Below the pieces are notes generated by a model. It did not search any database and was not told the origin of the DNA. It saw nothing but the letters and a program-made list of their open reading frames with translations. A DNA stretch of 40,600 nt from JBMFOH01 sp049969715 [NCBI: bacterium] (lineage in GTDB: Bacteria > DUMJ01), in assembly GCA_049969715.1 (NCBI GenBank), contig JBMFOH010000016.1, forward strand, positions 1-40,600. The letters are read 5' to 3'. Position numbers and translations under genes: made by a program. Positions 1 to 40,600 of the stretch are shown one piece after another; position 1 is the first letter of the stretch, and each line of letters begins with the position of its first letter.

Positions 1-78
1 AATTTTGTATATGTAACTCAGGATATATGGAGGGATAATGCTAAGGGAGAGATAGACTTGAAGAGTTTAATAGCATAA
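1..78 (+). CDS. Possible 3' end of an upstream gene (partial, unidentified)
   Basis: Frame 1 is open from the window edge to a TAA at 76-78 and reads 25 residues with plausible coding composition (it includes QDIWRDNAKGEIDL). After a second TAA at 88-90 the same frame stays open to 222, with no ATG, GTG or TTG, so that stretch cannot be an independent gene. It may be a decayed continuation of the same protein or chance. I do not recognise the family. Bases 79-169 hold nothing else I can name. Confidence 0.3.
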   Translation, partial: NFVYVTQDIWRDNAKGEIDLKSLIA

Positions 79-169
79 GAGAAAATCTAAAAGAAGACTA
101 AAAAGGAGATAGAAGAGGATAGGATAGATCAACCATTTCTGCAAGAATCACGGTCAGAGCCAGAACTCT

Positions 170-197
170 TTGAATTCTCTGAAATTTATGATATAAT
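170..197 (+). promoter_or_regulatory. Extended -10 promoter for tRNA-Gln
   Basis: A perfect TATAAT lies at 192-197, preceded by TG and one base (189-191), which makes an extended -10. TTGAAT at 170-175 is a reasonable -35 with a 16-base spacer. Predicted transcription start is near 204, only a few bases before the tRNA. The same TATGATATAAT string recurs in front of mrp (minus strand) and hisS. Confidence 0.75.
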
Positions 198-207
198 TAT
201 TTCAAAC

Positions 208-281
208 TGGGGAATCGTCTAATGGTAGGACACCAGACTCTGGATCTGGGCGTGAGGGTTCGAATCCTTCTTCCCCAGCCA
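208..281 (+). tRNA. tRNA-Gln (anticodon CUG), CCA encoded
   Basis: The cloverleaf can be drawn by eye. The acceptor stem 208-214 pairs with 271-277 over all seven bases. The anticodon stem CCAGA/TCTGG encloses the loop CTCTGGA, so the anticodon is CTG, reading CAG. The T arm carries GGTTCGAATCC. Discriminator G278 is followed by an encoded CCA (279-281). A T-run follows at 282-287, but no separate terminator hairpin precedes it. The next gene starts within 30 bases, so the tRNA is probably processed from a transcript that also carries the downstream genes. Confidence 0.95.
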
Positions 282-310
282 TTTTTTATAGAGGAGATTT
301 GGGTAAAAGA

Positions 311-712
311 ATGAAGGTCTATCTAGCTGTACCTATAGTTAACTACTATAATCGGGAACTTACTCACATTTTAGGTAAGATTCTAGAAGAATTAAATCTT
401 GAGGTCTCTTCTCCATGGGTTCTTGAAGGTAAGGATGTCTCTACTTCTCCAAGGGATATCTTTTATAGGGATATTAGTGCAGTAAAAGGCTCTGATATCC
501 TCTTGGCTGAGGTATCACAGCCTAGTCATGGAGTAGGGATGGAGATTATGCAGGCTTATATATCTAATAAGATTATTATTATGGTAGCTAGAGAAGATTC
601 TAACCTATCATATCTTCTTACAGGTATTCCAGGGGTTATCCTGGTAAGATACAACAGTTACAGGGATTTAGAAGAAAAACTTAAAAAGACCTTAGAGGAG
701 GTGAAAAGATGA
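311..712 (+). CDS. DNPH1/Rcl-like 2'-deoxynucleoside 5'-phosphate N-hydrolase
   Basis: This is a 133-residue protein of the nucleoside 2-deoxyribosyltransferase superfamily. It begins at strand 1 (MKVYLAVP) and carries the block AEVSQPSHGVGME at residues 66-78, close to the AEVTQPSLGVGYE block of the mammalian DNPH1/Rcl enzymes. The last Glu (E78) matches the catalytic glutamate. DNPH1 enzymes cleave deoxynucleoside monophosphates to base plus 2-deoxyribose 5-phosphate; transferases of the same fold move the sugar to another base, so the substrate here is inferred. I chose ATG 311 because family members start at this strand. TTG 299 is an alternative, but GAGGAG at 291-296 is close to TTG and far from ATG. 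Its TGA overlaps the next start by four bases (ATGA). Confidence 0.72.
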   Translation: MKVYLAVPIVNYYNRELTHILGKILEELNLEVSSPWVLEGKDVSTSPRDIFYRDISAVKGSDILLAEVSQPSHGVGMEIMQAYISNKIIIMVAREDSNLSYLLTGIPGVILVRYNSYRDLEEKLKKTLEEVKR

Positions 713-1566
713 AATATGGAGTGTATGCCCCATTTTCTTTAGATATCTTGGAGCTCTTGAAGAGAGAGGGTGCCAAGAGTATAGAGTTGGCATGTTGGCC
801 AGGAAGTAATACCGATGCAAAGGTTATGCTTTCAGACGAGAAGGTATATGAAGATGTTGTCTCAAGGATAAATGATACAGGGATAGAGGTGTCTGCATTA
901 GGATTCTATCCCAATCATCTAGATCCAGACTTAAATAGGAGGGAGGAGAATAATAGATATCTTTTAAGTGTGATAGAGTTGGCTTCTAAGATGGGTGTGA
1001 AGACTGTATGCACATTTGCAGGAAGGGTACCTGATCTAGATATCCAGGATAATATACCTATATTTAAAGATGTTTTTACACCAATAATAGAATATGCTGA
1101 AGCTAAAGGAGTGAAGATAGCAATAGAAAATTGTCCTATGATGAGTGGATTTCCATTTAGAGGGATAAATATAGCCTATATCCCTAAAGCTTGGGAGCTA
1201 ATGTTTAATGCAGTTTCATCCCCAAATCTCGGTCTTGAGTATGATCCAAGCCATCTCTACTGGTTACAGATAGACCACATAAATGCCATATATGAGTTTG
1301 GTGACAAGATATTCCATGTGCATGCTAAGGATACAGAAATCCTATACAATAGGTTGGCTGAGGACGGGATCTATAGTCAAGGATGGTGGAGATACAGGAT
1401 ACCAGGGTGGGGCGAGATAAACTGGCAACAGGTAATTGCTGCCCTAATAGATGTAGGCTATGATGGAAGTATAGATATAGAGCACGAAGATCCTGTATTC
1501 TCTGGAGAAAAGATGGCTGAAGGCATAATCTTAGGTTTAAGACATCTTGCTCAGTATATCCTCTAG
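709..1566 (+). CDS. Sugar phosphate isomerase/epimerase (AP-endonuclease-2-like TIM barrel)
   Basis: This 285-residue single-domain TIM barrel is of the xylose isomerase-like type. Metal-site candidates at the strand ends are visible: E140 (KIAIEN), D179 and H182 (EYDPSH), H203/H205 (HVHAKD) and E258 (DIEHED). Relatives include D-tagatose 3-epimerase, hydroxypyruvate isomerase and inosose isomerase or dehydratase; I cannot choose among them. The start is firm: AGGAGGTGAAAAG directly precedes ATG 709. It overlaps the previous gene by four bases, which suggests coupling to the deoxyribose-releasing enzyme, so the pair may act on one sugar pool (inference). Its last 30 bases overlap the convergent hslO. 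Confidence 0.8.
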   Translation: MKYGVYAPFSLDILELLKREGAKSIELACWPGSNTDAKVMLSDEKVYEDVVSRINDTGIEVSALGFYPNHLDPDLNRREENNRYLLSVIELASKMGVKTVCTFAGRVPDLDIQDNIPIFKDVFTPIIEYAEAKGVKIAIENCPMMSGFPFRGINIAYIPKAWELMFNAVSSPNLGLEYDPSHLYWLQIDHINAIYEFGDKIFHVHAKDTEILYNRLAEDGIYSQGWWRYRIPGWGEINWQQVIAALIDVGYDGSIDIEHEDPVFSGEKMAEGIILGLRHLAQYIL

Positions 1567-2412
1567 TTCTTTTTTCTTAAAGTGATAGTGAGATCCACAA
1601 AAGATACAGGTCACTTCTGCAGAACCCTCTTCTATCATAGATTCTATTTCTTTCTTTCCCAATAAGATGAGGGTTGCTTTAGCTCTGTCCTTACTACATG
1701 GACAGTGATATTTAAGGAGTCTTTTTTCGATTATAGTATAGGGGATATTTCCAAAGAGAATGCGCATAATCGCCTCAGAAGAAGAGTATTCTCTTATTAG
1801 TTCACTAAGAGGAGGGAGCTGCCTTATCTTATCTTCTAAGATATTTATCTTGCTAGAATCTGTTCCAGGTAGAACCCTCCCTATCATCCCGCCAGAAGCC
1901 TCTACCCTTCCGCTTCTATCAGTATATGTTCCTGCAGCTACTACTGATGGAGTCTGTTCAGAGTGGTAAAAATAGTGGGCGAGGTCTGTAGCAATCCCTC
2001 CCTTTACTAATGGTGTAATGCCAATGTATGGACTACCAAAACCAAGGTCTTTCACTACATAGAGATACCCTGTCTTACCTATGCCTGTCTCTACATCTAT
2101 CTTTCCTATTTCATTGGGAGGAAGCTCTATGTAAGGATTTTTTACATATCCTCTTACATTACCATAGGCATCAGATTGGACAAATAGTCCTTTAAGGGGA
2201 CCGTTAGAGATGATTTGAAAACTTATCGTCTGCGTACTTTCTAATTCGGTACCCATTATTCCAACTAAGCTTAAAGCCCTTCCTAGAGCAGCAGTGGCTA
2301 ACTTACTCGTGTTGTGGATCTCTCTAGCCTTCTCTACTAAGTTGGTTGTTATAGCTATACTAACTGTAAAAGAAAAGTCTTCTGACGCTGCCTTCACTAG
2401 GTAATCTATCAT
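1537..2412 (-). CDS. hslO: Redox-regulated chaperonin Hsp33
   Basis: This 291-residue protein matches Hsp33. An N-terminal core domain is followed by a linker and a C-terminal zinc domain with four cysteines in the pattern CPC (237-239) and CIFC (269-272). In the family these bind zinc when reduced and form disulfides under oxidative stress, which turns on the holdase activity. I start at ATG 2412 (MIDYLVKA), where Hsp33 homologues begin. An upstream TTG at 2430 would add six residues and overlap mrp by 14 bases. Neither start has a strong ribosome site, and coupling to mrp is likely. Its 3' end overlaps the plus-strand isomerase by 30 bases. Confidence 0.93.
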   Translation of the reverse strand: MIDYLVKAASEDFSFTVSIAITTNLVEKAREIHNTSKLATAALGRALSLVGIMGTELESTQTISFQIISNGPLKGLFVQSDAYGNVRGYVKNPYIELPPNEIGKIDVETGIGKTGYLYVVKDLGFGSPYIGITPLVKGGIATDLAHYFYHSEQTPSVVAAGTYTDRSGRVEASGGMIGRVLPGTDSSKINILEDKIRQLPPLSELIREYSSSEAIMRILFGNIPYTIIEKRLLKYHCPCSKDRAKATLILLGKKEIESMIEEGSAEVTCIFCGSHYHFKKKELEDILSKMS

Positions 2413-2416
2413 ATGG

Positions 2417-3187
2417 TCAACTCTTTTCAACCTTTTCTCTTATCTTTACTACTATGTCCTCAAAGAGGTCAGCTGTCTTTGACTTCCCATAAAAATAGAT
2501 GTAGGGTTTTCCTTCATCTGAAGCCAGCACTATCTGAGGGTCTATAGGGATCTTGCCTAGGAATGGAACACCCATCTCTTTGGCTGCCTTTTCTCCTCCT
2601 CCAGATTTAAATATATCAGTCAACATACCACAGTGAGGACATACGAATCCACTCATATTTTCAATAATTCCTAGGATAGGAATATTCAATGCCTTGGAAA
2701 AATTTACTGCCTTTCTAGAGTCAAGGAGAGCCACATCTTGAGGGGTAGTTACTATAACTGCCCCATCTATATCCTTGATAAGCTGAGCAATAGATAGAGG
2801 TTCATCTCCAGTTCCTGGTGGGGAATCTATCACCAGATAGTCTAGGTTTCCCCACTCTGTCTGTTCTATGAACTGTCTAATGAGATTTGCCTTCAATGGA
2901 CCTCTCCAGATGATAGGGTCATCCCTCTTAGGTAAAAGAAATGCTATGGACATAACCTTTAGGTTATCTCCATAGGAGACAGGAATTACTTTATTCTCTT
3001 TACCTTCTACTCTGGCATCTTCTATTCCTAACATCTTAGGGATATTTGGTCCGTGTATGTCTATATCCATTAGGCCAACATCTAATCCATTAAGGGCAAG
3101 ACTCACAGCCAAATTGGTAGCTATAGTACTCTTTCCTACGCCACCTTTCCCACTTAATACTATTATCTTGTATTTAATATCAGACAT
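2417..3187 (-). CDS. mrp: Mrp/ApbC-type P-loop Fe-S cluster carrier ATPase
   Basis: This 256-residue MinD/ParA-like ATPase of the Mrp/NBP35 group has Walker [11 protein letters not shown] at 12-21, the switch motif DSPPGTGDE near 121-129, and the CPHC pair at 183-186 that bridges an Fe-S cluster in the dimer. It lacks the N-terminal DUF59 domain of longer Mrp proteins. Known members carry and deliver Fe-S clusters to apoproteins. ATG 3187 has a good AAGGAG site seven bases upstream. It is first in a two-gene minus-strand unit with hslO, divergent from the division cluster, with its own extended -10 promoter at 3225-3233. Confidence 0.92.
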
Positions 3188-3224
3188 ATCTAGACTCCTT
3201 CTAAATTAAACTTAAAACATCTCT

Positions 3225-3233
3225 ATTATATCA
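3225..3233 (-). promoter_or_regulatory. Extended -10 promoter of mrp-hslO
   Basis: On the minus strand TGATATAAT reads from 3233 to 3225, a consensus TATAAT with an extended TG. I see no convincing -35 17 bases upstream. The start point would be about 3218, giving a leader of about 30 bases. Confidence 0.6.
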
Positions 3234-3255
3234 TAAAACTTCAACCATTCTCCTA

Positions 3256-3284
3256 TTGCAAATTTTTAGATTTAGATATAAGAT
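3256..3284 (+). promoter_or_regulatory. Candidate promoter of the mraZ division cluster
   Basis: TTGCAA at 3256-3261 can serve as a -35. TAAGAT at 3279-3284 (17-base spacer) or TATAAG at 3277-3282 (15-base spacer) can serve as a -10. The start would fall near 3290, directly at the MraZ repeats. The -10 is weak, so the position is tentative. Confidence 0.4.
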
Positions 3285-3289
3285 TAGAT

Positions 3290-3319
3290 AAGTGGGAGAA
3301 AGTGGAGGAAAGTGGAAGA
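3290..3319 (+). promoter_or_regulatory. MraZ operator: three 10-base direct repeats
   Basis: Three tandem units AAGTGGGAGA, AAGTGGAGGA and AAGTGGAAGA lie exactly 10 bases apart. They share AAGTGGRNGA and end on the first base of the mraZ start codon. This is the known pattern of MraZ boxes, where GTGG-type repeats with one-turn spacing sit in the mraZ leader. The second unit also supplies the GGAGG ribosome site at 3304-3308, so binding could affect transcription and possibly translation of the first gene. Autoregulation by MraZ is inferred from the family. Confidence 0.85.
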
Positions 3320-3753
3320 TGATATTCTTAGGAGAAGCGCGTCATACCTTAGATGATAAGGGAAGGATAGTAATCCCTACTAGATTTAGACCTCCGTTGA
3401 GGGATGGTTTCTGTATTACTCGAGGATTCGATAATGCCCTCTTCCTCTTTCCTATAGAAGAGTGGAATGATATAGATGAAAAACTAAAATCACTTCCATT
3501 TACTAATGTCAATGTCCTTAAATTTATGAGGTTCTGGTATTCAGGGGCAGTTCAAGACGAACTTGATCCTCAAGGTAGGATTCTTATCCCCAAAAACCTG
3601 AGAGAGTATGCCAAGATAGAGAGAGAGGTAGTGATCGTAGGGGTTTCTAGAAGAATAGAGATATGGAGTGCAGAATTATGGGATAAGTACTTTGGCAATC
3701 CTGAGGAGTTCTATAAGACTATGGAAGAGGCTATAAATGCTATTGGGATCTGA
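3319..3753 (+). CDS. mraZ: Transcriptional regulator MraZ
   Basis: This 144-residue protein has the two tandem AbrB-like half domains of MraZ, each with a DxxGRI/L-P motif: DDKGRIVIPTRF near residues 13-24 and DPQGRILIPKNL near 86-97. MraZ forms a ring-shaped oligomer that binds repeats upstream of its own operon and controls the division and wall gene cluster. ATG 3319 fits the family N-terminus (MIFLGEARHTLDDKGR) and is served by GGAGG at 3304-3308. An in-frame GTG at 3292 is rejected because it lies inside the operator. It is the first gene of the dcw cluster, and its end overlaps rsmH by 17 bases. Confidence 0.95.
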   Translation: MIFLGEARHTLDDKGRIVIPTRFRPPLRDGFCITRGFDNALFLFPIEEWNDIDEKLKSLPFTNVNVLKFMRFWYSGAVQDELDPQGRILIPKNLREYAKIEREVVIVGVSRRIEIWSAELWDKYFGNPEEFYKTMEEAINAIGI

Positions 3754-4621
3754 GGTACTTCATCAGCCTGTAATGTTAAGAGAGGTCTTAGAGATACTAC
3801 AACCAAAACCTGGTGGAAGATATATAGATTGCACATTAGGTGATGGGGGACATTCAAAGGCGATACTAGAGGCGAGCTCTCCTGATGGATTCCTCCTTGC
3901 TATAGATAGAGACCATATTAGTATAGAGAGGGCAAGGGAGAATCTATCTCAGTATAGAGATAGGATAATGATTATTCAGGGTAATTTTTCAAATCTATTA
4001 TCTCTAGTAGCTCCTACAGGTATAGATAGGTTTAATGGGATACTCTTTGACCTGGGAGTATCATCTGTTCAACTTGCTGATTCAGAGAGAGGTTTTAGCT
4101 TTAATATAGATGCACCTCTGGACATGAGGATGGATGAAGGTATATCTATTACCGCTTGTGAGATAGTAAATTCTTATCCTCTAGAGAAGCTAATAGATAT
4201 ATTTTGGAATTTTGGAGAAGAAAGATTCTCTCGACCTATAGCCAAAGCTATTGTTGAATATAGAAAGAAGAAAGAGATCCTCTCCTCTAAGGAACTAGCC
4301 GACATTGTATCTAAGGTAATAAAAAGAAAGGGTAGGATACATCCAGCCACTAAGATATTTATGGCTTTGCGGATATATATAAATGGAGAGTTGGAAAATC
4401 TCAAAGAAGCTATTCCACAGGCCATATCCCTTTTGGCTCCTGGGGGCAGGTTATGCGTGATCTCTTATCATTCGTTAGAAGATAGAATAGTAAAGAATAT
4501 ATTTAGAGAAAGTGGAGAGAAAATCCTCACCCAGTCACCTATAAAGCCTCATCATGAAGAGTTACTGTCAAATAGAAGGGCGCGAAGCGCCAAGTTGAGG
4601 GGGTTAGAAAAGTATGGCTAG
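3737..4621 (+). CDS. rsmH: 16S rRNA m4C1402 methyltransferase RsmH
   Basis: This 294-residue protein (formerly MraW) methylates N4 of C1402 in 16S rRNA using S-adenosylmethionine. The SAM-binding loop DCTLGDGGHS is at 31-40, and the family blocks LDMRMD and ISYHSLEDRIVK are present. The ATG at 3737 has GAAGAGG seven bases upstream and lies inside the end of mraZ. Its place between mraZ and ftsL is the standard dcw order. The C-terminal basic stretch (NRRARSAKLRGLEK) is normal for the family. Confidence 0.96.
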   Translation: MLLGSEVLHQPVMLREVLEILQPKPGGRYIDCTLGDGGHSKAILEASSPDGFLLAIDRDHISIERARENLSQYRDRIMIIQGNFSNLLSLVAPTGIDRFNGILFDLGVSSVQLADSERGFSFNIDAPLDMRMDEGISITACEIVNSYPLEKLIDIFWNFGEERFSRPIAKAIVEYRKKKEILSSKELADIVSKVIKRKGRIHPATKIFMALRIYINGELENLKEAIPQAISLLAPGGRLCVISYHSLEDRIVKNIFRESGEKILTQSPIKPHHEELLSNRRARSAKLRGLEKYG

Positions 4622-4970
4622 AGAACTGGCAAGAAAGGGTCTGCCATATTTAGAAAGTGAGAGGGAACCTAAGGTACAATCTATAAAGGTTCCTTTAGGT
4701 AAGGTCCTTTGGATAAAGTTTATCCTTATATTAGTTTTAATATCATCGATGGTGGGGGTAGGTGTACTCCAGATAAGGCTTCATGGTAATGCTATAAAAT
4801 ATCAAGAAGAGGTGTCCTCTCTTACAGAGAGGATAGAGCAGACTACATTAGAAAATGAGGGATTAAAAAAAGAAGTAGAGAGGTTATCTTCCCCTAGTCG
4901 GCTCTACCAGGAGGGAGAAAGACTTGGTATGAGGCCGGCAGATGAGATCTTAGAAGTTAAAGAGTTTTAG
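4614..4970 (+). CDS. ftsL: FtsL-like division protein
   Basis: This 118-residue bitopic membrane protein has a basic cytoplasmic tail of about 30 residues, one membrane segment (about 32-53), and an extracytoplasmic coiled coil (about 63-95, heptads through SSLTERIEQTTLENEGLKKEV). It ends with GERLGMRPAD, typical of FtsL/DivIC-type proteins. FtsL joins FtsQ and FtsB/DivIC to regulate FtsW/FtsI. Sequence identity in this family is low, so the call rests on topology, size and its position between rsmH and ftsI. It overlaps rsmH by eight bases. Confidence 0.85.
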   Translation: MARELARKGLPYLESEREPKVQSIKVPLGKVLWIKFILILVLISSMVGVGVLQIRLHGNAIKYQEEVSSLTERIEQTTLENEGLKKEVERLSSPSRLYQEGERLGMRPADEILEVKEF

Positions 4971-4973
4971 ACA

Positions 4974-6467
4974 TTGAGTGCTAGAAGAATAGAACTAATA
5001 GCAGTAATATTTATGGCTATGTTTCTGTTAGAAGGGGGAGGACTATTTTATTGGCAGGTAATTAGGTCTAGCGATCTTAACAAGAGGTATATCCTAAATG
5101 AAGAGAATGCTCCTGTAAGAGGTAAGATATATGACAGATTTGGAAGGACCCTTGTTATAAATGAGCTGAAATACTCTGTATTTGCAGATCCCTCCTTGAT
5201 AAAGGACCCTATTGATGTTGGTAGAAAACTCAATAAGATATTAGGTAATAGAGAAGACTATAAAATTAGATTAAGTAGGGATAAGAGATTTGTATGGATA
5301 GCTAGAAAACTGGATAAGAAAGATGCAGAAGATATATTGGCAATTGACAGGAATGCTTTTTTTATTAGACAGGAATATAAAAGGATATATATAGATCAAG
5401 AGATACCAGATATCCTTGGAGGGGTAGATATAGACAACAATGGATTGAGTGGGGTGGAGCTTACTATGAATGATGTCTTGAAAGAGGGAAAGGATGTATA
5501 TCTTAGTATAGATTCTGCCCTTCAGTCTAAGATAGAAGAATTACTCCTTAGGAGTAAGTCCTCTATTGGATTTAAGAGAGGTATCGTTATAGTTTTGTCT
5601 CCTCATACAGGAGAAATCTTGGCTTTAGTTAACCTTCCCCATATCAAGGACTTTGCAGTTCAAGATATCTTTGAGCCTGGCTCGTCACTAAAGCCTATTG
5701 TAGCCTCTATAGCTTTAGAAGAAGATAAGGTTAAGATGGAAGATAGATTCAATTGTAGACCTCCATTTAAGATAAGTGGTGTTACTATAAAGGATGCTCC
5801 ACACTCTGTGAGCTCCTATGAACTGAACCTAAAAGAGATCATTGAGGTGTCATCAAATATTGGGATGGCTCAGGTGGGATTAAAGATTGGAACTAACCTC
5901 TTTTATAAGTATCTTTATGCCTTTGGCTTTGGACATATCACTGGGGTAGAGCTTCCTAATGAGACTCCAGGACTATTTCCTAGGGATATAAATCTTATTT
6001 CTCTCACCCAAAATAGTTTTGGCCAAGGAATAGGGGTAAGTGCTATACAGTTAGTCTCCAGTTATATCCCTTTGGCTAATGGGGGATATCTAGTAGGTCC
6101 TACTATTATAAAAAGAGAGAGGATAGATTCTATAAAACAGGTGATTTCTGCCGTTACTGCTAAAAAGATTACTGAATTACTTATCTCTGTGGTAAAGGAA
6201 GGAACAGGTAAGAAGGCTTCTATAGAAGGTATGGAGATAGCAGGAAAAACAGGAACAGCCCAGAAGGTTATAAATGGATGTTACTCCAATGAGAAGGGGA
6301 TTATGTCTTTTATAGGGTATTTACCTGCCTTATCTCCAAAATATATAATAGGAGTAATATTAGACGAGCCAAACTCTAGTAGATGGGCGTCTGATACTGC
6401 GGCTCCTTTATTTAAGGAGATAGCAAAGATGTTATTATATGGTGAATATATAAGAGGAGAAGGATGA
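4974..6467 (+). CDS. ftsI: Class B penicillin-binding protein, division transpeptidase (FtsI/PBP2B type)
   Basis: This 497-residue septal DD-transpeptidase has one N-terminal membrane anchor (about 8-30), the class B dimerisation block around RGKIYDRFGRTL (49-60), and the three catalytic motifs: SSLK at 237-240, SSN at 293-295 and KTGT at 425-428. No C-terminal PASTA repeats are present, unlike SpoVD or PBP2x. The call as division PBP rather than elongation PBP rests on its place between ftsL and murE; the elongation enzyme is at 29662. The start is TTG 4974, three bases after ftsL, with only a weak ribosome site, so coupling is likely. Its stop overlaps the murE start (ATGA). Confidence 0.93.
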   Translation: MSARRIELIAVIFMAMFLLEGGGLFYWQVIRSSDLNKRYILNEENAPVRGKIYDRFGRTLVINELKYSVFADPSLIKDPIDVGRKLNKILGNREDYKIRLSRDKRFVWIARKLDKKDAEDILAIDRNAFFIRQEYKRIYIDQEIPDILGGVDIDNNGLSGVELTMNDVLKEGKDVYLSIDSALQSKIEELLLRSKSSIGFKRGIVIVLSPHTGEILALVNLPHIKDFAVQDIFEPGSSLKPIVASIALEEDKVKMEDRFNCRPPFKISGVTIKDAPHSVSSYELNLKEIIEVSSNIGMAQVGLKIGTNLFYKYLYAFGFGHITGVELPNETPGLFPRDINLISLTQNSFGQGIGVSAIQLVSSYIPLANGGYLVGPTIIKRERIDSIKQVISAVTAKKITELLISVVKEGTGKKASIEGMEIAGKTGTAQKVINGCYSNEKGIMSFIGYLPALSPKYIIGVILDEPNSSRWASDTAAPLFKEIAKMLLYGEYIRGEG

Positions 6468-7939
6468 ATATATCAAAGTTATTAGAAGGAGTAGAGATAT
6501 CAGATCTTCTAAATTTTAATAGAGGGATAGAGATAACAGGGATTAATAGTAACTCTAAATATATTAAACCTGGTGAGGTATTTGTAGCATTAAGAGGGGA
6601 AAGATTTGATGGACATAATTTTATAGAAGAGGCTATAGACAATGGGGCAGTCCTTGTGATAGGGGATAAAAGGATGGTATCTTTAAGGGTTCCCTATGTT
6701 GAAGTCCCTAACAGTAAGGTAGCTTATGGGATTGTATGTAGAAACTTCTATAATAATCCTTTTAGGGATATTAGGACAATAGGGATAACGGGGACCAATG
6801 GCAAAGGTACAGTAGCCCATATTATAGGTAATATCCTAAAGGGTTTAGGTGAGGATATAGGATTAATAGGGACTATAGAGGTAAGGCTAAAAGATGAGGT
6901 TTTACCTAGCTATTTTACTACTCCAGAACAATTGATACTTACAGGATTATTTAGTAGGGCTAGAGAAAGGGGCATAAGAAAGATCGTAATGGAGGTTTCG
7001 TCCCATTCATTAGTCCAGCATAGGGTAGATGCGGTATGTTTTGATGGGGCAATCTTTACCAATCTTACTCAGGACCATCTAGATTTTCACAATGATATGG
7101 AGTCTTACTTTAGAGCAAAGAGAATGCTTTTTGAAAAGGTAGCTAGGTATGGGAGGGATAGGTTAATGGTTATAAATATCGATGATGAGTATGGAAAGAG
7201 ATTAGTTGAAGATTTCTCTAGGGTTAACCCTATTACCTATGGGATTAGAGAAAAAGCCTCTTTAATTAGGGCTGAAGATATGAGATTTGGTCCTGAGAAG
7301 ACATATTTTAATCTTGTAATAGAAGGAAAATGTTTTCCTGTGGAAATGAAGCTTTTAGGAGAGATAAATGTATATAATGCGTTGGGGGCGTTAGGCTATA
7401 TATACGGAGAAGGTCTTTCAATAGAAAGATCTATAGAGATACTCTCTTCTATACCTCCTGTAAAGGGAAGGATGGAACGTATAGATATTGGACAGCCATT
7501 TACAGTAATATTAGACTATGCCCATACTCCAGATGCATTAGAAAGGATATTAGTGACTGCAAAGATGATGGGGAAAAGGTTGATTGTTGTTTTTGGTTGT
7601 GGAGGAGATAGAGATAAAGGTAAAAGGCCAATTATGGGAAAGATAGCTACCATGTTGGCTGACTTGGCTATTATCACTTCAGATAATCCTCGTAGTGAGG
7701 ACCCTAAAGATATCATTAGAGATATATTAAATGGTGTGAAGGGTAATAACTATAAGGTATTTGAAGACAGAAAGGAAGCTATATTTTTTGCCATAGATTC
7801 TGCTGATGAAAAGGATATAGTAGTGATTGCTGGAAAGGGACATGAGACCTATCAGATATTTAAAGATGGGACTATTTACTTTGACGACAGGGAAGTTGCC
7901 TTAGAGGCAATAAAAGAGAGAATATCAAATGCCTGCTAG
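6464..7939 (+). CDS. murE: UDP-MurNAc-L-Ala-D-Glu:meso-DAP ligase MurE
   Basis: This 491-residue Mur ligase adds the third residue of the stem peptide. The ATP loop is GTNGKGT at 110-116, where most MurE proteins have GTNGKTT; the Gly after Lys resembles folylpolyglutamate synthase. The lysine that is carbamylated in the family is K219 (FRAKRM). DNPR at 407-410 is the signature of meso-diaminopimelate-adding enzymes. ATG 6464 follows a good GGAGAAGG. The usual next gene, murF, is missing, and mraY follows directly with an 11-base overlap. Confidence 0.95.
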   Translation: MNISKLLEGVEISDLLNFNRGIEITGINSNSKYIKPGEVFVALRGERFDGHNFIEEAIDNGAVLVIGDKRMVSLRVPYVEVPNSKVAYGIVCRNFYNNPFRDIRTIGITGTNGKGTVAHIIGNILKGLGEDIGLIGTIEVRLKDEVLPSYFTTPEQLILTGLFSRARERGIRKIVMEVSSHSLVQHRVDAVCFDGAIFTNLTQDHLDFHNDMESYFRAKRMLFEKVARYGRDRLMVINIDDEYGKRLVEDFSRVNPITYGIREKASLIRAEDMRFGPEKTYFNLVIEGKCFPVEMKLLGEINVYNALGALGYIYGEGLSIERSIEILSSIPPVKGRMERIDIGQPFTVILDYAHTPDALERILVTAKMMGKRLIVVFGCGGDRDKGKRPIMGKIATMLADLAIITSDNPRSEDPKDIIRDILNGVKGNNYKVFEDRKEAIFFAIDSADEKDIVVIAGKGHETYQIFKDGTIYFDDREVALEAIKERISNAC

Positions 7940-8873
7940 AGGTTTATTGATATTTTACCTTTCTATACTAGTTAGTGTTTTAGGTTTTAGAGTTTATTTT
8001 AGATATTTAAGGCAGTTTCTGCCTAAGCATGTAAGAGATTACGGTCCTAAGACTCATTTAGTTAAGGAAGGGGTCCCCACTATGGGAGGTATAGTGATTG
8101 TTTTAAGTTCTCTAGTAGCTACATTAGTTCTTTCATTCAATAGGACTACTATAATGTTATTAATATTGTCAGTAAGTTTTGCCCTTATAGGAGGAGTGGA
8201 TGATTACTTGGGGATAAAAAGAAGGCTCGCCCAACCATCTAAGGGAAGATATAAATTTTCATTGGAATGCCTTATTGCATTAGGATGGCTCTTTCTGATA
8301 AAGAGATATGGAGATATTAACTTGAGGCCGGATTTTCTCATTATTCATCCTCTATCTCCATTCTGGGTGTATCTATTAGAGGTCCTATTCTTGGTAGGAA
8401 TGGCAAACGGAGTAAATTTTACAGATGGAGTAGATGGTTTGGCTAGTTCGATTACTGGCTTAGTATTATTATTTCTTTTATTTACGGTAAGAGGAAGTAA
8501 TTTGGTAGAGATGATCCTAGCTATTCTTGGAGGAGTACTTGTATTCCTCTTCTATAATGCGTATCCGGCAAGGGTTATTATGGGTGATATTGGGTCTCTA
8601 TTCTTAGGTGCCAGTATGGGAGGAATAGGGGTGTTAAGTGGGAAGGAATGGCTTATTATTGCCTTTGGTATGGTTTTTGTAGTTGAGACGCTATCTGTTA
8701 TGCTTCAGGTATCAGTATTTAAACTCACAGGTAAGAGGATAATAAAAATGAGCCCTCTCCACCACCATTTTGAACTCTCAGGGTGGAGTGAGCCTCAGGT
8801 AGTTACAAGATTTTCTATCTTTTCTCTGATTATAAGTTTATTGGGGGTATTTATAAGTGGAATTACAAGATAG
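7929..8873 (+). CDS. mraY: Phospho-MurNAc-pentapeptide transferase MraY
   Basis: This 314-residue polytopic membrane enzyme makes lipid I by moving phospho-MurNAc-pentapeptide to undecaprenyl phosphate. Visible motifs are the DD pair at 91-92, NFTDGVDG at 163-170 with its catalytic Asp, and the LHHHFE loop around 277-282. About ten hydrophobic segments fit the family. Start ATG 7929 overlaps murE by 11 bases; its end overlaps murD by 17 bases. Confidence 0.96.
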   Translation: MPARGLLIFYLSILVSVLGFRVYFRYLRQFLPKHVRDYGPKTHLVKEGVPTMGGIVIVLSSLVATLVLSFNRTTIMLLILSVSFALIGGVDDYLGIKRRLAQPSKGRYKFSLECLIALGWLFLIKRYGDINLRPDFLIIHPLSPFWVYLLEVLFLVGMANGVNFTDGVDGLASSITGLVLLFLLFTVRGSNLVEMILAILGGVLVFLFYNAYPARVIMGDIGSLFLGASMGGIGVLSGKEWLIIAFGMVFVVETLSVMLQVSVFKLTGKRIIKMSPLHHHFELSGWSEPQVVTRFSIFSLIISLLGVFISGITR

Positions 8874-10194
8874 ATATATAACCGTAGTTGGGTATGGAAA
8901 GACTGGTAAGGCTTGTGTAGAGGTATTATCTAGATTAGGTGCCAAGGTAAGGGTTACAGATAAGAAGAGGGATATCGATGTGCCACCCGGGATAGAGGTA
9001 GAGACTGGATGTCACACCTTAGATTTTATCTCTGGGTCCGATCTGGTGATAGTGAGTCCTGGAGTTAGATGGGATGAACCAGTATTGGAATATGCAAGAA
9101 AGAATGGGATAGAAACGATAAGTGAGGTAGAACTTGCGTTTAGACTTACTGATAAACCCATCATTGCTATCACAGGGACAAATGGAAAGACTACAACTAC
9201 TGCCCTAACTGCTCATATCCTCTCTAAAAATGGTAAAAAGGTATCTCTAGTAGGTAATATAGGAACACCGTTTATTGAGAAGGTCTATGAGAGTCCTGAT
9301 TATTTTGTCTTAGAAGTTAGCAGCTTTCAGCTTCAAGGGACTAAATATTTTAGACCTTGGATTGGGACACTACTTAATATAGCAAGTGACCATCTTAATT
9401 GGCATAATAGCTTTGAGGAATATATAGAGGCGAAGAAGAGATTATTTATAAATCAGTCAAAGGATGATTATCTTATCTTTAATTATGATGACAAGATAGT
9501 GAGAGAGGCTGTAGGCTCTGCAAGGAGTAATAAGATTATGTTTTCTCTATATGATCAATCTGGGGTATATTTGGATGGAGATAAAATAAGATTTGGTATC
9601 CCTAGATATTCAGAATATGAGATAAATCTAAGAGATTCTAAACTTATAGGACACCATAACTTTACCAACATAATGGTAGCAAGTACTATAGGACTTTTAT
9701 GCGGCCTTTTACCAGAAGGGATAGAAGCCTCTTTAGAAGATTTTTATCCATATCCACATACATTAGAGAGGTTTTTAGAAAGCGATGGGATTATATTTAT
9801 AGACGATTCAAAGGCTACTAATCCCCATGCCACTATAAGTGCATTAAAGAGCTTATCTGGAAGAAAGATCCTTGTGTTAGGTGGACAGGATAAGGGTATG
9901 GACTTTGAACCACTGGTAGATGAGATAGAAAAGAATGATGTAAAGCGTATCATCCTTATAGGAGAGACGAAAGAGAAGATAAAATTGATATTAGAGAGGA
10001 GAGGCCTTTCTAACTTTTCTCTCTGTAGTACGTTAGAAGAGGCACTTGAGACAGGAATGAGATATGCTAGCAATGGGGATATATTTCTCTTTAGCCCTGC
10101 CTGTGCTAGTTTTGATATGTTTAGTAACTATAAAGAGAGAGGAGAGAGATTTAAAGAGATTGTCTACAAGTGGAAATGTGGTAAGGATAAATAG
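8857..10194 (+). CDS. murD: UDP-MurNAc-L-Ala:D-Glu ligase MurD
   Basis: This 445-residue Mur ligase adds D-glutamate to UDP-MurNAc-L-alanine. It has the N-terminal Rossmann-like UDP domain (TVVGYGKTGKA, 9-19), the ATP loop GTNGKTT at 107-113 and a C-terminal domain with DDSKATNPHAT, the MurD signature. The start is GTG 8857, inside the end of mraY. It follows mraY and precedes ftsW, the standard order. Confidence 0.96.
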   Translation: MELQDRYITVVGYGKTGKACVEVLSRLGAKVRVTDKKRDIDVPPGIEVETGCHTLDFISGSDLVIVSPGVRWDEPVLEYARKNGIETISEVELAFRLTDKPIIAITGTNGKTTTTALTAHILSKNGKKVSLVGNIGTPFIEKVYESPDYFVLEVSSFQLQGTKYFRPWIGTLLNIASDHLNWHNSFEEYIEAKKRLFINQSKDDYLIFNYDDKIVREAVGSARSNKIMFSLYDQSGVYLDGDKIRFGIPRYSEYEINLRDSKLIGHHNFTNIMVASTIGLLCGLLPEGIEASLEDFYPYPHTLERFLESDGIIFIDDSKATNPHATISALKSLSGRKILVLGGQDKGMDFEPLVDEIEKNDVKRIILIGETKEKIKLILERRGLSNFSLCSTLEEALETGMRYASNGDIFLFSPACASFDMFSNYKERGERFKEIVYKWKCGKDK

Positions 10195-11335
10195 AGAGAT
10201 AAATTGGATAGTTTTAGTTGGATCTAGTATCCTCTTAAGTGTAGGGTTTATTTCTCTCTACAGTATAGAAAAAATCCAGCTGATAACATTAGATAGAACC
10301 GATGTTCCACTTAAGGCACAATTTATATATACCTTTATTGGTTTAGCTTGTGCATTTATAGGGTATAGATTTCGTCTTAAAATCTTAGAGATGTTTGCTA
10401 GATGGATCTATTTGGCTTCCCTAGCGTTACTTATCCTTACTTACTTCTTTGGGACATCTGTTAATGGAGGAGTAAGGTGGGTAACCCTATTTGGTTTTTC
10501 TGTGCAGTCTGGTGATATAGCAAGGCTGGCACTTATAATATATCTTGGAAGCGTATTCAAAAGGAAAAAAGTTGATTTAGGAATAGATGTTATTAAGGCG
10601 TTATTATGTATAGTTATAACTACTGTATTGATCCTTTTTCAACCCGACTTTGGTAGCGCAGTAATTACATTCTTAACAGGAATTCTTATGCTATTTATTC
10701 TGGGTATACCCTTATCCTTGTTTTCATTAATTATTGTACCTTCAGCTTACATTGGTTATAAGCTAATATTTAAGGCTTCATATAGAGAGGCAAGGTTTTT
10801 GGCATTCTTAAATCCCTGGAAGGATCCATTAGGGAATGGTTATCAGTATATTCAGGCTATCTTAGGTTTTGCTAGAGGAGGTCTTACTGGGGTAGGCTTA
10901 GGGCTAGGTAGACAGAAGCTTGCCATCCTTCCAGAGGTTCATACCGACCTTATCCTTGCCCATATTGGTGAAGAGCTTGGTTTTATCTTTACCTTTTTTG
11001 TAATCTGCGTATACGCCTTTATTGGGATAAATATGTTAAAGGTAGGAAAGGAGTGTCCGTTAAGATTTACTGGCAATGTTATAGTTGGTTTTGCCATAAG
11101 TTTTATGCTTCAAGCCCTACTTAATATAGCAGGAGAATTGAAGTTGTTACCCATTATAGGTGTTCCACTTCCTCTATTGAGTTCAGGTGGAACCTCTAGG
11201 ATAGTCACCTTATTTATGATAGGATACACTCTGGGGGCATCAAGATATGGTTTAGTAAAGGAGAAAGATGAAAAGAATAGTAATAGCAGCTGGAGGCAGT
11301 GGAGGACACTTGTATCCAGCCATAGCGTTAAGTAG
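10178..11335 (+). CDS. ftsW: Septal SEDS glycosyltransferase FtsW
   Basis: This SEDS-family membrane glycosyltransferase works with the FtsI-type PBP at the septum. Family blocks include GGVRW near TM3, FQPDFGSA, the loop GLGLGRQKLAILPEVHTDLILAHIGEE, and PLPLLSSGGTSRI near the C-terminus. The frame stays open to an ATG at 10064, but that would overlap murD by 131 bases. GTG 10178 (385 residues) is chosen because it sits just ahead of the first membrane segment; TTG 10160 is nearly as good. The C-terminal 22 codons overlap murG by 68 bases, which is unusually long. The RodA partner of the elongation machinery is at 33133. Confidence 0.92.
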   Translation: MVRINREINWIVLVGSSILLSVGFISLYSIEKIQLITLDRTDVPLKAQFIYTFIGLACAFIGYRFRLKILEMFARWIYLASLALLILTYFFGTSVNGGVRWVTLFGFSVQSGDIARLALIIYLGSVFKRKKVDLGIDVIKALLCIVITTVLILFQPDFGSAVITFLTGILMLFILGIPLSLFSLIIVPSAYIGYKLIFKASYREARFLAFLNPWKDPLGNGYQYIQAILGFARGGLTGVGLGLGRQKLAILPEVHTDLILAHIGEELGFIFTFFVICVYAFIGINMLKVGKECPLRFTGNVIVGFAISFMLQALLNIAGELKLLPIIGVPLPLLSSGGTSRIVTLFMIGYTLGASRYGLVKEKDEKNSNSSWRQWRTLVSSHSVK

Positions 11336-12332
11336 AGTATTATTAAAAGAGGGACATTTGGTATATCTTTTTGTTACTAAGAAGAGACCAGGGACTATAA
11401 CCTTAGAAGGATTTGATTTTTTTGAGTCCAATTCGTTAGGATGGGATAGGACATTCTTGGGTGGGTTAAGGTTTATTCGAGGTCTCAGTAGAGATTTTGT
11501 ATCTACCTTGAGAAGATTAAAGGAGATACATCCTGACATAGTAGTAGGAATGGGTGGATATGCCTCGATAGACCCTATAATTGGGGCAGCCCTTCTTGGC
11601 ATACCTAAGGTTATCCATGAGCAGAATGTAATCCCTGGGTTAGCCAATAGATTCTTGGCTCCGCTGGTAGATAGAATCTTTGTATCCTTTCCAACAAGTA
11701 GGGAGTATCTCCCTAAGAAAAAGGTAGTATATACCGGACTCCCTTTAAGAGAAGAATTCTATGCCATAAAGAATAAACACAGTAAAACTACTGATATGCC
11801 AACCGTTATAGTACTTGGCGGAAGTCAAGGGGCGAGAAGGATAAATGAAGTAGTCTTAGAACTTTTAGAAAATAAATTGATAGATGATATAAACCTTATA
11901 CATATTACAGGCCCTACAGAGTTTAATAGATTGAAAGAGAGGATTGCAAATGTTACGTATCCTTTCTATACCGTCTATGGTTATAGAGAAGATATCTGGA
12001 ATCTATACAGAGAAGGAGATATGGCAATCTCAAGGGCGGGAGCGAGTTCTATTACAGAGCTTGCCACGATGAAGCTTCCTGCGATATTGATTCCATACGA
12101 AGGAGCTGGAGGGCATCAACTCTATAATGCTAAGTGGTTAGAACATACAGGGAGCGCTGTAGTGTTAAGGCAAAATGAACTTTCAGCTTCTACTTTAGCG
12201 AGATTTATATTAGAGATTATAGGTTCAGAGAAATTGTCTCAGATGAAGCAGGCAGCATCTAGGTTAGATGTTCCAAACGCAAGTTATGTGTTGGCAGAAG
12301 AGGTTTTAAAACTACTTCCAGGAGGAATATAA
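11268..12332 (+). CDS. murG: UDP-GlcNAc:lipid I N-acetylglucosaminyltransferase MurG
   Basis: This 354-residue GT-B glycosyltransferase converts lipid I to lipid II at the inner face of the membrane. The G-loop GGSGGH is at 9-14, the second loop GGSQGARRIN opens the C-terminal domain, and SRAGASSITE and PYEGAGGHQLYNA form the UDP-GlcNAc site. ATG 11268 has AAGGAG right upstream and gives the exact family N-terminus, so the 68-base overlap with ftsW is real. The stop TAA shares one base with the murC ATG. Confidence 0.96.
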   Translation: MKRIVIAAGGSGGHLYPAIALSRVLLKEGHLVYLFVTKKRPGTITLEGFDFFESNSLGWDRTFLGGLRFIRGLSRDFVSTLRRLKEIHPDIVVGMGGYASIDPIIGAALLGIPKVIHEQNVIPGLANRFLAPLVDRIFVSFPTSREYLPKKKVVYTGLPLREEFYAIKNKHSKTTDMPTVIVLGGSQGARRINEVVLELLENKLIDDINLIHITGPTEFNRLKERIANVTYPFYTVYGYREDIWNLYREGDMAISRAGASSITELATMKLPAILIPYEGAGGHQLYNAKWLEHTGSAVVLRQNELSASTLARFILEIIGSEKLSQMKQAASRLDVPNASYVLAEEVLKLLPGGI

Positions 12333-13696
12333 TGAAGGGCATAACCAAGGAAGATAAGATTCATTTTATAGGGATAGGTGGGTATGGGATGAGTGGTATA
12401 GCTCAGATTTTGTATGAACTTGGATATAAGGTAAGTGGTTCAGATATAAAGAAAGGAGAGATCACTGAGAGATTGTCAGCAATGGGTATTCCTATTTATA
12501 TAGGACATAACCCTAGATATATAGAAGGTTCCACTGTAGTAGTAGTGTCTAGTGCAGTCCATAACGATAATCCTGAACTTATAGAGGCAAGGAAGAGAGG
12601 ATTAACCATCTTTCAAAGAGGTGAAATGCTGGCATATCTAATGAGTCAAAAGAAAAGTATTGCGATAGCTGGCTCGCATGGGAAAACTACCGTTACATCT
12701 ATGATAGGTATAATACTAGACTGGGGTGGGCTTTCTCCCACTATAGTGGTGGGGGGTGAGGTAACAGATATTGGAGGAACTGCAAAGCTTGGAAAGGGTG
12801 AACTTTTTGTTGCAGAGACTGATGAGAGTGATGGTTCATTTCTAAAACTTTTACCGAATATAGAGATAGTTACAAATGTAGATAATGACCACCTAGACTA
12901 CTATAAAAATGTAGACAATATAAGAGAGGCGTTTATTCAATTTTTTCGTCAGGCAAAAGAGACTGTGTTCGTGTGTAGTGATGACCCTTTTTTAGCAGAG
13001 ACAAAGATAGATAAGATTAAAATTATGTACGGATTAGATAGAAGAAGTATGTATTCTGCAAAAGATATTAACTTAAATGAGAGAGGAAGTAGTTTTGAAG
13101 TAATAAAGGAAGGAAGGCCTCTAGGTAAGGTGTTGCTTTCTATCCCTGGTTTACATAATGTACGGAATGCGTTAGGGGCTATAGCAGTTTCAGATATGCT
13201 TGGTATTCCTTGGGAGACTATTGCTATGGGATTACAGTCTTTTAAAGGGGTAGGTAGAAGACTCCAGACATGTGATTATATAGGAGATACCCCTGTTATA
13301 GAAGACTATGCTCATCATCCTACTGAGATTAGAGCTTCACTTGAAGCCATAAGAATTTTGGCTAATAATAGAAAGATAGTATTGGTATTTCAGCCACATA
13401 GGTACACAAGGACATACTATCTCTATAAGGAGATAGCATCATCTATTGCTTTGGCTGACTATGTTCTAGTATTAGATATCTATCCTGCCTCTGAACCTCC
13501 AATAGATGGGATAAATAGTGGAATCATATTAGAGAATCTGCCTAGTTACTGCCAGAATGGAAAATGGATAAAGGATATCGATTCCCTGATTGAAGAGTTA
13601 AAGATGATAGGAGTAAATGATAAGATACTTGTATTTATGGGAGCGGGAAATATAGATTGCATATCGAAGGAAGTCTTGGTAAGTTTAAAGGGATAG
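12332..13696 (+). CDS. murC: UDP-MurNAc:L-Ala ligase MurC
   Basis: This 454-residue ligase adds the first residue (L-Ala) of the stem peptide. The N-terminal HFIGIGGYGMSG (11-22) binds the UDP moiety, the ATP loop is GSHGKTT at 114-120, and DYAHHPTEI is the MurC-type motif. ATG 12332 has GGAGGAATATA directly before it. Its last 40 bases overlap the presumed start of murB. Confidence 0.96.
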   Translation: MKGITKEDKIHFIGIGGYGMSGIAQILYELGYKVSGSDIKKGEITERLSAMGIPIYIGHNPRYIEGSTVVVVSSAVHNDNPELIEARKRGLTIFQRGEMLAYLMSQKKSIAIAGSHGKTTVTSMIGIILDWGGLSPTIVVGGEVTDIGGTAKLGKGELFVAETDESDGSFLKLLPNIEIVTNVDNDHLDYYKNVDNIREAFIQFFRQAKETVFVCSDDPFLAETKIDKIKIMYGLDRRSMYSAKDINLNERGSSFEVIKEGRPLGKVLLSIPGLHNVRNALGAIAVSDMLGIPWETIAMGLQSFKGVGRRLQTCDYIGDTPVIEDYAHHPTEIRASLEAIRILANNRKIVLVFQPHRYTRTYYLYKEIASSIALADYVLVLDIYPASEPPIDGINSGIILENLPSYCQNGKWIKDIDSLIEELKMIGVNDKILVFMGAGNIDCISKEVLVSLKG

Positions 13697-14535
13697 TAAA
13701 GAGGAAGGAACCATTATCTCCATATCTAACCATAAAGGTTGGGGGAGATGTGGATTGGTTATTTATACCTATATGTATAGATGACCTGGTATATGCTATG
13801 GAATTCTCCAAAAGGATGGGTTATCGGTGGTTTGTAATTGGAAATGGTTCTAAGATACTTGTGCCAGACGAAGGTTTCAGAGGAGTAGCTATATATACTG
13901 CTAGGTTGAAGGGTTTTTGGTTGGAAGATGATAAGATGACTTTAGAGAGCGGTTTCCCCCTTGGGGAGGCAATAAGACTAGCTATGGTTAATAACCTTTC
14001 TGGAATGGAGTCACTTGTAGGAATCCCTGCTACTATTGGAGGAGCAGTGGTAATGAATGCTGGAACCAAATACGGATGTATTGGAGACATAGTAGATAGA
14101 GTGGAGATGATAGATGAGGATGGAAGATACACTACTATATCACCTCATTTTGGATATAGAGACAGTGACTTTAAGGGAAGAAAGATAGTAATAACTAAGG
14201 TGTATCTTAAGCTGAAAAGGAGTCATCAAGATGAGATTAGAGAGAAATTAATATCTTCTGCCTCTTTGCGGAGAACTCAGCCCCAATTTCCGAGGCAGTT
14301 TGGCTCTATCTTTAAAAATCCTTCAGAAGGTTCGGCAGGAAGACTTATAGAGGAGGCAGGATTTAAAGGATTCAGATACAATGGTGTTATTATTTCTCCT
14401 GTCCATGCTAATTTTCTTCTTAATCTTGGAAATAGTGCCAATGATATCTACTATGTTATAAGGTTAATCCAGGAAGAGATTTATAGCCGATTTAGTGTAT
14501 TTCTTGAACCAGAGGTGAATATGATTGGTTTCTAG
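13657..14535 (+). CDS. murB: UDP-N-acetylenolpyruvoylglucosamine reductase MurB
   Basis: This 292-residue FAD-dependent reductase makes UDP-MurNAc. FAD motifs are VIGNGSKILVPD (60-71) and GIPATIGGAVVMNAG (122-136). GSIFKNP (216-222) holds the catalytic Ser217, and LEPEV (283-287) the catalytic glutamate region. The compact length matches type II MurB of Gram-positive-like bacteria. The only usable upstream start is TTG 13657, inside murC, with a weak ribosome site. murA, which supplies the substrate, is not in the window. Confidence 0.93.
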   Translation: MHIEGSLGKFKGIVKRKEPLSPYLTIKVGGDVDWLFIPICIDDLVYAMEFSKRMGYRWFVIGNGSKILVPDEGFRGVAIYTARLKGFWLEDDKMTLESGFPLGEAIRLAMVNNLSGMESLVGIPATIGGAVVMNAGTKYGCIGDIVDRVEMIDEDGRYTTISPHFGYRDSDFKGRKIVITKVYLKLKRSHQDEIREKLISSASLRRTQPQFPRQFGSIFKNPSEGSAGRLIEEAGFKGFRYNGVIISPVHANFLLNLGNSANDIYYVIRLIQEEIYSRFSVFLEPEVNMIGF

Positions 14536-14986
14536 ATTAGAGGTATTTGTTTGGGTTGTGACATTTGTATCTATACTGATGAGTTCTGAGGGTATTATTG
14601 GGGGAATGAACATAGATAGGTATTTCGTATCGAGACCTATTTTTAAGGTAGATACTACTACTTCTATAAAGAATGACGATATCTTATTGAGATTTAGTAC
14701 CAAAAAAGAGAAGGATATGTTATCTCAAGTTATGGAGGAGATCCCTTCTGACAAATATCCCTTGTTAAAAGAGCTAGGGATAAAAAATAATGAATTGTAT
14801 GTTATACTTTATAATAATATCCCTTGTATAATTGGAGAGTTGAAGAATCTGAATAAGAAGCTTGAGATGGCTTTGGAGATAATAAATACCGCTAAGATGA
14901 AAGGTATAGAGATAAAAGAGATAGACCTTAGGACCTTAAGGCTGCCGGTGATAAAAGAGGTAAAGAATAATGAAAAAGTCAACTAA
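14525..14986 (+). CDS. Short FtsQ/DivIB-like division protein lacking POTRA
   Basis: This 153-residue protein has one membrane segment (about 6-24) and then a soluble domain. The C-terminal part, with LYNNIPCIIGELKNLNKKLE, then GIEIKEIDLR and a final LPVIK, resembles the end of the FtsQ/DivIB beta domain (strand, G, d..KL, idLR, pv.k). Typical FtsQ proteins are 220-280 residues with a POTRA domain after the membrane segment; there is no room for one here. Its place between murB and ftsA is the usual ftsQ place. The start is TTG 14525, preceded by AGAGGTGA. The assignment is inferred from position and weak pattern. Confidence 0.6.
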   Translation: MVSRLEVFVWVVTFVSILMSSEGIIGGMNIDRYFVSRPIFKVDTTTSIKNDDILLRFSTKKEKDMLSQVMEEIPSDKYPLLKELGIKNNELYVILYNNIPCIIGELKNLNKKLEMALEIINTAKMKGIEIKEIDLRTLRLPVIKEVKNNEKVN

Positions 14987-15692
14987 ATGGTCTCTAGCTG
15001 TAGTCTGCTTTATCTTAGGATTATTATCAGTAACACAGATCAAATTCTATGAGGCACCTAAATATACCCTATATAGTATGAGAAATGACCAACTTGTAGA
15101 CCTTATTCAGAAACTTGAGGAGCAGAGGAATAGTCTGATCCAAGAGGTTAATACCTTACGAGATCAGATAACTCAGTATGAGGAATCTGCAGTTAGAGAG
15201 AAATCTGTCTCTGCAGGGGTTTTAAAAGAGATGAATAGGATAAAGCTTTGGGCAGGTCTAGTTCCTGTAAGTGGTCCTGGGATAGTAGTTACATTGGATG
15301 ACAGTAAGAAGAAGGTAAATTCAGGAGCCAACCCAGAGAATTATCTTATTCATGATTATGACTTGAGGGAGATAGTAAATGAGCTTTGGGCTTCAGGAGC
15401 AGAGGCTATAGCTATAAATAACCAGAGAATAGTTGTTACAAGCGAGATAAGATGTGTAGGTCCAACGATACTTGTAAATGGGGTAAGACTCTCTCCTCCA
15501 TATGTAGTAAAGGCAATAGGTGATGCCGATAGTCTTATAAGTGCCCTTACTATGCCAGGAGGAATCATCTCTGCATTAAACTACATATCTAAGGAGTTTG
15601 GAATAATACTAAAATTAGAGAAGAAGAGTAAGGTCCTTTTACCTTCGTATGAGGGGGCTATTTCTCTAAAATACAGTAAATCGGAGGAGTAA
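14970..15692 (+). CDS. DUF881 family membrane-anchored protein
   Basis: This 240-residue protein has an N-terminal membrane segment (about 7-24), a coiled coil (about 40-75) and a DUF881 domain with the block PVSGPGIVVTLDDS, the INNQRIV motif and EIRCVGPTILVNG. DUF881 proteins (B. subtilis YlxW/YlxX group) occur next to sbp and ftsA/ftsZ in Firmicutes and Actinobacteria; their biochemical role is unknown. It overlaps the FtsQ-like gene by 17 bases and is followed four bases later by sbp. Confidence 0.88.
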   Translation: MKKSTKWSLAVVCFILGLLSVTQIKFYEAPKYTLYSMRNDQLVDLIQKLEEQRNSLIQEVNTLRDQITQYEESAVREKSVSAGVLKEMNRIKLWAGLVPVSGPGIVVTLDDSKKKVNSGANPENYLIHDYDLREIVNELWASGAEAIAINNQRIVVTSEIRCVGPTILVNGVRLSPPYVVKAIGDADSLISALTMPGGIISALNYISKEFGIILKLEKKSKVLLPSYEGAISLKYSKSEE

Positions 15693-15696
15693 AGAG

Positions 15697-16059
15697 ATGA
15701 TGTTTCCTATAATAGCGCTCTTAATAGGCATTGTGATAGGGGTTTTCCTTCCTGTCCAGGTTACTCCCTTTTATGCTAGATATATAGCTATAGTAATACT
15801 TGTAGCTCTTGATACCATCTTCGGAGGGATAAGGGCTATTCTGGAAAAAGGTTTTGATGAGATTGTTTTCCTTTCGGGTTTTTTTGTGAATTCTCTCCTT
15901 GGAGTGGTTTTGGTATTCTTAGGCGATCGTTTGGGGGTTGACCTCTATCTTGCAGCTATTATGGGTTTTGGAGTGAGGATATTTCAGAATCTGGCAGTTA
16001 TAAGAAGATATATAATTAAGAATTTTAGCCAGAAACCTAGAGGGGCTAAAGAGGGATGA
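15697..16059 (+). CDS. sbp: Small basic protein Sbp (DUF1290)
   Basis: This 120-residue membrane protein has three or four hydrophobic segments and matches the DUF1290/Sbp family found upstream of ftsA-ftsZ in Firmicutes. Recognisable blocks are ARYIAIVILVALDTIFGGIRA and the FLGDRLGVDLYLAA turn. GGAGGAGTAAAG precedes ATG 15697. Function is not established beyond its location in the division cluster. Its stop overlaps the ftsA start by four bases. Confidence 0.88.
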   Translation: MMFPIIALLIGIVIGVFLPVQVTPFYARYIAIVILVALDTIFGGIRAILEKGFDEIVFLSGFFVNSLLGVVLVFLGDRLGVDLYLAAIMGFGVRIFQNLAVIRRYIIKNFSQKPRGAKEG

Positions 16060-17282
16060 GAAGAGAGGAACTAGTTTCGGTTTTGGACATAGGAACAACT
16101 AAGAACTGTATATTAGTCTCTCAGAAGGAGGAAGATGGATATCAAATTATTGGGTTTGGTATTTCCCCTTCTTTTGGTATGAAGAAGGGTACAGTTACTG
16201 ATATAAAGAAACTTACAGGTTCTATCTTGAATACATTAAAGAATGTTGAAAAGATGTGTGGGGCTAAGCTAAAGGATGTAAGTATTGGGATTACTGGAGA
16301 ACATGTTAACTCTATTGTAAGCAAGGTAGAGGTAGATGTTTCAGGTAAGGATGGGATTATAACTCCAAAAGACATAAAGAGAGCTATAGAGAGTGCCTCT
16401 AGATATGAGATGCCTGAGGGGAAACAGATCCTTCACACCATCCCTAGGAGATTCTCAGTAGATAGTATAGATGAGGTTGAAAATCCAGTGGGTATGAAAG
16501 GGAAAAGACTTGGTTTAGAGGCTACCATAGTAATAGGAGATTTAACCCAGATAGAGAATATGGTGATGGCTACTCAGGGTACTGGACTGAAGGTAACTGA
16601 TGTAGTTCTTCAGCCATATGCTTCCGGTCATGCGGTTCTTACTGGAGAAGAGATGACTTCTGGAGTATGTCTTATAGATATAGGTGGAGGCACTACGGAT
16701 GTGGCTATATTTAAGGGTGGGGTCTTATACTCTACCTTTGTTGTACCGGTTGGAGGAAATCATATAACTAACGATTTGTCTGTGGCATTGAATTTGCCCT
16801 TTAACGAAGCGGAACGGGTAAAGATTGAATATGGAAACTGTGATCTTCTTAGCATAGAGAGGGATGAGGGTATAGAGATTAAATATAAAGATAAGCCAAG
16901 GCAGGTCTCGCTACAACTTATCTCTGAGGTGATAGAGGTAAGGGTAAGAGAACTCTTTTCTTATGTAAATGTATTGTTGTATAAATCCAATCTTTTTCAC
17001 CTCTTTCCTGCCGGAATAGTTATTACTGGTGGATCAGCTCTTCTTAAAGGGATTGATGTAACAGCCCAGAGGGAATTTGGAACATCTGTTAGGATAGGTT
17101 TTCCTCAAGAGGCAAATCAAACTTGGAAGATGCTAAATAATCCTGCCTATGCTACAGTATTAGGGCTATTGAGGCTAGAAAATAGGGATGACCCTTATAG
17201 GAAGGTTACCGAGAAGGGTAACCTTCCTATAAGTATATTAAACAAAATCAAAAGCTGGTTTTCTCGTTTAGTCGAGCAGTAA
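16056..17282 (+). CDS. ftsA: Cell division protein FtsA
   Basis: This 408-residue actin-like ATPase tethers FtsZ to the membrane. It has phosphate-1 motif DIGTTK (near 11-16), the 1C domain typical of FtsA rather than MreB, phosphate-2 block [14 protein letters not shown], and an adenosine block [11 protein letters not shown]. The C-terminal tail [15 protein letters not shown] forms an amphipathic membrane-targeting helix. It lies directly before ftsZ, 16 bases apart. Because SepF is also encoded here, FtsZ probably has two membrane anchors. Confidence 0.96.
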
Positions 17283-17298
17283 AGGAGGAGATATTAAA

Positions 17299-18330
17299 AT
17301 GATAGAGATAAATACACCTGCTAATATAAAGGTCATAGGTATAGGTGGAGGGGGAGTAAATGCAGTAGATAGAATGCTCGAGATGCAACTAAGGGGCATA
17401 GAGTTTATAGCGATCAATACTGATCTACAGGCTTTAGGGAAGTCTAAAGCGGAGAAGAAAATACAGATAGGTGTAGAGTTGACCAGAGGTTTAGGTGCAG
17501 GAGCTAATCCTGATATTGGTAGACAGGCTGCAGAGGAGAATAAAGAGGATATTATGCTAGCAATAGAAGGGGCAGATATGCTCTTTATAACTGCAGGGAT
17601 GGGTGGGGGTACTGGAAGTGGTGCGGCTCCTATAGTAGCTCAACTTTCTAGAGAAGCCAACATTCTTACAGTAGCTGTAGTGACAAAACCCTTTACCTTT
17701 GAAGGAAGAAAGAGGATGCTTATCGCAGAACAGGCTATAGAGGAATTAAAGGATAAAGTAGACACCCTTATTGTGATTCCAAATGATAGACTCCTTTCTA
17801 TATCTACTAAATCTACCACTATGTTAGAAGCTTTTAAGATGGCAGACGATGTATTACGATCAGGTGTGGAGGGAATAGTAGACCTTATTATTACCCCTGG
17901 CTTAATAAATCTTGATTTTGCCGATGTAAAAACTATTATGCAGAATTCTGGTTCGGCTATTATGGGGATAGGAGAGGCTTCAGGAGAACAGAGAGCGGTT
18001 GAAGCGGCATCAAAAGCTATATCTAGTCCACTCTTAGAGGACAGGATAGATGGGGCTAAGGGGGTCCTGTTCAATGTTACAGGAGGGGCAGACCTTACTT
18101 TGTCAGAGGTAAACGAAGCAGCAGAGGTAATCTCTAAGGCGGTTGATTCAGATGCCAATATTATCTTTGGAGCTGTGATAGATGAAGAGATAGAAGGAAA
18201 GATCAAGATAACAGTAATAGCTACTGGCTTTGAAAATAAGGCTAAGAGACCTATTCGAGAGCTTGGTGAGATGAGGATACCTTTAAATACTACAGATCTT
18301 GATATTCCTACCTTCTTAAGGAAGAGATAA
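17299..18330 (+). CDS. ftsZ: Cell division GTPase FtsZ, with a very short C-terminal linker
   Basis: This 343-residue tubulin homologue forms the Z ring. It has the [11 protein letters not shown] block (16-26), the tubulin signature GGGTGSG at 102-108, and the T7 region with [11 protein letters not shown]. The C-terminal peptide DIPTFLRKR, which binds FtsA and SepF, is intact, but fewer than about 25 residues separate it from the globular domain, where most bacteria have 50 or more. GGAGGAG precedes ATG 17299. It closes the classical dcw cluster. Confidence 0.97.
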
Positions 18331-18354
18331 ATGGGAGGTGATAAATAGACGTAC

Positions 18355-19851
18355 TTGGATTGGAGAGAGAGGGAATTAATAAGGAATTTTGTGGGAAGAG
18401 AGGAAAGTGAAAAACCTCAGGTAAAGGATTATCGATTTGGATTAGTTTATCCTAATAGTTATGATGTGGGGATGGGAAATCTTGCAATTCATCTTCTTTA
18501 TCGCGTTATTAATGCTCATCCATACTTTTCTTGTGAGAGGTTTTTTCTTTTTAATAATGTTCCTATGGCTTCATTAGAAACATTCAGTCCTTTAACGAGC
18601 TTTGATATTATTGGGTTTTCTATATCATATGAGTTGGATTACTTTAATGTAATAGAGGTCCTTAAGAGAAGTAACATTCCCCCTAAATCTGTAGATAGAA
18701 ACCTGAATTACCCGCTTATCATAGCTGGTGGTGCCTGTATGAGTTATAACCCTGAACCTATCTCGGATGTTTTTGACCTTATCGTTATAGGAGATGGAGA
18801 AGAGACGGTATTAGAGATTCTAAATAGATATAGAGAATATGTAGGTTTGGGAAGATCTAAGGAAGAATTTTTACTTTCTTTTGTAGATATAAAGGGGGTC
18901 TATATTCCAAGATTTTATGAAAAAGGTGAGCCCATCTTTAAGAACGTTCCACAAAAGATTAATAGGAGTATCTTTAGGGATTTTGATAAGGAGACTGCTT
19001 ATACTACAATATACGCTCCAAACGCTGTCTTTGGAGACCTCTTTCTAATAGAGATAGAAAGAGGATGCCCAATGAGATGTAGATTTTGTGTGGCGGGAAA
19101 TGTATATCTTCCCTGTAGGATAAAATCTATGAAAACGGTAAAAGACGTAATTAGGTATCGTAACGAAAAACATAAAAAGATAGGACTTATGGGTCCATTG
19201 GTTGGAGGAATACCGTATATCAAAAACCTATTAAGGTGGTTTATAGAAGAAGGTCTCCAGGTGAGTGTATCCTCATTGAGGATATCTACTCTAGATAGAG
19301 AGTTTCTTACACTATTGAAGGAGGCTGGGGAAGACTCTATAACTATAGCACCGGAATTTGTAGATGAATCCTTGAGATTTAGTGTGGGGAAAAGGGAATC
19401 TAGTGAAAAGATAATAGATGTGCTAAATTCAGCTTTAGAAGTAGGATTTGAAAGGATAAAACTATATATGATGTTTGGATACGATGATTATACGTTAGAA
19501 TTGAATGCCCTTGAAAGATTTAAATTGGATCTAGAAAGGCTTAACAGGGCATATAGGTCTAAATTTGTGATAAATTTTCAGCCTCTTATTCCTAAGCCAC
19601 TTACTCCATTTCAGTTTAGAAATATGGAAGATAGGGTGGTATTACAGAAACAGGCAAAAGCTATATTAGACCTTCTTAAAGATAGATATATAAAGGTGCA
19701 GATAGCAAGTGTAAGGGAGTCAATTCTTGAAGGGGTCTTAGCAAGAGGCGGAAGGGAATTGTTTCCATTTATTCTTAATAATGATAGAAGAGGCATATTG
19801 AAGCATACTCATTATACCTCTACTAAGGCTCCCTGGGATTTTATTAATTAG
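18355..19851 (+). CDS. B12-binding-like radical SAM protein (TIGR03960-related)
   Basis: This 498-residue radical SAM protein has the cluster motif C238-x3-C242-x2-C245 (CPMRCRFC). It is preceded by a B12-binding-like N-terminal domain (YPNSYDVGMGNL, then GFSISYELDYFN and IIAGGACMSYNPEP with GDGEE). It is clearly related to the longer protein at 34176, sharing YDxGMxNL, SYELxYxN and the PLxPKPxTPFQ block, but it lacks that protein's terminal cysteine cluster. The reaction is unknown. The start is uncertain: TTG 18355 is 14 bases beyond GGAGGTG, while GTG 18391 has AAGG at normal distance. It lies between ftsZ and sepF. Confidence 0.82.
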   Translation: MDWRERELIRNFVGREESEKPQVKDYRFGLVYPNSYDVGMGNLAIHLLYRVINAHPYFSCERFFLFNNVPMASLETFSPLTSFDIIGFSISYELDYFNVIEVLKRSNIPPKSVDRNLNYPLIIAGGACMSYNPEPISDVFDLIVIGDGEETVLEILNRYREYVGLGRSKEEFLLSFVDIKGVYIPRFYEKGEPIFKNVPQKINRSIFRDFDKETAYTTIYAPNAVFGDLFLIEIERGCPMRCRFCVAGNVYLPCRIKSMKTVKDVIRYRNEKHKKIGLMGPLVGGIPYIKNLLRWFIEEGLQVSVSSLRISTLDREFLTLLKEAGEDSITIAPEFVDESLRFSVGKRESSEKIIDVLNSALEVGFERIKLYMMFGYDDYTLELNALERFKLDLERLNRAYRSKFVINFQPLIPKPLTPFQFRNMEDRVVLQKQAKAILDLLKDRYIKVQIASVRESILEGVLARGGRELFPFILNNDRRGILKHTHYTSTKAPWDFIN

Positions 19852-19853
19852 AA

Positions 19854-21026
19854 ATGAAGATCCATAGATTGATATTGAGGATACTATTAGGGATGTGTAT
19901 ATATTTATATTTTATCCAGCCTAAGGTCTGGAAGTATACTGTAGAGATCTTAAGACCAAAATATCTCCATTTAGATAGAATTGTATTGGTAGAGGGGGTA
20001 GTCCTACATAGAGAAGATATCGTAAGAAGTCCTGGGGATGGAATAATTTTAAAGCTTAAAGGTGATGATACAAGGGTGGCTAGTGGAGAGGTAATAGGAG
20101 TTATATTCCCTGATATGCAATCCTATAAGAACTATCTTCAAGAGATCGATAATATTCTTGCTATATATAAAAAGATGACTGATGAAAGACAAGATCTTAT
20201 AAAGGAAAAGACCTTGGAGATAGAGGATATGTATAAGAAGCTTTCTAAAGACAATGAAATATGCAGGAGTTTGATCGAGAATAAAAAGGACGCTTCAGAC
20301 ATTATAAAGGAGTTAGACCAGTTGAATAAAGATATCTTGGATGTAAAGAAGGATATAGAGAAGGCAAGATTAGAAGTAGGCGCCATTAATAAAGAGAGAG
20401 ATAACAAATTGAAGGACCTAGAGAGTAGTATTGTTACCTCATATACCCCTATTCATACTGACAAGGCTGGAGTGTTGATGTTTAGCTCAGATTCAAAGGA
20501 AAGTTTCAGAAATGATATCATCCAAGGAAATGTTCACTCAGATATCTCTGTAAAGGATATATTTGGGAAGCCAAAGACGATCTCTAGTGGAGATAAGATA
20601 GCCAAGGGAGATATTATTGGAAGGGTGGTTGATAACTTAGAATCTTTTGTGGTGTGTAATGTTTTACTTGACGGAGATTCGAGTTTTACTCATAATAGAA
20701 TAGAAATTAAAGGGGAGGATGGTAGTCTAATTTTGGATATTATAAAGTGGATTGGAGGAAAAGAGAAAGAAACCTGGATAGGGAAGGTGGTAGGTAATCC
20801 ATCGATTAGGGATGTAGGTTTTTCTGGAACTACAAAGGTTGGAGAGATAGATGGTATTGGAATACCTAGAGATATAATCTATAGAGATAATATGGGATAT
20901 TATGTGAATATAATAGAGAAGGATAAGATAGAGAAGAGATATATAAAGTTACTTGGTGGTAATCAGGAGTGGGTAATAGTAAGTAATTTGAATGGAAGTA
21001 CTCAGATATTAAGGGAAAACCGATAG
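19854..21026 (+). CDS. HlyD-like membrane-anchored coiled-coil adaptor protein
   Basis: This 390-residue protein has an N-terminal membrane segment (about 6-24), a beta-rich segment with SPGDGIILKLKGDDTRVASGEVIG like the lipoyl half-motif of HlyD adaptors (about 58-82), a long coiled coil (about 95-200), and a second beta region with a hydrophobic-groove repeat (ISSGDKIAKGDIIGRV). HlyD/RND-adaptor-like proteins are common beside sepF in Clostridia, but no transporter genes are here, so export need not be the role. A function as an extracytoplasmic scaffold in division is only inference. The start has no clear ribosome site and lies three bases after the radical SAM gene. Confidence 0.72.
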   Translation: MKIHRLILRILLGMCIYLYFIQPKVWKYTVEILRPKYLHLDRIVLVEGVVLHREDIVRSPGDGIILKLKGDDTRVASGEVIGVIFPDMQSYKNYLQEIDNILAIYKKMTDERQDLIKEKTLEIEDMYKKLSKDNEICRSLIENKKDASDIIKELDQLNKDILDVKKDIEKARLEVGAINKERDNKLKDLESSIVTSYTPIHTDKAGVLMFSSDSKESFRNDIIQGNVHSDISVKDIFGKPKTISSGDKIAKGDIIGRVVDNLESFVVCNVLLDGDSSFTHNRIEIKGEDGSLILDIIKWIGGKEKETWIGKVVGNPSIRDVGFSGTTKVGEIDGIGIPRDIIYRDNMGYYVNIIEKDKIEKRYIKLLGGNQEWVIVSNLNGSTQILRENR

Positions 21027-21035
21027 GAGGAGAAT

Positions 21036-21446
21036 ATGTCAAGGATAGGTCTTTTTTTTAAAAGAGTATTTGGACTTATAGATGAAGAAGAGATGGAAGA
21101 GCTTGGTTCAGAGTTAAAGGAATCTGGAAATGTCTTTCCTATCTCTGGAAAGGGAAAGAAGAGTGAGACAGTTACAATATTTATATACGGGCTCAGTAAT
21201 TTCGATGATATCCAGAGGGTGGCAGATGAGGTTAAAAAGAATAAGATTGTGGTAGTCAACTTTGAAGAGACATCCAAAGAAGAGGCTATCCGTGCCTTAG
21301 ATTTTATAAGTGGTGCCGTATATGCCCTAGAGGGAAGCCTCCAGAAGGTAGGAGAATACGTATTCTTGGCTATACCTAAAGGGATAGGAATAGAAGGCAC
21401 TAATATAGGACAGAATCCATACCCTATTGATACCTCAAAGATATGA
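21036..21446 (+). CDS. sepF: Cell division protein SepF
   Basis: This 136-residue protein has the SepF layout: an N-terminal amphipathic membrane-binding helix (SRIGLFFKRVFGLI), a short acidic linker, and the beta-alpha core with VVVNFEETSKEEAIRALDFISGAVYALEGSLQKVGEYVFLAIP split by turns. SepF polymerises into rings that bind the FtsZ tail and the membrane. GGAGGAG lies just upstream of ATG 21036. Its stop codon TGA is part of the extended -10 of the next promoter. Confidence 0.93.
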   Translation: MSRIGLFFKRVFGLIDEEEMEELGSELKESGNVFPISGKGKKSETVTIFIYGLSNFDDIQRVADEVKKNKIVVVNFEETSKEEAIRALDFISGAVYALEGSLQKVGEYVFLAIPKGIGIEGTNIGQNPYPIDTSKI

Positions 21447-21452
21447 TATAAT
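21444..21452 (+). promoter_or_regulatory. Extended -10 promoter before hisS
   Basis: TGATATAAT at 21444-21452 uses the sepF stop as its extended TG. TTGATA at 21427-21432 lies only 14 bases upstream, too close for a normal -35. The predicted start at about 21458 leaves a leader of about 40 bases, too short for a T-box. It sits in the largest gap of the 34-kb plus-strand block. Confidence 0.6.
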
Positions 21453-21496
21453 TGTTGTGAATTTAATATTGAAAGTTCGAAAGAGAGGTCTTCCTT

Positions 21497-22738
21497 ATGA
21501 AGTCTAATTATACTACTTTGAGAGGAGTAAGAGATATCCTCCCAGAAGAGTTATCTCTATGGAGGAAGATAGAAAGTAAGGCAAGAGATATATTTACTCT
21601 ATATAACTATAGAGAGATAGAGACTCCTATCTTGGAGTTTGCAGAGATATTTACAAGGTCTGTTGGAGAAGAAACCGATATAGTGAGAAAAGAGATGTAT
21701 ACGTTTAAGGATAGAGGAGATAGACTAGTTGCACTAAGGCCCGAAGGTACTGCTCCAGTAGTTAGGGCTTATCTTCAGAATAAACTCTATATCCAGGGAA
21801 AGGTTACAAAGCTATTCTATATGGGACCTATGTTTAGATATGACAGGCCTCAGGCTGGAAGGCAGAGAGAATTCCATCAGATAGGTATAGAAGCCATTGG
21901 AGACTCTAGTTATATCCTAGATGCAGAAGTTATCTCTCTCCTCTGGATTTTCTTAAAGAGTATTGGACTTGATAAGGTTACCTTTCTTCTTAATAGTGTA
22001 GGGTGCCCTATCTGTAGGCCTAGATATAAAGAGGCTCTAGTAGATTACTTTAAACCCCATAGAGAAGAACTCTGTGATGACTGTAAGATAAGGTTAGAAA
22101 AGAACCCACTAAGAATCCTAGACTGTAAGGTAGAATCCTGTAAGAAGGTTTCCTCTAATGTCCCTTCCGTATTGGATTATCTGTGCGAAGAATGTAGTAC
22201 CCACTTTGCCAAGGTGAGAGGCCTTTTGGACCGTATGAATATCTCTTATGTAGTTGATCCTACTTTAGTTAGAGGGTTAGATTACTATACTAAGACTGCA
22301 TTTGAAGTGGTGGCAGATGGGTCTGGACTTTCTGTAGGTGGAGGAGGAAGATATGATGGACTGGTAGAAGAGCTTGGAGGTCCCCCTATACCAGGTATTG
22401 GCTTTGCTATAGGAATGGAGAGGTTGATGGGCGTTCTTAGTAGTAGAGGTCTTGTCTTTTCTGATGATGTAGCTCCTTATTACTTTATAGTATATGATAT
22501 AGAATTAGCTGACGAATCCCTGGTTTTGGCTAATGCCCTTAGAGAGAAAGGGTTTGTAGTAGATCTTAGCTTTTCTATAAAGAGTATAAAGGCTCAGATG
22601 AGAGAATCTGATAGGAGTAAAGCAAGATATACTATAATTTTGAGAAAAGACCTGTGGAGTGAGGACAGGATAATAATAAAAGATATGGCTACTGGAGAAC
22701 AGAGAGAACTATATAAGAAGGAATTGGAGGTATTATAG
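21497..22738 (+). CDS. hisS: Histidyl-tRNA synthetase
   Basis: This 413-residue class II synthetase has motif 2 as FRYDRPQAGRQREFHQ, the histidine-specific block LVRGLDYYTKTAFEV, motif 3 PGIGFAIGMERLM, and a C-terminal anticodon-binding domain. The insertion with LCDDCKIRLEKNPLRILDCK is typical of bacterial HisRS. ATG 21497 is preceded by GAGAGG. It is three bases from aspS, the common Firmicutes pairing. Confidence 0.97.
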   Translation: MKSNYTTLRGVRDILPEELSLWRKIESKARDIFTLYNYREIETPILEFAEIFTRSVGEETDIVRKEMYTFKDRGDRLVALRPEGTAPVVRAYLQNKLYIQGKVTKLFYMGPMFRYDRPQAGRQREFHQIGIEAIGDSSYILDAEVISLLWIFLKSIGLDKVTFLLNSVGCPICRPRYKEALVDYFKPHREELCDDCKIRLEKNPLRILDCKVESCKKVSSNVPSVLDYLCEECSTHFAKVRGLLDRMNISYVVDPTLVRGLDYYTKTAFEVVADGSGLSVGGGGRYDGLVEELGGPPIPGIGFAIGMERLMGVLSSRGLVFSDDVAPYYFIVYDIELADESLVLANALREKGFVVDLSFSIKSIKAQMRESDRSKARYTIILRKDLWSEDRIIIKDMATGEQRELYKKELEVL

Positions 22739-22741
22739 ATA

Positions 22742-24508
22742 TTGGAGAGAGAATTTAAACGAACAGGTTACTGTGGTAATTTTGATATAAAAGATGTAGG
22801 CAGATATGTAGTTCTTAATGGATGGGTGAATAGGAGAAGAGACCATGGAGGACTTATCTTTGTTGACCTTAGGGATAGGTCAGGGATAATTCAACTTGTT
22901 TTTGACCCAAAACGAAGCAAAGAAACATTCACCTTAGCTCAAGGACTAAAGAATGAATGGGTGATTGGAGTAGGAGGGTTTATTTCGAAGAGGCCAGAAG
23001 GTTCAGAGAATCGTAAGATATCCACTGGAGAGATAGAGGTTCTGGTAGATAGGCTTATTGTCTTTTCTAAGGCGGAGATACTTCCATTTAATGTAAATGA
23101 AGATGAGGATATAGATGAATTTATGAGGCTAAGGTATAGATTCTTAGATCTAAGAAGGCCTAAACTTCAGAGGAATATAGAGTTAAGGCACAAGGTTACT
23201 CAAGAGGTGAGAAGGTATCTTGCTGATAACGGCTTTTGGGAAGTAGAAACCCCAATGCTTACTAGGAGTACCCCTGAAGGGGCTAGAGACTATCTCGTTC
23301 CTAGTCGTGTACATAGGGGCAAATTTTATGCTCTACCTCAGTCTCCTCAACTTTTCAAACAGATGCTTATGGTTGGTGGAATAGACAGATATTTTCAGAT
23401 AGCCCGATGTTTTCGAGATGAAGATTTAAGGGCAGACCGTCAGCCTGAGTTTACTCAGATAGATATCGAGGCTTCTTTTATAGATATGGATGATATCCTC
23501 TCTATAATAGAAGGACTTATGCAGACGGTATTTAAGAATGTTTTAGGAGTGGACGTAAGGACTCCCTTCCCTAGGATGAGTTACAGAGAAGCGTATTTGA
23601 AATATGGTAGTGATAGACCTGATCTTAGATATGATAATGAACTTTATGATGTTTCGGATATTGCAAATACTATTTCTTTTCCTCCATTTCAGGGTAGAGA
23701 AGTGATAGCTATGAAGATACCAGGGTTAGGAGATATCTCTAGAAAGGTTATAGATGAGCTTACTGAATCGGCTAAGTCCCTTGGAGCTAAAGGATTGGCT
23801 TGGTTAGGCTTTCATAATGAACCAAGAGGACCATTTAGTAAGATGATTAATGAGGACTTTTTAGGGGGGTTGAAGAAAAGGATTCTTCTTTCTAATGGAG
23901 ACCTTTTACTCTTTATAGCAGATGATGTTGGTAAGGCTAGAGAGATTATGGGAAGATTTAGATTAGAGATAAATAAGCGATTCTTTAAACCTATCTCCTC
24001 TTTTGTATTTACTTGGATTGTAGATTTCCCTCTCTTCTCTTTTAGTAAGGAAGAAAATAGGATAGAGGCAGAACATCACCCATTTACTTCTCCTAAAGAA
24101 GAGGACATCCCTCTGTTAGATACTGACCCTTTAAGGGTAAGGGCAAATGCCTATGACCTGGTTCTAAATGGTATGGAATTGGGTAGTGGAAGTATAAGGA
24201 ACAATACTCCCTCGATGCAGAAGAAAATCTTATCTATTTTGGGGATAGATGAAGAGACAGCTTATAAGAAATTTGGTTTTCTCCTTGAAGCCCTCTCCTA
24301 TGGTGCGCCACCCCACGGAGGTATTGCCTTAGGATTAGATAGGATTGTTGCTATTATGGCGGGAGAGGAAAGTATAAGAGAGGTTATAGCGTTTCCAAAG
24401 ACACAGAGTGCTTTTTGTCCACTTACAGAAGCGCCAGCGGAGGTAGATGATATTCAGCTGGAAGAACTAGGTATTTTGGTGAAGAAGGAGGATATAAAAA
24501 ATGAATAG
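22742..24508 (+). CDS. aspS: Aspartyl-tRNA synthetase
   Basis: This 588-residue bacterial-type AspRS has an N-terminal OB fold (GWVNRRRDHGGLIFVDLRDRSG), motif 2 FRDEDLRADRQPEFTQID, the GAD insertion domain, and motif 3 GGIALGLDRIVAIM. The end FPKTQSAFCPLTEAP is characteristic. Start TTG 22742 has GGAGGT ten bases upstream. Whether it also charges tRNA-Asn cannot be told from what is here. It overlaps rnfB by eight bases. Confidence 0.97.
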   Translation: MEREFKRTGYCGNFDIKDVGRYVVLNGWVNRRRDHGGLIFVDLRDRSGIIQLVFDPKRSKETFTLAQGLKNEWVIGVGGFISKRPEGSENRKISTGEIEVLVDRLIVFSKAEILPFNVNEDEDIDEFMRLRYRFLDLRRPKLQRNIELRHKVTQEVRRYLADNGFWEVETPMLTRSTPEGARDYLVPSRVHRGKFYALPQSPQLFKQMLMVGGIDRYFQIARCFRDEDLRADRQPEFTQIDIEASFIDMDDILSIIEGLMQTVFKNVLGVDVRTPFPRMSYREAYLKYGSDRPDLRYDNELYDVSDIANTISFPPFQGREVIAMKIPGLGDISRKVIDELTESAKSLGAKGLAWLGFHNEPRGPFSKMINEDFLGGLKKRILLSNGDLLLFIADDVGKAREIMGRFRLEINKRFFKPISSFVFTWIVDFPLFSFSKEENRIEAEHHPFTSPKEEDIPLLDTDPLRVRANAYDLVLNGMELGSGSIRNNTPSMQKKILSILGIDEETAYKKFGFLLEALSYGAPPHGGIALGLDRIVAIMAGEESIREVIAFPKTQSAFCPLTEAPAEVDDIQLEELGILVKKEDIKNE

Positions 24509-25301
24509 TGCAATCCTTTTACCTGCAATAGTTTTAGGAATTCTAGGTGCTGGGGTAGGGATTATGCTTTCTATAGCCCATAAGGCATTCTATGTAGAAA
24601 CTCCAGAGCTTCAGAAGAAGATAAGAGAAGCGTTGCCTGGAGCTAATTGCGGTGCTTGTGGATATCCTGGGTGTGATGGTCTGGCGGAAGCAATATATAA
24701 AGGAGAGGCTCCTATTAATAAGTGTCCAGTAGGAGGAGAAAAGAGTGCTAAGGCTATTGGTAATCTTATTGGGGTCGAAGTAAAGCCGATGCAAGAGACT
24801 AAATTACTTTTCTTCTGCTCAGGAGAAAGAGATAAGGCAAATAAAAGATTTGATTATAAAGGTGTAGAGGATTGTGCAACTAGAGCTATCCTATGGGGTG
24901 GAGACCTTATGTGTCCTTATGGCTGCTTAGGTGGTGGGACTTGTGTAAAGGCCTGTCCTTTTGGAGCTTTGAGTATGGGGGAGAATGGACTCCCAGTAAT
25001 AGACGACTTGAAATGCACAAGATGTGGGATATGTGTAGAGGTCTGTCCAAAACACCTATTTGCCTTAGTGCCTAAGAATACAAAGGTTATTGTTGCCTGT
25101 AGTGCTAAAGACCTTTCAGGAAGGGATACAAGAAAGGTTTGTACTGCAGGTTGTATAAAGTGTGGAATGTGTGCTAGGGTATGTCCAGTTAATGCTATAA
25201 GGATGGAAAATAACTGGCCAGTTATAGATCAAGAAACTTGTATTGCCTGTGGAGCCTGCGTGGAGAAGTGCCCTACCCACGTTATGAAATTAACAATATA
25301 A
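24501..25301 (+). CDS. rnfB: RnfB-like multi-cluster ferredoxin (orphan)
   Basis: This 266-residue protein has an N-terminal membrane helix (about 5-27) and then the RnfB-type four-cysteine domain (NCGACGYPGCDGLAEAI, with a further Cys at GEAPINKC). Four more ferredoxin-like CxxCxxC motifs follow (CLGGGTCVKACP, CTRCGICVEVCP, CIKCGMCARVCP, CIACGACVEKCP), so about five 4Fe-4S clusters are expected. RnfB is the cytoplasmic ferredoxin entry subunit of the Rnf complex, but rnfA, C, D, E and G are not adjacent. They may lie elsewhere, or this protein may serve another redox partner. apbE follows with an overlap. Confidence 0.88.
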   Translation: MNSAILLPAIVLGILGAGVGIMLSIAHKAFYVETPELQKKIREALPGANCGACGYPGCDGLAEAIYKGEAPINKCPVGGEKSAKAIGNLIGVEVKPMQETKLLFFCSGERDKANKRFDYKGVEDCATRAILWGGDLMCPYGCLGGGTCVKACPFGALSMGENGLPVIDDLKCTRCGICVEVCPKHLFALVPKNTKVIVACSAKDLSGRDTRKVCTAGCIKCGMCARVCPVNAIRMENNWPVIDQETCIACGACVEKCPTHVMKLTI

Positions 25302-26287
25302 AGCAAGTCATATCTGTAATAGGGATATTAGTTGTTCTGGTCCTCTTTTTTAGATATTCTTCTTACCCTCCTCATCTAGTTGAGGTTCAGTCATTTCTTA
25401 TGGATACTATAATTAGTGTCAGGGTAGAGGACAGGAATGGAGAATCTATAGGTAGCGAGGCTTTAAAGTTGATGCAGGCTATCCAGGAGAAGATTGATCT
25501 TAATCTTTCTACTAGTGAGCTCTCTAGGGTAAATGCCTCTAGCGGGATAGGATTAGTGAGTGTATCGAAAGAGACATTAGATATGATTAAAGAGTCTAAG
25601 GAGATAGCGAGGTTATCAGATGGAGCATTTGATATCTCTATAGGGGCAGTTACAAAGGAGTGGGGATTTATAGATGGAAACTATAGATTACCAGATAAAA
25701 AGGATATAGAGAGAAATCTAGAGCTTGTAGATTATAGACTTATTAAAATAGACGATAGCAGAGTAGGATTAGCTAAAAGAGGTATGTGCCTAGACCTTGG
25801 AGGAATAGCCAAGGGTTATGCTGTAGATTGTATGTATGATTTCTTAAAATCTCGGGGTGTTAAAAGAGCGATAATAGATGCAGGTGGAACGATAAAGACT
25901 ATTGGTCCACCTCTTGATAAGAGGGGGTGGAAGATTGGGATAAGAGACCCAAGAGATTCGAAAAGAGTTGTTGGGGTCTTGTATCTGGAGCCAGGTTTAG
26001 CAGTAGCCACCTCTGGAGATTATGAGAGATACTTTATAAAGAATGGTATCAGATATCATCATATCTTAGACCCTAAAACTGGATATCCTGTATATAAATG
26101 TAGAAGTGTAACTATAGTAAGTAGAAGTGCTACTGAGGCAGACGCCCTTTCTACAGCTATATTTGTGCTAGGACCACAGGAGGGGTTGAGATTAGCTGAA
26201 AGGTTAAATGTAGGTGTGGTTATAGTAGACAAAAATGGTGATGTCATTGTCTCTAAGAATCTAAAAGGAAGGTTCTTTGGTGAGTAG
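25268..26287 (+). CDS. apbE: FAD:protein FMN transferase ApbE, membrane anchored
   Basis: This protein of about 339 residues is of the ApbE family, which attaches FMN covalently to Thr or Ser of target proteins such as RnfG/RnfD. Family blocks are LDLGGIAKGYAVD, ATSGDYERYF, YHHILDPKTGYPV and TEADALSTAIFVLG. The N-terminus has one hydrophobic segment (QVISVIGILVVLVLFF) but no lipobox cysteine, so it is a membrane-anchored rather than lipoprotein form. I start at GTG 25268; TTG 25238 is also in frame. Both overlap rnfB. No flavinylation target with an FMN-binding domain is encoded in the window. Confidence 0.9.
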   Translation: MPYPRYEINNIKQVISVIGILVVLVLFFRYSSYPPHLVEVQSFLMDTIISVRVEDRNGESIGSEALKLMQAIQEKIDLNLSTSELSRVNASSGIGLVSVSKETLDMIKESKEIARLSDGAFDISIGAVTKEWGFIDGNYRLPDKKDIERNLELVDYRLIKIDDSRVGLAKRGMCLDLGGIAKGYAVDCMYDFLKSRGVKRAIIDAGGTIKTIGPPLDKRGWKIGIRDPRDSKRVVGVLYLEPGLAVATSGDYERYFIKNGIRYHHILDPKTGYPVYKCRSVTIVSRSATEADALSTAIFVLGPQEGLRLAERLNVGVVIVDKNGDVIVSKNLKGRFFGE

Positions 26288-26771
26288 TAGGAGGATTGCT
26301 CGACTTTCCCTATTTTTGTCTATAGCACTTACATTAGGCTTAGTAGAGAATACCTTTCCCCCATTACCTGTGCCTGGGGTAAAGCTAGGATTAGCAAATA
26401 TAGTAAATATAATCTTGTTTTTTACTGACACTGTAACTGATGCATTTCTCATCACTTTCTTAAGGATTGTAGTTATATCTATCTTTGTGGGGGGGTTACT
26501 CTCTGTAAATTTTTATATCTCTTTTGGGGGAGCTGTTTTGAGCATAGCTAGTTTATATCTTCTCTATCTTTTTTTTAAGAAAGATATCTCACCGATATCT
26601 GTTGGGGCGGTCTCTGCTTTCTGTCATATTAGTGGGCAGTTATTGACTGTATATCTCTTGATGAATACTCCAGAGGTGATACGTCTTTTCCCCCTTATTG
26701 GGATGCTAGGAACCTTAACTGGAATCTTTACTGGATCCATTTCAGTTTATATAGTAAAGTTAAACCTATGA
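26277..26771 (+). CDS. Gx transporter / heptaprenyl diphosphate synthase component I family membrane protein
   Basis: This 164-residue hydrophobic protein has about five membrane segments and matches the Hpre_diP_synt_I (HepS-I, also called Gx transporter) family: LFLSIALTLGLVENTFPPLPVPG, GVKLGLANIVNI and GAVSAFCHISGQ blocks. Members resemble ECF-type S components; the older name from prenyl synthase is doubtful. Proximity to rnfB and apbE suggests a link to redox or quinone/flavin supply (inference). The start is TTG 26277 or GTG 26280, both after AAGGAAGG. It overlaps maf by four bases. Confidence 0.8.
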   Translation: MVSSRRIARLSLFLSIALTLGLVENTFPPLPVPGVKLGLANIVNIILFFTDTVTDAFLITFLRIVVISIFVGGLLSVNFYISFGGAVLSIASLYLLYLFFKKDISPISVGAVSAFCHISGQLLTVYLLMNTPEVIRLFPLIGMLGTLTGIFTGSISVYIVKLNL

Positions 26772-27340
26772 GACTTATCTTAGCATCTAGTTCTCCTAGA
26801 AGAATAGAGCTCTTAAAGAGGTTCAATATAGAGTTTGATGTAGTGCCCAGTAATATTATAGAGGAAGGACCTCTTCTAGATGAGGACCCAATAAGCTATG
26901 CCAAGAGGTTATCTTTTCTTAAAGCAGACAAAGTGGCATCTAGGGGTAAGGATAAGGTTGTTTTAGGAGTAGACACTATTGTAGAACTTGATAATATTGT
27001 TATGGGTAAGCCAAGGGATAGAGATGATGCAAGAGGTATGATCGAGATTCTGTCTGGAAGGACTCACAGGGTGATAAGTGGTTTTACTGTTATCTATAAA
27101 GATAAGGTGATTATTGATACTGCTATTACTATTGTAAAGTTTCGAAGGCTCAAGGAAAAGGATATTGAAGAATATCTAGATGTTGGTGATTATCTGGATA
27201 AGGCTGGGTCCTATGCTATACAGGAAGATGGAGCAAAACTGATAGAATATATAAAAGGATGTTATTATAATGTAATGGGACTTCCTATATTTAGGATAAT
27301 GGAAGTTATAAAATCTCTAAAGATAGAGGAGGAGAAATGA
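26768..27340 (+). CDS. maf: Maf-family nucleotide pyrophosphatase
   Basis: This 190-residue protein is of the Maf/YhdE family, which hydrolyses dTTP, UTP or modified nucleotides and has been linked to septum control. It shows the N-terminal LASSSPRR motif (5-12), VLGVDTIV with the catalytic Asp, GKPRD, and the [10 protein letters not shown] block, then SYAIQEDGA. It stands directly before mreB, the Firmicutes order (radC is missing). ATG 26768 and the mreB ATG 27337 both sit in four-base overlaps. Confidence 0.94.
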
Positions 27341-28368
27341 ACATTTTTTCTAAAGATTTAGGGATAGATTTGGGAACATCGAATACAGTAGTATTTTTAA
27401 GAGGAAAAGGAATAGTCTTAAGAGAACCTACTGTAATCGCTGTAAATAGAAAATCTTACAATGTCTTAGCTGTAGGGGAAGAGGCTAAGAAGATGCTAGG
27501 AAGAACCCCAAGTGATATTATAGCTATAAGACCTATGAAGGATGGAGTAATAGCCGATTTTGACATTACTCAGATGATGTTGGATTATTTTATAAGTAAA
27601 GCTCAAGGAAGAAGAGGTCTCCTTAGACCTAGGGTGGTTATTGGGATCCCTAGTGGGAGTACAGAGGTAGAAAGAAGAGCGGTTCACGATGCAGGATTAA
27701 AAGCTGGAGCTAGAGAGGTATATCTAGTAGATGAACCTATGGCAGCAGCCATAGGGGCTGGGCTTCCTGTAGCTGAGGCTAGGGGAAGTATGATAGTAGA
27801 TATAGGAGGTGGTACCACTGAAATAGCTGTGATCTCTTTGGGAGGAATTGTTACGTCTAAATCTATTAGGATAGCAGGAGATGAGATGGACGATGCCATT
27901 ATCCAATATGTAAAAAAGGAGTATAATCTCCTTATAGGAGAAAGAACTGCAGAAGAGGTAAAGATAAAGATAGGGTCTGCCTATCCTATAGAACAGGATG
28001 AGGTATCTATGGAGATAAAGGGAAGGGACTTATTGACAGGACTTCCTAAAACAATAGAGGTAAATAGCCAGGAGATAAGGGAGGCTTTAAAGCCAGTTGT
28101 TTCTTCTATTATAGAGGCGGTAAAGTCTGCTTTAGAGGCTACTCCTCCAGAGTTAGCAAGTGATATCGTAGAGAAAGGAATTATATTAGCAGGAGGAGGA
28201 GCCTTATTAAAAGGGATAGATAGAGTGATATCTGAGGAGACTGAGATGCCTGTATTTGTGGCAGACGACCCTCTTTCCTGTGTGGCATTAGGAACAGGAA
28301 AAATGTTGGAGGAGGTAGAGATATTAAAGAGGGTTACTAACTATAGAGGAAGTGATGTGAGATTTTGA
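27337..28368 (+). CDS. mreB: Rod shape-determining protein MreB
   Basis: This 343-residue bacterial actin has phosphate-1 DLGTSN (near 10-15), phosphate-2 [12 protein letters not shown], and adenosine block [10 protein letters not shown]. The sequence [15 protein letters not shown] is typical of MreB. It forms membrane filaments that guide side-wall synthesis with MreC, MreD, RodA and PBP2, all of which follow here. GGAGGAG precedes ATG 27337. All its arginine codons that I checked are AGA or AGG, useful as the local norm. Confidence 0.97.
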
Positions 28369-29165
28369 AAAGCCTTATAGTTATCTTCCTAATCCTCACA
28401 TTAGGTCTATTGATAGTATTTATAGATACCGTTGGCTCTAGGGGTGGAAGTCCAGTAGAGGAAGCTTTGGATTTTTTAAGAGATATTGGAGGATTGATCT
28501 CTAGAGGAAAGGATAGTGTAGAGGGTGTTTTTACCTTTTTATGGGCCTTTTTTAGAAACCAGAGTAAGCTTGCAGCCAATGTAAATAATCTAGAGATAGA
28601 ACTCTCTAAACTTAAGACTGAAAAAGGTATCCTTACAAATCAGATTCAAGAGTTGAAGAGGATAGAGTTAGCTTCTGGATTTAGAGAGACAAATAGGAAT
28701 CTATCACTTATTGGAGCAAGAATTATAAGGAGAGAACCTGCTCAATGGTTAAATACGGCACTTTTAGATAGAGGCAAGGTTGATGGGATAAGACCGAATA
28801 TGCCAGTGATAAGTGAATCTGGACTTGTAGGTAAGATAATCTCAGTAAGCAACTATACCTCTAGGATACTATTTATATTAGACCCAGGGAATACGGTAAG
28901 TGTAAGAATTACAAGAAATAATGTTATGGGAGTCTTAAAGGGGGATGGAAATGGGAATTGTAACCTCCTTTATATACCTTCAGGTGCGGATGTGAAGATT
29001 GGAGATATGGTATCTACTTCGGAATCTAGTGAGATCTATCCTGGTGGAATCCCTGTAGGAAGGATAATTAATGTCTCTAATACCCCAGGGAAGACCTTTC
29101 TTGATATAACTGTAAGTCCCACTGTAGATTTTTCAAGTATGTATTATCTGTGGATTGTGAGATGA
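28365..29165 (+). CDS. mreC: Rod shape-determining protein MreC
   Basis: This 266-residue protein has an N-terminal membrane segment (about 3-21), a coiled coil (about 63-97), and the twin beta-barrel MreC domain with [18 protein letters not shown] near the end and [18 protein letters not shown] in the middle. It is the extracytoplasmic activator of PBP2-RodA. Start TTG 28365 overlaps the mreB stop by four bases. Confidence 0.95.
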
Positions 29166-29166
29166 A

Positions 29167-29661
29167 ATGGATACTAGAAATGCTATATCTTTGACTCTAG
29201 CTAATGTAGGAGAGGTTCTTTTAGGTTGTGTGCTTAATATCTTTTATCCAAATTCTATAGCGATCAATGGTCTCTTGCCGAATTTTTTGTTGATATTTTC
29301 TATGGGTATCATCCTAAAGGAGGATTTTTTTAGTTTTCTCCCAATACTTATCTTTGGGGGTATTGTTGATAGTTTATGGAGGGGAATAAATCCAGGGATA
29401 AATGTATTGAGCCTTACCCTATCCTGTGGAATAGTGTTCTTTTTCTTCTCTCGTTTATGGAAGAGTAGGTGGCTTATTTTAATTACTATTTTTCCCACTA
29501 CTCTGTTATATTTTGTGATAAGTTGCATTATAATCTCTGTCACTCAGACTGGTACACTTAACTTTTATGATGCCCTTTCATTTGGAATATGGCAAGGTAT
29601 ATATAATATACTGTGGGCATTGATCCTTTTGATAATCTTTCCTAAGATATTTGTAAAATAA
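29167..29661 (+). CDS. mreD: Rod shape-determining membrane protein MreD
   Basis: This 164-residue protein has about five or six hydrophobic segments, the size and topology of MreD, with the family-like NGLLPNFLLIF block near residues 35-45 and GIVDSLWRGINPGIN near 65-79. MreD is weakly conserved, so position between mreC and the elongation PBP supports the call. ATG 29167 is one base after the mreC stop. Confidence 0.88.
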   Translation: MDTRNAISLTLANVGEVLLGCVLNIFYPNSIAINGLLPNFLLIFSMGIILKEDFFSFLPILIFGGIVDSLWRGINPGINVLSLTLSCGIVFFFFSRLWKSRWLILITIFPTTLLYFVISCIIISVTQTGTLNFYDALSFGIWQGIYNILWALILLIIFPKIFVK

Positions 29662-31419
29662 ATGAGAAGAAGGATTGTTTTGATATATATTTTTGTATTG
29701 TTGTTAGAGAGTACGCTTATCTGGAAACTTTATCAGATACAAATCTTAGAAGGAACTTATTATAGAGAGCTAGCAGAAGGAAACAGGATAAGATTGCTCT
29801 CTATATCTCCCCCTAGGGGAGAAATATGGGATCGGAAAGGAAAGGTTATGGCTACAAATAGACCTACCTTTGTAGTCTCTGTGATTCCATTTGAGGGAAA
29901 TAAAAAGGACTCATTGATGCTTTTAAGCAAGATTACTCAGGTTCCATACGCTGATATAAAGAAGAAACTTGATAACGCAACGAATAGTCTCCAGCCTGTA
30001 AATATTGTGTTAGATGCTAATATGGAGGTAGTAGGGAAGATAAAAGAATTAGAAGATAAATTGCCAGGAGTCTTGGTTAATACAGATGTTATAAGATACT
30101 ACCCATATAACTCTCTGGCATCTCACATATTGGGATATATAGGGGAGGTTTCAAAGGAAGAGCTTAACACCTTAGGAAAGAATGGGGTAAAGATGGGGGA
30201 TATCGTAGGAAAGTCGGGAATAGAGAAAGAATACCAGAAAGAATTGATGGGTATCCCAGGAGGACAACAGGTAGAGGTAGATGCAATGGGAAGACCTATA
30301 AAGGTCTTAGGTATGTTATCTCCTACCCCTGGGGCAACGATAGTTACTACTATAGACTTATCTCTACAAGAGCTGGCAGAGAGGTCTCTAGAGAAAGGAG
30401 GGCTTCCTGGGGCTATAGTGGTGATGAATCCAAATAATGGAGAAATTTTGGCTATGGCGAGTTATCCAGAATTTGATCCTAATAAATTTGCAAGAGGGAT
30501 TACTATTGAAGAGTGGAACGAACTCTTATCTCCTAGACGTCCTCTAGTGAATAGGGCAATAAGTTCTGCCTATCCGCCTGGTTCAACATTTAAGATAGTA
30601 ACGGCATTAGCTGCCCTAAGAGAGAATGTAGCAAGTAAGGACAGTGTATTCTATTGCCCAGGATATATTATGATAGGTAACCGTAAATTTAAAGACTGGA
30701 CCGCACATGGACGGATAGATTTTTTAGATGCTATAGCCGAATCCTGTGATGTAACCTTTTATACATTGGGATTAAAGTTAGGGGCAGAAACCTTGGCTAA
30801 ATATGCTAGGATGTTAGGTTTAGGGAGACCTACTGAGGTAGACCTTCCAGGAGAGATTGCGGGTCTTATTCCTGATCCTTCTTGGAAAAAAGACCATTGG
30901 TATCTAGGAGATACTGCCAATATGGCTATAGGACAAGGATATGTCCAGGTGACCCCTATCCAGATGGCAGTAATGGTAAGTGCTATAGCAAATGGAGGAA
31001 AGGTGTATAGACCCAGGATTGTGTCTGAGATAATAAAACAGGATGGTAGTAAGGTGGTTCAGCCAGTAACTGTAGCAAATGACCTTTCTAGATTTAAGAA
31101 AGAAATCTCTATAATAAAAGAAGGGATGGAGATGGTAGTAGAGAAAGGGACAGGGACCCCAGCAAGATTATCTGGTATAAAAGTGGCTGGCAAAACCGGT
31201 ACGGCAGAGAATCTTCCAACTAGAGATAATCCTAAGGGAAAGGCTCATGCCTGGTTCATAGCCTATGCTCCAGCAGATGACCCTAAGATCGCTGTATCGG
31301 TTATAGTAGAGCAGGGAGAACATGGAAGTTCTACGGCAGCACCTATAGCTGCAGAACTTATAGATTACTATCTCACTGGAAATAAGATCCAACGGGGTGG
31401 AGAATGGAGGGGAGATTAA
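29662..31419 (+). CDS. mrdA: Class B penicillin-binding protein PBP2, elongation transpeptidase
   Basis: This 585-residue transpeptidase pairs with RodA. It has an N-terminal anchor (about 5-23), the pedestal block PPRGEIWDRKGKVMATNRP, and catalytic motifs YPPGSTFK (SxxK), SCD (SxN-type with Asp, common in PBP2) and KTGT in VAGKTGTAEN. The block TVDLPGE-like sequence and QGYVQVTPIQMA are also PBP2-typical. ATG 29662 directly follows mreD. The location between mreD and minC matches Firmicutes order. Confidence 0.95.
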   Translation: MRRRIVLIYIFVLLLESTLIWKLYQIQILEGTYYRELAEGNRIRLLSISPPRGEIWDRKGKVMATNRPTFVVSVIPFEGNKKDSLMLLSKITQVPYADIKKKLDNATNSLQPVNIVLDANMEVVGKIKELEDKLPGVLVNTDVIRYYPYNSLASHILGYIGEVSKEELNTLGKNGVKMGDIVGKSGIEKEYQKELMGIPGGQQVEVDAMGRPIKVLGMLSPTPGATIVTTIDLSLQELAERSLEKGGLPGAIVVMNPNNGEILAMASYPEFDPNKFARGITIEEWNELLSPRRPLVNRAISSAYPPGSTFKIVTALAALRENVASKDSVFYCPGYIMIGNRKFKDWTAHGRIDFLDAIAESCDVTFYTLGLKLGAETLAKYARMLGLGRPTEVDLPGEIAGLIPDPSWKKDHWYLGDTANMAIGQGYVQVTPIQMAVMVSAIANGGKVYRPRIVSEIIKQDGSKVVQPVTVANDLSRFKKEISIIKEGMEMVVEKGTGTPARLSGIKVAGKTGTAENLPTRDNPKGKAHAWFIAYAPADDPKIAVSVIVEQGEHGSSTAAPIAAELIDYYLTGNKIQRGGEWRGD

Positions 31420-31420
31420 A

Positions 31421-32017
31421 ATGAGTATTACAATAAAAGGGGAAAGAAATTATTTGGTGATAAAGATAGATAAACCAATAGATAGTGAAGATCTAGATAA
31501 CTTTAGAAATCAGATGGTAAAGAATAGAGACTTCCTTTCTAAAGGAAAGGTCCTGATAAAATATGCAGGAGAATCTATATCTCTAGAAGAGGTTCAGGAG
31601 TTAGTCTCTGCAATTGGAGAATTAGAGGAGATAAAGATCTTAGGACTTCTTACTGAAACTACTATACCTAAGGATGAGGGAGGTGCTATAGTTATAAGAA
31701 AGACATTACGTTCTGGTCAGAGTATAAGTTATAATGGAGATGTTGTAATCTTCGGGGATGTAAATGCTGGAGCAGAGGTTATAGCAGAAGGAGATATTAT
31801 AGTGATAGGAGCACTAAGAGGCGTAGTTCATGCTGGCGCTATGGGAAATAGGGATGCAATAATATACGCTCTTGAATTCTCCCCTACTCAAGTTAGGATA
31901 GCAGATGTAATAGCTAGGGCTCCGGAGAAGATAAAAGGTGAGGTTGCGCCTGAAATAGCTAGAATAAAGGAGAATAGTATTATTATTGAAACTATAACTC
32001 ATGGAGGGATAAGATAA
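31421..32017 (+). CDS. minC: Septum site-determining protein MinC
   Basis: This 198-residue inhibitor of FtsZ assembly has a short N-terminal domain and then the right-handed beta-helix domain with SGQSISYNGDVVIFGDVNAGAEV and GALRGVVHAGAMGN, which binds MinD. I take ATG 31421, because GGGGAG lies six bases upstream and the protein then begins at strand 1. An in-frame ATG at 31397 would add eight residues inside the PBP2 gene. The stop shares one base with the minD ATG. Confidence 0.93.
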   Translation: MSITIKGERNYLVIKIDKPIDSEDLDNFRNQMVKNRDFLSKGKVLIKYAGESISLEEVQELVSAIGELEEIKILGLLTETTIPKDEGGAIVIRKTLRSGQSISYNGDVVIFGDVNAGAEVIAEGDIIVIGALRGVVHAGAMGNRDAIIYALEFSPTQVRIADVIARAPEKIKGEVAPEIARIKENSIIIETITHGGIR

Positions 32018-32820
32018 TGGTAGGAAAGGTGATAGTAGTAACCTCAGGTAAAGGTGGGGTAGGAAAGACTACAGCTGTAGCTAATATAGGAACTGCCTTA
32101 GCATCTATGGAGAAAAAGATAGCACTAGTAGATGCAGATATAGGTTTAAGAAATTTAGATGTGGTCCTAGGATTAGAGAATAGAATAGTATATGATATAG
32201 TAGATGTAGTTGAGGGGAGGGCAAAGTTACGGCAGGCCCTTATAAAGGATAAAAGATTCCCAACATTGTCGCTTCTACCAGCAGCTCAAACAAGGGAAAA
32301 GGATGCTGTCTCTCCTGAAGATATGCTAAGACTATGCGAAGAACTTAAAACTCAGTTTGATTTCATTATTATAGATTCTCCTGCTGGGATAGAGCAAGGA
32401 TTTAAGAATGCTGTAGTTCCTGCAGATATAGCCCTCATAGTAACTACCCCTGAGGTTTCTGCGGTAAGGGATGCTGATAGGGTTATCGGGTTATTGGAAT
32501 CTATGGAAAAATCAGATGGTAGGCTCATAATAAATAGAGTAAGGACAAAGCTGGTAGACAGGGGAGATATGTTAAGTATAGAGGATGTATTAGAGATCCT
32601 TTCTATAGAGTTGATAGGTGTAATTCCCGAGGATGAGAATATTATAATATCTACCAACAAGGGAGAACCAGTAGTAAATAATGGTAATGCTCCTGCAGGA
32701 AAGAGTTTCTTAGATATAGCAAGAAGGATCTTGGGTGAAGATGTCCCTATCAACCTTCATAGGGAGAAGGAAGGTATCTTTAATAGATTACTAAGATTTA
32801 TAGGGAGGAGAGAGGAGTAA
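32017..32820 (+). CDS. minD: Septum site-determining ATPase MinD
   Basis: This 267-residue deviant Walker A ATPase has GKGGVGKTTAVANIG at 11-25 and DADIGLRNLDVVLGLENR near 39-56. The C-terminal GIFNRLLRFIGRREE is an amphipathic membrane-targeting helix as in E. coli and B. subtilis MinD. ATP-bound MinD recruits MinC to the membrane, and MinE stimulates its ATPase. It has a one-base overlap with minE. Confidence 0.97.
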   Translation: MVGKVIVVTSGKGGVGKTTAVANIGTALASMEKKIALVDADIGLRNLDVVLGLENRIVYDIVDVVEGRAKLRQALIKDKRFPTLSLLPAAQTREKDAVSPEDMLRLCEELKTQFDFIIIDSPAGIEQGFKNAVVPADIALIVTTPEVSAVRDADRVIGLLESMEKSDGRLIINRVRTKLVDRGDMLSIEDVLEILSIELIGVIPEDENIIISTNKGEPVVNNGNAPAGKSFLDIARRILGEDVPINLHREKEGIFNRLLRFIGRREE

Positions 32821-33116
32821 TGAGTGTTATAATAGAGAATATAAGGAAATTTTTTAGTCGCGAGCCATCGAGTAAAGAGGTGGCTAAGGAGAGACTTAAG
32901 CTTGTGCTTATTCACGATAGAACAAGCATCTCTCCTGAGATTATGAATGAGATAAAGAGTGAGATAATAGATGTTATTTCAAAGCATCTAGAAATAGATA
33001 TGGAAGGGATAGATATCTCGTTAGAAGGGGAGGAAAACTCTATCGCTCTTATCGCGAGTATCCCTATAAAGGGGCTGAAAAGATATAATAATAAGAAGAA
33101 GAAAGTTCGCAGTTGA
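32820..33116 (+). CDS. minE: Cell division topological specificity factor MinE
   Basis: This 98-residue protein has the MinE layout: an N-terminal amphipathic stretch, the MinD-contact region (AKERLKLVLIHDRTSISPE, near 22-40), and the dimerising beta domain (DVISKHLEIDMEGIDISLEG and IALIASIPI). With MinC and MinD it can form an oscillator. No divIVA is in the window, so this organism appears to use the MinE-type system. The end is rich in lysine and overlaps the upstream extension of the rodA frame. Confidence 0.93.
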   Translation: MSVIIENIRKFFSREPSSKEVAKERLKLVLIHDRTSISPEIMNEIKSEIIDVISKHLEIDMEGIDISLEGEENSIALIASIPIKGLKRYNNKKKKVRS

Positions 33117-33132
33117 TTATCTGTCAATCATA

Positions 33133-34176
33133 TTGATAGGAAGTGCATTTGCTCTCTCTATTGTGGGAGTTGTTTCAATATACAGTGCTACATACTGGAA
33201 AGGTCCAGAGTTGTGGGATAAGCAGTTTGTTTCTCTTCTTTTAAGTATTCCCCTTATTATTGTGCTGAGGTTTATAGACTATAGATTTTGGATGAGGATA
33301 GCCCCCTATCTATATATGTTATCTCTACTTCTTCTAGTAGGAGTATTTATACTCTCTCCTTCGATAAAAGGAGCTAAGAGATGGATATATTTTGGGGATT
33401 TTAGCTTCCAACCTTCAGAGATTGGTAAGCTTACTTTAATATTTATGTTGGCTAGAATTGTAGAATATAAAAGGTCCTCTTGGAAGGAATTTTCTATATT
33501 CACCGTAGGTTTACTCCTTACTGTTATTCCCGCTGGACTTATAGCAATACAACCTGATCTTGGGACTGCAGTAGTTTTTATATTTATATTTGTAGCTGTA
33601 ATATTTATCTCTTGTATATCTCTAAAGTATCTGATAGGACTTTTAGGCTTAGGGATAGTAAGTATCCCTTTGGTATGGAATTTTCTCCTTAGAGATTATC
33701 AGAAGGAACGTATACTTACCTTTATGGATCCCACTAAAGACCCTCTTGGAGCAGGGTACCATATAATACAGTCTAAATTAGCTATTGGATCAGGAGAACT
33801 ATTTGGTTATGGATTTCTCAATGGTCCCCAGAATAGACTCAAGTTTATCCCTGAACAGCATACAGACTTCATCTTTTCTCTAATAGGGGAAGAATTCGGA
33901 TTTATAGGAGCACTAGTAGTTATATCTTTATTCATAGTACTTTTTTTAGTTGGACTTTCAATAGCCTCTAAGAGTGAGACTCTAGGAGGCGTTATAATGG
34001 GAGTAGGAATTATTTCTATGCTCTGTATCCATATGTTTGTAAATATAGGTATGACTATAGGTCTTTTGCCAGTAACAGGCATCCCTCTTCCATTTATAAG
34101 TTATGGAAGAAGCGGCTTAATTACTAATATGATTGCCATTGGTATCCTCTCTTCTCTTAGAAGAGGTGAAACTTAG
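33133..34176 (+). CDS. rodA: Elongation SEDS glycosyltransferase RodA (start codon uncertain)
   Basis: This protein of at least 347 residues is of the SEDS family; it polymerises glycan for the side wall with PBP2. Family blocks are GVVSIYSATY in TM1, IQPDLGTA, NRLKFIPEQHTDFIFSLIGEE, and GIPLPFISYGRSGL. The Gly usually following Gly in the YGGS motif is Arg here. TTG 33133 is the first normal start, but the frame is open upstream to 33079. The upstream residues (RRRKFAVDYLSIIL) look like the true RodA N-terminus, with a conserved Asp and the first half of TM1. No ATG, GTG or TTG serves that extension; CTG 33121 or an ATA at 33085-33093 may. Confidence 0.93.
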   Translation: MIGSAFALSIVGVVSIYSATYWKGPELWDKQFVSLLLSIPLIIVLRFIDYRFWMRIAPYLYMLSLLLLVGVFILSPSIKGAKRWIYFGDFSFQPSEIGKLTLIFMLARIVEYKRSSWKEFSIFTVGLLLTVIPAGLIAIQPDLGTAVVFIFIFVAVIFISCISLKYLIGLLGLGIVSIPLVWNFLLRDYQKERILTFMDPTKDPLGAGYHIIQSKLAIGSGELFGYGFLNGPQNRLKFIPEQHTDFIFSLIGEEFGFIGALVVISLFIVLFLVGLSIASKSETLGGVIMGVGIISMLCIHMFVNIGMTIGLLPVTGIPLPFISYGRSGLITNMIAIGILSSLRRGET

Positions 34177-35891
34177 TGTCTTATCCTTTTGATCTTCTAT
34201 ATAGGATAAGAAGGCCCGCCTTCTATATAGGGGGTGAATATAATATGGTGAAAAAGGTAAGAAAAGGGAAGGTTAAAGTGGCATTGGCATTTCCAGACAC
34301 TTATGATATAGGGATGTCAAACTTAGGATTTTCTATTATATATAACGTAATTAATCTTAGAGAGGATGCCTTGGCAGAGAGGGTATTTGCTCCTTGGATA
34401 GATATGGAGAAATATTTAAGAGAGAAAGACTTGCCATTATTAACTCTAGAGACCGGGACACCTGTCTCTGAATTTGATATATTGGGTTTTTCTCTTTCCT
34501 ATGAACTAAACTATTCTAATGTGGTCAATATATTGGACCTTAGCAGGATCTCAATACTTTCTTCCAATAGAGATGGACTTCCATTGGTGATTGCAGGAGG
34601 TGGCTGCACCACTCATCCTGCTCCTCTTCTTGACATTATAGATTGTTTTGCTGTTGGGGATGGAGAAGAGTTGATAAATGAGGTTATAGATATATTTAAA
34701 GAATGGAAAGAGAGTAGTAATAGGAAGGAAGAACTATTAGAGGCTCTCTCTTCTATAGATGGATTATATGTTCCTCTCTTTCATAAAGATGTGAAGCGTA
34801 GGATAGTAAGGGACCTAAGTAAGGTTCCATATCCAACTAGACCTCTTGTACCAAATACTGAGGTTATCCACGATAGGGCTGTAGTAGAGATTATGCGTGG
34901 CTGTACTAGGGGATGCAGATTCTGTGAGGCAGGTTTCATATATAGGCCTGTAAGGGAGAGAGATTTAAAGGATGTAATCTCTCTGTCAGAGGAGATACTC
35001 TCTTCTACAGGTTATAGTGAGATAGGATTTCTTTCTTTAAGCGCTAGCGATTACAGCCAGATAGAAGGTTTAGCTCGATATATAAGGGAGAGACTTATCC
35101 CTCTTCATATATCTGTTTCAGTTCCATCTTTAAGGGTTGACACATCCTCACAAGAGCTCTTTCATGCTATAGGGGAGATAAAAAGAGGCATTACATTTGC
35201 TCCAGAGGCAGGTTCCCAAAGGTTGAGGGACATAATAAATAAGAATATAACAGAAGATAACATTTTAAATAGTATAAAGGTTACCTCTAAAGAAGGATGG
35301 AGGTCGGTAAAGTTATACTTTATGATAGGACTTCCCACTGAGAAAGAAGAGGATATATTAGAGATAGTAAGGCTTATCAATGAGATAAGAAGGATAAATA
35401 GAAATGTAGAGATAAATGCAAGTATTTCTACCTTTGTCCCCAAGCCCCATACACCTTTCCAATGGGTTAGACAGATATCTCCAGATGAAGTGATGGAAAA
35501 GATAACCCTAATAACTAAAAACTTAAGTAGAAAGGGAATAAATATAAGTTGGACCGATCCATTTGTAAGTGTCTTAGAGGGTATACTTACCAGAGGAGGG
35601 ACAGAGTTGACAGAGGTAATATTAGATGTATGGAGGAATGGTGCTAGGTTTGATGCCTGGACAGATCAATTTAGATGGGGTTTGTGGGAGGAAGCTTTTG
35701 ATAGACATAATATAGATTGGACTAATTATCTAAGAGAAAAAAGGTATGAGGATCCTCTTCCTTGGAATTTTATAGATATAGGTGTGAGAAAAGAATTCCT
35801 TTGGGAGGAATATCAATTAGCACTTTCTGGGGTTAGAAGGGAAGATTGTAGAATAAGGGGGTGTTATAATTGCGGTGTTTGCCCGTATTGA
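34176..35891 (+). CDS. TIGR03960-family B12-binding-like radical SAM protein
   Basis: This 571-residue protein has the family N-terminus (RIRRPAFYIGGEYN, 11-24), a B12-binding-like domain (FPDTYDIGMSNLG; IAGGGCTTHPAPLLD; GDGEE), the radical SAM cluster site C243-x3-C247-x2-C250 (CTRGCRFC), and a C-terminal cysteine cluster CRIRGCYNCGVC. It is nearly always paired with the DUF2344 protein that follows. The role of the pair is not established; tRNA modification has been suggested only from context. GTG 34176 overlaps the rodA stop by one base. Confidence 0.93.
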   Translation: MSYPFDLLYRIRRPAFYIGGEYNMVKKVRKGKVKVALAFPDTYDIGMSNLGFSIIYNVINLREDALAERVFAPWIDMEKYLREKDLPLLTLETGTPVSEFDILGFSLSYELNYSNVVNILDLSRISILSSNRDGLPLVIAGGGCTTHPAPLLDIIDCFAVGDGEELINEVIDIFKEWKESSNRKEELLEALSSIDGLYVPLFHKDVKRRIVRDLSKVPYPTRPLVPNTEVIHDRAVVEIMRGCTRGCRFCEAGFIYRPVRERDLKDVISLSEEILSSTGYSEIGFLSLSASDYSQIEGLARYIRERLIPLHISVSVPSLRVDTSSQELFHAIGEIKRGITFAPEAGSQRLRDIINKNITEDNILNSIKVTSKEGWRSVKLYFMIGLPTEKEEDILEIVRLINEIRRINRNVEINASISTFVPKPHTPFQWVRQISPDEVMEKITLITKNLSRKGINISWTDPFVSVLEGILTRGGTELTEVILDVWRNGARFDAWTDQFRWGLWEEAFDRHNIDWTNYLREKRYEDPLPWNFIDIGVRKEFLWEEYQLALSGVRREDCRIRGCYNCGVCPY

Positions 35892-36453
35892 ATATAAAAA
35901 GTATGGACCTTTGATTTTTATATCACATCTAGATCTGATCCGGACCTGGGAGAGGATAGCTAGAAGGGCAAGGCTTCCGGTAGCTTTTACTGAAGGTTTT
36001 CATCCTAAACCTAAATTTTCTTTTATCCCACCTCTTCCTGTTGGATTTGAAGGAGAAAGAGAACTATTAGATATAAAGATTATAGAGACTTCCCCGGATA
36101 TCAAAGATATGGTTAATAGTGTAACGCCAGAGGGTATATGGGTTAATAGTGTAGAAATAATAGCTAACTCAGATCTTAGTAAAATAATCATAGGTGCTAG
36201 CTATGATTTTAAGTGGATAGGAGAATTAGCCGAGAAGACCTTAAAAGAGAAGTTAACGACGATAGGATTAATGGAATGGAGCTATTCCTTTAAGAATTTA
36301 GATAAAAATACAGGAGAGAACCTTCTTTCTCTTGATATCTTATTCTCTTCTAAGGAGATTACACCAAAAAAAGTAGTAGACCTGATAGAAGGGTTAGGTT
36401 ATATTAGGTGGGTAAGATTATCACGGAGAGCTCTGTTAAAAAGGTTACCTTAG
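35875..36453 (+). CDS. DUF2344 / TIGR03936 family protein
   Basis: This 192-residue protein has the family opening YKKYGPLIFISHLDLIRTWER and the ARLPVAFTEGFHPKPKFSF block (residues near 8-46). It is the standing partner of TIGR03960 radical SAM proteins and is in some lineages fused to it. It may form a complex with it or bind its substrate; no reaction is known. Start GTG 35875 overlaps the previous gene by 17 bases. rng and rplU, which often follow in Firmicutes, are absent. Confidence 0.9.
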   Translation: MFARIEYKKYGPLIFISHLDLIRTWERIARRARLPVAFTEGFHPKPKFSFIPPLPVGFEGERELLDIKIIETSPDIKDMVNSVTPEGIWVNSVEIIANSDLSKIIIGASYDFKWIGELAEKTLKEKLTTIGLMEWSYSFKNLDKNTGENLLSLDILFSSKEITPKKVVDLIEGLGYIRWVRLSRRALLKRLP

Positions 36454-37367
36454 GTAATACTGGACTTTGTGTCTCGGATATCGGTATTGGAACCTTACCC
36501 TTTGCTGCATATAGAAATAATAAAAAGGATTTTATTTCTCTTGTTACCTACGCTTATAATATTGGGATAAATCTCTTTGATACTGCTGAGATATATGAGA
36601 ACTATGAGCTTTTGGGAAAGGCATTGAAAAATTGCCATGAGGTTATTATTATTACTAAATCTTATGCAGTAACTAGGGACGATGTGGAAGCCAGCCTCTC
36701 AAAGGCTAGAAGGGAACTGAAAAGAGACATTGATATATTTTTACTTCATGAACAGGAGTCTATCTTTACTCTTAGAGGTCATATGGGAGCTATAGAACAT
36801 CTATATAGGTTGAAAGAGAGAGGTGATATAAGAGGGGTAGGAATTTCTACCCATAAGGTTTCAGGAGTGGAAGGAGCAATAGATTTTAGATTGGATGTAG
36901 TAATGGGGATAATAAATCTTGTTGGACTAGGCATCTCTGATGGGACAAGGGAGGATATGGAAAGAGTATTGGCAATGGCATATAATACGGGAATAGGAGT
37001 AATAGGGATGAAGGTCCTTGGTGGAGGCCATTTATTACCTAGAATAAATGATGCGTTTAATTATATTAGAGGTTTAGATTTTATTCACTCCTATCTTATT
37101 GGGGTAGAGACTATAGATGATTTAGAGACAGATTTAAAGTTATTTAGAGGAGCTTCGGTAGATAGAGAGAAATTACTTTCTAGAAGTTTAAAGGAGAAAC
37201 ATATAGAAATAGAACCTTGGTGTACTGGGTGCGGACTCTGTGTGAATAGGTGTAAACAGGAGGCTATAAAGATAAGAGATGGAAAGGCTTTTGTAATAGA
37301 AGAAAGATGTGTGTTATGCAGTTATTGTGCACAGATTTGCCCTGATTTTTCTATAAGGCTTGTATGA
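36408..37367 (+). CDS. Aldo/keto reductase with C-terminal 2x[4Fe-4S] ferredoxin domain
   Basis: This 319-residue protein joins an aldo/keto reductase TIM barrel with catalytic tetrad D58, Y63, K84, H114 (DTAEIYEN, TKS, LLHEQ) to a ferredoxin module with C272/275/278/282 and C301/304/307/311. Such fusions are common in anaerobes, and the electron donor may be ferredoxin or NAD(P)H; the substrate is unknown. Start GTG 36408 overlaps the DUF2344 gene by 46 bases, and the only alternatives are further inside. Its end overlaps ruvX by four bases. Confidence 0.9.
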   Translation: MGKIITESSVKKVTLGNTGLCVSDIGIGTLPFAAYRNNKKDFISLVTYAYNIGINLFDTAEIYENYELLGKALKNCHEVIIITKSYAVTRDDVEASLSKARRELKRDIDIFLLHEQESIFTLRGHMGAIEHLYRLKERGDIRGVGISTHKVSGVEGAIDFRLDVVMGIINLVGLGISDGTREDMERVLAMAYNTGIGVIGMKVLGGGHLLPRINDAFNYIRGLDFIHSYLIGVETIDDLETDLKLFRGASVDREKLLSRSLKEKHIEIEPWCTGCGLCVNRCKQEAIKIRDGKAFVIEERCVLCSYCAQICPDFSIRLV

Positions 37368-37783
37368 GATACTTAGGAATAGACTTTGGATTAAAGAGGA
37401 TAGGATTTTCTATAAGTGATGAGAATAGGAGGATTGCATTTGGACTTACCACTATAGAAGGCTATAAGATGAAGGACCTAATTTCCTATATAAAGGAATT
37501 AGTAGTTAGGTATAGGGTAGAAAAGATTGTGGTAGGGTTTCCTAAAAATATGAATGGAACACCAGGAGTTCTTTCTAAGGACATATATAATTTTATAGAA
37601 AAGATTAAAGGTGCAATAGGGGATGTAGAGATAATTCTATGGGATGAAAGGCTAACTACACTTCAGGGAGAAAGGATACAAAAAGAGATGAAGAAAAAGA
37701 GGAAAAGGATAATAGTGGATGAGATCGCTGCCACTTTGATCTTACAGAGTTATCTTGACTATAGAAATAGATTTGACGGTTGA
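37364..37783 (+). CDS. ruvX: YqgF/RuvX family RNase H-like nuclease
   Basis: This 139-residue protein begins MRYLGIDFGLKRIGFSISD, the YqgF pattern with the first catalytic Asp. It continues with VVGFPKNMNG and DERLTTLQGE, which has the second acidic site, and ends with DEIAATLILQSYL, holding the last Asp. The family is proposed to resolve Holliday junctions or process 16S rRNA. It closes the tight plus-strand block; the following DNA is decayed. Confidence 0.94.
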   Translation: MRYLGIDFGLKRIGFSISDENRRIAFGLTTIEGYKMKDLISYIKELVVRYRVEKIVVGFPKNMNGTPGVLSKDIYNFIEKIKGAIGDVEIILWDERLTTLQGERIQKEMKKKRKRIIVDEIAATLILQSYLDYRNRFDG

Positions 37784-38303
37784 GTTCCATTGTAGACAGA
37801 CCTGTATGGCATTGAATAATGGTAGTAATGTCCTCTGTGAAAAGCCAGTAGCTGCTGTTCAAGAAGTACAAGAAATGATAGAGACTCGGGATAGGCTAAA
37901 CTTATAGTAGTTGTTGGCTTTCAATGGTCGTATGACCCTGCAGCCCAGAGTCTTAAGAAAGAGATAAGTAAGGAGTTATATAAAGTGCTATACTAGTAGA
38001 AATAATATCTATAGGGCAAATTCAACAGAAATTTTATACTATGCTAGCCATGCTGTAAAGAATATGTTAGGACCTAGATTTCTATATGAGTTTGAAAATG
38101 CATTAGTTTCCTATGCCGAGCCTATGATACCAGAAAGTGAAAATAGGATTGTGGCGGTATTTTTAGATGGCAAGATCAAAGATTATGGTAGTCCAAACCA
38201 TGGAAGTATACGAAAGCTTTGGACTGTTATAGAAGCTATCAGAGGGAATGGTATCATACCTTGTGGACTTGAATCAACAAATGCTTATGCACTCTGTTTG
38301 TAG
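37784..38303 (+). pseudogene. Remnant of a Gfo/Idh/MocA-family oxidoreductase
   Basis: The stretch right after ruvX carries three pieces of one protein in different frames. Frame A (37784-37907) reads the cofactor-domain block NGSNVLCEKPVAAVQEVQEMIE and stops at TAG 37905. Frame B (37904-37996) reads VVVGFQWSYDPAAQSLKKEI and stops at TAG 37994. Frame C (to TAG 38301-38303) reads the C-terminal domain, including FENALVSYAEP and DYGSPNHGSIRKLW. In intact family members these occur in this order. The N-terminal dinucleotide-binding motif is missing, so the gene is 5'-truncated and frameshifted. An ATG at 38064 starts a 79-residue open frame, but it is only part of frame C. It lies 29 bases before a glycosidase gene, which suggests an old sugar-catabolism pair. 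Confidence 0.85.
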
Positions 38304-38332
38304 ATTATTTTATATGAGAGGAGGGTTTTAAA

Positions 38333-40399
38333 TTGCCAAAACAACTAGGAATGCAATGTCAGTATTTTGTAGTAGATGGTAAGCCGAAACAGTTGTGGTT
38401 CGGAGAGATGGATTATTTCCGTATACCAAGAGAGAGCTGGAGCCGATGTCTAGACCATTTGAAAACAATGGGAATGGATGGTGTGAGTATCTATGTTGCA
38501 TGGATTGCCCATGAGCGTGAACCAGGAAATATCGATTTTACAGATGAGGTTTATTCCAATTTAGATCTAGATGCTTTTCTCACCTTAGTGGAGCAAAAGG
38601 GTATGTTTGCATGGCTACGTCCTGGTCCATATATTTACGCTGAATTGCGTTTTGCTGGAATTCCTCCACGGCTAGCAGTAAGACATCCGGAAATTCTGGC
38701 TTGTCGATGGAAGGATGACAAGTTTCAACCATTAGATGAGGGTATGTCTATCTCTTACCTGCATCCCACTTTTCTGGAATATGTTGATAGGTGGTATAGC
38801 AAGGTAATGCCTATTATTTCTCGCCACAGTGCTACCAGAGGAGGTTGTGCTGTCTCTATTCAATTATGTAATGAGATCAGTGGAATCCATATCTGGTTTG
38901 GAGGCATCGATCAAAATCCAGCTGTATGCCAGTATGGGGATCCAGATGGTCGGTTTGTCCGATTCTTACGAGATAAATATAAAAATGTCAGTTCTTTAAA
39001 TTTAGCTTGGGGGACCAAATTTAGTTCTTTTGAGTCTGTGTTTCCACAACAAATGCTAAGTGCTTCCAATTATGAAATGGTAGAATATGACGAGAAATGT
39101 TTCTATTATGAGCGATACATACCAGAATATGTAGATATGCTACGTCAATTGGCTAAGAAACATGGGATTACGGATATACCCTTCAGCCTCAACATCGCTG
39201 GTCCTTCGGATATACCACTTTTTGCTGAGTGTGGCCGCCAGTTTCCCGACATATACCAGGCTGTTGACCTATATTATGATCTCCACCTCACTGGTAGGCT
39301 AGACTCTATAACTATAAGTTATGACCTAGAATATGGGACAGAGTTATGTAAGGCATATACTTCAGGTCCAGCAAGTTCTTTAGAGTATGAAGCAGGGACT
39401 CACACTGATATACATGCCATTGACCCCCATGAACAAGAACTGTGGATGGCGGCAGGGGTACTAAATGGACTCCGTATGATCAGTTTATTCCAAGCAGTAG
39501 ATGGTATCCATTATCCTTGGGAAGCTGATGTGGGAGGAATTTACAACTATCACGCACCAATAACAGTTGATGGAAGGGACTTACGCCCTCATTACTACAC
39601 TATTCAGAAAGTAATTCGCTATTTCGATGGGGATCCATGGTTTCTAGAAGCAGAAAAGGAGTATGACCTAATGTTAGGTATTTATGATCAGTTATACGGA
39701 GATGTAAGTACTGCTCATTTGCTCTTCCATGGGAATGTCTCTTTTGGGATTATTAATCTTATGAGGGACTTACCAGATTGCTCCTGTCTATGGGTAAATA
39801 TGGCACTAGTTATGCCACAGGTAGTTATGGATAAACTTGTAAATTTCGTAGAACTAGGTGGTTGTCTTATACTTACAGGAGAACCACCTGTCTATAATGA
39901 ATGGGGTAAACCGGCAGAACTACTAAGTAAACTAGGGATACAATTAGAGACCCCTCGTACTCCGTTTTCCCTTGTTCGATTCGATGAGGAACAGTATGTA
40001 CGATTAACTGGATATTTTGGGCAAAGATTTGGACGAAAACAGACCTTATATGCCTTACAGGGATGTGATACTACCCTTGCGGTAAATGAAGAAGGTCAGT
40101 GTGTTATTGGGATTTACCATCGAGGGATAGGAACCGTTGTTTGTGGCACGTTTCTGCCAGAATACGTTGTAGAAGAACACAGAAAGTTATTGTCACTTAT
40201 ATTAGGCTCTATCGGGATTGAACCCCGGGTAAAGACAGACAAGCTACGTGCATTTATCCTCCGTCATAAATATGATGGGTCCCGTCGACTATGTATACTG
40301 AATTATTGGCATCAGCCAATAAAAGAGACTATAGAAGTTTCTGGGATGGATATAAGAATAGAACTTGACCCTTTAGATTGGGCGATAAGAGGGATATAA
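38333..40399 (+). CDS. GH35-like beta-galactosidase family glycosidase (clan GH-A)
   Basis: This 688-residue protein has no signal peptide. The N-terminal TIM barrel carries GH35-like blocks: GEMDYFRIPRESW (24-36), a YVAW-x-HE-x-EPG stretch (54-65), LRPGPYIYAE (95-104) and QLCNE (177-181), with E181 the likely acid/base. The nucleophile is probably in SSLEYEAGT (349-356, E351 or E353). The C-terminal half has a trimerisation-like GH42-type region (LILTGEPPVYNEWG), so a GH42-like or new subfamily is possible. Start TTG 38333 has GAGGAGGG seven bases upstream. By my count roughly three quarters of its Arg codons are CGN, while neighbours use AGA/AGG almost only, which suggests recent transfer. 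Specificity is unknown. Confidence 0.82.
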   Translation: MPKQLGMQCQYFVVDGKPKQLWFGEMDYFRIPRESWSRCLDHLKTMGMDGVSIYVAWIAHEREPGNIDFTDEVYSNLDLDAFLTLVEQKGMFAWLRPGPYIYAELRFAGIPPRLAVRHPEILACRWKDDKFQPLDEGMSISYLHPTFLEYVDRWYSKVMPIISRHSATRGGCAVSIQLCNEISGIHIWFGGIDQNPAVCQYGDPDGRFVRFLRDKYKNVSSLNLAWGTKFSSFESVFPQQMLSASNYEMVEYDEKCFYYERYIPEYVDMLRQLAKKHGITDIPFSLNIAGPSDIPLFAECGRQFPDIYQAVDLYYDLHLTGRLDSITISYDLEYGTELCKAYTSGPASSLEYEAGTHTDIHAIDPHEQELWMAAGVLNGLRMISLFQAVDGIHYPWEADVGGIYNYHAPITVDGRDLRPHYYTIQKVIRYFDGDPWFLEAEKEYDLMLGIYDQLYGDVSTAHLLFHGNVSFGIINLMRDLPDCSCLWVNMALVMPQVVMDKLVNFVELGGCLILTGEPPVYNEWGKPAELLSKLGIQLETPRTPFSLVRFDEEQYVRLTGYFGQRFGRKQTLYALQGCDTTLAVNEEGQCVIGIYHRGIGTVVCGTFLPEYVVEEHRKLLSLILGSIGIEPRVKTDKLRAFILRHKYDGSRRLCILNYWHQPIKETIEVSGMDIRIELDPLDWAIRGI

Positions 40400-40433
40400 A
40401 CCATGTAGCCTCTCGGAAACTCCTGATCTGTAA

Positions 40434-40600
40434 TCACTTTACCCACCCCCTTTCCAAAGACCGTTTGAAACATTCTAATACGATGGATACAAACTTCTCC
40501 TCTGAATTTAAAAGAAATATCGCTAATCCTAGATAACTTAATTCCTGCTCCGCAGAAACTACATACTTTAAATACTCCTTACGCCTTTCTACAAATACTT
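40434..40600 (-). CDS. 3' end of an unidentified minus-strand gene (partial)
   Basis: The minus strand is open from the window edge to TGA at 40436-40434, giving about 54 residues that end LECFKRSLERGWVK, with a helical, charged composition that looks coding. I do not recognise the family. A possible next gene begins at GTG 40437 (overlap GTGA) after a strong AAGGGGGTGG site, but it runs only 41 codons, to 40312, and most of it is antisense to the glycosidase gene. Confidence 0.45.
   Translation of the reverse strand, partial: VFVERRKEYLKYVVSAEQELSYLGLAIFLLNSEEKFVSIVLECFKRSLERGWVK

What the first reader, a model, noticed from the sequence alone, without database searches (positions are those of the whole stretch)
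3319..37783. Division, elongation, Min and wall-precursor genes merged in one 34-kb block
The dcw cluster (mraZ to ftsZ, then sepF) and the shape cluster (maf-mreBCD-pbp2-minCDE-rodA) lie on one strand with almost no gaps, linked by hisS-aspS and rnfB-apbE-Gx. In well-studied Firmicutes these two clusters are separate. Both SEDS/PBP pairs (FtsW/FtsI and RodA/PBP2), FtsZ with both its anchors, and the Min system could share transcription. Only one internal promoter (before hisS) is plain to the eye.
Basis: partly seen in the sequence, partly recalled or inferred. Interest (0 to 1): 0.65.

Follow-up and report, generated by a model that had tools for sequence, protein, structure and literature searches.

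The report
Merged bacterial division and shape genes
In a little-known bacterial lineage the genes for splitting the cell, for building its rod shape and for choosing the division site lie head to tail in one 34-kb block; the block is real and shared by its relatives, but similar joins turn up now and then in other bacteria, so it is an unusual layout of known parts rather than a new machine.

Summary
From 3319 (mraZ) to 37783 (ruvX), 37 genes lie on one strand; 26 of 36 junctions overlap or abut, 128 bp are non-coding. Misassembly is ruled out: the order recurs gene for gene on contigs of two relatives and from rSAM1 to ruvX in a third, at about 62% amino-acid identity. These are the only genomes held of their phylum; by one AspS tree it is not Bacillota. 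In the relatives, 2 of 2 SEDS and 2 of 3 transpeptidase genes sit in these clusters. Two possible control points are conserved: GTGG repeats like an MraZ box before mraZ, and an extended -10 overlapping the sepF stop before hisS. Most likely two overlapping transcription units. The join is uncommon, not unique: ftsZ and mreB on one strand within 40 kb in 4 of 112 genomes of other phyla and 6 of 95 located Clostridia, lower bounds because drafts are broken up; a second small phylum (3 of 4) and a Clostridia family (6 of 11) carry it with other linker genes. Co-transcription is untested.

The parts
3292..3315 (+). Three GTGG repeats at 10-bp period just before the mraZ ATG: candidate MraZ operator
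   Evidence: Only match in the window with up to 1 mismatch; 0.09 expected, 8 of 100 shuffles had one or more; repeats also before mraZ in G002 and G014
3319..18330 (+). dcw half: mraZ, rsmH, ftsL-like, ftsI, murE, mraY, murD, ftsW, murG, murC, murB, ftsQ-position ORF, DUF881, DUF1290 (sbp), ftsA, ftsZ
   Evidence: ORFs, Pfam, NCBIfam for some, same order in G002 and G014
18355..21446 (+). TIGR03960-like radical SAM gene, HlyD-like gene, sepF
   Evidence: Pfam, NCBIfam match to TIGR03960 below its cut-off; same order in relatives
21444..21452 (+). Extended -10 motif TGATATAAT overlapping the sepF stop codon; its TATAAT begins 50 bp before the hisS ATG
   Evidence: Present in 4 of 4 genomes although the sepF stop and frame differ; the motif as such is at chance frequency in the window
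21497..27340 (+). Linker: hisS, aspS, rnfB-like, apbE, Gx (PF07456), maf
   Evidence: Pfam; same order in three relatives
27337..34176 (+). Shape and Min half: mreB, mreC, mreD-position ORF, pbp2, minC, minD, minE, rodA
   Evidence: Pfam, NCBIfam RodA above cut-off; same order in three relatives
34176..37783 (+). Tail: second radical SAM gene, DUF2344, aldo/keto reductase with ferredoxin domain, ruvX
   Evidence: Pfam; same order in three relatives
1537..3187 (-). Divergent left neighbours hsp33 and mrp, conserved but not part of the block's transcript
   Evidence: Pfam; same place in G002 and G014

Best explanation
A genuine, lineage-conserved gene cluster in which the dcw (division and wall-precursor) cluster plus sepF was joined, through hisS-aspS-rnfB-apbE-Gx-maf, to the mre-pbp2-min-rodA shape cluster. 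It most likely works as two overlapping transcription units: one starts before mraZ and is controlled by MraZ binding the GTGG repeats; the other starts at the conserved extended -10 that overlaps the end of sepF and drives hisS to ruvX. With only 38-50 bp between sepF and hisS and no terminator-like site in that gap, transcripts from the first unit probably read through into the second, so elongation, Min and tRNA-synthetase genes get a share of division-cluster transcription. Shown: gene content, order, gaps, conservation and motif conservation. Inferred: promoter activity, MraZ binding, read-through and any coordinating effect.
For: Same 37-gene order on single contigs of G002 and G014, and from rSAM1 to ruvX in G001, whose contig begins there; mean amino-acid identity 62% between window and relatives. 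26 of 36 junctions overlap or abut, 128 non-coding bp. No terminator-like site in the sepF-hisS gap. Extended -10 before hisS in 4 of 4 genomes despite different sepF stops and frames. GTGG-N6 repeats in 3 of 3 genomes whose stretch includes mraZ, and found once in the window. Passages of PMC8475190 say that MraZ represses its own cluster in E. coli and M. genitalium and that its site in Mollicutes is a series of direct repeats AAAGTG[T/G].
Against: No RNA data. The hisS motif has no good -35 by eye, TGNTATAAT is at chance frequency in the window (5 found, 3.95 expected), and its conservation rests on two lineages (the window against three relatives that are 85-87% alike). One weak terminator-like site lies inside sepF, 21282-21298. 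Promoter-like and terminator-like counts are at chance level in both halves. The three relatives also have an extended -10 before sepF that the window lacks, so internal promoters are not fixed.
Confidence: 0.6

Rival explanations
1. Neutral neighbours: the two clusters happen to be adjacent on one strand, each served by its own promoter, and the join has no regulatory meaning; it persists because breaking a tight run of essential genes is harmful anywhere.
For: A conserved promoter-like motif sits exactly at the join; no MraZ-box-like site before the shape half (up to 1 mismatch); in other lineages the clusters are joined through quite different genes, in G125, G124 and G279 with genes on the other strand in between, as chance neighbours would be.
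Against: 38-50 bp spacing in 4 of 4 genomes without a terminator-like site in the window's gap.
Confidence: 0.3
2. Relic of an old arrangement: dcw and mre-min clusters were neighbours in a distant ancestor and stayed together here, in the phylum of G125 and in some Clostridia, while most lineages separated them.
For: The same direction (ftsZ then mreB, one strand) occurs in G125 and two more of its phylum, in six genomes of one Clostridia family, and in G231, G279 and G124.
Against: Linker genes differ: LytR-CpsA-Psr, RF-1, YceG, SPOR in G125; NrdR, URO-D, GNAT, LPG synthase TM, DUF1638 in G216; SpoIIGA, two sigma factors, NrdR, NRDD, his genes in G231. Reverse order (G029, G147, G005, G287) and opposite strands within 40 kb (G210, G237, G238) also occur.
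Confidence: 0.12
3. Assembly chimera at the sepF-hisS join.
For: None found.
Against: The same join in three other assemblies, with 38-bp gaps.
Confidence: 0.01

Closest known systems
dcw (division and cell wall) cluster
   Same: mraZ-rsmH-ftsL-ftsI-murE-mraY-murD-ftsW-murG-murC-murB-ftsQ place-ftsA-ftsZ order, DUF881 and DUF1290 before ftsA, sepF downstream; that this is the usual order is recalled
   Different: No murF (on another contig in relatives); very short ORF in the ftsQ place; a radical-SAM gene and an HlyD-like gene between ftsZ and sepF; runs on into the shape cluster
maf-mreBCD-pbp2-minCDE-rodA shape and Min cluster, as in Clostridia genome G231
   Same: Gx, maf, mreB, mreC, mreD place, pbp2, minC, minD, minE, rodA, then radical SAM and DUF2344
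   Different: G231 has a 239-aa ORF between maf and mreB and three ORFs between rodA and radical SAM; in the window the half is preceded directly by dcw-sepF through hisS-aspS-rnfB-apbE, while in G231 20 listed ORFs over 21 kb, one of them (128 aa) on the other strand, lie between ftsZ and mreB
Joined dcw and mre-min block of the phylum of G125
   Same: dcw to ftsZ, then mreB-mreC-pbp2-minCDE-rodA downstream on the same strand in G125; ftsZ and mreB 5.5 kb apart in 3 of 4 genomes of the phylum, the fourth split over contigs
   Different: Different linker, with an RF-1 gene on the opposite strand in G125

Membership tests
dcw cluster | Run of mraZ, rsmH, ftsI, mur genes, mraY, ftsW, murG, ftsA, ftsZ on one strand | tested here: met
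   murF absent
mre-min shape cluster | mreB-mreC-mreD with pbp2, minC-minD-minE and rodA on one strand | tested here: met
   mreD by position only
MraZ-controlled cluster | Direct-repeat MraZ box before mraZ | tested here: met
   Three GTGG-N6 repeats, found once in the window and kept in two relatives; resemblance to the box in PMC8475190 passages
MraZ-controlled cluster | MraZ binds there and changes transcription | not testable with these tools
   Needs binding and expression assays
Single operon from mraZ to ruvX | Continuous transcripts across all junctions | not testable with these tools
   Only gaps, terminator-like and promoter-like sites could be examined
Bacillota (Firmicutes) | Falls inside Bacillota in a protein tree | tested here: not met
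   AspS tree of 33 rows: window with L001 and L002 outside the starred Bacillota group; one gene, deep forks unsupported
Sporulation-type dcw SEDS gene (SpoVE) | Better match to SpoVE than to FtsW | tested here: not met
   TIGR02614 ftsW 283.6 bits against TIGR02615 spoVE 206.4, both below their cut-offs

The most novel reading that the evidence does not exclude
The join is under selection: MraZ-controlled transcription reads through sepF-hisS so that divisome, elongasome, Min system and wall-precursor enzymes share one dosage signal, and similar joins arose independently in at least three bacterial lineages because such coupling is useful.
Probability: 0.2. Interest if true: 0.6.

Novelty: new variant of a known kind. 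Interest (0 to 1): 0.38.

Why it matters
In the three relatives, 2 of 2 SEDS genes and 2 of 3 transpeptidase genes found are coded in these clusters, so one stretch of DNA could set the balance between growing longer and dividing. If read-through were shown, it would be a natural test of whether bacteria tune elongation against division by sharing transcription. If not, it is still a clean gene-order state, met in several lineages, for studying how essential clusters merge and split.

Tried and rejected
Misassembly: rejected, same join in three other assemblies. A second conserved promoter before mreB: TATAAT lies 71 bp before mreB in 4 of 4 genomes, but in the window it encodes the Tyr-Asn of maf's YNVMGLP (sequence; that this is a conserved Maf motif is recalled), so protein constraint explains it. 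Consensus promoter and terminator scans: at chance level in both halves; most terminator-like sites lie within genes. RNA families: only the tRNA-Gln at 208. Plasmid or viral origin: no near match in plasmids for 16056-18330, no FtsZ relative confirmed in viral contigs. Both genes within 40 kb but on opposite strands were not counted as joined: G210, G237, G238; also G022, whose mreB-like match on the other strand 15 kb away missed the cut-off. Same strand but 66-90 kb apart (G186, G191, G247, G213) were not counted either.

Counting limits. Survey A (recounted): 139 genomes, 3 of them of the own phylum; 114 have ftsZ at E 1e-50 and mreB at 1e-95 or better, 112 of these outside the phylum, 16 of the 112 with both on one contig; 4 joined. 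Survey B (recounted): 143 Clostridia genomes, 121 with both genes; mreB rows weaker than 8.5e-114 were not listed, so 26 of 121 could not be located and 95 remain, 23 of them with both on one contig; 6 joined. Genes on different contigs were counted as not joined, so 4 of 112 and 6 of 95 are lower bounds, and 4 of 16 and 6 of 23 upper ones. Fifteen of the loci used for the joined cases were annotated only by similarity to window proteins plus 20 ORFs by Pfam.

Literature: six searches on the join listed no title or abstract that describes dcw and mre-min clusters as one block, and the passages read in three papers do not either; the other papers were not opened for this. The 2022 paper on dcw evolution that I recall is not held. 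Searches served other questions.
Full report
What is there. The window (38% G+C) holds 37 genes on the + strand from mraZ (ATG at 3319) to ruvX (stop ends at 37783). Pfam and NCBIfam name 34 of them; the ftsL-like gene has only NCBIfam matches under cut-off, and the ORFs in the ftsQ and mreD places are named only by place. 26 of 36 junctions overlap or abut, 8 leave 1-20 bp, only ftsZ-rSAM1 (24 bp) and sepF-hisS (50 bp) leave more, and 128 bp in 34.5 kb are non-coding (with mraZ taken from the GTG at 3292). The left neighbours mrp and hsp33 run the other way. To the right, after ruvX, come broken remains of another gene and a GH35-like gene.

Whose it is. No genome is held for the window. The nearest sequences by AspS are two unnamed bacterial MAGs at 77% identity; the other 78 loci returned are at 53% or less. 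The phylum of these relatives has three genomes held, G001, G002 and G014; that the window belongs to it is inferred. In an AspS tree of 33 rows (the window and 32 of the 80 loci, my choice) the window and the two MAGs form a separate branch outside Bacillota. This is one gene, a sample shaped by the search, and deep forks without support, but it speaks against reading the block as a Firmicutes oddity.

Is it an assembly error. No. G002 and G014 carry hsp33, mrp and the 37 genes in the same order and orientation on one contig each; G001's contig C54 starts inside rSAM1 and then shows the same genes through sepF-hisS to ruvX. On another contig of G001, C123, matches at the places expected of ftsI, murE, murD, ftsW and murC follow in dcw order (murE, murD and murC inferred from order and frame length). 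Mean amino-acid identity between window and relatives is 62%, and among the relatives 85-87%, so the order has outlived considerable divergence. The right flank is not shared.

How complete the set is. In each of the three relatives two SEDS genes were found, both in these clusters, and three transpeptidase genes, two of them there; the third (613-aa frame) is elsewhere. There is one sepF match in each and one ftsZ in G002 and in G014 at E 1e-50 or better (none in G001, whose contig C54 begins just downstream of that place). murF lies on another contig in all three. By NCBIfam scores the dcw SEDS gene is closest to FtsW, below cut-off, and the other is RodA above its cut-off.

Control points. 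Directly before the mraZ ATG stand three GTGG repeats at a 10-bp period. The pattern occurs once in the window, with 0.09 expected when one mismatch is allowed (8 of 100 shuffles had it), and the repeats are kept in G002 and G014. Passages of PMC8475190 report that MraZ represses its own cluster and that its site in Mollicutes is a series of direct repeats AAAGTG[T/G], which two of the window's repeats (AAAGTGG) resemble. The other control point is an extended -10, TGNTATAAT, that overlaps the sepF stop; its TATAAT begins 43-50 bp before the hisS ATG. It is present in 4 of 4 genomes although sepF ends on TGA in the window and on TAA, in another frame, in the relatives, so DNA rather than protein is conserved. 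Against it: I see no good -35, and the motif itself is at chance frequency in the window (5 against 3.95 expected). The relatives, not the window, have another extended -10 before sepF, and one 290 bp before minC. No terminator-like site lies in the sepF-hisS gap; a weak one lies inside sepF at 21282-21298.

How it most likely works. Two overlapping transcription units: an MraZ-controlled one from mraZ, and one from the hisS promoter, with read-through at the join. Order, spacing and motif conservation are shown; promoter activity, MraZ binding, read-through and any coordinating effect are inferred.

Is it ordinary. It is uncommon but not unique. Among 139 genomes drawn as relatives of G002, 112 outside its phylum have both genes at the E-values used; ftsZ and mreB lie on one strand within 40 kb in 4: G124 and G125 (ftsZ first), G029 and G147 (mreB first). 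Of the 112, 16 have both on one contig. Among 143 Clostridia, both genes could be located in 95, of which 23 have both on one contig; 6 qualify: G216, G244, G279, G231 (ftsZ first), G005, G287 (mreB first). The shares 4 of 112 and 6 of 95 are lower bounds, since a join can be cut at contig ends. Of the four genomes held of G125's phylum, 3 have the genes 5.5 kb apart and the fourth is split over contigs. Of the 11 genomes of G216's family, 6 have them 6-7 kb apart and 5 have them on different contigs (with G244's ftsZ).

How the other joins compare. Linkers differ between lineages, which favours repeated joining over one old arrangement without proving it. G125 has dcw, mre, Min and rodA genes but an RF-1 gene on the other strand in between; G124 and G279 also have genes on the other strand in between; G216 and G244 run on one strand from ftsZ to pbp2, but no Min gene was matched there; G231 has Min genes and both SEDS-PBP pairs on one strand, but 20 listed ORFs over 21 kb, including sporulation, nrd and his genes and one 128-aa ORF on the other strand, lie between ftsZ and mreB. 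So the compact window layout, with both SEDS-PBP pairs and Min genes in a run with at most 50-bp gaps, was seen only in the window's own group (gaps up to 61 bp in the relatives), within the ten outside cases annotated.

Literature. Passages of PMC10693644 treat rodA-mrdA as lying in a different locus from dcw in a set of 494 Firmicutes genomes; its method asks for absence of mraW and mraY close by, so a joined case would not have been called. Passages of PMC7873302 and PMC3296230 do not describe a join. The other papers were seen only as search listings. I found no description of a merged dcw and mre-min block in the library searched; most subscription papers are not in it.

Noticed in passing
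37784-38303: Remains of a broken dehydrogenase-like gene (one frame reads VLCEKPVA, a motif I recall from Gfo/Idh/MocA oxidoreductases, then stops) between ruvX and a GH35-like gene; the flank genes are not found beside ruvX in the relatives.
   Followed up: partly
18355-19851 and 34176-35891: Two radical SAM paralogues, 33% identical, one behind ftsZ and one behind rodA, i.e. one in each half of the block.
   Followed up: partly
14525-14986: The ORF in the ftsQ place is only 153 aa and matches no Pfam or NCBIfam model; the ORFs there in G002 and G014 are equally short.
   Followed up: no
G002:C14, G001:C89, G014:C155: murF lies away from the dcw cluster in all three relatives.
   Followed up: partly
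L130 (G029:C93): In a genome of another phylum mreB lies on the same strand 11.7 kb upstream of ftsZ, the reverse order.
   Followed up: no
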